This document shows positions 1 to 64,000 of a DNA stretch of 64,000 nt, one piece after another (within the stretch, counting starts at the first letter, position 1; the number at the start of each line of letters is the position of its first letter). The notes under the pieces were generated by a model that saw nothing but the letters and a program-made list of their open reading frames with translations, searched no databases and was not told where the DNA came from. A program made the translations under genes and the position numbers. Source of the stretch: Roseomonas sp. Lineage in GTDB: Bacteria > Pseudomonadota > Alphaproteobacteria > Acetobacterales > Acetobacteraceae. The stretch lies in contig JAPSLO010000007.1 of assembly GCA_031180725.1 (NCBI GenBank), positions 248,001 to 312,000 of the forward strand, given 5' to 3'.

Positions 1-874
1 CTGCTTCGGCGCAGATACCTGCGGCCCGCGGGCAGCGTGTACGGAAGCGGCAGCCGCTGGGCGGATCGGCTGGGCTCGGCACCTCCCCTTTCAGTACGAT
101 GCGCGCGCGCCGCTTCATGCCCGGCTCAGAGGCTGCCGATAGCAGTGCTTGGGTATAGGGGTGCTGAGGCGAGGCAAAGAGACGCTCGCGCGGCCCCTCT
201 TCCACGATGCGGCCGAGATACATGACCGCAACCCGTGGCGCCATGTGCCGCACCGCGGCCAGGTTGTGGCTGACGAAAAGACAGGCCAAGCTCAGCCTTT
301 CCTGCAGATCCCGGAGAAGGTTCAGCACTTGCGCCTGGATCGAGACATCCAGGGCGCTGGTCGGTTCGTCACAGACCAGGAAAGCAGGCTCCGTCGCCAG
401 GGCGCGCGCAATAGCGATGCGCTGGCGCTGACCGCCACTGAATTCATGCGGATACCGTGCCGCCTGATCGGGAACCAGCCCCACCATCTCCAGCAGTTCC
501 GCCACCCGCACGCGGTGGAAGGCACGGTCGCCGCGACCATGGACCACCAGCGGCTCCGCGAGCAGCTCGGCCACCGTCATGCGGGGATTCAGACTGCCGA
601 AGGGATCCTGGAAAACGATTCCCATGTCTTTTCGCAGCGCGCGCATGGCGCGGTCCGGCAGATGGGTGATGTCCCGGTCACAGAAGATCAGGCGGCCGCC
701 ATCGGGCTCGATCAGCCGCACCAGAACACGCGCGAGCGTCGACTTGCCGCAGCCACTCTCGCCCACCAGACCCAGGGTTGCGCCGGCATCGATGCCGAGA
801 TCCACGCCATCAACCGCACGCACGCCGCCGGCGAAGGCCTTGCGAAGGTTGATGCCCTCGATCAACGTGGTCAC
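1..874 (-). CDS. Peptide/nickel-type ABC importer ATPase, OppF/DppF-like (3' end cut by window edge)
   Basis: This is the second ATPase of a Dpp/Opp-type importer and would hydrolyse ATP at the cytoplasmic face of the permease pair. The GTG start at 874 overlaps the stop of the upstream ATPase in a GTGA arrangement. Visible motifs are Walker [10 protein letters not shown] (residues 38-46), the signature FSGGQRQR near residue 146 and Walker B with the D-loop ([10 protein letters not shown]) near 165-178. Close to the window edge comes the cysteine-containing oligopeptide-transporter C-terminal motif ([10 protein letters not shown]). About 291 codons are present against roughly 320-330 in the family, so perhaps 30-40 residues lie outside. 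It is the last visible gene of a five-gene operon. The transported compound cannot be read from the ATPase. Confidence 0.93.
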
Positions 875-1827
875 GTTAGTTCCTCCGCGCGGATGCAGGC
901 GGCGTCCGTTCCTCCTGGTATCGTGCGTAAGGGGGGCTGCGCGGCCTCACAGGCCGGGACGGCATACGGACAGCGTGGAGCGAAGCGGCAGCCGGGCGGG
1001 AAGGCCGCCGGCGTCGGCACCACGCCGGCGATCGCCGGCAGTGGGCCGATCGGGCCTTCCAGGCGCGGGATCGCAGCCAGCAGCGCCCGCGTATAGGGAT
1101 GCACCGGGCGGCCAAACAGGCGCTCCGCCGTGCCTGTCTCCACCACGCGGCCGGCATACATGACCACCACGCGCTCGCAGATCTCCGATACCACGCCAAG
1201 GTCATGGCTGATCAGCAGCACCGCCATGCCGAATTCCTGCCGCAGACCGCGCAACAGGTCGAGGATGCCCGCCTGGACCGTGGCGTCCAGTGCCGTGGTT
1301 GGCTCATCCGCGATCAGCAGGCGCGGCCGGCAGGCTAGGGCAATGGCGATCATGGCACGCTGGCGCATGCCACCAGAAAGCTGGTGTGGATACTCGTTCA
1401 CGCGACGCTCGGCCGAGGCGATTTCCACCAGCTTCAGCAGGCCAATGGCCTCCCGCTGCGCGGCGCGGCGGTCCAGGCCGCTATGGTGGCGCAGCACCTC
1501 CGCGATCTGTTCGCCCACCGTCAGAACCGGATTGAGGGAAGCCATCGGTTCCTGGAAGATCATCGCCATGCGCGCGCCACGCAGGCGCTGCATCTCCCGC
1601 TCCGGCAGACGGGTGATGTCGCGGCCTTCGAAGGTGATGCGGCCGGCGGTGACATGGCCGCCGGCCGGCAGCAGGCCCATCATGGCAAGCGCCGTCATTG
1701 ATTTCCCGCTACCGCTCTCCCCTACCACGCCCAGGACTTCACCTTCGGCAAGGTCAAAGGAGACATCCTGCACCACGCGGACCGGACCGAATGCCACGGA
1801 GAGATCGCGCACGGACAGCAGCGTCAT
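871..1827 (-). CDS. Peptide/nickel-type ABC importer ATPase, OppD/DppD-like
   Basis: This 318-residue protein is the first ATPase of the importer. It has Walker A GESGSGKS (36-43), signature LSGGMRQR near residue 150, Walker [13 protein letters not shown] near 168-180, and an H-loop (LLISHDLGV). The oligo_HPY C-terminal domain includes the cysteine pattern [14 protein letters not shown]. Length and motif order match the DppD/OppD family. The ATG at 1827 overlaps the stop of the permease gene (ATGA) and its own stop overlaps the next ATPase start (GTGA), so the genes are translationally coupled. It should pair as a heterodimer with the neighbouring DppF-like ATPase. Confidence 0.95.
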
Positions 1828-2711
1828 TGGACCGCCGTGCGCAGCCGTGGGTCCAGCGCATCGCGCAGACCGTCACCCATCAGGTTCAGCCCCAGCACCA
1901 CCATCGCGATCACCACGCCAGGGGCCAAGCTGACCCAGGGTGCTTCCTGGATGAAGTCGCGGCCGTCGCTGATGATGCCGCCCAGGGTCGGCGTGGGTGG
2001 TGGCGGGCCGACGCCCAGGAAGCTCAACACCGCTTCGGCCAGCACAGCCAAAGCGAAGACATAGGTCTGCTGTACCACCAGCGGCGCCATGGCGTTGGGC
2101 AGCACATGCCGCAGCAGCACGCGCGTCGGAGACGCACCGATGGCTCGCGCGCCTTCCACGAAAGGGAACTCCCGCACCACCAGAACACCAGCCCGCATCA
2201 CTCGGGCGGTGCGCGGCACATAGGCGATGGACAGCGCCAGGATTACGTTCAACTCGGAAGGCCCCAGCGCAGCCGCCAGCGCGATGGCCAGAAGCACGGC
2301 CGGGAAAGCCATCAGCGCATCCATGACGCGCATCAGCGGCCCGTCCAAGCGGTGCAGGAAGCCGGCCATGGCGCCGAGAGCGCCGCCCACAAGCGCCGTG
2401 ACAAACGCGACACCCAGGCCGATGCGCAGGCTGACCTGGATGCCGAACAGTGTGCGGGAGAGAATGTCGCGCCCGAAGCGGTCCGTGCCGAACCAGAAGG
2501 TCCCGTCGGGCGGGCGCAGCCGCGTGCGGAAGTTGTTGCGCAGCGGATCGAAGGGCGCGAGCCACAGCGCCAGCACCCCCGCCAGCGCCACCAGGCCGAA
2601 CAGCAGCAGCCCCCAGCGGAAGGAAGGATGCGCCAGCAGCCGCGCCAGCGCGCCTGGTGGCCTGCGTTGCGGCGCGCCGGCCGCGCTGATGCTGGCGCTA
2701 GCGCCGGCCAT
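1824..2711 (-). CDS. ABC importer inner-membrane permease, DppC-like
   Basis: This is the second permease of the peptide-type importer. A hydrophobic N-terminal segment (LLLFGLVALAGVLALWL) is followed by the DppC-type extracytoplasmic stretch containing FWFGTDRFGRDILSR and then the BPD_transp_1 fold. The EAA-type coupling loop near EGARAIGASPTRVLLRHVLP contacts the ATPases. I chose the ATG at 2711, 14 bases inside the end of the upstream permease gene. An in-frame ATG at 2729 would add six residues. The stop overlaps the DppD-like start by 4 bases. The family assignment is firm but the cargo is unknown. Confidence 0.92.
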   Translation of the reverse strand: MAGASASISAAGAPQRRPPGALARLLAHPSFRWGLLLFGLVALAGVLALWLAPFDPLRNNFRTRLRPPDGTFWFGTDRFGRDILSRTLFGIQVSLRIGLGVAFVTALVGGALGAMAGFLHRLDGPLMRVMDALMAFPAVLLAIALAAALGPSELNVILALSIAYVPRTARVMRAGVLVVREFPFVEGARAIGASPTRVLLRHVLPNAMAPLVVQQTYVFALAVLAEAVLSFLGVGPPPPTPTLGGIISDGRDFIQEAPWVSLAPGVVIAMVVLGLNLMGDGLRDALDPRLRTAVQ

Positions 2712-3648
2712 GACGGATCCTTGGATCAAGCAGCGCGTACAGCAGGTCCACTGCCAAGTTCACCAGCACGAAGATGGTGGCAGTCAGCAGCAGCCCGCCC
2801 TGGATCACCGGATAATCGCGCCGCTGAATCGCACCGACGATCAGCCGACCGACACCGGGGAGGCTGAAGACGCTCTCGATCACCACCGCGCCGCCTAGCA
2901 GCACGCCACAGGCTATGCCCGCCACCGTCACCACTGGTACCAGCGCGTTGCGCAGCGCGTGCTTGCCCACCACCACCCAGCCCGGCATGCCCTTGGCCCG
3001 CGCGGTGCGCACATAATCCTGCCGCAGCACCTCCAGCATCGCCGCGCGCGTCATGCGGGCGAAAAGTCCCATCTGGGACAAGGCAAGCGTTGCCGCCGGC
3101 AGCAGCATGCTGCGCGCCCAGCCCAGCGGATCCTGCGCGAAGGGGACATAGCCGCCGGTAGGCAGCCAGCCCAGCACCACGGCGAAGAAGTAGACCAGCA
3201 CCAGCCCAAGCCAGAAATCGGGCAGCGAGAAGCCGATCAGCGCCGTGCCCATGGCGGCGCGGTCTGCCGCCTTGCCCACGCGCACCGCAGCCAGCGTGCC
3301 AAGCCCCGTGCCGGCCACAAAGGCGATTGCCAAGGCGACGAAGGTCAGGGAGAGCGTCACCGGTAGCCGCTCCACGATGGCGCTGCCTACGCCCTGGCGC
3401 AGCAGGATACTCTCGCCGAGGTCGCCCTGCAGCAGCGCGCCGTACCAGCCGACAAGCTGTTCGTGCCAGGGCCGCGTCAGGCCGAGGCGTTCGCGGAGCC
3501 GTGCGAGTTCTTCGGCCGTGGCGGTCGGCCCGGCCATCTCGGCTGCGACATCGCCCGGCACGATCCAGACGATACCAAAGGAGAGTAGCGAGACAATCAG
3601 CAGGACCGGCAGTGCGGTGAGCAGTCGTCTCGCAGCATATCTCAGCAC
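2698..3648 (-). CDS. ABC importer inner-membrane permease, DppB-like
   Basis: This 316-residue permease has the typical DppB/OppB N-terminus (a transmembrane helix within the first 30 residues, then a periplasmic domain with RLGLTRPWHEQLVGWYG) and a C-terminal BPD_transp_1 domain with the coupling loop DYVRTARAKGMPGWVVVGKHALRNA. The start is GTG at 3648, three bases after the stop of the receptor gene. The gene overlaps the next permease gene by 14 bases, so receptor, DppB, DppC, DppD and DppF form one operon. Confidence 0.93.
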   Translation of the reverse strand: MLRYAARRLLTALPVLLIVSLLSFGIVWIVPGDVAAEMAGPTATAEELARLRERLGLTRPWHEQLVGWYGALLQGDLGESILLRQGVGSAIVERLPVTLSLTFVALAIAFVAGTGLGTLAAVRVGKAADRAAMGTALIGFSLPDFWLGLVLVYFFAVVLGWLPTGGYVPFAQDPLGWARSMLLPAATLALSQMGLFARMTRAAMLEVLRQDYVRTARAKGMPGWVVVGKHALRNALVPVVTVAGIACGVLLGGAVVIESVFSLPGVGRLIVGAIQRRDYPVIQGGLLLTATIFVLVNLAVDLLYALLDPRIRHGRR

Positions 3649-3651
3649 CTG

Positions 3652-5193
3652 CTAGGCCAGGCTGATCCCCCACATTCGCGGGATGCGGTACGGCTTGTAG
3701 TCTCGCACTTGCGCGCGCGTGGCCTGCACGATGCCGACATCGCCGCATTTGATGGCGACGGCCTGGTCGTACATGCGCGCCTGGAAGTCGGCCACGGCCT
3801 TCTTCCGGTCCACCTCCGCCAAGCTGGTGCTCAACCGCCGCTGGCAGTCGTCAATGACCTCGTCCCGCGCATGCTGCACGGGGGCGTGGCCGCTGAAGAA
3901 GCCCACCACACCGTAGGGGCCCTCATAGGGTTCAATGCCAAGCATCAGCGCCCAGGCGTGCCAGCCGGTGCGCTGGGTGCGCTGGCTGAAGGCGGTGGGC
4001 CAATCCGTGATCACGGTGCGGATGTTGATGCCGACGCTGCGCAATTGCTCTGTCGCGGTGACGATGGTGGCCTGGTGGTTGGAGAAGCTGGAATCACCCA
4101 GCAGGATGATTTCCTCTCCGCGGTAGTTCGCCTCTCGCAGAAGAGCGCGCGCGCGGTCCTTGTTGTTGATGTTGTAGAGCGGCTTGCCGACATCCCCTGC
4201 GAAATAGGTCGTGCCAGGGTGCTGCCAGCCATGCGTCATGCGGTACAGCCCGTCGGTCGAGATCGCCATGATCTCCTCAAGGTCCAAAGCCGCCTGAAGG
4301 GCGCGGCGGAACACCGGATTGTCCATGGGCGGCATCACGTGGTTCAGCATGAGCGTCTGGAAAGACCAGGGCATCATCTCATGCATCTGCAGGTTGCGGT
4401 CGTTCTTCAGCCGCTCCGCGGCCGGCACCGCGATAGCTTCCAGGATCTGCATCTCGCCGGCCTGCAGGCCGGCCGTGCGCGCGCCGGCCTCCGGCACGAA
4501 GCGGATCAGGATGTCCTGTACATTCGCCACCTTGCGGCCGGCAAAGCCGTCCATGCCCCGATATCTCGTGTTCTGCACATAGTCGCCGAAGCGGGACAGG
4601 CGCACATGGCTGTCGGGGCGGAATTCCACGAAGCGGAAGGGACCGGTGCCGATGACTTCGACCCGGTTAGCCTCCTTTCCCGCCTCCTCCTCCGGGATGA
4701 TGGCGCAGGGTGCGCGGGGAGAGGAGATGCCGGCGATAAAGCCCGGACTCGGTTCCTTCAGCCGCACTACCACGGTGCGCGGATCCGGAGTGTCGATCGC
4801 CTCCACCGGCTGCATGATGAAGGCCGAGCCGCCGACACGGCCATAGCGCAGCAGCGAAGCCTTCACGTCGGCACTGGTCATCGTCTTGCCGTTATGGAAG
4901 CGCGCCTCGCGGAGGCTGAAGCGGTAGGTCAGGCCATCGGCCGCGATGTCCACGCCTTCCGCCAGGTCGGGCTGCGGGTTACCGGCCTCATCACGCGCGA
5001 ACAGCGTCTCATGGATATGCAGGCTGATGTTGCGGCTAGCCTGGGCCGTGGTGACCTGCGCGTCGAGTGTCGGTGGCTGCGCCTGCTGCGCCATCACCAC
5101 CTGGCCGCGCGGGCCCTGTGCCAGCGCCGGGCTTCCAAGGCGCGTCAATGAAAGCCCGCCTGCCACCAGACCGAGATTCCGCCGCGTCAGCAT
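3652..5193 (-). CDS. Periplasmic solute-binding protein of the peptide-type ABC importer (SBP family 5)
   Basis: This 513-residue protein begins with an export signal (MLTRRNLGLVAGG, cleavage probably after ALAQG), then shows family 5 features: a PTLDAQVTTAQASRNISLHIHETLF start, LAEGVDIAADGLTYRFSLR and FHNGKTMTSADVKASL. These mark the DppA/OppA-type receptor superfamily. I prefer ATG at 5193 over GTG at 5199 because a GAGAGGG ribosome site lies about 7 bases before the ATG. It is the first gene of the importer operon and should capture the cargo in the periplasm. Cargo could be a peptide or another small amide; the divergent deacylase next door hints at an N-acyl compound. Confidence 0.93.
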   Translation of the reverse strand: MLTRRNLGLVAGGLSLTRLGSPALAQGPRGQVVMAQQAQPPTLDAQVTTAQASRNISLHIHETLFARDEAGNPQPDLAEGVDIAADGLTYRFSLREARFHNGKTMTSADVKASLLRYGRVGGSAFIMQPVEAIDTPDPRTVVVRLKEPSPGFIAGISSPRAPCAIIPEEEAGKEANRVEVIGTGPFRFVEFRPDSHVRLSRFGDYVQNTRYRGMDGFAGRKVANVQDILIRFVPEAGARTAGLQAGEMQILEAIAVPAAERLKNDRNLQMHEMMPWSFQTLMLNHVMPPMDNPVFRRALQAALDLEEIMAISTDGLYRMTHGWQHPGTTYFAGDVGKPLYNINNKDRARALLREANYRGEEIILLGDSSFSNHQATIVTATEQLRSVGINIRTVITDWPTAFSQRTQRTGWHAWALMLGIEPYEGPYGVVGFFSGHAPVQHARDEVIDDCQRRLSTSLAEVDRKKAVADFQARMYDQAVAIKCGDVGIVQATRAQVRDYKPYRIPRMWGISLA

Positions 5194-5265
5194 GGCCACC
5201 CTCTCCCGGGTTGTCGGGATGATGCTAGCCTTGGGTCGCGGCAGCGTTCAATGCGGAGAATCCAG

Positions 5266-6264
5266 ATGGCGGCGAGCCCGGTCGTAGCCGAGGTAGACCT
5301 CTCCGGCAGAGGTCGGCTGGCGGGACATCTCCGCGTACCACAGTCGCGCGACGACAGCGGCTGGGGCACCATCCTGGTGCCGATCGTGGTGGTGGCAAAC
5401 GGCACCGGTCCTACCGTGCTGCTCACGGCCGGCAACCACGGCGACGAATACGAAGGGCAGGTGGCGCTGCTGGACCTGGCGCGTAGCCTGGATCCCGCCC
5501 AGGTGCAGGGACGCGTCATCCTGCTTCCGGCCATGCATTACCCGGCCTGCGCCGCCGGGAAACGCCTTTCCCCGTTGGATGGGCGGGACTTCAACCGCTG
5601 CTTCCCTGGCGATCCGTTCGGCGGCTTCGCCGCTTCCTTGGCGCACTTCGTGGACAGCGTGTTGCTGCCGCTGTGCGAATTCCAGATGGACCTGCATAGC
5701 GGTGGCACAGGCATGGACATTGTACCGAGCGCGGTCGGCCATGTTCTGGACGATCTGGAGATGCAGGCACGCACCCTCGCGATGGCGGATTCCTTCGGCG
5801 CGCCGGTCACTTTGCTGCTGCGGGAAGTGAATGCCGGCCCTACCCTGCTGGCAGCAGCCGAGAGCCGTGGCATCGTCGCGCTCTCCTCCGAGCTTGGCGG
5901 TGGCGGCCGGCTGAACCCGCGCAACCTGGCGATCACGAAGCGCGGCGTCCGCAATCTGCTGCGCCATGCCGGTGTGCTGGAAGGCGCGCCGGAGCCGGGC
6001 GACCATGGTCCCTCGCGCCGGATGACCGTGCCGGATCTGGGGCACTACGTCTTCGCACCCATGGACGGCATCTGGGAAGCCACCAACCAGTTGGGCGCTA
6101 CCGTGGCCGACGGCGCACCGGCCGGATTGCTGCACCGCATCGAAGATCCGCTCGCGCCGCCCATTCCGCTATCCTACCGGGAAGCTGGGCTGCTGTGGTG
6201 CGTGCGCCATGCGGGGCGCGTGAAGGCCGGCGACCCAGTAGCGGTGATCGCCAGGGATCTGTAG
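5266..6264 (+). CDS. Zn-dependent deacylase, succinylglutamate desuccinylase/aspartoacylase family (DoeB-like)
   Basis: This is a family M14-related carboxypeptidase-fold amidohydrolase of about 332 residues. Zinc-site motifs are visible: GNHGDEYEG supplies His and Glu, DGRDFNRCFPG matches the substrate arginine region, and DLHSGG supplies the third ligand His. The family removes N-acyl groups from amino acids; one subgroup is DoeB, which deacetylates N-acetyl-diaminobutyrate in ectoine degradation. No other ectoine gene is nearby, so DoeB is only a likeness. I place the start at ATG 5266, with CGGAGA six bases upstream; an ATG at 5251 is in frame. It is divergent from the ABC importer and followed by a class II aldolase, which suggests processing of an imported N-acylated compound. 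Confidence 0.85.
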   Translation: MAASPVVAEVDLSGRGRLAGHLRVPQSRDDSGWGTILVPIVVVANGTGPTVLLTAGNHGDEYEGQVALLDLARSLDPAQVQGRVILLPAMHYPACAAGKRLSPLDGRDFNRCFPGDPFGGFAASLAHFVDSVLLPLCEFQMDLHSGGTGMDIVPSAVGHVLDDLEMQARTLAMADSFGAPVTLLLREVNAGPTLLAAAESRGIVALSSELGGGGRLNPRNLAITKRGVRNLLRHAGVLEGAPEPGDHGPSRRMTVPDLGHYVFAPMDGIWEATNQLGATVADGAPAGLLHRIEDPLAPPIPLSYREAGLLWCVRHAGRVKAGDPVAVIARDL

Positions 6265-6294
6265 GCTTCACTTTATTAGCCAGCGAGGAAGGCC

Positions 6295-7059
6295 ATGTCT
6301 GCCATCATCGAGGCCCGAAGCAACTCCTCCGCCGAGGAGAGGGAGTGGGAACTGCGCCGTGACATGGCGGCAGTGTTCCGAGTGGCGGCACGGCAGGGTT
6401 GGAACGAGCAGATTGGCAACCACAACAGCCTGATGCTGCCCGACGAGTCGGAGCCGCGGTTCCTGATCAACCCGCGCGGCTACCTGTTTCAAGAGCTAAA
6501 AGCCAGCGATCTGATCGTCTGCGACCTTGATGGCAAGGTCCTGCGTGGCAAGGGCGAGTTGCGTAAGGTGGCGTTCCACATCCATGCCCGCATTCACCTG
6601 CAGAACCCCAACGCCGCTTGCGTGGTGCATGTGCATCCACGCTGGCTCACCGCGCTGTCTCTGCTGCGCGATGCGGAAATGCATCTCAGCCACCACAACA
6701 ATTTGCTGCTGAACGACCGAATCGTCTACGATCATGAAGGTGATGAGCCGGTGCACCACAACGAAGAGGGTGACCGGATCGCGCGTTGCCTGGGCGACAA
6801 GTCGGTGATGGTGATGCGCGGCCATGGCGTCACCGTGGTCGGCCCCACGGTGCACGACGCCTTCGACGAGTGCTTCATCGCCGAGCGCACGGCGATGTAC
6901 CAACTCACGGCCATGTCCACCGGCCTGCCGATGCACACCTTACCGGACCGGCTGCGCCGCAAGCACACCGGCCCCTGGGGCGAGAAGATCGACGCGCGGC
7001 TCCATCTGAATGCTTGGCGCCGGGTGCTGGATCGAGAGGAGCCTGACTACGCCCAGTGA
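6295..7059 (+). CDS. Class II aldolase/adducin-family protein
   Basis: This 254-residue protein has the class II aldolase/adducin fold. The N-terminal GNHNSLMLPDE corresponds to the phosphate/substrate loop; HVHPRW provides the metal-binding HxH; MRGHGVTVVG provides the third His. Family members include fuculose-1-phosphate aldolase, ribulose-5-phosphate epimerase and sugar-acid decarboxylases, and the sequence alone does not choose between them. It lies 30 bases after the deacylase gene on the same strand, so the two are probably co-transcribed. Downstream the sequence passes into a decayed fragment on the opposite strand. Confidence 0.85.
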   Translation: MSAIIEARSNSSAEEREWELRRDMAAVFRVAARQGWNEQIGNHNSLMLPDESEPRFLINPRGYLFQELKASDLIVCDLDGKVLRGKGELRKVAFHIHARIHLQNPNAACVVHVHPRWLTALSLLRDAEMHLSHHNNLLLNDRIVYDHEGDEPVHHNEEGDRIARCLGDKSVMVMRGHGVTVVGPTVHDAFDECFIAERTAMYQLTAMSTGLPMHTLPDRLRRKHTGPWGEKIDARLHLNAWRRVLDREEPDYAQ

Positions 7060-7069
7060 GGCGCCGCAT

Positions 7070-7219
7070 TCCGCGGAAAAGGCCGAAGTCGAGCTGGGTG
7101 GCTGTCTGCACCGTCCGAAAGGGATGGATGTTCCAGTGCACCATCTCGTGCGCCTGCGCAGCATAGCTGGTGTCAGGATACATGAATGCGTCCGTGGCCG
7201 CCTTGCGGCTGCGCCGCTG
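7070..7219 (-). pseudogene. Decayed fragment of an ArdC-like zincin metallopeptidase domain
   Basis: Reading the minus strand down from 7219 gives an open stretch with TDAFMYPDTSYAAQAHEM followed at once by VHW. The HEMVH (HExxH) zinc motif sits in a context typical of the C-terminal zincin domain of ArdC-type proteins, where the usual form is like YYATLAHELVHWTG. After the motif LDFGLFRG resembles the following LDxxFG segment. The reading frame is closed by a TAG at 7220-7222 upstream, and nothing recognisable follows past about 7070, so only some 45-50 residues of a normal domain survive. I infer a relic of a mobile-element gene. The motif match is clear by eye, but the family assignment is from memory. 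Confidence 0.5.
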
Positions 7220-7340
7220 CTACTCCCTCCAGCCTCGAGACCCTGAAGGACCTCACACTCTGCGAGGCACCTGCCGCTCATGGGCCATAGAGCCGCACAG
7301 ATCAACCGCTACCCGCACCACCAATGCCGGTACCGAACAG

Positions 7341-10300
7341 CTAGGCATTCCGCGCCTGCGCCGGTCCCCCGGTGAGGCCGCGACCGACGCGTCGGGACAA
7401 CCATCCGCCCACGTCGTCCATCACCGTATAGACCACCGGGACAACAACCAAACTCAGCAGGGTTGAGGTCACCAGGCCGCCGATCACGACGAGCGCCATC
7501 GGCGCGCGGAACTCCGCATCCGCGCCGACGCCGGCGGCGATATGCGCCATCCCGGCCGTCATTGCGATGGTCGTCATCACGATCGGCCGGGCGCGCTTGC
7601 GCGCCGCCTCGATCAGCGCCGCCCCGCGGCCCAGCCCGGCGCGCCGCGCCTCGATCGCGTATTCCACCAGCAGAATCGAGTTCTTTGCCACAATGCCCAT
7701 AAGCATCAGCACGCCGATCACCGCCGAGATGCCGAGTGCCTTTTGCGCCAGCAGCAGCGCCATCAGCGCGCCGCCGAGAGAGAGCGGCAGGGCGGACATG
7801 ATGGTCAGCGGCTGCAGAACGCCGCCGAACAGAAGCACGAGCACTAGGTAAACGAGACCGATGCCAGTCGCGAGCGCAATCACAAAGCTACCGAACAGCT
7901 CCCGCATGATCTCCGCGTCGCCGGTCGAACGCTCCCGCACGCCCGGGGGAAGCTGGCGCATGATCGGCAGATTGGCGGCCAGCTGGGTCGCCTCGCCGAG
8001 CGCCAGGCCGTTCAGCTCCGCCTCCACGGTCGCCTTGCGCACACGGTCTAGCCGCTCGATCTGCGCCGGCCCGGCGCCGTGGCGAATCTCGGCCACCGTC
8101 TCCAGCGGTACGGCCAGCCCGTTGCGCCCTTCCACCCGTAGCGAGCGCAGCGCCTCCAGATCGCCGCGCGCAGGCTGGTCCAGCATGACGCGGATCGGGA
8201 TCTGTCGATCTGGCAGGTTGAACTTCGCCAAGTTCTGGTCGACATCGCCGGTCGTCGCGATGCGCGCCGTGGTGGCGATGGTGGCGGCCGGGACGCCCAG
8301 CTCCGCCGCGCGCGATTCACGCGGCAGGATCTGCAGCTCCGGCCGGGCGAGCGAGGCGGTGGAGCGCGCGCCGGCGAGCTGCGGAATGCTCCGCATCTGC
8401 CGTTCCAGTTCCAGCACGGTCCGTTCCAGCGCCTCCGGATCCTCCGAGACGAGGGTGACGGCAAGCTTGGCGCCGCTCTGGCCATCCGCGCCGAAGCGGA
8501 AGCGTGCGCCGGGGATGCGCTCCAGCTCCGACCGCAGCAGGGCTTCCACCTGCTGTTGCCTGAGCTTGCGTTCCGACCGCGGATGCAGCGTGATGGTGAA
8601 GTTGGCCAGGCGCGGCTCGCCTTCCTTCGTCGTGTTGCCCAGGGCCGGCCCGCCCGTGCCGCCGGTGCTGCGCGTACCGAGCGAGACGAAGACCGAGGCG
8701 ACCTCGGGGCGCGCGCGGATGATCCGCGTGGCCTCGGCGACGGCTGCCTCCGTTTCGGCCAGCGTCGCGCCGGGCGCCAATTCCATGGCGAGCGCGGCGC
8801 GGCCGCGATCCGCCGCGGGGACGAAATCCTGCGGGATCAGGGGCACCAGCGCGAGAGAGGCGGCGAAGAAGGCGGTGGCGCCAGTCAGCGTCGTCCAGCG
8901 GTGCCGCAGGCACCAGCCGAGCAGGCCGAGATAGCGCCGCCCGATCGAGCCATCACCCACCTCTTCGGACCGCGTGGAATGCCGCGGCTTCAGGAAATAG
9001 GCGCCGAGCAGCGGCGTCAGCAGCCGCGCGACCACCAGCGAGAAGAAGACGGCCGTTGCGACTGTCAGGCCGAACTGGCGGAAGAACTGGCCGGGGATCC
9101 CCGGCATGAAGGCGACTGGGACGAAGACCGCCAGGATGGTCGCCGTGGTCGCCACCACCGCCAGCCCGATCTCCGCCGAGGCGTCGAGCGCCGCCTGATA
9201 AGCGCTGCCATCCGCGCGGCTGCGCAGGTGGCGAACGATGTTCTCGATCTCCACGATCGCATCGTCCACCAGAACGCCCACTACCAGCGTCAGGCCCAGC
9301 AGCGTCACGTTGTTCAGAGAAAAGCCGAGCCACTGCATCACGAAGAAGGTCGGGATCAGGGACAGCGGCATGGCCAGTGAGGTCACGAGCGTCGCACGCC
9401 AGTCGCGCAGGAAGACCCAGACCACAAGGACCGCGAGCCCGGCGCCGAACAGCAGCGCCTCGATGGCGCCGTGATAGCCGGCGAGCACGAAGTTCACGGT
9501 TTCCGCGACTTTGCGGATCTCGATCCCCGGATGCGCTGCTTCCAGCTCGGCGATCCGTGCCGCGACGCCTTCGGCGACCCGCACCTCGGAGGAGCCGCGG
9601 GTGCGCAGCACTTCGAAAGCGACCACGGGGCGGCCGTCCAGCCGGGCGGCGGTGCGCACCTCCGCCGTGGCATCGGTCACCTCAGCGATCTCACCCAGCC
9701 GGGCAGTGCGGCCGCCGGGCAGGATGATCGGCCGTTCGCGCAGGGCCGCGACGCTGGGCGCGGAGCCCAGGGTGCGGATCGCCTGCTCCCCGCCGCCCAC
9801 ATTGCCGCGGCCGCCGGGCAGGTTGACGTTCAGCGCGCGGAGCTGGTCGTTCACCTGCGTCGCCGTGATGCCGAGCGCCTGCAGCCGGTTCGGCCGCAGC
9901 GCCACGCGGATCTCCCGCTGCACGCCGCCGACGCGATTCACCTGCGACACGCCGGAGACGGAGAGCAGCGCTTTCGCCACCGTATCCTCAACAAACCAGG
10001 ATAGCTCCTCCTCCGCCATGCGGGGCGCTGCGATGGTGTAGGTGAGGATGGCACCGCCCGTCGCCTCCACCCGGGTCACCACCGGCTCGCGAATGCCGGC
10101 GGGCAAGTCGGAGCGGGTCTGCGCCACCTTGTCGCGCACGTCATTGGTGGCGCGGTCAATATTCGTGCCAAAGGCGAATTCGATCACGGTCGTGGAGGCG
10201 CCATCCACCACAACGGAGGTGATGTGCTTGACGTCGCCGAGACCGGAGACTGCGTCCTCGATCCGGCGCGTCACCTGTGTCTCCAGCTCGGATGGCGCGG

Positions 10301-10487
10301 CGCCGGGCTGCGCGACGGTCACGACGACGGCCGGCAAGTCGATGTCCGGCGTGTTGTTGATCCGCAGTGAGGGGAAGGCGAGCAAGCCGGCGAAGGTCAG
10401 CACGGCAAACAGCACTAGGGTCGCGACTGGATTGCGGATCGCCCAGGCGGAGATGTTGCGGTGGTCGGGCGGGGGGCGGGATTCCAT
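7341..10487 (-). CDS. RND-superfamily multidrug efflux inner-membrane pump (AcrB/HAE1 type)
   Basis: This is a full-length (1048 residues) proton-driven efflux pump with two repeats of six transmembrane helices and two large periplasmic loops. The first helix spans roughly residues 18-37. The proton-relay aspartates are present in TM4 (VVGVLVDDAIVEIENI), and the TM10 lysine is present in GIVAKNSILLVEYA. It should work as a trimer with a periplasmic adaptor and an outer-membrane channel. The adaptor gene lies three bases upstream but contains a nonsense codon, and no outer-membrane channel gene is visible. Transcription probably starts upstream of the adaptor, under the divergent TetR regulator. 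Confidence 0.95.
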   Translation of the reverse strand: MESRPPPDHRNISAWAIRNPVATLVLFAVLTFAGLLAFPSLRINNTPDIDLPAVVVTVAQPGAAPSELETQVTRRIEDAVSGLGDVKHITSVVVDGASTTVIEFAFGTNIDRATNDVRDKVAQTRSDLPAGIREPVVTRVEATGGAILTYTIAAPRMAEEELSWFVEDTVAKALLSVSGVSQVNRVGGVQREIRVALRPNRLQALGITATQVNDQLRALNVNLPGGRGNVGGGEQAIRTLGSAPSVAALRERPIILPGGRTARLGEIAEVTDATAEVRTAARLDGRPVVAFEVLRTRGSSEVRVAEGVAARIAELEAAHPGIEIRKVAETVNFVLAGYHGAIEALLFGAGLAVLVVWVFLRDWRATLVTSLAMPLSLIPTFFVMQWLGFSLNNVTLLGLTLVVGVLVDDAIVEIENIVRHLRSRADGSAYQAALDASAEIGLAVVATTATILAVFVPVAFMPGIPGQFFRQFGLTVATAVFFSLVVARLLTPLLGAYFLKPRHSTRSEEVGDGSIGRRYLGLLGWCLRHRWTTLTGATAFFAASLALVPLIPQDFVPAADRGRAALAMELAPGATLAETEAAVAEATRIIRARPEVASVFVSLGTRSTGGTGGPALGNTTKEGEPRLANFTITLHPRSERKLRQQQVEALLRSELERIPGARFRFGADGQSGAKLAVTLVSEDPEALERTVLELERQMRSIPQLAGARSTASLARPELQILPRESRAAELGVPAATIATTARIATTGDVDQNLAKFNLPDRQIPIRVMLDQPARGDLEALRSLRVEGRNGLAVPLETVAEIRHGAGPAQIERLDRVRKATVEAELNGLALGEATQLAANLPIMRQLPPGVRERSTGDAEIMRELFGSFVIALATGIGLVYLVLVLLFGGVLQPLTIMSALPLSLGGALMALLLAQKALGISAVIGVLMLMGIVAKNSILLVEYAIEARRAGLGRGAALIEAARKRARPIVMTTIAMTAGMAHIAAGVGADAEFRAPMALVVIGGLVTSTLLSLVVVPVVYTVMDDVGGWLSRRVGRGLTGGPAQARNA

Positions 10488-10490
10488 GGC

Positions 10491-11672
10491 TCAACGCCCT
10501 TCGGCGACGCGCACGCGGTCGCCATCGCTGAGGAAGCCCGCACCGGAAACAACGACGCGCTCGCCCTCGGCCAGGCCGGACGTCACCTCCACCACACCGT
10601 CCTGGCGGCGGGCGGTGGAGACGGGGCGCAACGCGACGCGCTCGCCCTGCAGCACGAAGACGGCGGGGCGGCCTTCCCGGAATAGCACGGCGGCCTGTGG
10701 CACGGTCAGGCCGGGCGCGTCGCCGGGCAGGATTTCGGCCCGGGCGAACATGCCGGGACGCAGCCCGGCATCGTGTGGTAGCGCGACATGAGCGATGCCC
10801 AGACGCGTCTCGGCCGAGACGGTGGGCGCGATCGCGCGCAGCTCCGCCATGACGACGCGGTCGCCATGGACGACGCGCACCGACTGGCCAGGCCGTAGGC
10901 TGGCAAGTTCGAGTTCCGGCACGCGGGCGTCCAGCTCCAGCCTTCCGTCACGCACCAGGCGCAGCATCTCCTGCCCGGCGGAGGTCACGCTGCCCAGCAG
11001 GGCGCTGCGCCGGGACACGACGCCATCAGCGGGCGCCACGATGCGCGTCTGCGCCAGCCGCGCGGCCGCCTCCTCCCGCCGCGCGACGGCGGACGCGAGC
11101 CGCGCCTCGGCCTGGGCCGTTGTCGCGGCGCGCTGTTCCACGGTCTGCCGCGTGGCGCTGGAGGTCCGGGCCAGTTCCACCGCGCGCGCCAACTCCTGCC
11201 GGGCGATGCGCAGCGCAGCCTCGGCCTAGGCCACGGCGGCTTCGGCCTGGCCATGCGCGGCGCGCAGCAGCGCGTCGTCCAGACGAACCAGGAGCTGACC
11301 GGCGCGGACCGTATCACCTTCCTCCACCAGCACCTCCGCCACGCGGAGGCCGCCTGGTTCGGCGCCGATCACCAATTCCTGCCAGGCGACGACAGAACCG
11401 TCACCGGTCACCACGTGGGCCAGGGGACGCGGCCGAGCCTCCGCCACGGCGACGGTCAGCGCGGGTGGCGGCTCGGCCGTGGCGGTGGTGGCGGCGGGCG
11501 CTTCGGTACGCGCGGGCAGCAGAGCGGCGATCCGGTCGCGGAACACCCATGCGCCGCCGATCGCGAACGCCACAAGGGCGAGAAGGACAAGCAGGCGCCG
11601 CCGCGCGCGGCGTGGTGCTCGGTCGGCCGTGCCGGCCTCACGCTCGCGCTTCGACAGATTGTGGTCCGGCAT
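10491..11672 (-). pseudogene. RND efflux periplasmic adaptor (MFP/HlyD family) interrupted by an in-frame amber codon
   Basis: The frame reads as a normal adaptor: cytoplasmic basic N-terminus, membrane anchor or signal (LLVLLALVAFAIGGAWVF), lipoyl half (GLRVAEVLVEEGDTVRAGQ), alpha-hairpin, second lipoyl half (RIVAPADGVVSRRSALLG) and beta-barrel/MP domains ending VSGAGFLSDGDRVRVAEGR. A TAG at 11226-11228 falls inside the hairpin, between AEAAVA and AEAALRIARQELARA; the frame is otherwise intact on both sides. CAG to TAG (Gln to stop) is the simplest origin. I start at ATG 11672, since the longer start at 11717 lies inside a palindromic operator. Unless suppressed, the product is truncated at about 148 residues and the pump lacks its adaptor. 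A sequencing error is possible. Confidence 0.85.
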
Positions 11673-11698
11673 CGGCGAAGGACCCTTTGTCCTCTTGT

Positions 11699-11719
11699 CT
11701 ATCGACCGCGTGGTCAATA
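11699..11719. promoter_or_regulatory. Palindromic TetR operator, copy 1 (candidate)
   Basis: The 21-base element ctatcgaccgcgtggtcaat plus a final a is an imperfect inverted repeat with arms of the form TATTGACC/GGTCAATA. It matches a second copy 38 bases away. It lies between the divergent adaptor and TetR genes and overlaps the longer possible adaptor start, supporting the ATG at 11672. Position, symmetry and duplication fit the operator of the adjacent TetR repressor. Confidence 0.65.
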
Positions 11720-11736
11720 ACTATGCGTATGTGGTC

Positions 11737-11757
11737 CTATTGACGCTGCGGTCAATA
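11737..11757. promoter_or_regulatory. Palindromic TetR operator, copy 2 (candidate)
   Basis: The element ctattgacgctgcggtcaat plus a final a repeats copy 1 with matching ends and the same dyad. It stands 23 bases before the GTG start of the TetR gene. Two sites in one divergent promoter would allow the repressor to control itself and the pump operon together. Confidence 0.65.
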
Positions 11758-11780
11758 GAAATCGAACCAAGGGAGCGTGG

Positions 11781-12446
11781 GTGGCGGAAAGCTTGAACCG
11801 AACGGGAGGAGAGAGAGATCCGTCGGGTCCGGCGCGTCGCCGGCTTTCCCCGGCGGAACGCCTGCCGCAGTTGCTGGATGCCGCGATCGAGGAGTTTGCG
11901 GAGCGCGGCTATGCAGGCGCCAGCATGGCGGGCGCCGCGGCCCGCGCCGGCGTGGCCAAGGCTTTGCTCTATCACTATTTCCCAGGCAAGGCGGAGCTAT
12001 TCAAGGCGGTGGTGCGGGCCTGCATCCAGCCCGTCTTCACCGAGGCGCAGCGGCTGGTGGATGCGCATGCCGGGTCGCAGGCAGAGTTGGTGCGGGTGCT
12101 CATCGAGCTGGGCTATGCGCGGGTGACCGCGGAGCCGCGCCAGGGAGTCGTGTTCAAGCTGCTACTGGCCGAGGCGGACCGCTTCCCCGAACTGGCGGCT
12201 TTCTACCATGCGGAAGTGCTGTCCCGCGGCTTGGCGCTGACCAGGGCAGTGGTGCGCGCTGGAGTGGAATCAGGCGAGTTCAGGCCAGAGGCGGTGGATG
12301 ACCCTGGCCTGGCAGCGGTGCTGATGGCGCCGATCGCGATGGCTTCGGTCTGGCGCATCATGCTCGGCCCGGATCAGGCGCCGTCGCCGGAAGCCATGTG
12401 TCGCGCCCATCTGGCGCTGGCGCTGAACGGGCTACGAAGAAGATAG
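11781..12446 (+). CDS. TetR/AcrR-family transcriptional repressor
   Basis: This 221-residue protein has an N-terminal helix-turn-helix (EEFAERGYAGASMAGAAARA, then GVAKALLYHYFPGKAELF, about residues 37-75) and a helical C-terminal ligand-binding domain. The start is GTG at 11781 with AGGGAG about 8 bases upstream. It is divergent from the RND adaptor and pump genes, with two palindromes between, which is the classical arrangement for a drug-responsive local repressor. Ligand unknown. If the adaptor is truly dead, this regulator now controls a crippled pump. Confidence 0.9.
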   Translation: MAESLNRTGGERDPSGPARRRLSPAERLPQLLDAAIEEFAERGYAGASMAGAAARAGVAKALLYHYFPGKAELFKAVVRACIQPVFTEAQRLVDAHAGSQAELVRVLIELGYARVTAEPRQGVVFKLLLAEADRFPELAAFYHAEVLSRGLALTRAVVRAGVESGEFRPEAVDDPGLAAVLMAPIAMASVWRIMLGPDQAPSPEAMCRAHLALALNGLRRR

Positions 12447-12541
12447 CAGTCTCGCAAGCTTGCCGAGCTGATCACGCAACTGGCTCCGGCACTTCCCACG
12501 GCCCCCGAACGCCGTCCCGACCAGCTAAGGGCACGCGGCGT

Positions 12542-13819
12542 TCATCGCAGCCAGCGGAGCGGCACCGTGACCAGTTCGGGTATCAGCACCAGCAGGGCGA
12601 GCACCAGCAGTTGCGCCACAAGGAACGGCGTAACAGCTCTCGTCACGCGACCGAGATCCACGCGCGCGACTGCGGATGCCACATTCAGCACCGTGCCCAC
12701 CGGCGGTGTCAGCAGACCGATGGCATTGTTCATGATGAACAGCACGCCGAAATAGACCGGGTCGATCCCCGCCTCTCGCACGATTGGCATCAGCACAGGT
12801 GTCAGGATCAGAATGGTCGGGATGAAATCGAGCGCCGTGCCGACCACTACCACCAGCACCATCATCGCCGCCATCAGGAGGACGCGGCTCTCCATGAAAG
12901 GCTCAAGCAATGGACGGATCTGGCCGGGTATGTCGGCGATGGTGATGAGGTAGGCGGTCACCGCCGCCGCTGCGACGAGGAACATCACCGCCGCCGAAGT
13001 GCGCACAGCCGCCACCAGCACGCCCGGCAGCATGGCGGGAGTCAGCTCACGGTAGCCGAACATGCCGACCAGGATTGCATAGACGGCCGCGACCACGCCG
13101 GCCTCGGTCGGCGTGAAGGCGCCGAACTTCAGGCCGAGCACGATGATCACCGGTAGGCCGAGCGCGAGCAGCCCGTCACGCAGCGCCTCACCCGCCTCGG
13201 CCCAGGATCTGCGTGGCAGAGGCTCCACCAATTCGCCGCGGGCTAGCAGCGACCAGGTGAAGGCGAGCGCTGCCGCCATCATCAGCCCAGGCAAGATTCC
13301 CGCAAGGAAAAGGGAGGTGATGGAGATATTGGCCGCGACACCGAAGACGATGAAGCCGATCGAGGGCGGGATGACCGGGGCGATGATGCCACCCGCGGCC
13401 ATCAGCGCCGCTGAACGCCCGAGGTCGTAGCCGGCGCGCCGCATCATTGGCACGAGCACCGCCGCGAGCGCGGCCGTATCCGCCACCGCCGAGCCTGAGA
13501 GCGAGGAGAGCAGCACCGCAGCGATCACCGCGACATAGCCCAGCCCACCACGGCGATGCCCGACCAGCGCGAGGGCGAAGCGAACCAGCCGGCGCGAAAG
13601 ACCGCCCGCCGTCATCGCCTCGCCGGCCAGCAAGAAGAAGGGCACGGCAAGCAGCGCGAAGCTGTCCGCCGCATTCAGCATCTGCAGCGCCATCGACTGC
13701 GTGTCGAATGCCTCCAGATGCCACATCATCGCCAGCGAGGAGACGAGAAGCGCGAACGCGATTGGCATGCCGAGCACCATCGCCCCGAGCAGTGAGCCGG
13801 CGAAGACCAGAAGTGTCAC
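12542..13819 (-). CDS. TRAP transporter large membrane subunit (DctM family), first system
   Basis: This 425-residue, strongly hydrophobic protein has about 12 membrane segments and the DctM/IT-superfamily pattern (MTAGGLSRRLVRFALALVG, GSAVADTAALAAVLVP, the proline-rich APVIPPSIGFIVFG and the C-terminal NNAIGLLTPPVGTVLNVASAVA). It is the ion-coupled permease of a TRAP importer. Its ATG at 13819 overlaps the stop of the small subunit by 4 bases. It is the last gene of a minus-strand group DapA-like enzyme, DctP, cyclase, DctQ, DctM. A short 95-base gap separates it from the convergent TetR gene. Confidence 0.95.
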   Translation of the reverse strand: MTLLVFAGSLLGAMVLGMPIAFALLVSSLAMMWHLEAFDTQSMALQMLNAADSFALLAVPFFLLAGEAMTAGGLSRRLVRFALALVGHRRGGLGYVAVIAAVLLSSLSGSAVADTAALAAVLVPMMRRAGYDLGRSAALMAAGGIIAPVIPPSIGFIVFGVAANISITSLFLAGILPGLMMAAALAFTWSLLARGELVEPLPRRSWAEAGEALRDGLLALGLPVIIVLGLKFGAFTPTEAGVVAAVYAILVGMFGYRELTPAMLPGVLVAAVRTSAAVMFLVAAAAVTAYLITIADIPGQIRPLLEPFMESRVLLMAAMMVLVVVVGTALDFIPTILILTPVLMPIVREAGIDPVYFGVLFIMNNAIGLLTPPVGTVLNVASAVARVDLGRVTRAVTPFLVAQLLVLALLVLIPELVTVPLRWLR

Positions 13820-14328
13820 GCGCCGGGCTCCACTGCCCCGCCATCCTGCCGTGGCCAGGCCGAATCCCGCCCAACCAGCGCCGCCAACAGATCGGTCAGC
13901 ACGATCAACCCCAGGCCAGCGCCCGCAACCACGGCCGCAGCATAGGCCCAGCCCAGGGGAAGGCCCGACACCGGCGCACGGTTGTTGAGATTGATCGCCA
14001 CCTGGGCCCAGGCGCCATGGAGGAAAATGCCGCAGCAGAGCAGCATCAGCAGGTCGGAGAGGATGCGGCAGGCACGCTGCCCGGCCCGCGGCAGCGCACG
14101 CGCGACAAGGTCGAAGCCGAGATGCCCGCCTCGTCCCATGACGATGACGGCGCCGAGAAAGGTCATCCAGACAAAGACGAAGCGAGAGAGCTCCTCGCTC
14201 ACGGTAATACCGGAGTCAAAGGCGTAGCGGAGCACGACGTTGCCGAAGACCATCACCACCATGCCACCGAGTGCGATAGCCAGCAGCGCCTCGGCAAGCG
14301 CCGTCGCATGCGCTGCCAGGCGCGTCAC
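13816..14328 (-). CDS. TRAP transporter small membrane subunit (DctQ family), first system
   Basis: The 170-residue protein has four predicted membrane helices and a family-typical FGNVVLRYAFDSGITVSEELSRF motif, with FVWMTFLGAVIVMGRGGHLGFD following. DctQ forms the membrane complex with DctM. It overlaps the cyclase gene upstream (ATGA at 14325-14328) and the DctM gene downstream (ATGA), so three genes are translationally linked. Confidence 0.92.
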   Translation of the reverse strand: MTRLAAHATALAEALLAIALGGMVVMVFGNVVLRYAFDSGITVSEELSRFVFVWMTFLGAVIVMGRGGHLGFDLVARALPRAGQRACRILSDLLMLLCCGIFLHGAWAQVAINLNNRAPVSGLPLGWAYAAAVVAGAGLGLIVLTDLLAALVGRDSAWPRQDGGAVEPGA

Positions 14329-14996
14329 GCGGCGAACTCCTCGATCGCGAAAATGCGCGCCGGAGCGCCATCCGCGCCCGGCACCTTGAGCGGCGCCGCG
14401 CAGAGGAAGGTACGTGGGCCGGACAAGGCGGCAGTATTGACCAGGTACTCAACCAACGTAATCCCCGCGCGCAGGCAAACATCATGAGTGACGTGCTGCC
14501 CGAAGGGTACCGTCTCGTTGTCGAGCAGGAGCCGGATCGGGTAGTCCTGCGGGAAGTCGAAGGCGAGCGCGCTCGGCCGCTGCGCCTTCAGCCACTCCGC
14601 CGCCTCCCGCGTCAGCCAGGGCGCATCGCGCCAGAATGCTGGCGTGTTCCAGTCCCGCTGCCGGTCCCATGCGGCGGAAACCAGCAGGATCTCGCCCGCC
14701 GGTCCGCCGGGGTCGGCGGCAGCCAGCCGCTCCGGCCCGATTGCCTCATTCGGTCGTGCATCGTGAAGACGCAGGATACGGCAAGGCCCAACAACGCGCT
14801 CTAGCGGTGTGCTTTCGATGGTCGGCGCATCGGCCAGGATATGAGCCTGCGCGTCCACATGGCTGAAGCCGTGGCACGCAGCATCCAGCCGGCTGATACG
14901 GAACTGGTCGCCAGCCTTGACATCGCCCGTCACTGAGACCTGCGTGCGCCAGCGGAAATGGGGCGTGATGGGCATGGAGAGATCGATGATGCGCAT
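14325..14996 (-). CDS. Cyclase-family metal hydrolase (kynurenine formamidase-like, PF04199)
   Basis: This 223-residue protein shows the cyclase-family signature near residues 61-71 (HGFSHVDAQAH), a variant of HxGTHxDxPxH that binds the metal, and starts with the family-typical MRIIDLSMPI. The family hydrolyses N-formyl or lactone-like substrates such as N-formylkynurenine and isatin. The FDFPQDY region replaces the usual substrate segment, so the precise substrate is unknown. It is placed between the TRAP receptor and DctQ and overlaps DctQ by four bases. This coupling suggests it acts on the TRAP cargo. Confidence 0.85.
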   Translation of the reverse strand: MRIIDLSMPITPHFRWRTQVSVTGDVKAGDQFRISRLDAACHGFSHVDAQAHILADAPTIESTPLERVVGPCRILRLHDARPNEAIGPERLAAADPGGPAGEILLVSAAWDRQRDWNTPAFWRDAPWLTREAAEWLKAQRPSALAFDFPQDYPIRLLLDNETVPFGQHVTHDVCLRAGITLVEYLVNTAALSGPRTFLCAAPLKVPGADGAPARIFAIEEFAA

Positions 14997-15014
14997 GGCC
15001 GGACGCGCCTTCCC

Positions 15015-16004
15015 TCAGCTGCCCGCCGCGGCGGCGATTGCCTCGGGCAGATCGGCTCCGAAGCGGCTGGCATAGTCACGTCGGGTTTCTTCCACTACGA
15101 TACGGGCGAAGGCCTCCCGGTCCGGCTCCTCCACGATCTGCATGCCACGGCGGCGCAGCTCGGTGACAGAGCCGCCCTCCGCCTCCTCGTTCATCTGGCG
15201 CTGCTGAGGCGTGACCTCGGCCGCAACCGTCATTACCGAGTCGCGATGGGCAGGCGACAGCGCCTCGAAGCGCTGCCGCGACATCGCCAGGATGCCGGCG
15301 GTGTAGGCGTGGCGTGTCAGGCTCAGGTGGCGCTGGACCTCGTAGAAGCGGGCATTGAGGATCAGCGTGGTGGGGTTCTCCTGCCCGTCCACCGTCCGTG
15401 TCTCGAGCGCGGTGAACAACTCGGTAAAGGGCATCGGCGCCGGGTTGGCGCCCAGCAACTGGAAGGCCTTAATGTGAGCTGGGTTCGGCGTTGTGCGGAT
15501 CTTCAGGCCACGCAGGTCGGTTGGCGTCGCGATCGGGCGGCGCGAGTTGGTGACGTTGCGGAAGCCAATGTCCCAGAAGCCCAGCACCGCCAGGCCCGAG
15601 CTGTCCAGTTCGCCGCGGAGCTGCTGGCCAATGCGCCCGTCCAGCACGGCCGCGACGTGACGCCGGTCGCGGAACTGGAAGGGCAGGTCCAACACATTGA
15701 GCCGCGGCGCCAAGCCGGTGAAGAAGGGATTGCCGGTCAGCGCGATGTCAAGCGTGCCACCGCGTGCCGCGGAGATGATCGTCGGGTCGCTGCCCAGAAC
15801 GCCGTTGGGGAAGACCTGCACCGTCAGCGAGCCTCCGGTGCGCTCGCGCAGCTTCTCGGCAAACATCACGGCGGCCCGGTGCCAGGAATCGGCCTCTGGA
15901 TGCGGATGGGCGAAGCGCAGCCGCACCGCCTGGGCGCGCGCGGCGCCGATGAACGCGGGCGCGGCCAGCAGGCCGAGCATGGCTCGGCGGGTGAGCCTGG
16001 TCAT
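15015..16004 (-). CDS. TRAP transporter periplasmic receptor (DctP family), first system
   Basis: This 329-residue receptor has a twin-arginine-like signal (MTRLTRRAMLGLLAAPAFIG, cleavage near ARAQA) and DctP landmarks: RLRFAHPHPEADSWHRAAVMFA, VQVFPNGVLGSD, the substrate-arginine strand LRGLKIRTTPNPAH, and TVDGQENPTTLI. The ATG at 16004 is preferred because GGAGGAAACAGGA precedes it; an ATG at 16022 would lengthen the tail. TRAP receptors of this type usually bind carboxylates through the conserved arginine. It is 10 bases from an internal hydrolase gene and follows the DapA-like enzyme. Confidence 0.93.
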   Translation of the reverse strand: MTRLTRRAMLGLLAAPAFIGAARAQAVRLRFAHPHPEADSWHRAAVMFAEKLRERTGGSLTVQVFPNGVLGSDPTIISAARGGTLDIALTGNPFFTGLAPRLNVLDLPFQFRDRRHVAAVLDGRIGQQLRGELDSSGLAVLGFWDIGFRNVTNSRRPIATPTDLRGLKIRTTPNPAHIKAFQLLGANPAPMPFTELFTALETRTVDGQENPTTLILNARFYEVQRHLSLTRHAYTAGILAMSRQRFEALSPAHRDSVMTVAAEVTPQQRQMNEEAEGGSVTELRRRGMQIVEEPDREAFARIVVEETRRDYASRFGADLPEAIAAAAGS

Positions 16005-16036
16005 TCCTGTTTCCTCCTCCACCTCTGTCGGGCTCT

Positions 16037-16954
16037 TTACAGTCCCCAGCGTAGCACGAGGGGATCCAGGCGCCGCGCGATCTCAATCAACCCTTTCCGC
16101 GTGGCGGGATGCAACGGTGCGAGCGGCGCGCGCGGGGCGCCGCAACGGATGACGCCGCCCTCCTCCATCAGCGCCTTGGCGGCCAGCAGGCCGCATTGGC
16201 GGTTCTCGTAGTTGATCAGCGGCAGCCAGCGGCAATAGGCGTCCATCGCACCGGCGCGGTCACCCGCGAACCAGGCATCGGTGATCTGGCGGATGCCGTC
16301 CGGGAAGCCGCCGCCGGTCATGGTGCCTGTGGCGCCGGCGTCGAGATCGGCCATCAGCGTGATCGCCTCCTCGCCGTCCCAGGGCCCGGCAACCGCGTCG
16401 CCCCCCAGCTCGATCAGCTCACGCAGCTTGGCGGCGGCCTGCGGCACCTCGATCTTGAAATAGGAGACATTGGCGATCTCGCGCGCCATCCGCGCCAGGA
16501 ACGGTGCCGACAGTGTGGTGCCGCTGACCGGGGCGTCCTGGATCATGATGGGGATAGAGATCGCGTCGGAGACGCGGCGGAAGAACTCATAGATGCCCTT
16601 CTCGCCAATGCGGATGGTTGCGCCGTGGTAGGGCGGCATGACCATCACCATCGCTGCCCCTGCCTCCTGCGCACGGCGGCTGCGTTCGGCGCAGATATGG
16701 GTAGCGAAGTGGGTGGTGGTGACGATCACCGGTACGCGGCCGGCGACGTGCCTCAGCGCGACTTCCATGACCTGCTCGCGGTCCTCGTCCGCCAGGACGA
16801 ACTGCTCGGAGAAGTTCGCCAGGATGCACAGCCCCTCGGAGCCCGCCTCGATCATGAAGTCGATCGCCCGCTTCTGGCCCTCGAGGTCGAGTGCGCCATC
16901 CTCGCGGAAGATGGTGGGGACGACAGGAAAGACCCCGCGATAGACCTGTGGCAT
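16037..16954 (-). CDS. DapA-superfamily aldolase/dehydratase, resembles L-2-keto-3-deoxyarabonate dehydratase
   Basis: The 305-residue TIM-barrel protein has the Schiff-base lysine in NVSYFKIEVPQAAAKLRELI. The DapA catalytic tyrosine region is replaced by IPIMIQDAP, and the pyruvate-binding GTTT-like loop is absent, so it is not lysine-biosynthetic DapA. The run LCILANFSEQFVLAD, the MVMPPYHGATIR segment and GPWDGEEAITLMADLDAG match my memory of L-KDA dehydratases of the Azospirillum type, which turn L-2-keto-3-deoxyarabonate into 2-oxoglutarate semialdehyde. It is first in the minus-strand group with the DctP receptor. I am confident of the family, moderately of the reaction. Confidence 0.75.
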   Translation of the reverse strand: MPQVYRGVFPVVPTIFREDGALDLEGQKRAIDFMIEAGSEGLCILANFSEQFVLADEDREQVMEVALRHVAGRVPVIVTTTHFATHICAERSRRAQEAGAAMVMVMPPYHGATIRIGEKGIYEFFRRVSDAISIPIMIQDAPVSGTTLSAPFLARMAREIANVSYFKIEVPQAAAKLRELIELGGDAVAGPWDGEEAITLMADLDAGATGTMTGGGFPDGIRQITDAWFAGDRAGAMDAYCRWLPLINYENRQCGLLAAKALMEEGGVIRCGAPRAPLAPLHPATRKGLIEIARRLDPLVLRWGL

Positions 16955-17040
16955 CCAGCGTCCTTCCCTCGGCTATTGCAGCGCGGTACGGGCCTGCCGG
17001 GGCCGCCGGTGCTCCCAGCGGCAGCCTCCCAACATGCCAA

Positions 17041-18048
17041 TCAACCCCTTGCGCGGCGTCGCGCGCCCATTGTGCAGGCGAGGTCGAAAGCTGCCTGCAG
17101 CGCGCCGACACGCGCCACGCCCCTACCCTGAATGTCAAAGCCGGTGCCATGTGCGCAGGTTGCGATCGGCACAGGCAGCCCGCCCGCAACCGTGATGCCT
17201 CGCCAGAAGCCCATCAGTTTCATCGCAATCTGGCCCTGATCGTGGTACATCGTGACGATTGCATCCAAGTCGCGCGTGCCATCCGATTTCGGCTGAGCAC
17301 GCAGGAAGATGGTGTCGGCTGGATATGGGCCCTCGCAGGGCAGCCCGCGCCGGCGCGCTTCCTCCAGCGCGGGGCCGATTATCTCGATCTCCTCACGGCC
17401 GAAGGCACCGTTGTCGCCGTTGTGCGGGTTCAGGCCGCAGACCGCGATGCGCGGCTGCTCGATGCCGGCCCCGACCAACGCGTCGCGGATCAGCCCCACG
17501 GCCCCGATCACCCTCTCGGGTGTGATCAGGTCGGCCACCTCGCGCAACGCGACATGGCTCGTCACGCGGCAGGTCCAGAGCCCGTCGAGCACATTGAACT
17601 CGCTGTGCGCGCCCTTGTGGCCCAGCACCTCCGCGAACCAATGCAGCTCGTCCGGGTGGCCCATGTCCGCCATGTGCAACGAGGCCTTATTGAGCGGGGC
17701 AAAGCAGATTCCGTCCACCGCGCCTGCCTGGGCCAGCTCCAGGCATTCGCGAAGCGTTGCAAGCGCATACCGCCCCCCCTCGACACTCGAGCGTCCGCGC
17801 GGAATCGGCGCGTCCCGCCGCACCTCGCGCAGCGCGATACGGCCGGGCGCGAGAGCTGAGACGTCGTTCACGCGCGTGACGGGCAGGTCCACGCCCGCGA
17901 TGCGCATGCCCTCCGCCAGTTCATCCGGGTCCGCGACCAGCAGCAGCGCGGCCTTCTCGCGGTTCGCAGGCTCGGCGAGCAGCTTTGCCATGATCTCGGG
18001 CCCGATGCCGGCAGGATCGCCCAGGACGAGTGCAAGGCGGGGGGTCAT
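17041..18048 (-). CDS. PdxA-family 4-phosphohydroxyacid dehydrogenase (PdxA2-like)
   Basis: This 335-residue enzyme belongs to the PdxA family. It begins RLALVLGDPAGIGPEIMAKL and has the metal-binding VTMYHDQGQIAMKLMGF and NPHNGDNGAFGREE motifs. Biosynthetic PdxA oxidises 4-phosphohydroxy-L-threonine, but paralogues outside vitamin B6 loci act on 4-phospho-D-threonate or erythronate. The location supports the latter, as the ATG at 18048 overlaps the TctA stop by 4 bases (ATGA), tying it to a tricarboxylate-type transporter. No sugar-acid kinase is in the window, so the phosphorylated substrate would have to be made elsewhere. Confidence 0.88.
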   Translation of the reverse strand: MTPRLALVLGDPAGIGPEIMAKLLAEPANREKAALLLVADPDELAEGMRIAGVDLPVTRVNDVSALAPGRIALREVRRDAPIPRGRSSVEGGRYALATLRECLELAQAGAVDGICFAPLNKASLHMADMGHPDELHWFAEVLGHKGAHSEFNVLDGLWTCRVTSHVALREVADLITPERVIGAVGLIRDALVGAGIEQPRIAVCGLNPHNGDNGAFGREEIEIIGPALEEARRRGLPCEGPYPADTIFLRAQPKSDGTRDLDAIVTMYHDQGQIAMKLMGFWRGITVAGGLPVPIATCAHGTGFDIQGRGVARVGALQAAFDLACTMGARRRARG

Positions 18049-19556
18049 TGGGCCGTTCTCCGGACTGCAGGTGCGCCGCCGCGCAGCATGCGGCTCAGCG
18101 GCGGCCAGGCGAGCAGCAGAAGCGCGACGGTTGTGATGGTGCCGACCAACGGGTTCGACCAGAAGACCAAAAGATCGCCCTGGCTCATCAGCATGGACTG
18201 GCGGAAGGCATCCTCGGCTTTGTCGCCGAGCACCATCGCCAGCACGAGCGGCGCGATCGGGTAGTCAAGCTTCTTCATGAGATAGCCGAGCACGCCGAAG
18301 CCGATCGCGAGCAGTACGTCGAAGCCGTTGTTCGAAACCATCCAGGCCCCGGTCAGGCAAATCGTCATGATCAGCGGCGCGAGCAGCCCGAAGGGCACGC
18401 GCATGACGGAGGCGAAAATGGGCACGGTGGACAGCACCAGCACTACCGCGACGAGGTTCGCGACATACATGCTGGCAATCAGCCCCCAGACGAAGTCCGG
18501 CCGGTCCTGGAACAGCGTCGGGCCGGGCTGCAGGCCCCAGATCATCAGCCCGCCCAGCATCACGGCCGCCGTGGCTGAGCCAGGCACGCCGAGGGCGAGC
18601 ATCGGCAGCAGCGCGGAAACTCCGGCGGCGTGGTCCGAGGTCTCCGGGCTCACCACGCCCTCGGGCTCGCCCCGGCCGAAATTGCCGGCATTGCGGGAGA
18701 AGCGGCGCGCCACGCCATAGGACATGAAGGACGCGGCAGTTGGCCCGCCCGGCGTCAGCCCCATCCAGATGCCGATCGCGGCGCTCCGCACCAGCGCGAC
18801 CGTGTAGCGTGGCATCTGTGCCAGCGTCGCCAGCACTGCAGCGAGCCGCACGCGGGCGGTGATGCCCTCAACTTTCTCGGTCTCGTCGGCCGTGGCCAGA
18901 AGCTCCCCGATGCCGAACAGGCCGATCACCGCGACGAGGAAGGAGATGCCGCGCACCAGCTCGTCCTGCCCGAAGGTCAGCCGCATTTCGCCCGAGACGG
19001 TGTCCATGCCGATGGTCGCCAGCGACAGGCCGATCAGCAGAGAGACTGCCGTCTTCAGCGCGTCCGTTCCGCCCATGCCGATGAAGGCGCAGAAGGCCAG
19101 CAGGTAGACAGCGAAATACTCGGCCGGGCTGAAGCGCAGCGCGAAGGTGGCGATGTCATCCGCCACCATGGTGATGGTCACCACGCCCACCAAGGCGCCA
19201 AAGCCTGACGACAGGAAGGCTAGAGACAATGCCTCGGCCGCCCGACCCTGTCTGGCCATCGGGTGCCCGTCGAAGGTCGTCGCGACGGAGGAGGGCTCGC
19301 CAGGGATGTTGAACAGGATCGAGGTCGTGGATCCGCCGAGCAGCGCGCCCCAGTACATGGAACTCAGCAGGATAATGGCGCTGACCGGCGGCATGAAGAA
19401 GGTCAGCGGCATCAGCAGCGCGACCCCGTTGGGCGCGCCCAGCCCAGGCAGCACGCCGACCAGGATGCCGATCAGCACCCCGACGACCATGAGCCCGACG
19501 TGGTATGCGGTCAGTGCCACCTCAAAGCCATGTAGCAGCGCGGGCAGGCCTTCCAT
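18045..19556 (-). CDS. Tripartite tricarboxylate transporter large permease (TctA), first system
   Basis: This 503-residue, roughly 12-helix protein has the TctA hallmarks: GVLPGLGAPNGVALLMPLTF, GSTTSILFNIPGEPSSVATTFDGHPMA, GLTPGGPTAASFMSYG and LPMLALGVPGSATAAVMLGGL. I start at ATG 19556, as its A is shared with the TctB stop (TGATG). A longer frame to 19613 would overlap TctB needlessly. TctA is the main permease; it depends on the Bug/TctC receptor two genes upstream. The stop overlaps the PdxA-like gene, so transport and catabolism are translationally linked. Confidence 0.95.
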   Translation of the reverse strand: MEGLPALLHGFEVALTAYHVGLMVVGVLIGILVGVLPGLGAPNGVALLMPLTFFMPPVSAIILLSSMYWGALLGGSTTSILFNIPGEPSSVATTFDGHPMARQGRAAEALSLAFLSSGFGALVGVVTITMVADDIATFALRFSPAEYFAVYLLAFCAFIGMGGTDALKTAVSLLIGLSLATIGMDTVSGEMRLTFGQDELVRGISFLVAVIGLFGIGELLATADETEKVEGITARVRLAAVLATLAQMPRYTVALVRSAAIGIWMGLTPGGPTAASFMSYGVARRFSRNAGNFGRGEPEGVVSPETSDHAAGVSALLPMLALGVPGSATAAVMLGGLMIWGLQPGPTLFQDRPDFVWGLIASMYVANLVAVVLVLSTVPIFASVMRVPFGLLAPLIMTICLTGAWMVSNNGFDVLLAIGFGVLGYLMKKLDYPIAPLVLAMVLGDKAEDAFRQSMLMSQGDLLVFWSNPLVGTITTVALLLLAWPPLSRMLRGGAPAVRRTAQ

Positions 19557-20029
19557 CAGTAGATTCCAAGCGCCTCTTCGAGCGGACCCTTGGCCAGCGG
19601 CACTGTCAACCATGCCTCAAATAGCAGGAAGAAGGCCGCCGGCGTGCCGAACGCCATGAGGAGCGCCACTGGCCAAGAGGCTCGCGCCTGACCGCGCGCC
19701 ATCCACAGCAGGTAAATAACCATCGGCACATAGGCGCCGAGTGGCGCGATGGCCGCCCCGAACAGGGCAGTCGGCAGCAGCATCGAGCCGACGCGGTACA
19801 GCACCCCAGGTTCCGCGAAGCGTCCCGCCGCTCCGGCCGAAAGCTGGCGCAGCGCCAGAAGCAGCGCGACAGCGACAAGCAGCATCCCGATGCGGAGCGG
19901 GAAGTAGCCCGCGCCCGGCCCGGTCGTGCCCCAGCCGACGTCGTGCCGCAGCGCGCCCGCCGCCACGAGCCCACCGAAGCCCGCGGCGGCCAGCGCCATG
20001 CCCAGCTCGGCGCCCCGCCGGGAAGCCAC
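19556..20029 (-). CDS. Tripartite tricarboxylate transporter small permease (TctB), first system
   Basis: A small membrane protein of about 157 residues with the TctB pattern: about four helices, the first after SRRGAELGMALAAAG, and a glycine-proline-rich motif TTGPGAGYFPLRIGMLL. The start is uncertain: GTG at 20029 lies four bases after the TctC stop and is my choice, whereas ATG at 20059 would overlap TctC by 26 bases. It shares a base with TctA (TGATG). Confidence 0.88.
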   Translation of the reverse strand: MASRRGAELGMALAAAGFGGLVAAGALRHDVGWGTTGPGAGYFPLRIGMLLVAVALLLALRQLSAGAAGRFAEPGVLYRVGSMLLPTALFGAAIAPLGAYVPMVIYLLWMARGQARASWPVALLMAFGTPAAFFLLFEAWLTVPLAKGPLEEALGIY

Positions 20030-20033
20030 CGCT

Positions 20034-21071
20034 TCAGCCCTGCTCGACAAGCCAGCCATATTCGCGGAAGTGATCGCGGTTCGTCGCTTCATCCTGACGA
20101 ATGAATTCCGCCAGTTCGGTGCCCGTCTGCCACAGGTCGCTCTGGCTTCCACCCTCGAGCCAGGCCTTCCACTCCGCTGTCTCGCGCACGCGCGCCAGTA
20201 GCTGTGTCCAGAAAGTGGCCTGCGCGTCGGTGGTGCGCGCAGGCAGCCAGACGGTGCGCGGCATGCGGAACTCCTCCGGCCCGATGCCTGCCTCGGCCGC
20301 AGTTGGAATGTCCGACCAGCCGACGCCGTCGTGCACCTTCTCCGTCAGGCTCAGGCGCTCGCGGCTGAACACGCAGAGCGGCCGGACGCGCCCGGCGCGC
20401 CACTGCCCGACATTCTCCGCCGGGTTATTCGTGTTGGCGTCCACATGCGCGCCGGCGAGCTGCACCGCCACCTCGCCGCCCGAGCGGAACGGCACGTATG
20501 TGAATGTCACGCCGGTGGCACGCTCGATCTGCTTGGTCAGGATGTGGTCGGTATCGCGCGCCTGACTGCCGCCCATGCGGAAGGCGCCGTTGCGCTCCCG
20601 CGCCGCCTCGATCAGGTCACGGGCGGTGCGGAAGGCCGCCTCCGCATGCGTCCAGAGGATGAACTCGTCCGCCGCCATGGAGGCGACGGGGCGCAAATCG
20701 GACAAGCCGTAGCCAACGCGGGTGACGAGCGGCATCAACCAGACATTGTTGGTACCGAAGACGACCTTGTGCGGGTCGCCAGCTGCGCCACGGCCATAGA
20801 CGAAAGCCTCAGTGCCCGCACCACCGCCCTTGTTGGTCACTATGACCGGCGTGCGCACCAGGTTCAGCTTCTGGATGATGGACTGCACGATGCGCGCAAA
20901 CTGGTCGGTGCCGCCGCCCGGGGCTGCGGCGACGACGAACTCCACGGGCCGTTGCGGCTGCCAGGCCTGCGCCAGGGCGGGGCGCGCCAGCAGGGCGCCG
21001 CCGCCAAGCAGCAGTGCCCGGCGCGACGCGGCGAACGCGGACAGGGCACAGGGTGACGCGGCTCGCGTCAT
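20034..21071 (-). CDS. Bug/TctC-family periplasmic receptor, first tripartite system
   Basis: This 345-residue receptor has a signal sequence with an SRRALLLGGGALLARPALAQ cleavage region and the Bug family fold: PVEFVVAAAPGGGTDQFARI, TPVIVTNKGGGAG and the conserved GATHIDANTNN-like region (AGAHVDANTNNPAE). I prefer ATG 21071, which has GGGAGGAAG about 6 bases upstream, over ATG 21152. Bug receptors usually bind carboxylates through a water network between the domains. First gene of a minus-strand TctC-TctB-TctA-PdxA operon, divergent from the GntR gene. Confidence 0.93.
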   Translation of the reverse strand: MTRAASPCALSAFAASRRALLLGGGALLARPALAQAWQPQRPVEFVVAAAPGGGTDQFARIVQSIIQKLNLVRTPVIVTNKGGGAGTEAFVYGRGAAGDPHKVVFGTNNVWLMPLVTRVGYGLSDLRPVASMAADEFILWTHAEAAFRTARDLIEAARERNGAFRMGGSQARDTDHILTKQIERATGVTFTYVPFRSGGEVAVQLAGAHVDANTNNPAENVGQWRAGRVRPLCVFSRERLSLTEKVHDGVGWSDIPTAAEAGIGPEEFRMPRTVWLPARTTDAQATFWTQLLARVRETAEWKAWLEGGSQSDLWQTGTELAEFIRQDEATNRDHFREYGWLVEQG

Positions 21072-21216
21072 GGCGGCTTCCTCCCACTCGGGCAATGGCC
21101 GGATCTCGCGCCGGCCTTGTGTAGCCGGGAGCCTGGACGAGGCGCGGAGCACCTGTCAACAGGCCCGACCATCCTACCAGTAGACCGGCGGCGGCGCTCT
21201 GCGTTACGCTGCCGCC

Positions 21217-21930
21217 ATGCACGACAGCTTCGCCCTGCTGAGATCGGCGGTCTCCAAGCGTACCATGCGCGAGCAGATCACGGACCGACTCGCCGGCATG
21301 ATCCTTTCCGGACTGCTACGCCCTGGCGATGTCATGCCAGGTGAGCGCGAGCTCGCCGCCCAGCTCGACGTGAGCCGCGAAACGGTGCGCGGCGCGATCC
21401 AGGCCCTGGCCGCACGCGGTCTGATCGAGGTGGCGCAAGGCGCACGCTCACGCGTGATGCCCGCGGCCAGCTGGATTGCGCGTCCCGCGCCTGCCGCGCG
21501 CTATACGCCGGAGGAGGTGCACGGTGCCCGCCTGGTGCTGGAAGTGGCCGCCGCACGCGAGGCCGCACGCAGGGCAGATGCTCCAACGCGCGCCAGGTTG
21601 CGCGAGCTGGTGGAGGAACAGGGCCGCGCGCTCGAGGATCCCGCGGCCTTCCACATCTGCGGTGCGGAGTTCCACGCAACGCTGCAGCGGGCCGGCGGTA
21701 ACCGTCTGCTCGCCGCGCTGCTTGCGGAGGCCTACGGCCAGTCGTCGGAGCTCAGTCATCGCGCTTTGGCCGCGCCGGGGGCAATGAAGAAGTCCTGGCT
21801 CGATCACAAGCGTATCGCCGCGGCGGTCGAGGCGCGCGACCCTGAGGGAGCAGCGGCCGCGATGCGCCAGCATCTCGACCGCATCGGCCGGGCGGCGAAG
21901 CGCACGGAGGACAAACGCGACGCCGCGTAA
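21217..21930 (+). CDS. GntR/FadR-family transcriptional regulator (FCD domain)
   Basis: This 237-residue regulator has an N-terminal winged HTH (MREQITDRLAGMILSGLLRP, then SRETVRGAIQALAARGLIEV) and a C-terminal all-helical FCD domain (VHGARLVLEVAAAREAA, FHATLQRAGGNRLLAALL, HKRIAAAVEARDPEGAAAAM). It lies exactly at the divergence point between the minus-strand TctCBA-PdxA operon and the plus-strand cluster, so it is the natural candidate to control one or both in response to a catabolic intermediate. FCD proteins usually sense carboxylates. Start codon ATG at 21217. Confidence 0.9.
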   Translation: MHDSFALLRSAVSKRTMREQITDRLAGMILSGLLRPGDVMPGERELAAQLDVSRETVRGAIQALAARGLIEVAQGARSRVMPAASWIARPAPAARYTPEEVHGARLVLEVAAAREAARRADAPTRARLRELVEEQGRALEDPAAFHICGAEFHATLQRAGGNRLLAALLAEAYGQSSELSHRALAAPGAMKKSWLDHKRIAAAVEARDPEGAAAAMRQHLDRIGRAAKRTEDKRDAA

Positions 21931-21959
21931 GGGCGGCGAGCTTGGGGAGGAAACACAAG

Positions 21960-23345
21960 GTGCAATTCACCACGCTCTTCCGGGCGGCCAGCGAACGTCC
22001 CGTCGTCGCGGCGCTGCTCGGCTGCGGCGAGTTCGGGCTATCGCTGATCGCGCAGGCACGTCGCCTGCGGGGGCTGCGTATCGTCGCTGCGCTCGACCTC
22101 GACACCGCTCGCGTCGCGACGGCACTTACCGCGGATGGCGTGCCGCATGCGCGCTGCGAGGGCCCAGGGGAGATCCGCAATGCGCTCGCCGCGGGCGGGA
22201 TTGCGCTGACTTCGCACCTCGATGACCTGCTAGCGATCCCCGGGCTGGAACTGGTGGTGGAGGCAACCGGTCACCCGGAGGGCGCGGCGCGCCATGCGCT
22301 GGCGGCCATCGCAGCCGGTAAGCATGTCGCGATGGTATCCAAGGAGGCAGAGTGTGTGGTGGGCCCGTTGTTGGCCGCCAGGGCGCGCACCGCGGGCCTG
22401 TGCTACACGCTGGTAGAGGGTGACCAACCTGCGCTGCTGGTCAGCTTGATAAGCTGGGCGCAGACGCTCGGCTTGCCGATCCTGGCTGCGGGCAAGAGCA
22501 GCGAGTACGACTACGTCTTTGACCCCGCTACCGGCCGCACGCGCTGGCTGGCGGAGGAGGTGATGAGTCCCGCGCTCGCCCCGCTGATGACGCTCGGCGA
22601 CAACCCAATGGCAACCATCGCCGCGCGGGCCGAGGCGCTGGCCGCGCTACCGCAACGCACCGTGCCCGACTACTGCGAGATGGCGCTGGTCGCAAACGCC
22701 ACCGGGATGCCGATCGCCCGGCCGGACTTCCACGCGCCGCTCGCGCGCACGCCGGAACTGCCGCAGCTCTATGGCTTGCGCAGGGAGGGCGGCCTGCTGG
22801 AGCGCAGCGGCGTCATTGACGTCTTCAACTGCCTGCGCCGGCCCGATGAGGCTTCCTTCGCGGGCGGCGTCTTCGTGGTGGTGGAGCTCGCGGACCGCCG
22901 CACCGGGGACCTTTTCGCCGGCAAGGGCATTCCCGTCTCGCGCGACCGGCACCGGGCGCTGATCTACAACCCCTCCCACCTGCTCGGCGTGGAGGCACCT
23001 ATCTCGGCCATGGCGGCCGGGCGGCTCGGCCATGCCGTGCCGGACTCAGGCTACCGACCGGTAGTGGACCTCGTCGCGCGTGCCGCGCGCGACCTGCCGG
23101 CTGGTCGCATCCTGACGATGGAAGGCAACCGCCACGTCGTACCTGGGCTTGACGCGCTGCTGCTTCCGGCGGCGCCCGCGCGTGGCGCAGCGCCGGCGCC
23201 CTACTATCTGGCCGTCGGCCAGCGGCTGCGCCGCCCCGTTGCGGCCGGCTCGCTGATCAGTTGCGACGATCTTGAACCGGCAGCGGACAGCCTGCTGTGG
23301 CAGCTGCGCGCGGAGCAGGACATGATGTTCCCGGCGGCCGGGTGA
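21960..23345 (+). CDS. NAD(P)-dependent homoserine-dehydrogenase-like oxidoreductase with C-terminal SAF domain (COG4091 type)
   Basis: This protein of about 461 residues has a Rossmann start (AALLGCGEFGLSLIAQARRL) followed by an Idh/MocA-like substrate region (VVEATGHPEGAARHALAAI, GKHVAMVSKEAEC, LVEGDQPALLVSLISWA). It ends with an SAF-like segment (PYYLAVGQRLRRPVAAGSLIS). The C-terminal SAF domain resembles FlgA or antifreeze folds, so relatives are often mislabelled as flagellar. The start is GTG at 21960, preceded by GGGGAGGAA at 8 bases; a TTG at 21942 is in frame. It follows the GntR gene with 29 bases spacing. Function is unproven; a sugar-acid or polyol dehydrogenase is the guess. Confidence 0.8.
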   Translation: MQFTTLFRAASERPVVAALLGCGEFGLSLIAQARRLRGLRIVAALDLDTARVATALTADGVPHARCEGPGEIRNALAAGGIALTSHLDDLLAIPGLELVVEATGHPEGAARHALAAIAAGKHVAMVSKEAECVVGPLLAARARTAGLCYTLVEGDQPALLVSLISWAQTLGLPILAAGKSSEYDYVFDPATGRTRWLAEEVMSPALAPLMTLGDNPMATIAARAEALAALPQRTVPDYCEMALVANATGMPIARPDFHAPLARTPELPQLYGLRREGGLLERSGVIDVFNCLRRPDEASFAGGVFVVVELADRRTGDLFAGKGIPVSRDRHRALIYNPSHLLGVEAPISAMAAGRLGHAVPDSGYRPVVDLVARAARDLPAGRILTMEGNRHVVPGLDALLLPAAPARGAAPAPYYLAVGQRLRRPVAAGSLISCDDLEPAADSLLWQLRAEQDMMFPAAG

Positions 23346-23402
23346 AGAGTCGCAGGCGCGGCGAAAGAGCTGCACGCCAACAAGAGTGGGAGGAAGGTAG
23401 GG

Positions 23403-24380
23403 ATGTCCATCCGCATGACGCGGCGCACCGCCCTCGGCGCCGGACTTGCTGTCTTCGCCATCGGCGGCAGGGCGCTGGCGGCGTGGCCGGAGCGGCCGAT
23501 CACGCTGATCGTCCCCTACCCCGCCGGCGGCGGCACCGACATTGTCGCGCGCACGCTGGCGCCGCTGATGGAGCGCGAGCTGCGCGCCACCATCAACGTG
23601 GTGAACCGCGCGGGCGGCGGTGGCATCACCGGCCACGAGGCAATCGCCCGCGCCCAGCCCGACGGCCACACGATCGGGATGATCACCAATGACCTGTCCT
23701 TCTACTCCCATCTGGGCCAGTCGCGCCTGACGCACCGCGACTTCGCCAAGATCGGCCAAACCAACGAAATCGTCGGCAGCGTGACCGTAAAGGCCGATGC
23801 GCCGTACCGGAAGCTTGCCGACCTGCTTGACGCAATAAGGGCCAACCCCGGGCGCCTGCGGGGCACCGGTGCTGCACCCGGCGTCAACTGGCATGTCGGT
23901 TTCCTCGGCATGATGGACAGCCTGCGCATGGACCCGCGCAGCGTGATCTGGGTGCCCGCGCAGGGTGGCACACTCGGCCATCAGGACGTTGCCGCCGGCG
24001 GGTCCGAGTTCTCCACCTCCTCGCTTGCGGAGGCACGCGCGCTGCTCGAGGCGCAGCGGGTGCGCACGCTAGCGCTGATGGGCGACGCACGTGCCGAGCA
24101 GTTCCCGGACATCCCGACCCTGAAGGAGGAAACTGGCAGCGACTGGACCTTCGCTGTCGTGCACGGCATGGCCGGCCCGCGCACACTGCCCTCTGAGATC
24201 CGCGACCGGCTCGGCGAGACGCTGTCGAAGGTGCATGGCAGCGAGGAGTTCCAGTCGGCGATGCGCCAACGCACCATTCGCGCGGTGAACCGCCAGCCGG
24301 ATGCCTGGGAGGCGATACTCGAGCAGCAGCTCACTACCTATGGGCGCCTACTGCGTGAGGCCGGGCTGGCGCGGGGCTGA
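23403..24380 (+). CDS. Bug/TctC-family periplasmic receptor, second tripartite system
   Basis: This 325-residue receptor has a twin-arginine-like signal (MTRRTALGAGLAVFAIG; cleavage near ALAAW) and Bug landmarks: RPITLIVPYPAGGGTDIVAR, NVVNRAGGGGITGHEAIARA and FPDIPTLKEETGSDWTF. The ATG at 23403 has GGAGGAAGG upstream. TctB begins five bases after its stop, so it belongs to a complete second TctCBA set. Confidence 0.93.
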   Translation: MSIRMTRRTALGAGLAVFAIGGRALAAWPERPITLIVPYPAGGGTDIVARTLAPLMERELRATINVVNRAGGGGITGHEAIARAQPDGHTIGMITNDLSFYSHLGQSRLTHRDFAKIGQTNEIVGSVTVKADAPYRKLADLLDAIRANPGRLRGTGAAPGVNWHVGFLGMMDSLRMDPRSVIWVPAQGGTLGHQDVAAGGSEFSTSSLAEARALLEAQRVRTLALMGDARAEQFPDIPTLKEETGSDWTFAVVHGMAGPRTLPSEIRDRLGETLSKVHGSEEFQSAMRQRTIRAVNRQPDAWEAILEQQLTTYGRLLREAGLARG

Positions 24381-24384
24381 CGCC

Positions 24385-24825
24385 GTGCGGCGCGCGGCGG
24401 CGGCGCTGCCTGTCGGATTGGTGGGGCTGGTGGTGCTGCTGCTCTCCCGCAATTTCCCGGCGATCCCCGGCCAACTCTACGGGCCGGCGCTGTTCCCAAC
24501 GGCGCTCGGGACGGGGCTGATGCTCTGCGCCATCCTCGTCGCCCTGCAGGCACCGGGGCCTGCGCACCCGCGGGCGTCGCTGCGTGGTCGCGCCTCCGCA
24601 CTGGCCTGTGTCCTGGCCCCGCTGCTGATCATGGTGGCCTGGGACGCCGCTGGCTGGCCCCTTATCGCCTTCGGGCTCGGCGCCGCGCTGCTGGTGCTCG
24701 CCGGCCTGCGCCCGCTGCCAGCGCTTGTTGCGGCCCTGGGTCTTGCGGCGCTTACCTGGGTAATCTTCGCCATGCTGCTGCGCGTGCCGCTGCCACGCGG
24801 GCCGCTCTTCTTCCTGCCCTACTGA
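24385..24825 (+). CDS. Tripartite tricarboxylate transporter small permease (TctB), second system
   Basis: A hydrophobic protein of 146 residues with about four helices and the TctB-type FPAIPGQLYGPALFPTALG motif. It starts at GTG 24385, four bases after the TctC stop; the ORF upstream of this is only receptor sequence in another frame. TctA follows after 12 bases. Confidence 0.85.
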   Translation: MRRAAAALPVGLVGLVVLLLSRNFPAIPGQLYGPALFPTALGTGLMLCAILVALQAPGPAHPRASLRGRASALACVLAPLLIMVAWDAAGWPLIAFGLGAALLVLAGLRPLPALVAALGLAALTWVIFAMLLRVPLPRGPLFFLPY

Positions 24826-24837
24826 GAGGCTGGCCGG

Positions 24838-26325
24838 ATGGACGCCCTGCTGCGTGCCCTCGCCATGGTCACCGACAGCCAGGTGCTGCTGACCATTCTC
24901 GCTTCCTCGATGTTCGGGCTCTCCGTCGGCTGCATCCCGGGGCTGACGGCGACCATGGCGACGGCACTGCTGGTGCCCTTCGCGATGTTCCTTGATCCCG
25001 TCTCAGCGATAGCCTCGATCGTTGCGGCGACTGCGATGGCGATCTTCGCGGGGGACATACCAGGCACGCTGCTGCGCCTGCCCGGCACGCCAGCCTCGGC
25101 GGCCTATGTCCACCATTCCTACGCGCTGGCGAAGTCCGGCCGCGCCGGGGAGGTGCTGGGGCTGAACTTGGTGTTCTCCGCACTCGGCGGGCTGCTTGGC
25201 ACGGTCGTGCTGGTAGCGGCCGCGCCGACGTTGGCGGATTACGCGCTCAGCCTCTCCTCCTTCGAGTTCTTCTGGCTTTCGATGCTCGGCCTGTCCTGTG
25301 CCGTCTTCCTGGTGGGCGACAATGTACCAAAGGGCGCGGCGGCGCTGCTCTTCGGTCTGTTGCTGGCCACCGTCGGGCGGGACTACACAACGGCCTTCCC
25401 CCGCTTCACCTTTGACGATCCGGAGCTGCTGGACGGCATCCCCTTCGTCCCTGCGCTGATCGGCTTTTTTGCGCTGCCAGAGATCATCCGCACCTTGCGT
25501 GATCCCGGTGCGCCCGACGGCGCGCCCGCGGTGCAAGCCTCGCGCATTTTCCGGGGCATGGGCCGCGCCATCCTCCGCTGGCGCTGGAACTTCCTGCGTT
25601 CCGGCCTGGTCGGCACCTTCGTCGGAGCGCTGCCCGGCGGCGGTGCCGACACAGCTGCCTGGGCTGCCTATGGCATATCGCGCCGCCTCTCGCGTGACCC
25701 GCAGACATGGGACAGGGACGGCATTGAGGGCATCGTGGATGCCACGAGCGCGAACAACGCCTCGCTCTCTGGCGCCTGGATCCCGGCGCTGGTCTTCGCG
25801 ATCCCAGGGGACACCATTACCGCCATCGCAATCGGCGTGCTCTACCTGAAGAACGTCACGCCCGGTCCCTCGATCTTCCTGGAGAATGCGCATGTCCTCT
25901 ACGCGGTGTTCATCACCTTCTTCGTCGCGAACCTGCTGATGATCCCTCTGGGATGGCTGGCAATCCGCGCCGCGGTGCCCATCCTGCGCCTGCCACGCCA
26001 AATGCTGATGGCACCGCTGCTGCTCTTCGCCTGTCTCGGCGCATTTGCGGTGGACAACAGCCTGTTTGGTATCGGCACCATGCTGGCCTGCGGACTGATC
26101 GGTTACTGGATGGAGCAGAACGGCTACCCGGTTGGCCCTGCCGTGCTGGGCATGGTGATGGGTCGGCTGGTGGAAGAGAACCTGATGACCTCCCTCATCA
26201 AGGTGCAAGGCGACGTGACGCGGTTTTTCGAGCGCCCGGTCGCCACCGCGCTCGCGGTCTTCACCCTGCTGGTCTGGCTCTGGCCGCTGGCGCGCAGGCT
26301 ACGGCGGGCGGTGCCGAGTGCTTGA
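24838..26325 (+). CDS. Tripartite tricarboxylate transporter large permease (TctA), second system
   Basis: This 495-residue, 12-helix permease shows TctA features: GCIPGLTATMATALLVPFAM, GDIPGTLLRLPGTPASAAYV, GALPGGGADTAAWAAYG and NNASLSGAWIPALVFAIPGD. It completes the second tripartite transporter. It is fairly divergent from the first TctA in the window: the motifs agree but surrounding residues differ, so the two systems probably have different cargo rather than being a recent duplication. A 139-base gap with a GAGGAGGGGAGGA ribosome site separates it from the next TRAP receptor. Confidence 0.94.
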   Translation: MDALLRALAMVTDSQVLLTILASSMFGLSVGCIPGLTATMATALLVPFAMFLDPVSAIASIVAATAMAIFAGDIPGTLLRLPGTPASAAYVHHSYALAKSGRAGEVLGLNLVFSALGGLLGTVVLVAAAPTLADYALSLSSFEFFWLSMLGLSCAVFLVGDNVPKGAAALLFGLLLATVGRDYTTAFPRFTFDDPELLDGIPFVPALIGFFALPEIIRTLRDPGAPDGAPAVQASRIFRGMGRAILRWRWNFLRSGLVGTFVGALPGGGADTAAWAAYGISRRLSRDPQTWDRDGIEGIVDATSANNASLSGAWIPALVFAIPGDTITAIAIGVLYLKNVTPGPSIFLENAHVLYAVFITFFVANLLMIPLGWLAIRAAVPILRLPRQMLMAPLLLFACLGAFAVDNSLFGIGTMLACGLIGYWMEQNGYPVGPAVLGMVMGRLVEENLMTSLIKVQGDVTRFFERPVATALAVFTLLVWLWPLARRLRRAVPSA

Positions 26326-26464
26326 CCCGCGCGGGGACCTGTCTCTAGCGTTGACCGAAACGGGCTGGGGCTGCGACGGCGTCGCTGCCGACCGGCAGGC
26401 GGTCCGGGCGACCTCCCTCCTGCGCCGGGCGCGCGAGCAACGAGGAGGGGAGGAACGTGCCCCC

Positions 26465-27472
26465 ATGACCATCACCCGACGCCAAGCTCTGGCCGCAGCC
26501 GGTGCGGCCGCCGTTCTGCCGCTGGTTGCGCGGCCCGCGCACGCCGCGACGCTGCGCTACGCCCATGTCGGTGCACCAGGCGACGTGCAGACGCGCTTCG
26601 CCGACGAGGTCGCCGCCCTGACCCGCCAGAAGAGCAATGGCCGGACCGAAATCCGCGTCTTTGGCAACAGCCAGCTTGGCGGCGTGTCGGAGATGGTGGA
26701 CGGCGTGCAGTCTGGCGCCATCCAGATGGCGCATCATGATTACGCCTCGCTGGTGAAATATGTCCCCGAGCTCGGCGTCTTCAACGCACCTTATGTCTAT
26801 CGCGACGGCCGCCATGCACTGGCCGCCACCGATCCCGAACGCTCGCCGGTGCTGCAGGAGCTGAACGAACGGCTGGTGCGCACGGCCGGCATCCGCATCA
26901 TCGGCCGGATGTACCGCGGGCCGCGCCACATAACCTCGCGCTTCCCGGTGCGCCGGCCGGAGGACCTGCGTAACCGCCCCTTCCGCGCCGTACCGCTCGA
27001 CCTCTGGGTCTCCATGGTGCGCGGCTTCGGCGCGGTGCCCACCCCGGTCGAGGTGTCGGAGCTGCCCACGGCGCTAATGACCGGTGTGGTAGTAGGGCAG
27101 GAGAACCCGCTCACCATGATCAACGCCAACAAGCTGTTCGAGGTGCAGTCGCATGTCTCGCTGACCGGGCACATGCTGTCGGTGCTCTGTGTCTTCGCCA
27201 ATGACCGCGCCTGGGGCCGCCTGCCTGCGGAGGAGCGCCAGGCGGTCTCCGCGGCGCTGACCGAGAAGGCTGCTGAATCGCTCACCTGGGCCGAGGCAGC
27301 CGATGCCGAGCTGGTCGAGGAGCTGAAGCGCCGCGGCATGACCGTGATCACTGCCGCTGAGGGTCTGGATAGTGAGGCATTTCGCAGCGCCGTGCAGGCA
27401 CAGATCCGTCGCGACTACCCGAGTTGGGGACCGCTGATGGAGCGGATCGCCGCGGTGCAGGCCAGCTCCTAG
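26465..27472 (+). CDS. TRAP transporter periplasmic receptor (DctP family), second system
   Basis: This 335-residue receptor has a signal peptide (MTITRRQALAAAGAAAVLP; cleavage near AHAAT), then DctP features: LRYAHVGAPGDVQTRFADEV, IRVFGNSQLGGVSEMVDGV, the substrate-arginine region EDLRNRPFRAVPL and TGVVVGQENPLTMI. The ATG at 26465 is set by a strong GAGGAGGGGAGGA site; the frame extends upstream without sense. It is followed by DctQ two bases after its stop and then DctM. Confidence 0.93.
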   Translation: MTITRRQALAAAGAAAVLPLVARPAHAATLRYAHVGAPGDVQTRFADEVAALTRQKSNGRTEIRVFGNSQLGGVSEMVDGVQSGAIQMAHHDYASLVKYVPELGVFNAPYVYRDGRHALAATDPERSPVLQELNERLVRTAGIRIIGRMYRGPRHITSRFPVRRPEDLRNRPFRAVPLDLWVSMVRGFGAVPTPVEVSELPTALMTGVVVGQENPLTMINANKLFEVQSHVSLTGHMLSVLCVFANDRAWGRLPAEERQAVSAALTEKAAESLTWAEAADAELVEELKRRGMTVITAAEGLDSEAFRSAVQAQIRRDYPSWGPLMERIAAVQASS

Positions 27473-27473
27473 C

Positions 27474-27950
27474 ATGTCCTTCCTCGCCCGCCTCTTCACC
27501 GGTGTGACCAGCGCAATCTCGGTCGCACTCACCCTAGGGCTGCTGGCGGTGCTGACCGCCCAGGTCGTGCTGCGCGACATCTTCCTCTCGCCAATCGTGG
27601 GCCTGGAGGAGGTGACGCGCATGCTGATGATCCTGATGGTCTGGATCGCCTATCCCCTGGTGGTCGCGACGGGCGAGAACATCGTGATGGGGGAGCTGAA
27701 GGCGGCCATGCCCGCCAGACTCCGGCGCGGCCTGGACATCTCGATCGGGCTGGCCTGCACGGCCGCCGCGCTGGCAATGGTCTGGGCCACATGGGAAGCG
27801 CTGGCGGCCAACCCGCGCAACATGACGCCCACCCTCCGCATCCCGTTCTGGATCTACCTCGCCGCCGCGGCCTTCGGCTTCGGCGGCGGCGCCTTCCTGC
27901 ACCTGCGCCGCCTGCGGCAGGGTCAGGACAGCGGCACGCCCATCCTCTGA
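27474..27950 (+). CDS. TRAP transporter small membrane subunit (DctQ family), second system
   Basis: This 158-residue protein has four predicted helices and a LRDIFLSPIVGLEEVTRMLM motif typical of DctQ. The ATG at 27474 is one base past the DctP stop. It precedes DctM by 18 bases. Confidence 0.9.
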   Translation: MSFLARLFTGVTSAISVALTLGLLAVLTAQVVLRDIFLSPIVGLEEVTRMLMILMVWIAYPLVVATGENIVMGELKAAMPARLRRGLDISIGLACTAAALAMVWATWEALAANPRNMTPTLRIPFWIYLAAAAFGFGGGAFLHLRRLRQGQDSGTPIL

Positions 27951-27968
27951 TCGTAAGGACGACATCGC

Positions 27969-29243
27969 TTGGGCATCGCGGTCATCCTCGCCTTCGCGGT
28001 CCTCTTCACTTGGGGCGTACCGGTCGTCTACGCGGTGCTCATCCCGAGCATCGCCTACGTGCTGCTAGAGGATCTTCCGGTCACGCTGCTGGCCAGCCGT
28101 GTCGTCTATGCGCTGGACAGCTTCCCGCTGGTCGCCGTGCCGCTCTTCATCTTCGTCGGCCACCTGATGAACCTGGCCGGCATCACGGACCGCATCTTCC
28201 ACTTCGCCAGCGTGATCGCCAGCCGCCTGCATGGCGGCCTCGCTCAGGTGAACATCGTGGCCAGCCTGATCTTCTCCGGCATCTCGGGCGCCGCACTGGC
28301 GGATGTGGCCGGGCTCGGCCGGGTCGAAATCAAGGCGATGCGCGAAAGGGGGTTCGATGTGCCCTTCTCGGCTGCGGTCACCGCCTCATCCTCCCTGGTC
28401 GGGCCAATCTTTCCGCCCTCCATCCCGCTGATCGTCTACGGCTCCGTCACCTCCGTCTCGATCATTCAGCTCCTGCTCGCGGGCATCCTGCCGGGCATCC
28501 TATGCACCGTGGCCCTGATGATCGCCGCCGCCATCGTGGCCTGGCAGCGGCGCTACCCCCGGGCGGATCGCTGGCCGACGCTGCGCGAGGTGAACGGCGC
28601 GCTCTGGCCCGCCATGCCCGCGCTGATCGCGCCCGTCCTGCTGGTCGCGGGCATGCTGGTCGGCATCTTCACGCCGACCGAGGCTGCCGCCATCGCGGCC
28701 ATCTATGTTCTGTTCATCGGCTTCTTCGTCTATCGTGAGATGACGGTCGCCCATGTTCTGGAATCGGCGCTGCTGACGGCGCGCAACACCTCTTCCATTC
28801 TGGTCATCGTCGCGGCGGCGGCAATGTTCGGCTGGATTCTGGCGATCGAGGAGATCCCTCAGGCCTTCGGCGCGGCGATCGCCGGCCTGTCGGACGACAG
28901 GCTTGTACTGCTGCTGCTGGTGAACGTGATCTTCTTCATCGCCGGCATGTTCCTGGACAGTACCACGGCGACCCTGCTGGTCGTGCCGATCATCGCCCCA
29001 CCGGTGGTCGCGGCCGGGGTGGACCCGGTGCATCTGGGCCTGATTGTCGTGTTCAACCTAATGATCGGGCTGCTCACGCCGCCCATGGGGCTGGCGCTTT
29101 TTCTGATCTGCGACATCGCGCAGATCAGCATGCGCGAGCTGCTGCGCGCGCTGATTCCCTTCTACTTCCCACTGATTTCCACGCTGGCCATCATAACCTT
29201 CTGGGAATGGTTCGTGCTGGCGATTCCGAACCTGATCCGGTGA
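27969..29243 (+). CDS. TRAP transporter large membrane subunit (DctM family), second system
   Basis: This 424-residue permease has the DctM signatures GGLAQVNIVASLIFSGISGA, SSLVGPIFPPSIPLIVYGSV and LMIGLLTPPMGLALFLICDI. The start is TTG at 27969 with TAAGGAC upstream, an uncommon start codon that may lower translation. The RpiB gene follows after 17 bases, so a DctPQM-RpiB-dehydrogenase-amidohydrolase operon is likely. Confidence 0.93.
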   Translation: MGIAVILAFAVLFTWGVPVVYAVLIPSIAYVLLEDLPVTLLASRVVYALDSFPLVAVPLFIFVGHLMNLAGITDRIFHFASVIASRLHGGLAQVNIVASLIFSGISGAALADVAGLGRVEIKAMRERGFDVPFSAAVTASSSLVGPIFPPSIPLIVYGSVTSVSIIQLLLAGILPGILCTVALMIAAAIVAWQRRYPRADRWPTLREVNGALWPAMPALIAPVLLVAGMLVGIFTPTEAAAIAAIYVLFIGFFVYREMTVAHVLESALLTARNTSSILVIVAAAAMFGWILAIEEIPQAFGAAIAGLSDDRLVLLLLVNVIFFIAGMFLDSTTATLLVVPIIAPPVVAAGVDPVHLGLIVVFNLMIGLLTPPMGLALFLICDIAQISMRELLRALIPFYFPLISTLAIITFWEWFVLAIPNLIR

Positions 29244-29260
29244 AGCAAGGATACCGCCCG

Positions 29261-29710
29261 ATGCGCATTGCCCTTGGCTGCGACCACGCAGGATTCCCGA
29301 TGAAGGCCCAGGTGCTGGAGGTAATCCGCAGCCTCGGCCACGAGGTGGAGGATCTCGGCACCCACTCGCCGGATCCCGTGGACTTCCCCGACATCGCCCG
29401 CGCAGTCTGCGACCGTGTTGCGGCAGGCAAGGCGGAGCGAGGCATGCTCGTCTGCGGCACGGGTGTCGGCGCCTCCATCGCCGCCAACAAGCGGCGTGGC
29501 ATTCGCGCCGCGGTCTGCCACGACGTGCATTCGGCACACCAGTCGGTCGAGCATGATGACGTTAACGTGATGTGCATCGGCGCGCAGATCGTCGGCCCGT
29601 GGCTCGCGCGAGACCTGGTGAAAGCCTTCATCGAGGCGCGCTTCGACGCGACCGAGGACCATCGCCGCCGTGTCGCCAAGCTCGCCGAGTTCGAGCGCGA
29701 AGCGTCGTGA
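29261..29710 (+). CDS. RpiB/LacAB-family sugar-phosphate isomerase
   Basis: This 149-residue enzyme has the RpiB motifs MRIALGCDHAGFPMK at the N-terminus and GMLVCGTGVGASIAANK with the catalytic cysteine; a phosphate-binding helix precedes ARDLVKAFIEARF. RpiB interconverts ribose-5-phosphate and ribulose-5-phosphate; relatives isomerise allose-6-, galactose-6- or erythrose-4-phosphate. In a sugar-acid cluster it may serve an isomerisation step rather than the pentose pathway. The ATG at 29261 follows DctM by 17 bases. Confidence 0.88.
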   Translation: MRIALGCDHAGFPMKAQVLEVIRSLGHEVEDLGTHSPDPVDFPDIARAVCDRVAAGKAERGMLVCGTGVGASIAANKRRGIRAAVCHDVHSAHQSVEHDDVNVMCIGAQIVGPWLARDLVKAFIEARFDATEDHRRRVAKLAEFEREAS

Positions 29711-29729
29711 CACGCGGGGCCGGAACGCC

Positions 29730-30611
29730 ATGACACGGGTTGGCTTCATCGGCATCGGCATCATGGGCGAGGCGATGGTCCGTCGCCTGCTCGAACGCGG
29801 GCGCGGGCCGGTCACCGTGTGGAACCTGGAGCCGGAGCGGCTGGACACCGTGGTGCCGTTCGGTGCCGTCGCCGCGCCGAGCCCCGCCGCTGTCGCCGCG
29901 GCAAGCGATGTCGTCATGCTCTGCGTCCTCCACACCGAGGCGGTGCGAAGCGTCGTCTTTGCCGCCGATGGCGTGGCCTCCGCGCCAGGGCTCGCCGGGC
30001 GTCTGCTCATCGACCTTTCCACCGCCGATCCCGCCGCGACGCGTGAAATGGCCGCACAGCTGCGGCGAGAGGCGGGCATGGGCTGGGTGGATGCGCCCTG
30101 CTCGGGCGGTCCGCACGCCGCGCGCGCTGGCACGCTTACCGTCATGGCCGGCGGCGAGGAAGCCGAGGTGGCGCGCGCGGGCGAGGTGCTGCGCGACCTC
30201 GCCGTCAACATCACCCGCATGGGGCCGGTGGGCGCCGGCCAGACGACCAAGATCATTAACCAGGCGATCGTCGGCACGGGCTTCGTGCTAATGGCAGAGG
30301 CGCTCGCGCTGGCTGAGACGGCGGGAATTGACGCCGCTGCCTTGCCAGCATGCCTGAAGGGTGGCTTCGCCGACAGCGAGTTGCTGCGCCGTATCTACAC
30401 CCAGATGCTGCAGCGCCATTTCGACCCACCGGCGAGCTATGCGCGCCAGCTGTTGAAGGACATGAAGGCCGTGAAGGCCTTTGCACATGAGTTCGGCGCC
30501 GATCTCCCGCTGGTGGAGACGGCCGCCCGGCGCTTCGCCGAGTTCGTCGCCCAGGGGAACGAGATGGCCGACAGCGCGGCCATCCTGCGCCTCTACCGCC
30601 CCGACCCGTGA
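29730..30611 (+). CDS. NAD(P)-dependent 3-hydroxyisobutyrate dehydrogenase-family oxidoreductase (GarR/LtnD/MmsB type)
   Basis: This 293-residue protein has the Rossmann GFIGIGIMGEAM, the substrate motif DAPCSGGPHAARAGTLTVM, and catalytic lysine in GQTTKIINQAI. The family covers 3-hydroxyisobutyrate, tartronate semialdehyde, and L-threonate dehydrogenases; context with TRAP genes and RpiB suits a small hydroxy-acid such as L-threonate. It sits 19 bases downstream of the RpiB gene and its stop overlaps the next start (GTGA). Confidence 0.9.
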   Translation: MTRVGFIGIGIMGEAMVRRLLERGRGPVTVWNLEPERLDTVVPFGAVAAPSPAAVAAASDVVMLCVLHTEAVRSVVFAADGVASAPGLAGRLLIDLSTADPAATREMAAQLRREAGMGWVDAPCSGGPHAARAGTLTVMAGGEEAEVARAGEVLRDLAVNITRMGPVGAGQTTKIINQAIVGTGFVLMAEALALAETAGIDAAALPACLKGGFADSELLRRIYTQMLQRHFDPPASYARQLLKDMKAVKAFAHEFGADLPLVETAARRFAEFVAQGNEMADSAAILRLYRPDP

Positions 30612-31591
30612 GCCCGGCCATGCCTCCTTCGCGCGCAGGTTACCTCGCCAGTGGGCAGGATGCCGATCTGCCGGTGGTAGACGCGCACCACCACATCTGG
30701 GATCTCCGGGCCAACCATCATCCCTGGCTCGCGGAGGAGCCGCCGCCGCCCTTTCGCTACGGCGACAGTCGACCGCTCCGGCGCAACTACTTGCCGGCCG
30801 ACTACCGGCGCGATGCGGCCGGCCAGAACATCGTCGCGACGGTCTACATGGAGGCCGAGCACGACCCCGCCGACCCGCTGCGCGAGACGCGCTGGGTGCA
30901 TGACGTGGCGGCCCGGGAAGGGCTGCCCCAGGCCATGGCCGGCGCGGCCTTCCTCGACCGCGAGGATGCCGCGGAGATCATCCGGGCACAGGCCGCCTTC
31001 CCGCTGGTGCGGAGCTTGCGCCACAAGCCCCGCGGCGTCACAAGCGCAGAGGCGTACGAGCCCGACCACCGCATGCCGGGTTCGATGCGCTGCCTGCGCT
31101 GGCGTGCCGGCTACCGGCACCTCGCTGACAGTGAGCTCTTCTTTGAGTTGCAGACGCCCTGGTGGCATCTGGGCGACGCGCTGGAACTGGCGCGGGACTT
31201 CCCGGGCACACTCATCGTGCTGAACCATCTCGGCCTGCCCGCGGACCGCAGCGCGGCGGGGCTCGCCGCCTGGCGGGAAGCCATGGCGCGCCTTGCCGAG
31301 GCGCCGAACGTCCTCGTGAAGCTCTCGGGCATCTGCGTGCCCGGCCAGCGCTGGACGCCGGAGCTGAACGGCTGGGTCGTGCTGGAGGCGGTGCGGCTGT
31401 TCGGCGCGTCGCGCTGCATGTGGGCCAGCAACTACCCGGTTGACGGGCTCGTGGCCGGCTTCGCCGAGATCCTGTCGGGAATGCGCGCCATCACAGCCGG
31501 GCTGCCGCGCACGGACCGCCTGGCACTGTTCCACGACACGGCAGCGCGGACCTATCGCATTCCGGCAGCCGAGGCCGTCCCCGTGGGTTGA
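30608..31591 (+). CDS. Amidohydrolase-superfamily TIM-barrel hydrolase/lactonase (amidohydrolase 2)
   Basis: This 327-residue protein has the metal-binding DAHHHIWDL near the N-terminus, SLRHKPRGVTS and WASNYPVDGLV near the C-terminus, as in the amidohydrolase 2 subgroup that includes L-rhamnono- and L-fucono-lactonases and 2-pyrone-4,6-dicarboxylate lactonase. The GTG start at 30608 overlaps the dehydrogenase stop by 4 bases, which ties it to the hydroxy-acid pathway. Lactone opening of a sugar acid is the best inference. Convergent with the SDR gene, 10 bases away. Confidence 0.85.
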   Translation: MSPAMPPSRAGYLASGQDADLPVVDAHHHIWDLRANHHPWLAEEPPPPFRYGDSRPLRRNYLPADYRRDAAGQNIVATVYMEAEHDPADPLRETRWVHDVAAREGLPQAMAGAAFLDREDAAEIIRAQAAFPLVRSLRHKPRGVTSAEAYEPDHRMPGSMRCLRWRAGYRHLADSELFFELQTPWWHLGDALELARDFPGTLIVLNHLGLPADRSAAGLAAWREAMARLAEAPNVLVKLSGICVPGQRWTPELNGWVVLEAVRLFGASRCMWASNYPVDGLVAGFAEILSGMRAITAGLPRTDRLALFHDTAARTYRIPAAEAVPVG

Positions 31592-31601
31592 TCATCCGAC
31601 A

Positions 31602-32369
31602 TCAGAGCACTTTCTGCCCGCCATCCACCATGAAGGTCGCCCCGGTCACATAGGATGCCTCGTCCGAGGCGAGCCAGAGGATCGGGAAGGCAATCTCCCG
31701 CGGGTCCGCCCAGCGCTGCAGGAGGCAATTGTCCACGCGCTCGGCCGCGAGATCCTCGCGCCCGCGGCCAAGCCGGCGGACGTGGAAAGGGGTGAGAGTC
31801 AGGCCCGGGCAGACGGCGTTCACCCGGATGCCATGAGCGGCCTCCTCAAAGGCGAGCGTACGGGTCAGCGACAGGATCGCGGCCTTCGTCGCGTCGTACT
31901 GTCCCAGGCCGGGGCGCGGGTTCACCGCGTGGGTCGAAGCAATGTTGACAATGCTGCCGCGGCCCGAGGCACGAAGGTCCGGCAGCGCGGCGCGCGTTAA
32001 CTGGGCGTGGCTCAGGAGGTTAACCGCGAGGATCTCGTGCCAGGTCTCCGTTTTGGCCTCGGCCAGCGGCTCATAGGCGCGGATGCCGGCATTGTTCACA
32101 AGGACTTCGACTGGCCCGAAGACACGGCGGGTCTCCGCGATGATCCGCGCCGCAGCGTCTTCCCCAGCGGTGTCCAGGACGAGATCCAACAAGGCTGCGC
32201 CCGGCACGGTCGCGCGGATCTCCGCGGCGACTGCCTGCATCGCCGCAGCATCGCGGTCCGCCAGGACGACGCGAGCCCCCTCCTCGCAGAAAAGCCGTCC
32301 GGTGGCCGCACCTATCCCGCCGGCCCCGCCGGTTATGACCGCAACCCTGCCATCCAGCCGCTTGCCCAT
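31602..32369 (-). CDS. Short-chain dehydrogenase/reductase (SDR)
   Basis: This 255-residue classical SDR has the cofactor motif TGGAGGIGAATG, NNAG, the active serine in IVNIAST and the Tyr-Lys pair in YDATKAAILSL. The presence of Asp after strand two (VVLADRD) suggests NAD rather than NADP. The ATG at 32369 is the last in a TRAP operon: DctP, DctM, DctQ, SDR, in the minus direction with 44 bases separating DctQ and SDR. It probably oxidises an alcohol group of the TRAP cargo. Confidence 0.9.
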   Translation of the reverse strand: MGKRLDGRVAVITGGAGGIGAATGRLFCEEGARVVLADRDAAAMQAVAAEIRATVPGAALLDLVLDTAGEDAAARIIAETRRVFGPVEVLVNNAGIRAYEPLAEAKTETWHEILAVNLLSHAQLTRAALPDLRASGRGSIVNIASTHAVNPRPGLGQYDATKAAILSLTRTLAFEEAAHGIRVNAVCPGLTLTPFHVRRLGRGREDLAAERVDNCLLQRWADPREIAFPILWLASDEASYVTGATFMVDGGQKVL

Positions 32370-32413
32370 TCGCGAGACTCCTTCACCCTGTTTCGCTAGG
32401 CGCTCGGCCTGCC

Positions 32414-32923
32414 TCAGGCAAGCAGCGAGTCGCCCGCCCCCAGCGCCTGGCGCTCGCCGCGCAGCACGCGCCAGATCCCTGCGATGCTGTAGAGGGTCAT
32501 CGGTACGCCCGCGACCGGCAGCGCCGCATACCACCAGGCCCGGTCCACTCCGAGGAACGGTGCCGTCTCGGCTGAATCGACCAGGAAGACCGTGCCCCAC
32601 CATACGAGGATCAGAGCGACGGCCAGCATGATGACCTGCTGAGCGAGGCCGAGAAGGCGCCGCGCCGTGGCCGGCAGGGCGGCTTCCAGGGAGGCGACGC
32701 GGTAGAGTGCGCCCTCTCGCCACAGCGCGACCGCACCGAGCATCGTCAGCCAGACCACCAGCAGTTCCACGATCTCGTCATAGCCCGAGACGGCTACGGC
32801 CGGCACGCTGCGCCCGACAACGCCGAGCAGGAGCAGGAAAAAGAGCCCGAGCATGGCAGCGATCACGCCGAAGCGGCAGACGAGCGCTACCGCGCGGTCG
32901 GGGATGTGCAGCAGCGCCCTCAT
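32414..32923 (-). CDS. TRAP transporter small membrane subunit (DctQ family), third system
   Basis: This 169-residue protein has four helices and the DctQ motif VSGYDEIVELLVVWLTMLGA. The ATG at 32923 overlaps the DctM stop (ATGA). The order here is DctP, DctM, DctQ rather than the P-Q-M of the other two systems, so this TRAP set has a distinct history. Confidence 0.88.
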   Translation of the reverse strand: MRALLHIPDRAVALVCRFGVIAAMLGLFFLLLLGVVGRSVPAVAVSGYDEIVELLVVWLTMLGAVALWREGALYRVASLEAALPATARRLLGLAQQVIMLAVALILVWWGTVFLVDSAETAPFLGVDRAWWYAALPVAGVPMTLYSIAGIWRVLRGERQALGAGDSLLA

Positions 32924-34218
32924 CGCACCAGCCCGAAGCCAAGGCTGTGCGGTAGCCAGAGCGAGACCGCCGGTACATAGGTGACCACCATCAGCACGCC
33001 GGCCAGTGCCAGGACATAGGGCCACATCTCGGCCACGATCTCGCCGATCGGCACCTTCCCTACCTCGGAGACGACATAGAGGCACATGCCGACGGGGGGT
33101 GTGACCAGGCCGATCATGATGTTCAGCACGATCACGACGCCGAAATGCACGGGGTCCACCCCGATCTGGGTCATGATCGGCAGCAGCACCGGGAAGGCGA
33201 TAATCAGGATTGCGATGCCCTCGATGAACATGCCGAGCACGAGCAGGACAATGTTCACGATCAGCAAGATAACCCATGGCTCGCTCGACAGGCCGAACAG
33301 CGTGGCGATCACCGCGTTCGGGATCTCCTGCTGGATAAGCACCCAGCCAAACGGCGCTGCGGCGGCAATGATGAACATGACCTGCGCAGTCTGGCGGCCT
33401 GATTGCCACAGGATCTCGGGCAGCTCCGCCATGCGAAGCTCGCCGTAGAGGAAGCGGCCGAGCAGGAAGGCATAGCCCGCCGCGACCACGGCAGCCTCGG
33501 TCGGCGTGACAATCCCGCCGAAGATGCCGCCCAACACCAAGGGCGGCATGGCCAGCGCAGGCAATGCGGCGCGCAGGATGCGCCAGGATTCCGGCAGGGG
33601 CGGCCTCGCCTCGGCCACCGGCAGGTTCCGCCGGCGTGCCACGACCGCGATGATCGCCATGAGCGCGAGCCCCATCAGAACGCCCGGCACCAAGCCGGCA
33701 AGGAAGAGCGCGCCGACGGAGACATTCGCGAGGCTGCCGTAGATGACGAAGGGAATGGAAGGCGGGATGATCGGCCCGATGGTGGAGGACACGGCCGTGA
33801 TCGTCGCCGCGAAGCGCGCGCTGTAGCCGGCCTTTGTCATGGCGCGAATTTCGACGACGCCAAGGCCCGCCGCATCCGCGACGGCTGAGCCCGACATGCC
33901 GGCGAAGAGCATGGATGCCAGCACATTCACATGGCCCAGCCCGCCCCGGATCCGTCCCACCATGAGATGCGCGACAGCGAAGATCCGCTCCGTCATGCCG
34001 CCGGTGTTCATCAAGTTTCCGGCGAGTATGAAGAAGGGCACGGCGAGCAGCGGGAAGGAAGTTGTCGCCGCGTACATACGCTGGATGAGGATCACCAGCA
34101 GATCCGGGCCCGTGGTGATCCACATCAGCCCCGCCGCCACGGCGCCAAGCACCACGGCGATGGGAACGCCGTACAGGATCAGCCCACAGACGGCAAGGAG
34201 CACGCCGCCGATCAGCAC
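32920..34218 (-). CDS. TRAP transporter large membrane subunit (DctM family), third system
   Basis: This 432-residue permease shows GGLGHVNVLASMLFAGMSGSAV, SSTIGPIIPPSIPFVIYGSL, and NIMIGLVTPPVGMCLYVVSEV. Start ATG at 34218, 34 bases after the receptor stop. It forms a translationally coupled pair with the DctQ gene. Confidence 0.94.
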   Translation of the reverse strand: MLIGGVLLAVCGLILYGVPIAVVLGAVAAGLMWITTGPDLLVILIQRMYAATTSFPLLAVPFFILAGNLMNTGGMTERIFAVAHLMVGRIRGGLGHVNVLASMLFAGMSGSAVADAAGLGVVEIRAMTKAGYSARFAATITAVSSTIGPIIPPSIPFVIYGSLANVSVGALFLAGLVPGVLMGLALMAIIAVVARRRNLPVAEARPPLPESWRILRAALPALAMPPLVLGGIFGGIVTPTEAAVVAAGYAFLLGRFLYGELRMAELPEILWQSGRQTAQVMFIIAAAAPFGWVLIQQEIPNAVIATLFGLSSEPWVILLIVNIVLLVLGMFIEGIAILIIAFPVLLPIMTQIGVDPVHFGVVIVLNIMIGLVTPPVGMCLYVVSEVGKVPIGEIVAEMWPYVLALAGVLMVVTYVPAVSLWLPHSLGFGLVR

Positions 34219-34252
34219 GAAGCTACCCCCTGGCGTGCCTGCGGCCGGCCGC

Positions 34253-35266
34253 TCACGCCGGGCGACGGGCGGCGTTCACCAGTCCTTCCCAACTGCTCCA
34301 CACCTGCTCGCCCAGTGCGCGCCGCAGTTGATCGTACGCGGGGCCCATGCGCTCGCGGAAGGGGCCGACCTCGGGTCGCGTCACCTGCACCCCGGCGCGC
34401 TGCATCTGGGCGATGTAATCTTCCTCCTGCGTGCGCACCGCCGTACGCGCCGCTGCGCCCGCGCGCGCCGCTTCCTCCGTCACAACCGCCTGCTGGTCAG
34501 CATTCATGCGTCCCCAGGCCCGCGGGTTCGCGAGAAGCACAATCGGCGCATAGATGTGCCGCGTCAGGGCGAGGTGACTCTGAACCTCGAAGAACTTGGC
34601 AGCGAAGACCGTGGCAACTGGGTTGTCCTGGCCATCCACGGTGCGGTTCGACAGCGCCAGGTAGACCTCCTGGAAGGCAATGGTCTGAATGCTCGCGCCC
34701 AGTGCCTCGAAGGCGGCACGGATCGCAAGCTCGGGCGGCACGCGCACGCGCAGGCCTTGGATGTCGGCCGGCGTGTTCACCGGCCGGCGGCTGTTGGTGA
34801 AGGCGCGGAAGCCCCATTCGAAATTGGCGATCCACTGGAAGCCTGACGAGCGGAACTGCTGCGCGAGCCAGTCGCGCGCCGTGCTGTCCAATGTGCGATG
34901 CGCATGCTCCCAGTTGTCGAACTGGTAGGGGATGTTGATCACGCCGATGGTGCGCGAGATCGGCTCGAGATTGGCGGGGTTGGCGAGGATCAGGTCGATC
35001 GCGCCAAGCCGGGTCTGCTGCGCCGTCTCGACCGGGGAGCCCAGGGCGTTATTGGGGAAGATGCGGATGCGCACCTCACCGCGCGTCCGCTCCTCGATGC
35101 GCCGCGCCATGCCCTCGGCCTCGAGGTGGACGGGATGGGTCACATCGGCCGGGTGAGTGAGGCGATACTCCACGGCCGCACCGGCGCTGCGCACCATCCC
35201 GACCAGGGGCAAAGAGGCGCTCGCCAGGACCAGGGACCGCCGAGACCACCGGATGTGCGTTGTCAT
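34253..35266 (-). CDS. TRAP transporter periplasmic receptor (DctP family), third system
   Basis: This 337-residue receptor has a twin-arginine-like signal (RWSRRSLVLASASLPLVG) and DctP landmarks: YRLTHPADVTHPVHLEAEGM, IRIFPNNALGSPVETAQQ, ADIQGLRVRVPPELA and RTVDGQDNPVATVF. The ATG at 35266 is chosen because the signal peptide begins there; the frame runs on to 35380 without coding character. It is the first gene of the minus-strand TRAP-SDR operon, next to the gene-poor scar. Confidence 0.92.
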   Translation of the reverse strand: MTTHIRWSRRSLVLASASLPLVGMVRSAGAAVEYRLTHPADVTHPVHLEAEGMARRIEERTRGEVRIRIFPNNALGSPVETAQQTRLGAIDLILANPANLEPISRTIGVINIPYQFDNWEHAHRTLDSTARDWLAQQFRSSGFQWIANFEWGFRAFTNSRRPVNTPADIQGLRVRVPPELAIRAAFEALGASIQTIAFQEVYLALSNRTVDGQDNPVATVFAAKFFEVQSHLALTRHIYAPIVLLANPRAWGRMNADQQAVVTEEAARAGAAARTAVRTQEEDYIAQMQRAGVQVTRPEVGPFRERMGPAYDQLRRALGEQVWSSWEGLVNAARRPA

Positions 35267-35710
35267 CCTGCGCTTCACTCCCCCATGGCCAGTTTCGGCC
35301 GTGCTTCTGCAAGGGGCACGGCACGATGTGTGGCCGGCCCGGTCTTGTTTTGCCGTAACGGTGCATGACGCTCCGCGCACCGGTCAAGCGGCAGATGACC
35401 GGATGTCACGCGGTGCGATTGTCGCGCGGTTGGCTATGGGAAGTCGGCGATTGTCTTATTGGCCCTGGAAAGATGTCCATCGCGATAGGTCGTTGCCACA
35501 ACCACCTTGGGTTGAATGAATCTAAGAGCTACCCTTGGCCAATTCCGGAACGGTCTGTTGGGAAAAGGGCAGATCTAGGAAGCTTGCTACCCAGAGTCCG
35601 GTCCGCCTCCCGAACAGGACTGTCCGGCGTCGGCGCCTTCGGGATTGCACCTGGATCCGGAAGAAGTTCGCCCGCGCTGTCGAGCGCCTGCCGGTGTTGG
35701 CCGCCCTGCA
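35267..35710. other. Intergenic stretch without a recognisable gene
   Basis: No reading frame here looks like protein on either strand. It must contain the promoter of the third TRAP operon (minus strand), but I see no convincing -35/-10 pair. The AT-richer patch near 35455-35545 stands out from the surrounding GC-rich DNA. Confidence 0.5.
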
Positions 35711-36050
35711 TCATGTCTTCCAGTACTGTCATGCCCCTGGATGTACCGGTATGTTCAACCCGGACAGCCAAGGGACGATTTGCCGACCACTTCTGCCCAA
35801 CTGCTCAGCCAAAGCCTGCGTCACACGATACACCTCTTCGTCGCCCCGCAGCGCGGAAGTCGCGATGCCGAGCACGGTGACCCGGGTCGCCAGGTCGGGC
35901 TTCCGCAGTGCAGATGTCTGCGTTGATGGTGTCTGCAGCAAAGGTCGGGTGACGAGCGACAAAGGCCTGAAGCAGTTGCTCCTCGATCGGAATCGATCGC
36001 AGCGACACACGCCGCGCCAGGTCCAGGTACTCCTGCAGCGGTACAGTGTT
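35711..36050 (-). pseudogene. Remnant (C-terminal part) of a TAXI-type TRAP receptor
   Basis: Reading down from 36050, one frame gives LARRVSLRSIPIEEQLLQAF and ARHPTFAADTINADIC. The frame changes near 35905 and continues PDLATRVTVLGIATSALRG, EEVYRVTQALAEQL and LNIPVHPGA. A TGA at 35729-35731 is followed in frame by QYWKT and TGA at 35711. This order (PxTIxA, TVGVRA-like strand, VYxxTxAxxE, LHPGAxRYY) is the C-terminal half of TAXI receptors. The N-terminal half is missing, and there is at least one frameshift and one premature stop. Confidence 0.6.
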
Positions 36051-36056
36051 CAGAGG

Positions 36057-36467
36057 GCGGGCATCAAGATGGTGCACCTGCCCTATCGCAGCACCATCGC
36101 TGCGGCGACCGCGCTGGTCAACAACGAGGCAAGCTGCAACTTTGGCGGCCAGGGCGTGGTCTGGCCGCTGGTGGAGGGGCCGGCAGGTCGTCGCCATCGC
36201 GGTCACCGGTGCCGAGCGTGAACTCGGCTACCCCAATGTGCCGACCGTCACGGAGAGCGGCGTGCCAAGCTTCGAGGTGTTGGACTGTCCGGCATGCTGG
36301 CACCCGGCGGCACTCCCGCAGCGGTGGTCGAACGTCTCAACGCGGAACTGAACGCGATCCTTGCCAGCCCTGAAATCGCATCCCGGCTGGCGCAGCAAGG
36401 CTGCGTTGCGCGTGGTGGCACAGCGGCGGAGTTCGCAGCTTTCATCACGTCAGAGCAGGAGAAGTAG
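36057..36467 (+). pseudogene. Remnant (C-terminal part) of a Bug/TctC-family receptor
   Basis: The reading goes IKMVHLPYRSTIAAATALVN and GGQGVVWPLVEGP in one frame. After a shift near 36180 it continues VVAIAVTGAERELGYPNVPT and VTESGVPSFEVL, and after another near 36285 it reads GLSGMLAPGGTPAAVVERLN then SPEIASRLAQQGCVARGGTA to a TAG at 36465-36467. This is the classical C-terminal third of a Bug receptor with two frameshifts. The N-terminal part is missing; the truncation point abuts the TAXI remnant on the other strand. Confidence 0.75.
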
Positions 36468-36662
36468 GGCCGCACGGCGCGTGCCGCAGGTGTCAGGGTG
36501 GAGTGAGCGGCAGTCTCCGGGGTCTGAGAAGAGCCGGATGTGATCGCGCTAAATTTCGAGGGCGGCCTGGTGCGCCGGATCAAGGCCGCCTTTCCGCGGC
36601 GCTAGATCGAGCACTCAAGCCAGTTGGCTCTCATACGGAGGCGCAAGCGGTGGCGGACCACG
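36468..36662. other. Gap with no recognisable gene
   Basis: Nothing recognised. A short open stretch at about 36540-36605 reads VIALNFEGGLVRRIKAAFPR before a TAG, which could be the tail of another lost gene, but it is too short to assign. Confidence 0.3.
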
Positions 36663-36881
36663 CTAGCCTCGCGGCAGATCCACGATGTAGGCGCGCTTGA
36701 TCGGGGCGGGCATGACTTGGAAACGCGGCCGCCCGGCTGTCTGTGTCCGGGGCAGCCGGCAGGCGGCCGCGCCCTGCAGTGCGACTACGATGCTCAGCAG
36801 CGCCTCGCCCGGACGGCGGCCGTCCGCGTCGAGCGCGCGACCAAGCTGCGGCTGCTCCTGCTTGGTAGAGCCCGCTGACAC
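36663..36881 (-). CDS. Possible small hypothetical protein (72 residues)
   Basis: From a GTG at 36881 this frame runs to TAG at 36663 with a plausible composition: a hydrophilic start, a weak hydrophobic centre (GEALLSIVVALQGAAACRLP) and an end FQVMPAPIKRAYIVDLPRG. It begins 12 bases after the stop of the small hydrophilic gene on the same strand. No family is recognised and it may be chance or a fragment. Confidence 0.25.
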   Translation of the reverse strand: MSAGSTKQEQPQLGRALDADGRRPGEALLSIVVALQGAAACRLPRTQTAGRPRFQVMPAPIKRAYIVDLPRG

Positions 36882-36892
36882 CTGCGGTGCGG

Positions 36893-37102
36893 CTAGGCGC
36901 GGCGGTCCTTACCCTCGCCCGCCCCGTCGCGCTCCGTCCGCTGCTGCTCGCCCTGATGGTCCTTGCCGCCTGTCTCCGGCATATGCGCGCCGCCCGAGCG
37001 GCCCACCTCGTCACTCATCCGCCGTCCCCCGGCGGGTTGCCCGGGACTGGTTTGGCCGCGCTCCATCTTTCCCTGCTGGCTCTGGCCCTTGTTCTTGCTC
37101 AT
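36893..37102 (-). CDS. Small, extremely hydrophilic orphan protein (69 residues)
   Basis: The protein MSKNKGQSQQGKMERGQTSP and onward has almost no hydrophobic residues and is rich in G, Q, K, R, E and D, with internal GGRRMSDEVGRSGGAHMPE and ending EGKDRRA. The ATG at 37102 has GGAG a few bases upstream. The low-complexity, basic-acid mixed composition is like small stress-type or seed-like disordered proteins such as the KGG group; I do not recognise a family. In this GC-rich genome such Lys-, Gln- and Ser-rich content is unlikely by chance, so a real gene is probable. Confidence 0.5.
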   Translation of the reverse strand: MSKNKGQSQQGKMERGQTSPGQPAGGRRMSDEVGRSGGAHMPETGGKDHQGEQQRTERDGAGEGKDRRA

Positions 37103-37590
37103 GTCGCACTCCGCTTCTGCCTCGCTGCCGAACGGTGCGACGGAGTGCTCGTATGCATAGGGCGGAGGCAGCGTCCGGATCACATTCGATGGCGTGGCAA
37201 AGGCGCCTCGGGCCTAGCTGCAGCTGATCTGACCACCGTAGCGGGCAGCCGGATCAGTGCTCTCCCGCACATGAATCGGCAGGGCACGCAACGCTTCCCG
37301 GCCGTGTCATCGGGCACGCGATACTTGCCTACGCAGGTTGGCTCCAGGCTCCAAACATGCGCTGCGCGACCGCACCACCTATCAGCTGAAGGCCCGTGAC
37401 CAGATCCCCTATAAGCTCTGCCGCATGCCGCCGGCACGCCATCCCCGCGCTAATGGCGAGATTTACCCCCGTTGCCGCCCCCTAAATAGAGTGCGACCCG
37501 TGACAGCCAATCCTGGATGATCACACCGCGCCTGCAGCCCCAAGGAAGCCCTGACGCGAAGCCTACTTGTGAGCAAAATCGGCTAAGTCG
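37103..37590. other. Intergenic stretch without a recognisable gene
   Basis: No frame here is convincing on either strand. It lies downstream of the tRNA-Met and upstream of the small hydrophilic gene on the minus strand, so it should contain the tRNA 3' processing region and the small-gene promoter. I saw no copy of the tRNA 3' end that would mark an attachment site. Confidence 0.45.
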
Positions 37591-37667
37591 TGGTAGCGGC
37601 GAGCGGACTTGAACCGCTGACCCCGGCATTATGAGTGCCGTGCTCTAACCAGCTGAGCTACGCCGCC
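37591..37667 (-). tRNA. tRNA-Met, anticodon CAT (elongator type)
   Basis: The minus strand folds as a standard 77-nt cloverleaf: acceptor GGCGGCG with CGCCGCT, D arm GCTC...GAGC, anticodon stem CGGCA/TGCCG around CTCATAA, T arm AGCGG-TTCAAGT-CCGCT, and encoded CCA (37591-37593). It lacks the C1:A72 mismatch and GGG/CCC anticodon stem of initiators and closely matches the elongator tRNA-Met of E. coli. Lysidine-modified tRNA-Ile2 cannot be fully excluded. It sits 20 bases downstream of mnmA on the same strand. Confidence 0.93.
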
Positions 37668-37687
37668 CCAGCGTGTGTGGGCGGGGA

Positions 37688-38800
37688 CTACGCCGCGGCT
37701 TCCCCGCTGTCAATTCCCGCCGACGCATGGGCCGATGCGGCGCGGATGAAGCCGCCGGCCAGCACCCTGTCGCCATCATACAACACGCAGGCCTGGCCAG
37801 GCGCGACGACGTTGGGCGTGTCCAGCACCACCCGCAGCAGGCCGGTCGCCGCATCCCAGCTGGCCATTGCGGAGCGCGGCGCCTCGCGGCCGCGCAGCTT
37901 GGCATGGACCCGGATCGGGGCGGCGGGCTGTGGGCACAGCCAGTTCACATCGCCCGCCATCACCTCGGCCTGCGGCAGGGCGGCGCGGGGGGCGACCACG
38001 ATCCGCCGACGCGGGGCATCCACGGCGGCAACATAAAGCGGCTCCGCAAGGCCGCCGATCCCTAGGCCCTTGCCCTGCCCCACCGTGTACCGGCCGATGC
38101 CGCGATGGGTGCCCAGCACCTGGCCCGAGTGGTCCACGATTTCGCCAGGCTCGGCCGTTTCGGGCCGCAGCTTGGCGACCGTCTCGGCGTAGTGGCCGGC
38201 AGGGACAAAGCAGATATCCTGGCTATCCGGCTTCTCCGCCACCGGCAGGCCCAGCCGCGCCGCCTCAGCGCGCACGGCGGCCTTGTCCGGCATGGCGCCG
38301 AGCGGGAACAGCACGCGCGAAAGTTGCGTCCTCGTGGTCATCGCCAGGAAATAGGACTGGTCGCGCGCAGGATCCGCGGCGCGGTGCAGTTCCGGCCCCT
38401 CCGGCCCGTCCAGGCGGCGTGCGTAATGGCCAGTAGCCAGAGCCTCGCAGCCCAGATCCTCGGCCAAACCCACCAGATCCTGGAACTTCACCGTCTGGTT
38501 GCAGCGAATGCAGGGAATAGGCGTCTCGCCGCGGGCGTAGCTATCGGCGAAATCTTCGATCACCGCACGGCGGAAGCGGGCTTCCCGGTCCAGCACATAA
38601 TGTGGAATGTCCAGCCGGTCGGCGACCTGGCGGGCATCGTGGATGTCCTGTCCGGCGCAGCAGGCGCCCTTCTTCTGCACGGCCGCGCCGTGGTCGTACA
38701 GTTGTAGGGTGGCTCCGATGACGTCGTGGCCCTGCTCCTTCAGCAGCCCCGCGACCACCGAGGAATCCACACCTCCGGACATGGCGACGAGCACGCGCAT
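37688..38800 (-). CDS. mnmA: tRNA-specific 2-thiouridylase MnmA
   Basis: This 370-residue enzyme puts sulfur on the wobble uridine of Lys, Glu and Gln tRNAs. It has the PP-loop SGGVDSS (residues 8-14), the two catalytic cysteines in IPCIRCNQTVKF (about residue 108) and SQDICFVPAGHYA (about residue 200), and the C-terminal beta-barrel. Start and length are as expected. It shares one base (38800) with the TenA stop and lies in a run with a cysteine desulfurase and ferredoxin, the likely sulfur and electron donors; tRNA-Met lies directly downstream. Confidence 0.96.
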   Translation of the reverse strand: MRVLVAMSGGVDSSVVAGLLKEQGHDVIGATLQLYDHGAAVQKKGACCAGQDIHDARQVADRLDIPHYVLDREARFRRAVIEDFADSYARGETPIPCIRCNQTVKFQDLVGLAEDLGCEALATGHYARRLDGPEGPELHRAADPARDQSYFLAMTTRTQLSRVLFPLGAMPDKAAVRAEAARLGLPVAEKPDSQDICFVPAGHYAETVAKLRPETAEPGEIVDHSGQVLGTHRGIGRYTVGQGKGLGIGGLAEPLYVAAVDAPRRRIVVAPRAALPQAEVMAGDVNWLCPQPAAPIRVHAKLRGREAPRSAMASWDAATGLLRVVLDTPNVVAPGQACVLYDGDRVLAGGFIRAASAHASAGIDSGEAAA

Positions 38801-39489
38801 CAGATGGCGTCCAGGCCCTGCTGCCAGAACCTGGCCTCCAGCCGCGCGGCCTCAGCAAAGGTGGCAGACAGGGTCGCGAAGCGCGCCTCCCCGCCATGGC
38901 TCACGCCCAGCGCGTCGATGCGCGCGGCGGCGGCGCTGGCCATCGCCTGGTAGGCAGGGTCGACATAGGTGTCGATCCAGCTCTGGTAGGGGTTGTCCAC
39001 GGCCTTGCGCCGGGGATCGGCCAGGATGCGCAGCGCCACCTCGGCATAGCCCACCGTGCAGGGAGCCAGCGCCACTTCCAGGTCCAGGATGTCGCCGGCC
39101 AGGCCGCGGTCGATCACATAGCGAGTGTAGCTGACCGTCTCCGCGCTTTCGGGGGTGGCCAGAACCTCCGCCTGGGGGATGCCCCAGCTCTCGCAATAGC
39201 GCAGATGCATGGATGTCTCGGCCAGGATCGCCTGGATGGCGGCGGCCTTATCCTGCATGGCCTGGATGCTTTCCGCCTTGAAGACGGCCAGCGCCTTGGC
39301 GCGGGCGAAATGGATCAGGAACAGGTAGTCCTGGATGAGATAGCGCTGGAAGGCGGCCAGCGGCAGGGAACCATCCGACAGGCGCTGGACGAAGGGGTGC
39401 CAGGCATAGGCCTGCCAGTGGGTGGCGCAGGCGCTTGTCAGGCGGCGGTACAGCCCGCCTTCGGCGCCGAAGGGCGGGCTGAAGGACAT
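38800..39489 (-). CDS. TenA-family thiaminase II / aminopyrimidine aminohydrolase-like protein
   Basis: This 229-residue all-helical protein has the TenA pattern: HPFVQRLSDGSLPLAAFQRY, YLIQDYLFLIHFARAKALAV, VALAPCTVGYAEVALRI with the likely catalytic Cys, and YQSWIDTYVDPAYQAM. TenA hydrolyses thiamine breakdown products to salvage the pyrimidine. It is not next to other thiamine genes; a desulfurase-linked place may be coincidence or reflect sulfur metabolism. The stop overlaps the mnmA start by one base; ATG at 39489. Confidence 0.88.
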   Translation of the reverse strand: MSFSPPFGAEGGLYRRLTSACATHWQAYAWHPFVQRLSDGSLPLAAFQRYLIQDYLFLIHFARAKALAVFKAESIQAMQDKAAAIQAILAETSMHLRYCESWGIPQAEVLATPESAETVSYTRYVIDRGLAGDILDLEVALAPCTVGYAEVALRILADPRRKAVDNPYQSWIDTYVDPAYQAMASAAAARIDALGVSHGGEARFATLSATFAEAARLEARFWQQGLDAI

Positions 39490-39492
39490 GGT

Positions 39493-39822
39493 TCAGCCCA
39501 GTGCGTTGCGCGTGCCGGCCGGCAGCTTCACCACCAGCCCATCCAGTGCCTCGGTCATGATGATCTGGCAGCCCAGCCGGCTCGTCTCCTGCAGGTCGAA
39601 GGCGAGGTCCAGCATGTCCTCCTCATCCTCGGTCGCGGCGGCAAGCTTCGGATACCAGGTCGGATCGACCACCACATGGCAGGTGGAGCAGGCAAGAGAC
39701 CCTTCGCAGGCGCCTTCGATGTCCACGCCATGCTTGTGCGCAATCTCCAGTACGGACAGGCCGAGGGGCGCATCCACTTCCCTGCGCGTCCCGTCGCGCT
39801 CGATGAACGTCATCTTTGGCAT
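39493..39822 (-). CDS. 2Fe-2S ferredoxin, ISC/adrenodoxin type
   Basis: This 109-residue protein has the vertebrate-type cluster-binding pattern [10 protein letters not shown] with the fourth cysteine in SRLGCQIIM, as in Fdx of the ISC system. The ATG at 39822 gives the usual length; the frame upstream is desulfurase sequence in another frame. It is eight bases from the cysteine desulfurase gene stop and three from TenA, so it is probably the electron donor for sulfane-sulfur or cluster assembly. Confidence 0.93.
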
Positions 39823-39829
39823 CAAGGCC

Positions 39830-41041
39830 CTACTCCGCCGCGCCTTTCCGGTCCGCCGGGGCGCTGATTCTGGATCTGATGGCACGCCGCCAGGCAGCGC
39901 CCAGCGCCGCGGCGGCCAGATCCACCTCGGCGGGGGAGGTAAAGCGGCCGATCCCGATCCGCAAGGTGGAACGTGCCCGCGCCTCCGGTAGGCCCAGTGC
40001 CTGCAGCACATGCGAAGGCTCCACCTCGGCCGAGGAGCAGGCCGAGCCGGTGGAGACGCAGACCTCCGGCGCTCCCTCCATCAAAGCCTGTGCCGTGACC
40101 CCGCCGGGGAAGGCGATGGAGAGATTGCCGGCGACCCGCCTCTCGCGGTTGGCATTCACCTCGATGCCCGGCACCTCGGCTTGCAGCGCGGCCAGGAAAC
40201 GGTCGCGCTGGCCGGCGATGCGGCCAGCATCCAGCAGCATTTCGTCCTTGGCGATGCGAGCGGCCTCGCCTAGCCCCACCACCAGCGGCGCCGGCAGCGT
40301 GCCGGAGCGCAGCCCCCGTTCCTGCCCGCCGCCAGAGAACAGCGGCGCCAGCCGCACCCGCGGGCGCCGGCGCACGTAAAGTGCGCCGATCCCCTTGGGC
40401 CCATAGATCTTGTGGCCAGAAAGCGACAGCAGATCGGCGCGGATCTCCGCCACATCCAGCGGGACGCGACCCGCGGCCTGGGCGGCATCGGTGTGGAACA
40501 GCGCGCCATGGCGCTTGGCGGTCTCCCCGATCGCGGCCAAATCCTGAATGACGCCGATCTCGTTGTTCACCGCCATCACCGAAACCAGCAGCGTCGGCGC
40601 TGCCGCCAGCGTTGCATCCAGCAGGTCAAGGTCCAGCAGTCCGTCGGTCCGCACCGGCAGCACCACCGGCTCGAAACCCTCGGCGGCAAGGTCCTTCACA
40701 CTCTCCAGGACGCATTTGTGTTCGGTCGCCAGCGTCACCACACGGCGGCGCTCATTCCCGGACGCGCGGGCGAAACGCGCGGCGCCCTTGATGGCCAGGT
40801 TGTTCGATTCGGTGGCGCCGGAGGTCAGGATGATTTCCGCCGGATCGGCGGCGATCAGTTCGGCCACCTGCGCCCGGGCAACGTCCACCGCCTTCTCCGC
40901 GGCACGGCCCATCTCGTGCTCCACCGAGCCGGGATTGGCGAAGTTGCTTTCCCACCAGGGGCGCATGGCCGCCAGCACGCGCGGATCCACCGGCGTGGTG
41001 GCGTGGTTGTCCAGGTAGATGGGGCGGTTGGAGCGGGTCAT
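39830..41041 (-). CDS. Cysteine desulfurase (NifS/IscS family)
   Basis: This 403-residue PLP enzyme has [10 protein letters not shown] near the start, the conserved His-Thr region ([13 protein letters not shown]), the PLP lysine in [14 protein letters not shown] and the active-site cysteine loop [20 protein letters not shown], which accepts the persulfide. ATG at 41041; frame reads through from 41134 without coding sense. It leads the operon desulfurase, ferredoxin, TenA, mnmA, tRNA-Met, so one function is sulfur supply to MnmA. No IscU or IscA gene is adjacent. Confidence 0.94.
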
Positions 41042-41132
41042 CGCCCAGGTTATGTGGCGCGATCGGCGCTCGGGGGGAAGGCCGCCGAGGGCTGGTCCAT
41101 GGCAAGGCAGACCAGCGGAGGAGAGGAGGCGC

Positions 41133-41720
41133 ATGGATCAGCCGACGCTCGGCGCCTATGACCGCCAGGCGGCCGCCTTCGCCGCGGAGTGGCACGCCCA
41201 GCCCCCACCCACCGACCTGCACGCCACAGTCCGCCGCTTCTTCCTGCCAGGCCGTGCCACCGCCGATATCGGCTGCGGGAGCGGGCGGGATGCCGCTTGG
41301 CTGGACGCACAGGGCTACCCCACCATTGGCTACGATGCCTCCGACGGGCTGCTGGCCGAGGCGCGGCGCCGCTACCCGACACTCCACTTCGAGAAGGCCA
41401 GCCTGCCGGCACTGGAGGGGCTGAGGCCGGCGAGCTTCGCCAATGTGCTCTGCGAGACGGTGATCATGCACCTGGCACCGGACCTGGTCGGATCTTCGGT
41501 GGCGCGGCTGATGGACCTGCTGGAACCCGGCGGCGTGCTGTATCTGAGTTGGCGAGTGACGGAAGGCGCGGACCGGCGGGACGAGCACGGGCGGCTCTAT
41601 GCCGCCTTCGATCCGGGTCAGGTGCTGAACGCCTTGAACCCCGCAACGATCCTGATGGATGAGCAGCTTGGCAGTGTCTCCTCGGGGAAGTTGATCCGGC
41701 GGATCGTGGCACGGCGGTAA
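41133..41720 (+). CDS. SAM-dependent class I methyltransferase
   Basis: This 195-residue protein has motif I ADIGCGSGRDAAWL and post-motifs GYDASDGLLAEAR and FANVLCETVIMHL of the class I Rossmann methyltransferases. The ATG at 41133 is preceded by GAGGAGAGGAGG. It is divergent from the cysteine desulfurase with 91 bases between. Substrate unknown. Confidence 0.85.
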   Translation: MDQPTLGAYDRQAAAFAAEWHAQPPPTDLHATVRRFFLPGRATADIGCGSGRDAAWLDAQGYPTIGYDASDGLLAEARRRYPTLHFEKASLPALEGLRPASFANVLCETVIMHLAPDLVGSSVARLMDLLEPGGVLYLSWRVTEGADRRDEHGRLYAAFDPGQVLNALNPATILMDEQLGSVSSGKLIRRIVARR

Positions 41721-41754
41721 GGCATCAGGGCCGGCGGCTTCCTACAGCGGCTTC

Positions 41755-42876
41755 CTACAACAGCGGCCCCATAATTCGACCGCCTGTGAGGGGTCGTGGC
41801 GCACCGGTGGTGCCGGGGAAGGTGATCGGCAGCCCGCGCCAGACACGGGCTGCCAGCACCGCAAAGGCCTGGGCTTCCAGCGCGTCGCCGTTCCAGCCAG
41901 CCACCTCCACCGGCCGCACCGGCTCGGTCAGGGCAGAGGCAAGGGCGCGCATGATGGCCGGGTTTCGCCGCCCTCCGCCTGCCACCAGCCATTGCCGTGG
42001 CGGCGCGGGGAAATGGCGAGAGGCGGCGGCGACACAGACCGCCAGGAAGGCCACCAGCGTCGCCGCGCCGTCGGCCGCCGACAGCTCCGCCAACCCCGCG
42101 CGCTCCAGCGCCTGGCTGAAATCCAGCCGGTCCAGGGACTTGGGCGGTTCGGCGGCGAGATAAGGGTGGGTGATGAGCTGCGCCAGCACCCCGCCATCCG
42201 GCCGGCCGGCAGCCGCCAGTTTTCCGTCGCGATCAAAGGGCTGGCCGGTGGTCCGGCGTGCCCAATCGTCCAGCGGACCATTGGCCGGGCCGGTGTCGAA
42301 GGCCACCAGCTCCCCGTCAGGGCCGATCCAGGTGACATTGCCGACACCGCCCAGGTTGAGCACGGCCAGTGGCTTGGGCAGGCCGGCCGCGAAGGCGGAA
42401 TGCACCACCGGCACCAACGGCGCCCCCTGCCCGCCCGCCGCCACATCGGCGGAACGGAAATCATAGGCAACGGAAAGCCCCGTTTCCCGCGCCAGGGCGG
42501 CGGCATCGCCGACCTGCCAGGTGAAGGGAGCATGGTTGGACCCTGGCCGTCTCGGGCGGTGCAGAATGGTTTGGCCGTGGAAGCCGATCAGCTCCGCCGG
42601 CCAGCCCACGCTGCGCACCGCCTCGATATGCCGGGCAGTCAGGCGGGCGATGCAATCGGCCAAGAGCGGGTCGTCCGGCCCGATTCCTGGGCCACCCGGC
42701 GACGGCGCCTGGGCCACGACATCCAGCAACCTGCGCAGGTCGCGCCGCAACGCCGGGTCGTAGGGCAAAGTGATCGCCGGGCCCGTGCGGCCGATCACCT
42801 CCCCGTCCGTCTCAACCCAGGCGGCATCCACCCCATCCAGCGAGGTGCCGCTCATCAGACCGATGCATCGCAGCAT
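41755..42876 (-). CDS. anmK: Anhydro-N-acetylmuramic acid kinase AnmK
   Basis: This 373-residue kinase recycles 1,6-anhydroMurNAc from peptidoglycan turnover. It has the N-terminal [19 protein letters not shown], the ATP-loop region [14 protein letters not shown] and [13 protein letters not shown], and a C-terminal [14 protein letters not shown]. Divergent from tyrS with 53 bases between. Confidence 0.95.
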
Positions 42877-42929
42877 TGGCGGGAGTGTGCTACGCCCCGG
42901 ACCCCTCCGGAAGACCTCGACCGACGGCG

Positions 42930-44156
42930 ATGACGAGCAAGACCGACTTCCTGCACGAAGCCCGCGCCCGCGGCTTCATCCACCAGGTGACCGATGAGGC
43001 GGCGCTGGCCGCCAAGCTGCAGGCTGGTCAGGTCACGGCCTATGTGGGCTTCGACTGCACGGCGGACAGCCTGCATGTCGGCCACCTGCTCTCGATCATG
43101 CTGCTGCGCCTGTTCCAGAAGCACGGCCACCGGCCCATCGCGCTGATCGGCGGCGGCACGACCAAGATCGGCGACCCTTCCTTCCGCGACGAGGCGCGGC
43201 CCTTGCTGACCGACGCCCAGATCGAGACCAACAAGGCCGGCATCCGTCGCAGCTTCGACAGCTTCCTCGACTTCGGGGAAAGCAAGGCGCTGATGCTGGA
43301 CAATGCCGAATGGCTGGACGGCCTCGCCTATATCCCCTTCCTGCGCGATGTGGGCCGGCATTTCAGCGTGAACCGCATGCTGACCATGGACAGCGTGCGG
43401 CTGCGCCTGGACCGCGACCAGCCACTGAGCTTCCTGGAATTCAACTACATGCTGCTGCAGTCCTACGACTTCCTGGAACTGCACCGACGGCATGGCTGCA
43501 TCCTGCAGATGGGCGGCTCCGACCAGTGGGGCAACATCATCATGGGCGCGGATCTGGTGCGCCGCGTGGCACAGGCCGAGGCCTTCGGCCTGACCACGCC
43601 GCTCCTCACCACCGCCTCCGGCACCAAGATGGGCAAGACGGCAGCGGGCGCCGTGTGGCTGAACCCGGACCGCCTGGCGCCCTATGACTATTGGCAGTTC
43701 TGGCGCAACGCGGAGGACGCGGATGTCGGCCGCTTTCTGGCGCTGTTCACCGACCTGCCGATGGACGAGATCGCGCGTCTGGCCGCGCTGAAGGGCGCAG
43801 AGATTAACGAGGCGAAGAAGGTGCTGGCAACCGAGGCGACCGCGCTGCTGCATGGCCGCGCCGCCGCGGAGGCAGCCGCCGAGACCGCGCGCCGCACCTT
43901 CGAGGAAGGCACGGCGGCCGAGACTCTGCCCACCCACAGCACCGCGCTGCCGGCCCCTGTGGTGGACATCCTGGCCGCGGCGAAGTTCGTCGCTAGCAAG
44001 GGTGAGGCACGGCGCCTGATCGGCCAGAATGGCGTGCGGCTGAACGACGTGCCGGTGACCGATGTCGCGGCGCAGGTGACGGAAGCGGATCTGCGCGACG
44101 GCGCGGCCAAGCTCTCGCTGGGCCGCAAGAAGCACCTGCTGGTGCGGGCCGGGTGA
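42930..44156 (+). CDS. tyrS: Tyrosyl-tRNA synthetase TyrS
   Basis: This 408-residue class I synthetase has the HVGH motif (residues 49-52), tyrosine-binding [20 protein letters not shown], and the second signature KMGKT near residue 233, with an S4-like RNA-binding domain at the C-terminus ([20 protein letters not shown]). ATG at 42930 gives the usual length. The variant KMGKT is normal for TyrRS. The MOSC gene overlaps its stop by 4 bases. Confidence 0.97.
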
Positions 44157-44644
44157 AGCCGCCGCCGGGATCGCTGATGGCGCGTCTGCTCGATGCGCCG
44201 ATGCGGCCTGGCCGGCTGGTCTGGATCGGCCGGCGCCCAGCGCGGCGGGCGCCGATGACTGAATTGGCGGAAGCGCAGCTGGAGCCGGGCATCGGTCTCG
44301 CGGGCGACCATTGGCGCGGGAGCGCGGAGGGCGCGCGCCAGGTCACGCTGGTTGCCGCCGAACATTTGCGCGCGATCGCCGCCTTCCTGGGCCTGGACGC
44401 CATCGCCCCGGCGCGCCTGCGGCGCAACCTGGTAACCGAGGGCGTGAACCTGCTGGCACTGAAGGGCCGGCCCTTTCGACTCGGTGCGGCATTGCTGGAA
44501 TACAGCGGCGAATGCCACCCCTGTTCCCGGATGGAGGAGGAATTCGGCCCTGGCGGCTATAATGCGGTGCGCGGCCATGGCGGCATCACCGCGCGCGTGC
44601 TGAAAGCCGGCAGCATCCGGCTGGGCGATCTGGTGACGCGCTGA
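44153..44644 (+). CDS. MOSC-domain protein
   Basis: This 163-residue protein has the MOSC features [31 protein letters not shown] and [20 protein letters not shown] with the cysteine typical of molybdenum-cofactor-sulfurase C-terminal (YiiM-like) proteins. The GTG start at 44153 overlaps the tyrS stop (GTGA). These proteins are linked to molybdenum-cofactor or sulfur transfer. Confidence 0.85.
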
Positions 44645-44743
44645 CATTTCCGCGCGCGCAACTCACCGATACCGGCATGGTTTGACTGCAACCCGCAGCC
44701 GCGTGGCGGCGCTGCGCCTGCGCAGGGAGCGAGGAGGCGCCAG

Positions 44744-44926
44744 ATGGACTTGCTGCTGATCGTGGTGATCCTGCTGCTGCTGTTCGGCGGCGGCGGCTAT
44801 TACGGCTACCGGTCCGGCTTCTATGGCGGCCGCGGCTTCGGCGGCATCCTGGGCCTGATGGTGATCGTGCTGCTGATCTACCTGATCTTCGGCGCCGGGC
44901 TGTTCCGCGGACCCGCGGTGCCGTAA
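44744..44926 (+). CDS. Small two-helix glycine/tyrosine-rich membrane protein (60 residues)
   Basis: The protein has one hydrophobic helix (residues 2-16, LLLIVVILLLLFG), a central loop GGGGYYGYRSGFYGGRGFGG and a second helix (GLMVIVLLIYLIFGAG). The ATG at 44744 is preceded by GGGAGCGAGGAGG. The hydrophobicity and glycine repeats resemble small DUF3309-like membrane proteins of alphaproteobacteria; family only by likeness. A hairpin follows 9 bases after its stop. Confidence 0.65.
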   Translation: MDLLLIVVILLLLFGGGGYYGYRSGFYGGRGFGGILGLMVIVLLIYLIFGAGLFRGPAVP

Positions 44927-44934
44927 CGGATGCG

Positions 44935-44957
44935 CGCGCCCGGCGCCGCCGGGCGCG
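44935..44957. terminator. GC-rich hairpin between convergent genes
   Basis: Bases 44935-44944 (cgcgcccggc) pair perfectly with 44948-44957 (gccgggcgcg) around a 3-base loop. It lies between the stop of the small membrane protein and that of the convergent peroxiredoxin. No T-run follows on either strand, so it may be a bidirectional hairpin terminator of the kind seen in GC-rich genomes. Confidence 0.5.
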
Positions 44958-44963
44958 ATGCGC

Positions 44964-45455
44964 TCAAGCCAGCAACGCCTTTGCGGCCACCATTACCTCG
45001 GCCGCATGCGCCTCCGGCTTCACCTTGCGCCAGACCTTCCTCACGCAGCCATCGGCACCGATCAGGAAGCTCGACCGCTCCATACCCATGAAGGTGCGGC
45101 CGTACATGGACTTCTCCACCCACACGCCATAGGACTCCGCCACCTTGTGGTCCTCGTCGGAGGCCAGCGGGAAGGTCAGGTTGTATTTCGCCGCGAATTT
45201 CTCGATTGCCTTCATGGGGTCGGGCGAGACGCCGATGATCTCCAGCCCCAGCCGGCCGAGTTGCGGCAGCGCTTCCTGCACGCCGCAGGCCTGCTTCGTG
45301 CAGCCGGGCGTGTCCGCCTTCGGGTAGAAATACAGCAGATAGGGCCGGCCCTTCAGCGCTGCGCTGTTGACCGTGCGCCCACCGCTGGCCGGCATGGCGA
45401 AATCCGGCGCTGGCGCGCCTTCCGTTGGGCCTTCCGGCGCCTTGCTGCTGGACAT
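44964..45455 (-). CDS. bcp: Thioredoxin-dependent peroxiredoxin, BCP/PrxQ type
   Basis: This 163-residue peroxiredoxin has the LLYFYPKADTPGCTKQACGV motif with the peroxidatic cysteine and the resolving cysteine five residues later (C-x4-C, PrxQ pattern), then IGVSPDPMKAIEKFAAKY. It reduces hydroperoxides using thioredoxin. ATG at 45455; the long frame beyond runs inside glnE. It starts 17 bases after the glnE stop on the same strand. Confidence 0.93.
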   Translation of the reverse strand: MSSSKAPEGPTEGAPAPDFAMPASGGRTVNSAALKGRPYLLYFYPKADTPGCTKQACGVQEALPQLGRLGLEIIGVSPDPMKAIEKFAAKYNLTFPLASDEDHKVAESYGVWVEKSMYGRTFMGMERSSFLIGADGCVRKVWRKVKPEAHAAEVMVAAKALLA

Positions 45456-45472
45456 GCTTTTGTTTTCCCCGA

Positions 45473-48463
45473 TCAAGTGCCGTCCGGCAGGCCGATACGG
45501 CGCAGGAAGATCGCGCGGACGCCGGCCGCGACCTCGCGCATCTGCGCGTGGAAGCCTGCCTGGTCGGTCACAGGGGTGGGCAGCAGCGGTCCCACCGCTG
45601 CCACCAGCGCCGCCGCCACCGGTTCTGGCAGGGCTTCCTCCTTCCAGCGGCCGACGGTCAGACGCAGATGCGCAGTTACCGCGCGCCACAGCCGATCCGC
45701 GGTCACGAGCGTCTCCGCCTCCCCTGTCTCGATTAGGCCTGCCTTGCCCAGCGCCACCAACGCCAGACGCGTGGTGGGGGACAGGATCGCCGGCATGCGA
45801 TGGGCATGCGCCACCTGCAGGGCCTGGGCGATGAACTCAACTTCGACCAGCCCGCCCGGCATCGCCTTCACGTCCCAGGGACCATCGGCCGGCAGGTCAC
45901 GCAACATCCGCGCGCGCATTGCCGCCGCATCCGCCAGCACCTGTGCAGGATCGGCGGCGCGCGTGCGTGCCACCTTCAGCGCCGCCTCAACACGCCGCTT
46001 CAGCGCCGGCGGCCCGGCCAGGAAACGCGCACGGGTCAGCGCCATGCGTTCCCAGGTCCAGGCATCCTCCGCCTGGTAGCGCGTGAAGGAGGCCAGCGAG
46101 ACCGCAACCGGCCCCTTCGACCCCGAGGGGCGGAGGCGCATATCCACCTCGAACATCTTGCCCTCGGCACCCGGCGCGGTCAGCGCGGCCACCACCTGGT
46201 TCGCCAGGCGGCCGAAATAGACGCTGGGCGGCAGGGCGCGGGCGCCGCCGCTGCTCTCCGTCACGTTTTCCGGGTGGTCGTAGATCAGGATCAGGTCCAG
46301 GTCGGAGGCGGGCAGCATGTCGCGCGCGCCGAGCTTTCCCAGCGCCAGCACGCCGAGCGCGCCGCCGGGGACCTTGCCGTTCTTCTCCGCGAACTCCGCC
46401 GTGATGCGCGGCAGCAGCGCGGCCACCGCGGCATCGGCCAGCGCGCTGCGCGCCATCCCGGCCTCGTCCACATCCAGCCGCCCCTCCAGTACGGCGCTCT
46501 CGATCTCGAAGCGGCGTTCCGCAACCACGCGGCGGGTCGCGTCCAGCGCCTCCTCCAGGTAGCGCGCCTCCTTCACCAGCGCGGGCAGGGCACTCATGGA
46601 ATCGGTGGAGGCGGCAAGCGTGCCGGAGAGCAGCGCATCCAGCGCGGCTGCGTCGCGCGCCACATGGTCGGCCAGCAGCGGTGCGGAACCCAGCACGAAG
46701 GCCAAGCGGTCCAGCAGCGCCGGATTGCGGTGCAGCAGGCTGAGCGCCTGCACCCCTGCCTGCAAGCGATGCAGGGCCGCGTCCAGTCGGGCCAGCGCCT
46801 GGTCGGGCTGCGGTTGGCGCCCGAAAGCGGCCAGCAGCGCGGGCATCAGCCCGGTCAGCAATTCACGTGCGCGCTCGCTGCGCGTGGCGCGGGCGCGACC
46901 ATGATGCCAGCCGCGCACCATCGCCGCGATGGTGGAGGGATTCTGGAAGCCCAGCCGCGCCAGGGTCTTCAGCGTGGCAGGGTCATCCTCCACCCCTGTG
47001 AAGACCAAACTGCCGGCGCCGTCGCCCGCGCCTAGGCTGGGGGCGCTCTCGAACAGCGCTGCGTAGCAACGCTCCACCCGCGTCAAGTGGCCGACCAGGG
47101 CGGTGCGGAACTCCTCTGGCTCGGCAAAGCCCATGAAGCTCGCGATACGCGAAAGGCCTTCCTCATCTTCCGGCAGCCGGTGCGTCTGCCGGTCTGCGAC
47201 CATCTGCAGGCGATGTTCCACATTGCGCAGGAAGACATAGGCGTCCGCCAGGTCGGCGGCGGCACGGCGGTCTATGCGCCCCGCGGCCGCCAGCGCGGCC
47301 AATGCGCCCAGTGTGGTGGGATCGCGCAGCGCCGGGTCGCGGCCGCCCCAGATCAGCTGCAGCACCTGGGTTGAGAACTCGATCTCCCTGATGCCGCCGC
47401 GGCCGAGCTTCACGTCATGGCCGGCCACCTGCACATCCGCATGCGCGCCGCGGGCCGCCTTGTGGGCGTGGATCTGGCGCTTGATGGAATGGATGTCGGC
47501 GACAGCGGCGAAATCCAGGTGGCGGCGCCAGACGAAGGGCCGGATCTCGCGCAGGAAGCCTTCGCCCAGCGCACTGTCGCCGGCGACCGGACGCGCCTTG
47601 ATCATGGCGGCGCGTTCCCAGTTCTGGCCCATGCTCTCGTAATAGGTGGTGGCGGCCGGCAGGCTCACGGCCAGCGGAGTCGCGGCGGGGTCGGGGCGCA
47701 GGCGCAGATCGGTGCGGAAGACGTAGCCATCCTCCGTCCTGTCTTCCAGCAATCTGACGAGGTCGCGCGCGAGCCGAACATAGATGGCGCCCGCCCGGTC
47801 AGCGTCGTAGGTTGCCGCCTGGGGGTCGTAGAGCACCATGAGGTCGATATCAGACGAGTAGTTCAGCTCGCGTCCGCCGAGCTTGCCCATGCCCAGCACC
47901 ACGAGCCCCGAGCCGCGACAGGTCGCCTTGGGGTCGAATCGTGCCGTGCCTCCCGCCAGCCGCAATTCGCCGCGCGCCTGCGCCTCCCGCAGCAGATGGG
48001 CGCAGGCATAGTCGGTGCAGGCATCAGCCAGGTCGGACAGCGCGCCGGTGACGCGATCCAGCGGCCACAGCCCGGCCAGGTCCGCCGCAGCGGCAATCAG
48101 CGCCGCCTGGCGCTTCGCCTGGCGCAGCAACGCCGCGACCTGGGCGCGCGCGGCGTTCGGGTCGGCCCGGCCCAGCGGATCCAGGGCCAGCGCGAAAGCG
48201 GCATCCGGACCGCGTTCCACCAGCCGCAGCAGCGTGGCCGACTCCCGCACCGCGAGATCCGCCAGATAGGTGGAATGGCCGCCGAGCGCGTTCAGCAGCG
48301 CCGCGCCTTCCAATGCGGCGGCGAAGGCGCGTTCCGCCGCGCCGCGTTCGGCGAAGCGGCCGCGCAGTTGCTCCGCCGCGACCGGATCAAAGGGGCGCGG
48401 CAGGCGGGCCGGGTTGAGGGCGGGCGGCGCCGCGAGGGGCGTGGCCGGTACGGACTTAGGCAT
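45473..48463 (-). CDS. glnE: Bifunctional glutamine synthetase adenylyltransferase / adenylyl-removing enzyme GlnE
   Basis: This 996-residue enzyme adenylylates and deadenylylates glutamine synthetase in nitrogen control. Both halves carry nucleotidyltransferase motifs: GRELNYSSDIDLMVLYD near residue 204 (removal domain) and DMLPASDLDLILIYD near residue 721 (adenylylation domain). ATG at 48463 is chosen as it is downstream of the divergent start; the frame to 48559 overlaps the YhdP-like gene. Followed by bcp after 17 bases. Confidence 0.95.
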   Translation of the reverse strand: MPKSVPATPLAAPPALNPARLPRPFDPVAAEQLRGRFAERGAAERAFAAALEGAALLNALGGHSTYLADLAVRESATLLRLVERGPDAAFALALDPLGRADPNAARAQVAALLRQAKRQAALIAAAADLAGLWPLDRVTGALSDLADACTDYACAHLLREAQARGELRLAGGTARFDPKATCRGSGLVVLGMGKLGGRELNYSSDIDLMVLYDPQAATYDADRAGAIYVRLARDLVRLLEDRTEDGYVFRTDLRLRPDPAATPLAVSLPAATTYYESMGQNWERAAMIKARPVAGDSALGEGFLREIRPFVWRRHLDFAAVADIHSIKRQIHAHKAARGAHADVQVAGHDVKLGRGGIREIEFSTQVLQLIWGGRDPALRDPTTLGALAALAAAGRIDRRAAADLADAYVFLRNVEHRLQMVADRQTHRLPEDEEGLSRIASFMGFAEPEEFRTALVGHLTRVERCYAALFESAPSLGAGDGAGSLVFTGVEDDPATLKTLARLGFQNPSTIAAMVRGWHHGRARATRSERARELLTGLMPALLAAFGRQPQPDQALARLDAALHRLQAGVQALSLLHRNPALLDRLAFVLGSAPLLADHVARDAAALDALLSGTLAASTDSMSALPALVKEARYLEEALDATRRVVAERRFEIESAVLEGRLDVDEAGMARSALADAAVAALLPRITAEFAEKNGKVPGGALGVLALGKLGARDMLPASDLDLILIYDHPENVTESSGGARALPPSVYFGRLANQVVAALTAPGAEGKMFEVDMRLRPSGSKGPVAVSLASFTRYQAEDAWTWERMALTRARFLAGPPALKRRVEAALKVARTRAADPAQVLADAAAMRARMLRDLPADGPWDVKAMPGGLVEVEFIAQALQVAHAHRMPAILSPTTRLALVALGKAGLIETGEAETLVTADRLWRAVTAHLRLTVGRWKEEALPEPVAAALVAAVGPLLPTPVTDQAGFHAQMREVAAGVRAIFLRRIGLPDGT

Positions 48464-48480
48464 CCCTTGGGAGGGAACAG

Positions 48481-51400
48481 GTGAGGGAGGCCGCCGGTCA
48501 AGTGGCCCGCCAGGCCCATAGGGCAGCGCATTTCTGCCTGGCCACCCTTCTCCTGGCACTGCTGGCTCTGGCGGTGCTGGGCTGGCGCCTAGCCCAAGGG
48601 CCCATCGAACTGCCCTTTCTGGCCCGTGCGCTGGAATCCGGTGCGAACCGGGAGGAGGCGGAAACGCGGGTGGAAATCGGCCGCGCTGCCATAGGCTGGA
48701 AGGGGTGGGAGGAAGGCCGGCTACTGCCGGTGGATCTGCGCCTCAGCGGCGTGCGGCTGCTGGACCGCGCGGGCTCGCTGCGCGCCGAATTGCCGGACGC
48801 CGCCATCACCCTCTCCATCCCCTGGCTGCTGCGCGGCGAGATCGCGCCGCGGCGGCTGGAGCTGCAAGGGCTGACGCTGCGGTTGCGCCGGACGGAAGAC
48901 GGGCGCTTCGCCATGATGCTGACCGATCCCGCCCCGGCCGAGACGCTGCCTCCCACTGCCGGCACCGCCCCCGCCGGCGACCTGCTGACCGAGCTGATGC
49001 GCCCGATGACGGAGGACACGCCGCGCGGCGCGCTGGCGTCACTCTCCATCGCCGGCGCGCGTGTGCTGGTGGAGGATGCAGCGCTGGGCATTGCCTGGTC
49101 GCTGGAGGAGGTCGCGGCAGAACTGCGTCGCCGGCCGGAGGGCGGCATCGCCGGCCGCGGCCATGCGGTGCTGCGCAGTGGGGAGCAGCGCCTGCCGCTG
49201 GTCGTGATGGCGCAAGCCGGCGGCAGCCCGGCGGGCATCGCGGTCCACGCCGTGCTGCCGCAGTTGCGCCCCGCCGCACTGGCAGAGCTTGCCCCACCGC
49301 TGGCGCCGCTAGCTGCGCTGGACGCCCCGGCCCGGATCGAGGGCGGGGCGCGGCTGGATGCGGAGGGACGGCTGAGCCAAGCCGATCTCTGGGTCGATGC
49401 CGAGGCCGGCATGCTGGATCTCGGCCAGCAGCGGCGCATTCCTTTCTCCGCCCTGCAGGCGACGCTGGCCTGGACGCCGGAGGAGCTGCGCTTGCCGCGC
49501 GCCAGCCTGCGCCTGGATGGGCCCGGCACCCCGCAGCTCACCGCCCAGGCCACCGCTCGCCGGCAACCGGAGGGCTGGCAAGCGGAAGCGGCGCTCCACC
49601 TGGATGCCGCCCCGATCGCCGAACTGCGCCGGTGGTGGTCCGAAGGGCTGGGCGGCGGCGAGCGTGCCTGGCTGCTGGAGAACCTTACTGCCGGTTCCGC
49701 CCGTAACGGCCATTGGGCAGTCAGCGCGCGGGCGGCCGCCGATCTCTCGGCGGTGGAGGTGACGTCGCTTAGCGGTACCCTGGATGTCGCGGATGCCACC
49801 GTGCATTGGCTGCGCCCGGTGCCGCCGCTGGAACAGGTACAGGGCCATGTCAGCTTCTCGCTGGCGGAGGTGCTGATCCGGCTGGCCTCCGCGCGCCAAT
49901 CCGGCACGCAGGTGCAGGCGCGCAATTCCCAGATGCGCATCACCTTCCCCCAGGGCACGGTGCCGCAGGCCGAGTTGCAGATCGGCCTCGGCGGCCCGCT
50001 GCCGGATGTGCTGACGGTTCTGAAGCATCCACGGCTTAAGCTGTTCGAACGCCGGCCCCTGCCCATCAAGGACCCCGCGGGTAGCGTGGAAGGCCAGGTA
50101 GCGCTGAATTTCCCGCTGCTGGCGGAGCTGCCGGTGGAGCAGTTGCGCCTCCGCGCCCAGGCGCAGCTTCGCCAAGTGCGCATCGCCGATGTGCTGCTCG
50201 GCCGGCCGATCGAGCGCGGCGGCTTCGAGCTGAATGTGGACAATGACGGGCTGCGCGTGGCCGGCACCGCAACGCTGGCCGGGATCGCCGCGCGGCTGGC
50301 GGTGGAGATGGATTTCCGCCCTGGCCCGGCGAACCAGGTGACGATGCGTGAGAGCGTGCAGGCGCGCGCCGAGGCGCGGCAATTGGCCGCGCTGGGCCTG
50401 GCGAGCGAGGAGGTGGTGCGTGGGCCGGTGGCGCTCGATCTGCGCACCGAGCGCCGGCGGAACGGCCAGGGCCGCGTGACCCTGCGCAGCGACCTGCGGG
50501 AGGCGACACTGGCGGTCGGCCCGCTGGGCTGGAGCAAGCCGGCCGGCCAGAACGGCGGCGCCGAGGCCGTGCTGCGCCTGAACGGCGAGCAACTGGAGGA
50601 GATCGAAAGCTTCCGCGTTGAGGCGCCGAACCTGCAGCTGCGCGGCAATGTCGCCTTCGGCCGCGGCACGCGGGTGGAACGCGTGACGATCAACGAAGCG
50701 CAGATCGACGCCAGCCGCATGGCCGGCGAGGCCCGCCCGCCCGGCAGAGCCGGCGAGCCCTGGAGCGTGGTGCTGCGCGGCCAGGTTCTGGACCTGCGCC
50801 GCCTGCTGGGTGACGACAGCCCCACCGCGCCGGCCGATCCCGATGCGGCCGTCGGACCCTCCTTCGCGGTGGATGGCCGCTTCGAACGCGTCCTGCTGGG
50901 CGAGCGGCGGGAGATCGCGGCAGTGGAAGGCAGTGTGGCGGTGGATGGGCGCGGCGTGGTGCGGCAGGGGCAGCTGACCGGCCGCGCCGGTCCGCGCGGC
51001 CCCTTCGAACTGTCCATCACCCCGCAGGGTCAGGGCCGCGCCCTGCGCGCTACCGCCGAGGATGCCGGCGCGCTGCTGAACGCCTTCGACATGCTGCGCC
51101 ACCTGGAGGGCGGACGGCTGACACTGAACGGCCAATACGCGCATAACGGTCCCGGTGCGCCGCTGAGCGGCACCGCGGAGATGAGCGACTTCCAGGTACG
51201 CAACGCGCCCGGCTTCGCGAAGCTGTTGCAGGCGATGACATTGTACGGGCTGGTGGAGGCGCTCTCCGGGCCGGGGCTCGGCTTCTCACGCCTGGTGGCG
51301 CCCTTCACCCTCTCGCCGGACTCGCTGGTGCTGAATGATGCGCGAGCCTTCTCCGCCTCGCTGGGGCTGACGGCGAAGGGCACGTTGGACCGGCGCCGCC

Positions 51401-51639
51401 AGCGCCTGGCGATGGAGGGGACAATCGTCCCTGCCTATGTCTTCAATTCCCTGCTTGGCAATCTGCCGATCCTTGGCCGGCTCTTCTCGCCCGAAGCCGG
51501 CGGCGGGGTCTTCGCGGCCACCTTCCGCGTGCAAGGCCCGGTCGATGATCCGCAGGTGAGCGTCAACCCGCTGGCGGCGCTGACACCAGGCTTCCTGCGG
51601 GGGCTGTTCGGCTTGGGCCAGGCCGGCCAAACGCCATAG
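48481..51639 (+). CDS. Large AsmA/YhdP-family envelope protein
   Basis: This 1052-residue protein has a single N-terminal helix (HFCLATLLLALLALAVLGWRLA) and a long beta-rich region with the YhdP/AsmA-type DUF3971 domain and an AsmA-like C-terminus (GRLTLNGQYAHNGPGAPLSG, NAPGFAKLLQAMTLYG and VNPLAALTPGFLRGLFG). Such proteins are believed to form bridge-like channels that move phospholipids between inner and outer membranes. The GTG at 48481 is only 17 bases from the divergent glnE start, so the true start may be slightly later. The last residues have no membrane anchor. Confidence 0.85.
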   Translation: MREAAGQVARQAHRAAHFCLATLLLALLALAVLGWRLAQGPIELPFLARALESGANREEAETRVEIGRAAIGWKGWEEGRLLPVDLRLSGVRLLDRAGSLRAELPDAAITLSIPWLLRGEIAPRRLELQGLTLRLRRTEDGRFAMMLTDPAPAETLPPTAGTAPAGDLLTELMRPMTEDTPRGALASLSIAGARVLVEDAALGIAWSLEEVAAELRRRPEGGIAGRGHAVLRSGEQRLPLVVMAQAGGSPAGIAVHAVLPQLRPAALAELAPPLAPLAALDAPARIEGGARLDAEGRLSQADLWVDAEAGMLDLGQQRRIPFSALQATLAWTPEELRLPRASLRLDGPGTPQLTAQATARRQPEGWQAEAALHLDAAPIAELRRWWSEGLGGGERAWLLENLTAGSARNGHWAVSARAAADLSAVEVTSLSGTLDVADATVHWLRPVPPLEQVQGHVSFSLAEVLIRLASARQSGTQVQARNSQMRITFPQGTVPQAELQIGLGGPLPDVLTVLKHPRLKLFERRPLPIKDPAGSVEGQVALNFPLLAELPVEQLRLRAQAQLRQVRIADVLLGRPIERGGFELNVDNDGLRVAGTATLAGIAARLAVEMDFRPGPANQVTMRESVQARAEARQLAALGLASEEVVRGPVALDLRTERRRNGQGRVTLRSDLREATLAVGPLGWSKPAGQNGGAEAVLRLNGEQLEEIESFRVEAPNLQLRGNVAFGRGTRVERVTINEAQIDASRMAGEARPPGRAGEPWSVVLRGQVLDLRRLLGDDSPTAPADPDAAVGPSFAVDGRFERVLLGERREIAAVEGSVAVDGRGVVRQGQLTGRAGPRGPFELSITPQGQGRALRATAEDAGALLNAFDMLRHLEGGRLTLNGQYAHNGPGAPLSGTAEMSDFQVRNAPGFAKLLQAMTLYGLVEALSGPGLGFSRLVAPFTLSPDSLVLNDARAFSASLGLTAKGTLDRRRQRLAMEGTIVPAYVFNSLLGNLPILGRLFSPEAGGGVFAATFRVQGPVDDPQVSVNPLAALTPGFLRGLFGLGQAGQTP

Positions 51640-51667
51640 TAGCGGGCCCCGGCCCGGCTGCGGCCGC

Positions 51668-51865
51668 TCAGGCCCTGGCGATGCGTTCCTCCTCGCGCCG
51701 CAGCGCGTCCTCGGCCAGGGTGCGGCGCATGAAGGTCGGCCAAAGGGCTCGGTCGGTGGCCGGCTCGGGCGGGATCGTCTCCCTGGAGCGGCCAACGGCC
51801 GGCGGCTCCGCCGCCGCACCCTGAACCGCGAGGACCCGCACCTCCAGCTCGTCCGACTCCGTCAT
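51668..51865 (-). CDS. Small hypothetical protein (65 residues)
   Basis: The protein MTESDELEVRVLAVQGAAAE, with a central TIPPEPATDRALWPTFMRRT and LAEDALRREEERIARA end, has a plausible composition with a helical, charged C-terminus. It is convergent with the YhdP-like gene, 28 bases past its stop. ATG at 51865. No family recognised. Real-gene likelihood is moderate. Confidence 0.45.
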   Translation of the reverse strand: MTESDELEVRVLAVQGAAAEPPAVGRSRETIPPEPATDRALWPTFMRRTLAEDALRREEERIARA

Positions 51866-52004
51866 GGGCCATGCCTCCCGCCGGGACGGTCACAGATTGC
51901 CGGATCGTGAGGGCCGCCCGCAACGAATGGTTGTAAAATGACGAGGTCTTGACCGGCGCGGCCCCCAGCGCGAGACGGCATGATCCGATGGAGAGAGGCC
52001 GAGA

Positions 52005-52979
52005 ATGATCACGCGCCGCCACATCCTTGCGCTCGCCGCCCCGCCCTTGGCCAAGCCCGCCTTAGCACAGCTCAGCGGGGGCGGCCAGGACCGGCCGATC
52101 CGCCTCGTCGTTCCCGCCCCGCCGGGCGGCCCCACCGACATCCTGGCCCGGGTGACGGCTGAGAAGGCCACGGCGGCATTGGGCCAGCCGGTGGTAGTGG
52201 ACAACCGTGGCGGTGGCGGCGGCGTGATCGGGTCCGAGGTGGTGTACCGCGCGGCGCCGGATGGCATGACCATCCTGCTGGGCCACAACCAGACCCACGC
52301 CTCCAACCAGGCGATGATGGCACACCTGCCCTTCCATGTGGTGGATGGCTTCACCCCCATCGCCAAGCTGGGGACTGTGCACCACGCCACTGTCGTCCCG
52401 GCCAATTCGCGCGCCGGCACGATGGCCGAGTTGCAGGCAATGGGCCGTAACGGCGGACGAGTGAGCTACGCCTCCTCCCAGGCGGGATCGGCCAGCCATG
52501 TGATCGGGGAGACCTTCGTGCGCCGTTCGGGCATGCAGGCGACGCACATTCCTTATCGCGGCGCGGCGCAGGCCGCGACGGACGCGGTAGCAGGCATCGT
52601 GGATTTCTACGTTGCCACCTTCCCCTCGGTCTCCCCGCTGATCCGGGAGGGGCGGCTGAAGGCCTTGTCCATCGGTGCGCCGGCCCGGCTGGCGGATTTC
52701 CCCGACATCCCCACCACGGCCGAGGCGGGTGTGCCCTATATGGCCGTGGATGCCTGGTTCGGCCTGTTCGGCCCGGCCAACCTGCCGCCCCCGTCGGCGG
52801 AGCGCATCGCCGCCGCTTTCCTGGGGACGCTGGAGGATGCCGAGGTGAAGCGCCGGCTGGCTGCGGCCGGCTTCACCACCTCGCCGCTCGGCCCGCAGCC
52901 CTTCGCCGCTTTCCAACGCGCAGAAGTGGAACGCTGGGCCGAAATGGTGCAACTCACCGGCGTGAAGCTGGAGGATTGA
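52005..52979 (+). CDS. Orphan Bug/TctC-family periplasmic receptor
   Basis: This 324-residue receptor has a twin-arginine-like signal (MITRRHILALAAPPLAKPALA) and the family pattern PIRLVVPAPPGGPTDILARV, VVDNRGGGGGVIGSEVV, THIPYRGAAQAATDAVAGIV and FPDIPTTAEAGVPYMAVD. ATG at 52005, with GAGAGAGG upstream. No TctA or TctB is nearby, as is common for Bug proteins, which may serve a distant permease or a sensor. The neighbour downstream is a sensor kinase with a periplasmic domain. Confidence 0.93.
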   Translation: MITRRHILALAAPPLAKPALAQLSGGGQDRPIRLVVPAPPGGPTDILARVTAEKATAALGQPVVVDNRGGGGGVIGSEVVYRAAPDGMTILLGHNQTHASNQAMMAHLPFHVVDGFTPIAKLGTVHHATVVPANSRAGTMAELQAMGRNGGRVSYASSQAGSASHVIGETFVRRSGMQATHIPYRGAAQAATDAVAGIVDFYVATFPSVSPLIREGRLKALSIGAPARLADFPDIPTTAEAGVPYMAVDAWFGLFGPANLPPPSAERIAAAFLGTLEDAEVKRRLAAAGFTTSPLGPQPFAAFQRAEVERWAEMVQLTGVKLED

Positions 52980-53193
52980 GGACGCCGCGCGCCCTCGATG
53001 ACCGGGCGTCGGCGCCTTTCGCCGAACAGCGCGCGTCCGGGCCGACATGGGCCGCCGGTTCCTCCGGCGGCCGGAACACGCGTGCCTGGACAGCCCAGGG
53101 GCCGCTTGCGACCATCGGCTGGTAAGCAACCCAGGGGACGGGGCAATTCTGGACGGGCTCCAAAGGGCTCCTGGCCGGCGGGACGAAACGCGG

Positions 53194-55230
53194 GTGCCGA
53201 GCCTCCGCGGCAGCGTGCTGGCTCTCCTGGCGGTCATGGGCGCCGGGCTGGTCGGGCTGGGCGGCATCGCGACCTGGCAGGCGCATGAAGGCGCACGCCA
53301 GCGGGCAACGGAACAGATGCTGGGCCAGACCCACGCCGTGGCCCTGCTGGTGGACCAGGAATTCGCGCGCGCCGAGGCCTTCCTGCGCGGCCTTATGGCG
53401 GATCCCCGCATCGCCTCCGGCGATCCGGACGGCTTCCTGGCTGCAGTGCAGGCGCTTCCGCAACCGCCGCCAGGGCGGATGCTGGCGCTCTCCGCCGCCC
53501 CAGGCCTGATGCTGGCCAACACCATCGAAGGCCGCCTGGCCCAGCCACGCCCCCTACCTCCCGGCGGGGAGGAAGTCTTCCGCACGGGCCAAGTGGTGAT
53601 CGGCGATGTCACGGCCGGGGCACAGGATGCCCGCCAGGGCGTCAGCTTGGTCGTGCCTGTTCCGTCTCCCGGCGGCCTGCCCCGGCACGCGCTGAGCATC
53701 ACCATCGACCGGTCGCAACTGCTGCGCCTGCTCGCCGGACAGTATCTGCCGCCCGCCGGGGTGGCCGCGCTGCTCGACCGGCAACTGACCGTGGTGGCCC
53801 GCACCCGCAATGAGGAGGCTCTGGTCGGTTCGCCCGCTACCGACCCGGTGAGGCGAGGCCTGGAGGAGGCTCCCACGGGCGTGCTCGAGAACATCACCAA
53901 CCAGGACGGCGAAGTCTCCGTCCTGGTCTTTGCTCGTGCGCCTTCCAGCGGTTTCGCCGTGGCCATGGCGGTGCCCAGGGCGGTGTTCGTGGTGGAGCGT
54001 AACCGCGCGCTCCTCCGTCTGGCGCTGTTTGCCCTGCCGGTGGGACTGGTAGCGCTGCTGATGGCACTGGTGGTGACCTGGCGACTACGCGCTGCGCTGT
54101 CGGGTCTGCCGGGGGGCACGCCGGGGCCGCGCCTCGCCGAGGTGGAGGAGTTGGCCGGTGCGCTTGCCGCCGCCGACCGCGCCCGTGCGGAAACCGAAGC
54201 CGCGCTGCGGGAAAAGACAAGCTGGCTGGAACAGACACAGCGCGCGGCGCAGCTCGGCACCTGGGACTATGACCCCTTCGCCCAGACGCTGCGCTGGTCC
54301 GGTGCCATGTGGGCCATTTTCGGTCTGGATCCGGCCCGGGACGGCCCCTCCACGCCCGAGCTGTTCCGCCGCTGCGTGCTGGACGAGGACTGGCACCTGA
54401 TCGAGGAGGCACGCCGGGAGGCACTGGCCGGCGGCGTCTATGCGGTGGATTTCCGCATCCGCCGTGGCGATGGCGCCGTGCGCTGGATCCGCGGCCAGGG
54501 CGTGCTGGAACGCGATGCGCTGGGCCGCCCCCTGCGCCTGCGCGGCGCCAATCTGGACATCACCGACCGCCGCGCCCTGGAAGCGGAACGCGAGGCGCTG
54601 GCCGTGCAGAAAGACCTGCTGGTGCAGGAGATGCATCACCGCGTGAAGAACAGCCTGCAGCTCGTTCAGGGCCTGCTGCTGCTGCAGGCGCGCGATGCCG
54701 GCCCCGAAGCAGCCGCCCGCCTGCGGGACGCGGCGGGGCGCATTGTCTCCATCGCCGCGGTGCATCGCCGGCTGTACGAAGGCGGGCCGGAGGCCCTGCA
54801 GGACGCGGCCGACCATCTGCGTGGCCTGGTGGAGGATCTAGGTCGGACCCTCGCCTCGCCCAAACGACCAGTGGAGGTGGCGGCCAGCAGCCGCGTCCGG
54901 CTTGCGCCCGAGGTCATGGCGAGCCTCGGCCTGCTGGTGACGGAGCTGGTCACCAACGCCTACAAGCACGGCCGGGGCCGCGTGACGGTCCGGCTGGCCA
55001 CGGATGGCGAGAACGCGGCGGAGGCGATGGTCAGCGTGGCGGATGAAGGGCCCGGCTTCCCGCCCGGCTTCGAGCCCGGCAAGAGCGGCGGCCTGGGCAT
55101 GCGGGTGGCAATGGCGATGGCCCGGCAGTTGCGCGGCCGGCTGGAAGTAGGCCCTGGCGCCCAGGTTGCGGCCTGGTTCCCTACCCGGCCGCCTTCTCCC
55201 ACCCCCGCGGACCCTGCTGCCAATATGTGA
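53194..55230 (+). CDS. Membrane-bound sensor histidine kinase, HisKA_2/HWE class, with periplasmic sensor and PAS domain
   Basis: About 678 residues. Two membrane helices (LRGSVLALLAVMGAGLVGLG and LFALPVGLVALLMALVVTWR) flank a periplasmic domain of about 250 residues. Then come a PAS domain (about 345-460, WDYDPFAQTLRWSGAMWAIF), the phosphoacceptor motif EMHHRVKNSLQLVQGLLLL near residue 479 and an HATPase (LVTELVTNAYKHG near 581, MVSVADEGPGFPPGF). This is HisKA_2/HWE type. Start GTG 53194 is tentative; ATG 53047 is in frame. No response regulator is adjacent. The last 50 bases overlap holC on the other strand. Confidence 0.88.
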   Translation: MPSLRGSVLALLAVMGAGLVGLGGIATWQAHEGARQRATEQMLGQTHAVALLVDQEFARAEAFLRGLMADPRIASGDPDGFLAAVQALPQPPPGRMLALSAAPGLMLANTIEGRLAQPRPLPPGGEEVFRTGQVVIGDVTAGAQDARQGVSLVVPVPSPGGLPRHALSITIDRSQLLRLLAGQYLPPAGVAALLDRQLTVVARTRNEEALVGSPATDPVRRGLEEAPTGVLENITNQDGEVSVLVFARAPSSGFAVAMAVPRAVFVVERNRALLRLALFALPVGLVALLMALVVTWRLRAALSGLPGGTPGPRLAEVEELAGALAAADRARAETEAALREKTSWLEQTQRAAQLGTWDYDPFAQTLRWSGAMWAIFGLDPARDGPSTPELFRRCVLDEDWHLIEEARREALAGGVYAVDFRIRRGDGAVRWIRGQGVLERDALGRPLRLRGANLDITDRRALEAEREALAVQKDLLVQEMHHRVKNSLQLVQGLLLLQARDAGPEAAARLRDAAGRIVSIAAVHRRLYEGGPEALQDAADHLRGLVEDLGRTLASPKRPVEVAASSRVRLAPEVMASLGLLVTELVTNAYKHGRGRVTVRLATDGENAAEAMVSVADEGPGFPPGFEPGKSGGLGMRVAMAMARQLRGRLEVGPGAQVAAWFPTRPPSPTPADPAANM

Positions 55231-55642
55231 GGGTATGGCCAGCCGCCTTGGCGGCCCGCCAGCGGGCCCGCGCGGCCTGCACCGCCTCCGCATCGGCGCC
55301 GTCGAACAGATCCAGCACACGGTCGAAGGCGGCCAGCCTTGCACTGTCCGTGCCTTCCAGCAGGAACAGGAAGCGTGCGCCGTTGGGGGCACCAGTCTCC
55401 GGCGCATCCTCGGTGGTCAGCCAGATCGGCTGGTATTCGGGATGGCCGGTCCGCGGCGTGCCATGCGGCAGCCAGTCCGGATCCGGGCAGGACCAGAGCG
55501 AGGCATCCAGCGCTTCCAGCCTCTCCTGGCTTGCCAGGCGCACCATGGCGCGCCCGCCCGTGGCCAGCACGCGGCCGAGAAGCTTCGGCAGCGCCTGTTC
55601 CAGCGGCGTGCGGGTCAGGTGATAGAAGCCGTAGTCCGCCAT
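55181..55642 (-). CDS. holC: DNA polymerase III chi subunit HolC
   Basis: This 153-residue protein has the HolC pattern ADYGFYHLTRTPLEQALPKL, GRAMVRLASQERLEALDASL and WLTTEDAPETG..ARFLFLLEG. Chi links the clamp-loader complex to SSB. ATG at 55642; the longer frame is spurious. Its 3' end overlaps the kinase gene tail-to-tail by 50 bases. It follows the second aminopeptidase gene with 38 bases between. Confidence 0.9.
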   Translation of the reverse strand: MADYGFYHLTRTPLEQALPKLLGRVLATGGRAMVRLASQERLEALDASLWSCPDPDWLPHGTPRTGHPEYQPIWLTTEDAPETGAPNGARFLFLLEGTDSARLAAFDRVLDLFDGADAEAVQAARARWRAAKAAGHTLTYWQQGPRGWEKAAG

Positions 55643-55680
55643 GATATGCGCGACCGACCTAGGCCAGCCGCCTGGCGGCT

Positions 55681-57123
55681 TCAAGGCGCGGCATGGTGGT
55701 CCGGCTCCTCGAAGCGGGCGGCGACCAAGGCGTCCAGCAGGCGCACGCCGAAGCCCGTGGGGCCGGCGGGGCCCAGCGCATGCGCCTCCTCCGCCGTGTC
55801 CACGCCGGCGATGTCCAGATGCGCCCAGGAATGCTTTCCGGCGAATTCGCGCAGGAATGCGGCGGCATGGCAGGCATCGGGGATGAAGCGCGCCTGCCAG
55901 CCGCCCTCGCCGCGCGCCGGGGGCACGCATTGGCGAATATCGGCAATGTCGGAATGCAGGTCGGCGCGGTGGCTCTCGCCGATCGGCATGGGCCAGAGGT
56001 GCTCGCCCACCTCCTCCCCCGCCGCGGCCAGGGCAGACATCAGTGCGGCGTCATTGCCGAACAGCCCCGCGCGGCAATGACCGAGCGCGGTGACGATGGC
56101 ACCTGTCAACGTCGCCAAGTCGATCATCCCGCGCGGCCGCCAGCCGCGCGCATGGTGCAGCGCATCGGCCAGCACCAGGCGGCCTTCGGCATCGGTGTCC
56201 ACGACCTCCACCGTGCGGCCGGAGAGCGTGCGCAGCACATCGCCCGGCCGGTAGCTTTCGGCGCCCGTCGCATTCTCCGCCAGCGCCAGCACGGCCATGG
56301 CGGGCGCGGGCGATCGGCGCAGTGCCAGCGACAGCATCGCGCCCGCGCAGGCGGCCGCGCCCGCCATGTCGGCGCGCATCGCCTCCATCCCGCCGGCCGG
56401 TTTGATCGAGATGCCGCCGGTGTCAAAGACGATTCCCTTGCCAACGAAGGCAACGGGCGGCGCATCGAAGCTGCCGCGCCAGCGCAGCACCGCGATGCGT
56501 GGCGGCGTGGCGCTGCCGGCACCGACCGCCAGCAGCGCGCCGAAGCCCGCGCGCGTCAGGCGCTTGCGCCCCAGCACATCCACATGAATGCCGAATTCCG
56601 CCAGTTCCTCCAACCGCTTGGCGAAACTACGCGTTGTCAGGTGGTTCGCCGGCTCGGCGACCAGGTCGCGGGCGAAAAGGCAGCCGCGCACGCCGGCTTC
56701 CGCCACTTCCCACACGGCGCGGGCGGCAGCGGGGTCGTCCACGAAGGCGGTCAGGCGCAGCAGCGCCGGGGGCACATCCCTGGTGCGATGGCGATCGAAG
56801 CGCCAGGCGCCGAGCGCCACGCCGGCAGCGATCCAGGCCGCCGCCTCCGCCGGCTGGCCGCGTGCATCCAGGGCGACATGGGGCAGTTCCGCGAAGCGGG
56901 CAGCCGCTGCGGCGCCTGCCTTCTCCAGCGCCAGCCGCTTCGGTGCCGGGCCAAGCCCCAGCAGCAGCCGGCGCGGCGCCGCGGCGGGTTCGAAGACCTC
57001 CCCGGGTGCCGCACGGAAGCCCGCTTCAGCCGCGCCACGCGGCAGCACGGCGCCTTCCGGCACCGGCAGCAGCAGAGGCAGGGCCGGGTCGGGCGGCCCG
57101 CGACGAAACTGGACCCGCAGCAT
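55681..57123 (-). CDS. Leucyl aminopeptidase family protein (PepA-like), second copy
   Basis: This 480-residue M17 peptidase has the metal and catalytic motif GKGIVFDTGGISIKP near residue 228 and VVDTDAEGRLVLADALHHA; the conserved Arg and the Asp/Glu pair of the latter are present. N-terminal domain is somewhat shortened. It is 16 bases downstream of a paralogue on the same strand; residues around motifs are similar but the rest has diverged. ATG at 57123. One of the pair may be the housekeeping enzyme and the other specialised. Confidence 0.9.
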   Translation of the reverse strand: MLRVQFRRGPPDPALPLLLPVPEGAVLPRGAAEAGFRAAPGEVFEPAAAPRRLLLGLGPAPKRLALEKAGAAAAARFAELPHVALDARGQPAEAAAWIAAGVALGAWRFDRHRTRDVPPALLRLTAFVDDPAAARAVWEVAEAGVRGCLFARDLVAEPANHLTTRSFAKRLEELAEFGIHVDVLGRKRLTRAGFGALLAVGAGSATPPRIAVLRWRGSFDAPPVAFVGKGIVFDTGGISIKPAGGMEAMRADMAGAAACAGAMLSLALRRSPAPAMAVLALAENATGAESYRPGDVLRTLSGRTVEVVDTDAEGRLVLADALHHARGWRPRGMIDLATLTGAIVTALGHCRAGLFGNDAALMSALAAAGEEVGEHLWPMPIGESHRADLHSDIADIRQCVPPARGEGGWQARFIPDACHAAAFLREFAGKHSWAHLDIAGVDTAEEAHALGPAGPTGFGVRLLDALVAARFEEPDHHAAP

Positions 57124-57139
57124 GAGGTCGGCCGGGGCC

Positions 57140-58612
57140 TCAGCCTTCCTCGGCCATCTCCGCCACCAGCCGATCCAGCAGGCGCACGCCGAAGGCGGTC
57201 GCGCCCTTCGGCACGGTCGGCTGGTCCTTGCTGCTCCAGGCCGTGCCGGCGATGTCGAGATGCGCCCAGGGCTTGCCGTTCGTGAAGCGCTGCAGGAACT
57301 GCGCCGCGGTGATAGAGCCGCCGGGCCGCCCGCCGACATTCTTCATGTCGGCGATGTCGGACTTGATCTGCTTGTCGTACGCATCGCCCAGCGGCATGCG
57401 CCAGCATTTCTCGCCTACCGACACGCCGGCAGCGATGATGCGGTGGGCCAGTTCCTCGTCATTGCTGAACAGGCCGGCATGCTCATTGCCCAGCGCGATG
57501 ATGATGGCGCCGGTCAGCGTCGCCAGATCCACCATGGCGCGCGGGTCGAAGCGTTCCTGGCAGTACCACATCACATCGGCTAGGACGAGCCGCCCTTCGG
57601 CGTCGGTGTTGATCACCTCCACCGTCTGGCCGGAATAGGTCTTCACCACATCGCCCGGGCGCTGCGCGGTGCCGCTCGGCATGTTCTCCACCAGGCCGAC
57701 TAGGCCGACCACATCCGCCTTCGCCTTGCGGCCGGCGAGGGCGGCCATGGCGCCTACCACGGCGCCGGCGCCGGCCATGTCCCACTTCATGTCCTCCATC
57801 CCCGCGGAGGGCTTGATGGAGATGCCGCCGGTGTCGAAGGTCACACCCTTGCCGATGAGCGCGAGCGGCTTCTGCTTCTTTCCCTTCGGCGCGCCCTTCC
57901 ACTGCATCACCACCATGCGCGGCTCCTTCGCGGAGCCCTGCGCCACGCCGAGCAAGGCGCCGAAGCCCAGGCGCTTCATCTCCTTCGGGCCCAGCACCTC
58001 GACCTCCACGCCCAGGCGTTCCAGCCCCCTGCAGCGCTCGGCGAATTCAGCGGGATCAAGGACGTTCGGCGGCTCGCTGACCAGTTCGCGCGTCAGGAAG
58101 ACACCATCAGCGACGGCACGCAGCGGGCCAAAGGCGGTCTTGGCGGCGGTGGCGTTCGCGTTGGCGATGGCCAGACGCTCCAGCTTCGGCTTGTCCTCCT
58201 CCTTCTCCGTCGTGCGGTAGCGGTCGAAGCGCCAGGCGCGCAGCAGCGCGCCAAAGCCGAGAGAGGCCGCGAGCTGCGGGTCCAGCGTATCGGCCGCGAC
58301 CGTCACTTCCCGGTCGCCGGAGATGGCGGGCACCAGCGAGCCGCCCGCTGCCTCCGCGGCTTCGGGCTTCAGCTCCGCCGCCTTGCCCAGGCCGAGGGCC
58401 ACCACCTTGGTCCAGTCGCCCAGCGCATGCAGCGTGGTAGCCTGCCCCTTGCGGCCCTTGAAACCGGCGGCTTCCAGCGCGCGGACCAGCAGGCCGCCCG
58501 TGGCCCCGTCGGCTTCCTGCGCCAGGCCTGCGGGGGGATCACCTTCTGTCATCGGCAGCACAAGCACCCCGTTGCGTGGCAGGGCGGGCTTCACGAAGGC
58601 GATGTCGGGCAT
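57140..58612 (-). CDS. pepA: Leucyl aminopeptidase PepA, first copy
   Basis: This 490-residue M17 metallopeptidase has GKGVTFDTGGISIKPSAGM near residue 254 and VINTDAEGRLVLADVMWYC, with all expected metal ligands. It removes N-terminal residues from peptides as a hexamer. The ATG at 58612 (MPDIAFVKPALPRN) suits the family; the frame continues to 58675 without sense. It is closer to classical PepA than the second copy. Divergent from the CysQ-like gene with about 100 bases between. Confidence 0.93.
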   Translation of the reverse strand: MPDIAFVKPALPRNGVLVLPMTEGDPPAGLAQEADGATGGLLVRALEAAGFKGRKGQATTLHALGDWTKVVALGLGKAAELKPEAAEAAGGSLVPAISGDREVTVAADTLDPQLAASLGFGALLRAWRFDRYRTTEKEEDKPKLERLAIANANATAAKTAFGPLRAVADGVFLTRELVSEPPNVLDPAEFAERCRGLERLGVEVEVLGPKEMKRLGFGALLGVAQGSAKEPRMVVMQWKGAPKGKKQKPLALIGKGVTFDTGGISIKPSAGMEDMKWDMAGAGAVVGAMAALAGRKAKADVVGLVGLVENMPSGTAQRPGDVVKTYSGQTVEVINTDAEGRLVLADVMWYCQERFDPRAMVDLATLTGAIIIALGNEHAGLFSNDEELAHRIIAAGVSVGEKCWRMPLGDAYDKQIKSDIADMKNVGGRPGGSITAAQFLQRFTNGKPWAHLDIAGTAWSSKDQPTVPKGATAFGVRLLDRLVAEMAEEG

Positions 58613-58713
58613 CAGGTCCAGGATCCGTCCGTGGCGTTGGCAGCCAGCCTGACACCCCCCGAGGCGAGCCGGCAAGCCGCCCTCGCCCTTGGCATGCCCG
58701 CCCCCCAGGGTTA

Positions 58714-59490
58714 ATGCGCGCCGCCATGAACAGGCAGGCGCTCCTTGAACTCGCGGCCGATCTGGCGCGCCGGGCGGCGCAGGCCATCCTGGCGGTGCGG
58801 GCGGCCGGCTTCGCCGTGGAGCGCAAGCGCGACTTCTCCCCCGTCACCGCCGCCGACCGGATGGCTGAGGCACTGATCGTGGAGGGGCTGCGGGACGCCA
58901 CCCCCGGCTTCCCCGTGATCGCCCAGGAGCTGGCGGAAGCCGGCGAGCTGGCCGCCCCGCATGGCCCCTTCTGGCTGGTGGACCCGCTGGACGGCACACG
59001 GGATTTCGCCGCCGGTCACGACAGCTTCGCGGTGAATGTGGCGCTGGTGGAGTCCGGTGTGCCGCTGCTCGGCGCCGTGGCCCTGCCGGCGCGGGGTGAG
59101 CTTTTCGGCGGCATCCCGGGCACCGGTGCCTGGAAAGAGGCGCAGGACGGTCCCCGCCGCCCCATCCATTGCCGCCGCATCCCGCCCGAAGGGCCGGTGG
59201 TCATGGCCAGCCGGCATCACGCCGATGATCCGCGCATCGGGGATTTCGCCCGCCTGCATCGCGCGGTGCGAGTGGTGAACATCGGCTCGGCCGAGAAATT
59301 CTGTCGCCTGGCGGAAGGCGCGGCCGATCTCTACCCGCGCTTCGGCACCACAATGGAATGGGACACCGCCGCGCCGGAAGCCGTGCTGCACGCGGCCGGC
59401 GGCCGCGTGGCGCAGTGGGACGGAGCGCCCCTGCGCTACGGCAAGCCGGATTGGCGCAACCCATCTTTCCTGGCGAGGGGGCTGGCGTGA
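58714..59490 (+). CDS. 3'(2'),5'-bisphosphate nucleotidase, CysQ-like (inositol monophosphatase superfamily)
   Basis: This 258-residue phosphatase has the metal motif LVDPLDGTRDFAAGHDSFAV (CysQ form with acidic residue after DGTR) and GTTMEWDTAAPEAVLHAAGG near the end, typical of CysQ, which degrades phosphoadenosine phosphate from sulfur assimilation. ATG at 58714; a second ATG at 58726 is possible. The tsaC/Sua5 gene overlaps its stop by 4 bases. Confidence 0.85.
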   Translation: MRAAMNRQALLELAADLARRAAQAILAVRAAGFAVERKRDFSPVTAADRMAEALIVEGLRDATPGFPVIAQELAEAGELAAPHGPFWLVDPLDGTRDFAAGHDSFAVNVALVESGVPLLGAVALPARGELFGGIPGTGAWKEAQDGPRRPIHCRRIPPEGPVVMASRHHADDPRIGDFARLHRAVRVVNIGSAEKFCRLAEGAADLYPRFGTTMEWDTAAPEAVLHAAGGRVAQWDGAPLRYGKPDWRNPSFLARGLA

Positions 59491-60461
59491 CCCGGCTGAT
59501 CACGGATGTGGCGGAAGCCGCTGCCCTGCTGCGGGCGGGTGAGTTGGTCGCTTTCCCGACAGAGACGGTCTATGGCCTGGGCGCCGACGCGCAGAACGGC
59601 AGGGCGGTGGCCGGCATCTTCGCCGCGAAGGGCCGGCCGCAATTCAACCCCCTGATCTGCCATTTCGCTTCCGCCGAGGCCGCCTTCGCCGAGGTGGTGG
59701 CTGACGACCGAGCGCGGCAATTGGCCCGCCGTTTCTGGCCTGGCCCGCTGACGCTGGTGCTGCCGCGCCGCCCGACCAGCCAGGTGGACCTGCTGGCCGG
59801 GGCGGGGCTGGACACGCTGGCCGTCCGCGTGCCCGGCCATCCGCTGGCACTGGAGCTGATGCGGCTGGTGGACCGACCTGTCGCGGCGCCCTCGGCCAAC
59901 CGCTCCGGCCAGGTTAGCCCGACCACGGCGCAGCATGTGCTGGAGGGGCTTTCGGGCCGGATTGCAGCGGTGCTGGACGGCCCGCCCAGTGAGGTGGGTG
60001 TGGAGAGCACCGTGCTGGACCTTGCGGCTGGCGGCGCCGCGCTGCTGCGGCCCGGCGGCGTGCCGGTGGAGGCGATCGAAGCGGCAGTCGGGCCGGTCGG
60101 CCGGCCCCTGCCCCTGGCTGCAGCGGCGGCCACGCGCAGCCTGCGCAGCCCGGGGATGCTGCTTTCCCATTACGCCCCTCGCCTGCCGGTGCGGCTGGAG
60201 GCGCAGGAGGTCGCGCCTGAGGAAGCGCTGCTGGCCTTCGGCCCGCATCCCCTGCCGGGCGCGGGGACGATGTGGAACCTGTCGCCCGCGGGCGACCTGC
60301 AGCAGGCCGCCGCGCGCCTCTTCGCCGGGTTGCGCTGGCTGGACGCCGAGGGTGCACGGCTGGGCCTGTGGGGCATCGCGGCCATGCCCGTGCCAGGACA
60401 CGGCCTGGGGGCGGCAATCCAAGACCGGCTGACCCGCGCGGCAGCGCCGCGTGACAGCTGA
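59487..60461 (+). CDS. L-threonylcarbamoyladenylate synthase, Sua5 type (TsaC family)
   Basis: This 324-residue enzyme makes threonylcarbamoyl-AMP for tRNA t6A modification. It has the YrdC domain with AFPTETVYGLGADAQNG, AIFAAKGRPQFNPLICHF-like region and VAAPSANRSGQVSPTTAQHV, and a C-terminal Sua5 domain (SHYAPRLPVRLEAQEVAPE), making it the long type rather than short TsaC. The GTG start at 59487 overlaps the CysQ-like stop (GTGA). Its stop abuts the stop of the convergent MFS gene. Confidence 0.92.
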   Translation: MTRLITDVAEAAALLRAGELVAFPTETVYGLGADAQNGRAVAGIFAAKGRPQFNPLICHFASAEAAFAEVVADDRARQLARRFWPGPLTLVLPRRPTSQVDLLAGAGLDTLAVRVPGHPLALELMRLVDRPVAAPSANRSGQVSPTTAQHVLEGLSGRIAAVLDGPPSEVGVESTVLDLAAGGAALLRPGGVPVEAIEAAVGPVGRPLPLAAAAATRSLRSPGMLLSHYAPRLPVRLEAQEVAPEEALLAFGPHPLPGAGTMWNLSPAGDLQQAAARLFAGLRWLDAEGARLGLWGIAAMPVPGHGLGAAIQDRLTRAAAPRDS

Positions 60462-61664
60462 TCAGGCGGGCCGGCGGCGCAGCTCTGGCAGCGCGGCGGC
60501 GAGCGCGGTGCAGACCATGAAGGCCGCGCCCAGCAGGAAGACGGAGTCCGGGTAGCCGGCATCCATCAGCCAGCCGAACATAGGTGGCGCCACCATGCCG
60601 CCAATGTTGAAACCTGTGGAGACGACGCCGAAGGCCGCTCCCGCCTGACCCGGTGGGGCCGCGGCGCGCACCATCATGTCGCGCGAGGGCATGCAAAGCC
60701 CGCTCAGCACGCCGGACAGGCCGAGCAGCATCACGATGACAAGGCCCGGCAGCGGCAACATGGCGACGGCGAAGGTGCAGCAGGCCGATCCCGCAAAGCC
60801 CGCCGCCGCCACCAGCCCATGCCGCTGTGTGCGGTCTGCCAGCCGCCCCCCCAGCAACACGCCGATGGCGGAGCCGACCAGGAAGGCGGTCAGCGCCGCA
60901 CTAGCCATGGCCAGCGAAAGCCCGTGCCCCGCCACCAGCGAGGCGACGGCAAAGCCATTGGTGCCGCCTATGGACAGTGCGATCAGCACGAAGAAGCCGG
61001 TGAGCCCGATGATGGCAGGGTTCATCACCCGCGGCTGCGGCCCGGCGCCCGCGTTGGATTTCGGCACCCGAATGTCGCGCGGGCAGGCCACGAACAGGAA
61101 GGCCGCCGCCACGAAGGCCGCAAGCCCGGCGCAGAGAACCGCGCCGCGCACGCTGAAGATGCCCGCCAGCAACAACATGGCGGTAGGTGCGACGGCCCCG
61201 CCCAGATAGCCGGCGAAGGTGTGCAGCGAGAAGGCGCGGCCCATCCGCGCCGTCGCCACACCGCCGTTCAGCAGCGCATAATCCGCCGGATGGTAGGTGG
61301 CATTCGCCAGCCCCGCGATGACGGCGGCGAGAATCAGCCAAGCATAGCCGCCGAAAGCTGCGAATCCCGCATAGGCCAGACCACCGGTGATGAGCCCGGC
61401 CATTAGCACGCGCCGCGCACCCAGCCGGTCCACCAGGAAGCCGACCGGCGCCTGGGTCAGCGCGGAGACCACGCTGAAGGCGGTGACGGAGAGGCCCAGC
61501 TCGACGAAGCCTACCCCCAGCGAATCCCGCAGCAGGGGGAACAGCGGCGGGAAGACCAATATGTGCAAATGGCTGATCGCATGCGCCGCTGCCACGGCGA
61601 TCAGCAGCCGGCGTTCATCGGCGGTCCAGCCGATCGGGCCGGCGGTGGTTGTTGTTGTGCTCAT
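60462..61664 (-). CDS. Major facilitator superfamily transporter
   Basis: This 400-residue protein has about 12 transmembrane helices, the motif-A-like GFLVDRLGARRVLMAGL after helix 2 and a second copy in GGRLADRTQRHGLVAAAG, separated by a central loop with basic residues. It is a proton- or solute-driven transporter of unknown cargo. ATG at 61664. The stop is immediately adjacent to the convergent Sua5-type gene (TGATCA). Confidence 0.88.
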   Translation of the reverse strand: MSTTTTTAGPIGWTADERRLLIAVAAAHAISHLHILVFPPLFPLLRDSLGVGFVELGLSVTAFSVVSALTQAPVGFLVDRLGARRVLMAGLITGGLAYAGFAAFGGYAWLILAAVIAGLANATYHPADYALLNGGVATARMGRAFSLHTFAGYLGGAVAPTAMLLLAGIFSVRGAVLCAGLAAFVAAAFLFVACPRDIRVPKSNAGAGPQPRVMNPAIIGLTGFFVLIALSIGGTNGFAVASLVAGHGLSLAMASAALTAFLVGSAIGVLLGGRLADRTQRHGLVAAAGFAGSACCTFAVAMLPLPGLVIVMLLGLSGVLSGLCMPSRDMMVRAAAPPGQAGAAFGVVSTGFNIGGMVAPPMFGWLMDAGYPDSVFLLGAAFMVCTALAAALPELRRRPA

Positions 61665-61736
61665 TGGGACTGGCGTTTCCGGTTCAGGCCGTTCGGGCGG
61701 CCACCCTGCGGCGGCGCGGCGCGGCCCGGGACGGCA

Positions 61737-64000
61737 TCAATGCGCGTCCGCCCAGGACCGGCCATGGCCCACTTCCACGGCCAGCGGCACCGAAAGGGTG
61801 GCGGCCGATTCCATCACCTCACGCACCAGGGTGGCGGTCTGCTCCGCCTCCGCCTCCGGCACTTCGAAGACCAGCTCGTCATGCACCTGCAGCAGCATGC
61901 GGGCCTTCAGCCCGGCGTCGCGCAGCGCATGCGGCAGGCGCACCATGGCGCGCTTGATGATCTCCGCCGCGCCGCCCTGGAACGGTGCGTTGATCGCGGC
62001 CCGCTCCGCCCCCGCACGACGGGCGGGGTCCTTGGCGGCAATGTCGGCGATCCAGATTCGCCGACCGAAAGGCGTCTCCACATAGCCGCGGGTGCGCGCA
62101 TCCTCCTTGATGCGCTCCATCGCGTCGCGCACGCCGGGATACTGGGCGAAATAGGCGTCGATGATCGCTCGCGCCTCGCCGGGCGGAATCCCAAGTCGCG
62201 CCGCCAGGCCGAAGGCGGACATGCCGTAGATCAGGCCGAAATTGATCGTTTTGGCGCGGCGCCGCGCTTCCTTGTCCACGCGCGCGGGATCCAGGCGGAA
62301 GATGTCGGCGGCGGTACGGCTGTGGATGTCCTCGCCCTTTGCGAAGGCGTCCTTCAGGCTAGGCGCATCCGCCACATGCGCCAGGATGCGCAGCTCGATC
62401 TGGCTGTAGTCGGCCGAGAGCAGCACATAGCCCGGCTCCGCCACGAAGGCCTGGCGGATGCGCGCCCCTTCCTCTGTGCGGATCGGGATATTCTGCAGGT
62501 TCGGCTCGGTGCTGGACAGCCGGCCCGTCGAGGTGACAGCCATGGCGAAGTCGGTATGCACGCGCCCCTGGGCATCCGCCTTCTGTGCCAGCGCCTCCAC
62601 ATAGGTGGATTTCAGCTTCTGGATCTGGCGGTGCTGCTGGGCGACCACCGCGATCTCAATGCCCTGCGCCGCCAGTTCCTCCAGCACGCTGGCATCCGTG
62701 CTCCAGGCACCGGTCAGCTTGCTGCGACGGCCGCCAGGCAGCTTCATTTCGTCGAACAGGATTTCCCCCAGTTGCTTGGGGGAGCCCACATTGAAGGACC
62801 GGCCGGCCAGCTCGTGCAGCCTCTTCTCATAGGCGATGAGCTTCGTCGAAAAGTCCTCGCCGATCCGCGCAAGCTCGGCGGCATCCACCTTGATACCGGC
62901 CACTTCCATGTCGCGCAGCACGGGCACCATGCGGCGCTCCACCTGCTCATAGAGGCTGAGCGCCTTCGCCGTGCGGAGCTGCGGCTTCAGCAGCGTCCAG
63001 AGCCGGAGCGCCACATCGGCATCCTCCGCCGCATAGGCGGTAGCCTTTTCCAGCGGCACGCGGCTGAAGGGGATGCGGCTGCGCCCGGTGCCGGTGATGC
63101 TGTCGTAGCTGATTGGCGTATGGCCGAGATGCAGCCGCGAAAGCTCATCCATCCCATGCCCATGACGCCCCGCCGCCATGGCGTAGGAGATCAGCATGCT
63201 GTCATCCACCGGCCAGACGGCGATGCCGCCATTCTCCGCCCGGCACAGCACTTCCAAGTCGTATTTGGCGTTGTGCAGCACCTTGAGGACTGTCGGATCC
63301 ACCAGCAGCGGCTTCAGCTCGGCCAGCGCCGTCTCGGGGCCGAGCTGGTCGGGCGCGCCGGGGCCCATCAGGTCATCGCTGCCTTCGTGGCGCAGCGGCA
63401 CATAGCAGGCCTGGCCGGGCGCGACGGCGATGGAAAGGCCGACCAGGCGGCAGCGCAGCGCGTCCAGCCCGTCCGTCTCAGTATCGAAGCCGATCACGCC
63501 GGCGGCGCGGGCGCGCGCGATCCAGCCATGCAGGGCTTCCATGGTGGTAACGGTCTCATAAGGGCCGAAGGGCGCGTCCTGCGGCGCGGCGGCCGGGGCC
63601 GCCTGCTCCGCGGTGGCGGAGCGCACCACCCGCGCAGTGCCGGCGCCGTCGCCGAAGCCCAGCCGCGCCAGAAGGCTGCGGAACCCGTTCTCCCGCAAGA
63701 ACTTCTCCAGCGTGGCTGCCTGCGGGGCCCTGGCGGCCAGGGTCTCGATCGGAATGGGCAGCGGCGCATTGGTATCCAGCTGCACGAGGCGCTTGCTGAT
63801 GCGCGCCTTCTCCGCGTTCTGCTCCAGCGCCTCGCGCCGCTTGGGCTGCTTGATCTTCGCGGTGTTGGCCAGCAGCGTCTCAAGGTCGCCGTACTCGGTG
63901 ATGAGCTGCGCCGCGGTCTTGATGCCGATGCCAGGCACGCCCGGGACATTGTCGGTGGAATCGCCCGCCAGCGCCTGCACCTCCACCACCTTGGCGGGCG
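61737..64000 (-). CDS. polA: DNA polymerase I PolA (5' end beyond window)
   Basis: The visible 754 codons begin inside the 5' nuclease domain (DNVPGVPGIGIKTAAQLI), continue with a 3'-5' exonuclease domain having all DEDDy residues visible (GFDTETDG near fragment residue 168, LHNAKYDLEVL, YAAEDADVALRL), then the polymerase with motif A ADYSQIELRI near 533, motif B RRAKTINFGLIYG near 585 and motif C VHDELVFEVP near 707. Proofreading thus looks intact. The full enzyme would be about 930 residues, so roughly 180 are off the edge. Stop TGA at 61737. Confidence 0.96.
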   Translation of the reverse strand, partial: PAKVVEVQALAGDSTDNVPGVPGIGIKTAAQLITEYGDLETLLANTAKIKQPKRREALEQNAEKARISKRLVQLDTNAPLPIPIETLAARAPQAATLEKFLRENGFRSLLARLGFGDGAGTARVVRSATAEQAAPAAAPQDAPFGPYETVTTMEALHGWIARARAAGVIGFDTETDGLDALRCRLVGLSIAVAPGQACYVPLRHEGSDDLMGPGAPDQLGPETALAELKPLLVDPTVLKVLHNAKYDLEVLCRAENGGIAVWPVDDSMLISYAMAAGRHGHGMDELSRLHLGHTPISYDSITGTGRSRIPFSRVPLEKATAYAAEDADVALRLWTLLKPQLRTAKALSLYEQVERRMVPVLRDMEVAGIKVDAAELARIGEDFSTKLIAYEKRLHELAGRSFNVGSPKQLGEILFDEMKLPGGRRSKLTGAWSTDASVLEELAAQGIEIAVVAQQHRQIQKLKSTYVEALAQKADAQGRVHTDFAMAVTSTGRLSSTEPNLQNIPIRTEEGARIRQAFVAEPGYVLLSADYSQIELRILAHVADAPSLKDAFAKGEDIHSRTAADIFRLDPARVDKEARRRAKTINFGLIYGMSAFGLAARLGIPPGEARAIIDAYFAQYPGVRDAMERIKEDARTRGYVETPFGRRIWIADIAAKDPARRAGAERAAINAPFQGGAAEIIKRAMVRLPHALRDAGLKARMLLQVHDELVFEVPEAEAEQTATLVREVMESAATLSVPLAVEVGHGRSWADAH

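Follow-up and report, generated by a model that had tools for sequence, protein, structure and literature searches.

We propose, tentatively, that positions 12542–35266 of the window (the whole 64-kb stretch of Roseomonas sp. DNA analysed here) hold a hybrid bank of gene modules that act on C4–C6 sugar acids without phosphate, with breakdown products of plant ascorbate as possible, putative substrates. Using Pfam scans we identified in this island two TctCBA systems, three TRAP systems and every sugar-acid enzyme listed in the initial annotation, whose inventory is thus confirmed. All reading frames of the island are open.

The minus-strand run (12542–21071) carries, in order, the TRAP1 large permease DctM1 (12542–13819; PF06808, E 2e-116; 92% identity in Roseomonas sp. 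MO-31), the small permease DctQ1 (13816–14328; PF04290, E 5e-30), a cyclase-family hydrolase set inside the TRAP1 genes (14325–14996; PF04199, E 4.9e-19), the receptor DctP1 (15015–16004, start assigned; PF03480, E 1.1e-86), a DHDPS-family protein (16037–16954), a PdxA-family protein (17041–18048; PF04166, E 4.8e-82), TctA1 (18045–19613; PF01970, E 1.4e-142), TctB1 (19606–20029, start uncertain; PF07331, E 5.3e-12) and the receptor TctC1 (20034–21071, start assigned; PF03401, E 3.1e-17). The plus-strand run (21217–31591) begins with a GntR/FCD regulator (21217–21930; PF00392, PF07729), a DXR-II-like oxidoreductase with DRL_cat, NAD_binding_3 and SAF domains (DLO, 21942–23345), which we take to be the COG4091 dehydrogenase annotated initially, the receptor TctC2 (23403–24380; PF03401, E 4.8e-29), TctB2 (24301–24825, start uncertain; PF07331, E 5.4e-11) and TctA2 (24838–26325; PF01970, E 1.5e-119). 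It continues with the TRAP2 receptor DctP2 (26465–27472, start assigned; PF03480, E 2.7e-59), 56% identical to a TRAP receptor adjoining DLO in locus L035, DctQ2 (27474–27950; PF04290, E 5.2e-20), DctM2 (27969–29243; PF06808, E 1.4e-109), an RpiB-type sugar-phosphate isomerase (29261–29710; PF02502), a HIBADH-family beta-hydroxyacid dehydrogenase (29730–30611; PF03446, PF14833) and an Amidohydro_2 sugar-lactonase-like hydrolase (30608–31591; PF04909, E 4.7e-33). The second minus-strand run (31602–35266) comprises an SDR dehydrogenase (31602–32369, start assigned; PF13561), DctQ3 (32414–32920; PF04290, E 8.2e-21) and DctM3 (32920–34218; PF06808, E 3.2e-121), both with uncertain starts, and the receptor DctP3 (34253–35266; PF03480, E 1.5e-75), whose start with a Shine-Dalgarno-like motif at 35266 coincides with the end annotated initially.

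Judged by spacing, the predicted organization comprises a pair of divergent operons centred on a single GntR gene plus a separate SDR–TRAP3 operon. Of the two options first suggested, one branched pathway or several small modules under a shared regulator, the modules fit the two divergent operons, while SDR and TRAP3 probably lie outside the core; neither turned up in the stretches fetched for MO-31, L004 and L005. The gap between TctC1 and GntR (21072–21216), a putative divergent control region, contains the motif ACCAGTRGACC, present in the window, L004, L005 and L018. A longer 13-mer with up to three mismatches gave 25 matches against 30.3 expected, showing no enrichment elsewhere in the window, which leaves GntR control of TRAP3 unsupported. 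Promoter-like sites in 12300–31700 numbered 0 (1.1 expected) and terminator-like sites 9 (6.7 expected, sd 3.2), and no RNA regulator reached the gathering threshold in 11000–37000. Neither GC nor tRNA positions mark the region as a mobile island: its GC resembles that of the flanks, and the sole tRNA of the window, at 37591, lies outside it and not at its ends, so that a genomic-island or horizontal-transfer reading was rejected.

The grouping is more than chance, since two contigs of Roseomonas sp. MO-31 carry 15 of the core proteins in unchanged order, at 70–93% identity. The near relative L004 retains KDA dehydratase, PdxA, TctABC1, GntR, DLO, TctCBA2, HIBADH and amidohydrolase, and in L005 the 21 kb fetched hold only the part from KDA dehydratase to DLO. 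The order DctMQ-cyclase-DctP-KDA dehydratase-PdxA-TctABC-GntR-DLO-TctCBA-HIBADH-amidohydrolase, conserved in MO-31 over its two contigs, and the divergence of both runs from a single short gap, argue against independent pathways clustered without joint function, in which each TRAP or Tct module would have its own enzymes and DLO, PdxA and the rest would serve unrelated acids. We nevertheless give that view a real, if minor, chance of being right, because the modules do occur apart: TRAP1-cyclase with DLO and no PdxA seen in L009, PdxA-TctCBA-amidohydrolase without DLO in L106, RpiB-TRAP and amidohydrolase-HIBADH in L105, and TRAP3 relatives, including the best plasmid relative of DctP3, in a different gene cluster, L108.

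Alignment with 2HI1, 6E85 and 1PS7 shows that the PdxA-family protein keeps histidines in TSH, NPH and YHDQ, presumably the three metal ligands of the superfamily, and has DELH and GITV..IATCAHGT where 2HI1 and 6E85 have GHTE and GVNIT..RTSxDHGT. On this alignment, residues common to phosphate-using PdxA and PdxA2 are lost and the metal site is retained. The protein, a predicted oxidoreductase/decarboxylase with a DE motif, was initially called PdxA2-like, an assignment contradicted by the missing GHTE and RTSxDHGT, both kept by PdxA2, and by a score of 198.5 bits against the NCBIfam D-threonate 4-phosphate dehydrogenase model (cut-off 583). Its motifs and place in the tree suggest that it is probably an enzyme for unphosphorylated acids. 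With the phosphate-enzyme residues gone no kinase need be missing, and it is no surprise that the island has no DUF1537 kinase. The DE motif occurs in 31 of 33 aligned PdxAs, those 31 having been chosen as DLO neighbours or near matches of the window protein, and the two exceptions are the other PdxAs of its own genome. The window PdxA groups (100/98) with those of Cupriavidus L090, Caballeronia L087 and Agrobacterium L049, away from the PdxAs that most other DLO loci carry, and is only 49–60% identical to its cluster-defining relatives. If this assignment is right, many genes named PdxA may likewise act on unphosphorylated acids.

The DHDPS-family protein scores 464 bits against PDB 7C0C/3FKK and 92 bits against the next match, which sharpens the earlier "KDA-dehydratase-like" label: by sequence it is an L-2-keto-3-deoxyarabonate (KDA) dehydratase. 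The genome has no second copy, the next protein being 33% identical. Neither an aldonate dehydratase nor an alpha-ketoglutarate-semialdehyde dehydrogenase is encoded in the island, and the best dehydratase matches in the genome reach 49% (IlvD type) and 35% (L-rhamnonate-dehydratase type, also the best value for L-lyxonate dehydratase, itself absent from the island). The reported lack of a DUF1537 kinase and of an IlvD/enolase-type dehydratase therefore holds for the island itself, although the kinase, like a class II aldolase, does accompany DLO relatives and an L-arabinonate-dehydratase-like IlvD gene lies between KDA dehydratase and PdxA in the sister locus L004. That gene and the true KDA dehydratase would suit a plain Weimberg-type pathway for L-arabinonate, L-xylonate or L-lyxonate, from which PdxA and DLO would branch off to the side; we consider it distinctly unlikely, as no close dehydratase was found in the genome and PdxA and the amidohydrolase would go unused.

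Beyond Roseomonadaceae, the closest relatives of PdxA and KDA dehydratase that we found belong to clusters similar to the L-ascorbate pathway via 2-carboxy-L-lyxonate, and both proteins group with those of such clusters, whose activities are predicted from sequence. Relatives of the KDA dehydratase (78%) and PdxA (60%) in Cupriavidus L090 adjoin an L-rhamnonate-dehydratase-type gene, 69% identical to that of Variovorax L088, where it accompanies TctC, PdxA, a DHDPS-family gene and cytochrome b561. In Caballeronia L107 an L-rhamnonate-dehydratase-type gene occurs with a PdxA relative and, adjoining the latter, a relative of the island's amidohydrolase. The best NCBIfam model for this amidohydrolase is L-fucono-1,5-lactonase (74.9 bits, cut-off 400, thus below), and its link with DLO is weak (6 of 46 DLO loci, 0 of 25 control loci), as is that of the HIBADH-family protein (4/46 vs 4/25), which falls below the cut-offs of all 10 NCBIfam models matched. 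The cyclase-family protein may be a lactone or ester hydrolase; TRAP-cyclase units also occur near DLO in L009, L012, L013, L018, L038, L048 and L062.

RpiB exceeds the NCBIfam rpiB cut-off and is one of two such genes in the genome, the other lying on contig C8. Its match to the D-erythrulose-4-phosphate isomerase model, at 107.8 bits, falls short of the cut-off of 240. This would accord with a route in which PdxA converts a free C5 aldonate to erythrulose by oxidative decarboxylation, a DhaK-type kinase, a TIM-barrel epimerase and an RpiB-type isomerase lead on to erythrose 4-phosphate, and DLO either converts one epimer into another or oxidises a further acid. In Paracoccus L053 and L056, Rhizobium L063 and S. 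meliloti L093, PdxA-TctCBA does have a gene of the dihydroxyacetone kinase family and a sugar-phosphate isomerase/epimerase in its vicinity. However, those PdxAs belong to another subclade, the island has no DhaK-type kinase or epimerase, and the only one of 46 DLO loci with RpiB is the window itself; we regard this route as unlikely.

DLO has the overall fold of DXR-II and lacks two of the three readable diagnostic residues: Gly121 is Ala115 and Arg320 is Asn343, while the Thr229 position falls just outside the alignment (Asp243 by extrapolation). PMC3847144 describes Gly121 and Arg320 as conserved in DXR-II and not in DLO1/DLO2, and reports that four tested DLO1/DLO2 proteins failed to complement DXR. 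With its catabolic context, this leads us to reject a DXR-II role; that DLO makes MEP for isoprenoids, with no catabolic function, is highly improbable. Our search of the open-licence literature on DLO function gave nothing beyond that paper, and several records name proteins of its clade (support 100/99) homoserine dehydrogenase or flagellar FlgA. The initial annotation had proposed a neighbourhood comparison of COG4091, PdxA2 and TctC: PdxA (22 of 46 loci), TctC (25), GntR (27) and OtnC (9) do lie near DLO, against none in 25 control loci. At a laxer 35% identity TctC appears in 6 of the 25 controls and an OtnC-like gene in one. Neither PdxA nor OtnK plus OtnC lies within 8 kb in 16 of the 46, and four Hyphomicrobiaceae-type DLOs within the window's own subclade had no catabolic neighbours seen.

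In all nine DLO loci carrying OtnK and OtnC, LtnD and OtnI are absent at E 1e-4; in the two scanned (L048, L053) kinase and decarboxylase exceed NCBIfam equivalog cut-offs. A clade found repeatedly beside PdxA-TctCBA, or beside OtnK-OtnC without LtnD and OtnI, suggests direct formation of 3-oxo-tetronate by DLO. The genome itself encodes OtnK and OtnC above cut-off, both on contig C3 and outside the island, together with a canonical LtnD over cut-off on contig C35 and an OtnI-like gene (48%), so that DLO need not be the sole route and an argument from a lack of LtnD in the genome failed. As a long shot, the clade might comprise carboxylate-substrate oxidoisomerases, a single NAD-dependent enzyme performing a DXR-like 1,2-shift on the oxidised form of a branched C4 acid, for instance 2-(hydroxymethyl)glycerate, to give 3-oxo-tetronate for OtnK/OtnC, with analogous branched pentonate chemistry feeding PdxA. 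If true, branched acids would gain a way into C4 metabolism, and it would be clear why these loci hold a relative of DXR-II and not one of LtnD.

In the hybrid-bank reading, the amidohydrolase would open 2-carboxy-L-pentonolactone, TctCBA1 or TctCBA2 would import the resulting dicarboxylic acid, and PdxA would decarboxylate it to L-pentonate, which a dehydratase encoded outside the island would convert to L-KDA and the KDA dehydratase to alpha-ketoglutarate semialdehyde. In the other branch TRAP1 would import a C4 aldonate such as L-threonate, whose lactone the cyclase would open; DLO would oxidise the aldonate directly to 3-oxo-tetronate, replacing LtnD plus OtnI, and the OtnK-OtnC pair would carry this to DHAP. 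TRAP2-RpiB-HIBADH-amidohydrolase may form a further module for another acid, SDR-TRAP3 standing separate; the scheme gives HIBADH, RpiB and SDR no defined reaction. No gene is known for the old L-threonate 3-dehydrogenase activity (EC 1.1.1.129). If right, the scheme may supply one in DLO; it would also give a clade of DXR-II-like proteins its first function, take one enzyme out of the threonate route as known and indicate a way in which plant-associated bacteria may feed on the breakdown products of vitamin C. A remark on L-threonate 3-dehydrogenase in PMC10476524 belongs to a discussion of blood metabolomics and was set aside. According to PMC11066805 and PMC6225978, 2-carboxy-L-pentonates and L-threonate are breakdown products of plant ascorbate; such an origin for both branches' substrates would explain one shared regulator.

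Compared with known systems, the island shares the KDA dehydratase itself with the L-arabinose pathway of 7C0C/3FKK, but neither L-arabinose dehydrogenase nor that pathway's lactonase nor arabinonate dehydratase was found in it. With the DtnK-PdxA2 D-threonate pathway it shares a PdxA superfamily member, which has lost the substrate motif; the island has no DUF1537 kinase. The L-threonate/D-erythronate pathway runs through LtnD-OtnI-OtnK-OtnC (PMC12540250); OtnK and OtnC accompany relatives of DLO in loci where DLO may replace LtnD and OtnI. The island has no kinase. DLO is homologous to DXR-II, DLO1 and DLO2 (Carretero-Paulet 2013, PMC3847144), with the same fold and SAF domain, but differs from DXR-II in the changed residues, its own clade and its catabolic neighbours. 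We found no described cluster with the whole gene set in the open-licence literature, in line with the initial claim that the combination fully matches no known pathway; a partial match does exist. L-ascorbate catabolism via 2-carboxy-L-lyxonate and 2-carboxy-L-lyxonolactone, reportedly described by Stack et al. in 2020, uses an amidohydrolase-family lactonase, a PdxA-family enzyme that decarboxylates an unphosphorylated acid, and a KDA dehydratase, and the island has putative members of these families. It differs from that pathway in apparently lacking the ascorbate-oxidising front end and the rearrangement enzyme, in having no L-lyxonate dehydratase or semialdehyde dehydrogenase, and in adding two TctCBA systems, three TRAP systems and DLO.

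The initial annotation's gene list for the island (12542-35266) was borne out with Pfam, which finds both TctCBA sets, each of the three TRAP sets and every enzyme listed. Judged from gene spacing, the island holds three units. The first (TctC1 to DctM1, 21071-12542, minus strand) has nine genes; the second (GntR to the amidohydrolase, 21217-31591, plus strand), divergent from it, has 11, among them the gene of the DXR-II-like oxidoreductase (DLO, 21942-23345, plus strand); the third, also defined by spacing, is the convergent SDR-TRAP3 operon (35266-31602). A 139-base gap upstream of DctP2 could leave room for an additional promoter in the plus-strand run. TctC1 and GntR are separated by 145 bases that likely form a shared control region; this gap carries a sequence found at the same position in three compared loci (L004, L005 and L018) and not enriched at other sites of the window. 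The island is flanked at 7341-12446 by genes for an RND efflux permease and an HlyD-type adaptor, with a divergent TetR gene. Past its end lies a decayed TctC-type receptor remnant (36024-36503, plus strand; 24% over 160 residues, E 7.7e-9) that no one listed open frame covers.

The core of the island is conserved and the remainder is variable. The closest loci found to the window, whose genome comprises 5.69 Mb in 36 contigs, belong to Falsiroseomonas and Roseomonas, and the relatives' loci were drawn from 17 DLO-bearing loci found in genome contigs. Two contigs of Roseomonas sp. MO-31 carry the order DctMQ-cyclase-DctP-KDA dehydratase-PdxA-TctABC-GntR-DLO-TctCBA-HIBADH-amidohydrolase, TRAP2 and RpiB being absent between TctA2 and HIBADH. 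The stretch compared in L004 has neither TRAP1 nor TRAP2, that of L005 holds KDA dehydratase to DLO only, and SDR-TRAP3 occurs in none of the compared stretches of these three relatives. TRAP2 is nevertheless not foreign to the DLO system, since its relatives adjoin DLO in L035 (DctM2 62%, DctP2 56%). The pairings of RpiB with a TRAP system and of amidohydrolase with HIBADH are seen again in Roseinatronobacter (L105), where the TRAP next to RpiB is not TRAP2.

Gene context within 8 kb, at a minimum identity of 40%, was compared between 46 DLO-clade loci (50 examined, with three duplicates removed and two contigs of one strain joined) and 25 control loci. The loci are non-independent, and the controls, unlike the clade loci, come from a single family; contig ends truncate several loci, and part of the reference proteins were taken from clade loci, so that P values serve as a rough guide only. 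On these terms, PdxA was found in 22 clade versus 0 control loci, TctA in 21 versus 0, TctC in 25 versus 0, GntR in 27 versus 0, OtnK in 10 versus 0, OtnC in 9 versus 0, cyclase in 8 versus 0, KDA dehydratase in 4 versus 0 and amidohydrolase in 6 versus 0 (the window's own falls slightly beyond the 8-kb limit), whereas DctM (9 versus 4) and HIBADH (4 versus 4) occur in both sets. At 35% identity, TctC appears in 6 of the 25 controls and an OtnC-like gene in one. PdxA, or OtnK with OtnC, accompanies DLO in 30/46 loci. The 16 with neither include four Hyphomicrobiaceae-type loci within the window's subclade, and two of them (L009, L038) have TRAP plus cyclase. The Hyphomicrobiaceae-type DLOs of L006, L010, L014 and L015 (56-63% identity to the window DLO) were seen in no catabolic context; a similar gene, CinA/MoaB-like as judged only by eye, lies near DLO in the first three. 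In four of the 25 controls (L045, L071, L075, L081), a DLO of another type, from the window's family, has an LtnD-like gene (50-53%) nearby, and this second type may also serve sugar acids. An SDR gene stands beside DLO in an otherwise different context in L033 and L034 (two genomes, one genus). Two further DXR-II-like paralogues of the window's own genome (L042 and L043; G000:C1:106065 and C6:357542) fall outside the clade. Annotated plasmid DLO proteins are mostly called flagellar biosynthesis protein FlgA, homoserine dehydrogenase or SAF domain-containing protein; of these labels, the flagellar and the homoserine dehydrogenase ones are misleading.

OtnK and OtnC occur together in nine DLO loci, eight of which have no PdxA near: Rhodobacterales L048, L054, L055 and L062, Comamonadaceae L052 and L059, and L039 and L041 of family f201. 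In L052 and L059 these two genes point away from DLO; the remaining loci have them on the DLO strand. The ninth, Paracoccus L053, unites both types, with isomerase, kinase, PdxA, TctCBA, DLO, OtnK and OtnC. Neither LtnD nor OtnI was detected in any of the nine (E 1e-4, 19-25 kb searched). According to one source, known routes begin with LtnD and take four steps including OtnI, and an alternative three-step bypass uses a different, F_bP_aldolase-type OtnC (PMC12540250). Since the known routes start with LtnD and none was detected in these loci, DLO is likely the maker of 3-oxo-tetronate in the OtnK-OtnC gene groups. In the window genome, OtnK and OtnC lie above the cut-off on contig C3 with no LtnD or OtnI adjoining; because LtnD (C35) and an OtnI-like gene (C2) are present elsewhere, this pair is support for the role of DLO, not proof.

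Alignment of the window PdxA with 2HI1, 6E85 and 1PS7 revealed that the metal histidines are retained and that positions of the GHTE and N..RTSxDHGT motifs are altered, several of which are substrate-binding in E. coli PdxA. Among DLO neighbours or near hits of the window PdxA, the altered motif is common to 25 of 27 PdxAs in one alignment and 31 of 33 in a larger one; the two without it are the window genome's own other PdxAs, one of which adjoins a DUF1537 gene. With the metal ligands retained and the substrate motif changed, the substrates of these PdxAs are probably acids that carry no phosphate. The window PdxA is placed by the tree, in which some long branches are flagged, beside its Cupriavidus, Caballeronia and Agrobacterium counterparts (100/98) and apart from the PdxAs of other DLO lineages. 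A GntR-PdxA-TctCBA-isomerase-dihydroxyacetone kinase group on S. meliloti pSymB (L093), with no DLO in the 17 kb examined, is a candidate separate pathway in a laboratory organism.

For the window's DHDPS-family protein, the best solved matches are L-2-keto-3-deoxyarabonate (KDA) dehydratases at 464 bits, the next match reaching 92, and no second copy was found in the genome. Between KDA dehydratase and PdxA, the sister locus L004 has an IlvD-type dehydratase (78% to an L-arabinonate-dehydratase-like protein of L060); the window has none there, and its genome's best IlvD-type match reaches 49% to the L060 protein. The window-lineage GntR likewise differs from its counterparts at other DLO loci, four of which could be aligned with it at 27-28% identity, and TctA1 identity is 64-70% in ten more distant loci compared and 34% in L054. 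Because PdxA and GntR differ from those of other DLO loci while TctA1 is kept, a DLO-TctCBA core may have received a different PdxA, regulator and KDA dehydratase. The possible undescribed pathway proposed initially is partly supported, as one new pathway was not demonstrated; more likely, the island is a hybrid whose modules, of known type, are built around an uncharacterised clade of enzymes, and its testable novelty is DLO.

A single acid source could serve two branches, one with lactonase, PdxA and KDA dehydratase and the other with TRAP1-cyclase-DLO. Ascorbate products would fit as this common source, given that two papers describe 2-carboxy-L-pentonate and its lactones, as well as L-lyxonate, L-xylonate and L-threonate, as such products (PMC11066805, PMC6225978). 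Stack et al. (2020) is cited in one passage for a COG4948 enzyme needed in the ascorbate degradation pathway (PMC10444878) and in another for growth on ascorbate (PMC11066805). Around the PdxA relatives, an L-rhamnonate-dehydratase-type gene is common to Cupriavidus, Caballeronia and Variovorax, accompanied in Cupriavidus by TctC and a KDA dehydratase 78% identical to the window's, in Variovorax by TctC, a DHDPS-family gene and cytochrome b561, and in Caballeronia (L107) by an amidohydrolase with 53% identity to that of the window. Ruegeria (L089) combines PdxA with an L-rhamnonate-dehydratase-type gene and a DHDPS relative (55%); the exception is Agrobacterium (L049), where PdxA occurs together with LtnD, OtnK, OtnI and OtnC. 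The Cupriavidus, Caballeronia, Variovorax and Ruegeria clusters thus have the shape of the L-ascorbate pathway that Stack and colleagues reportedly described, and the Agrobacterium cluster does not.
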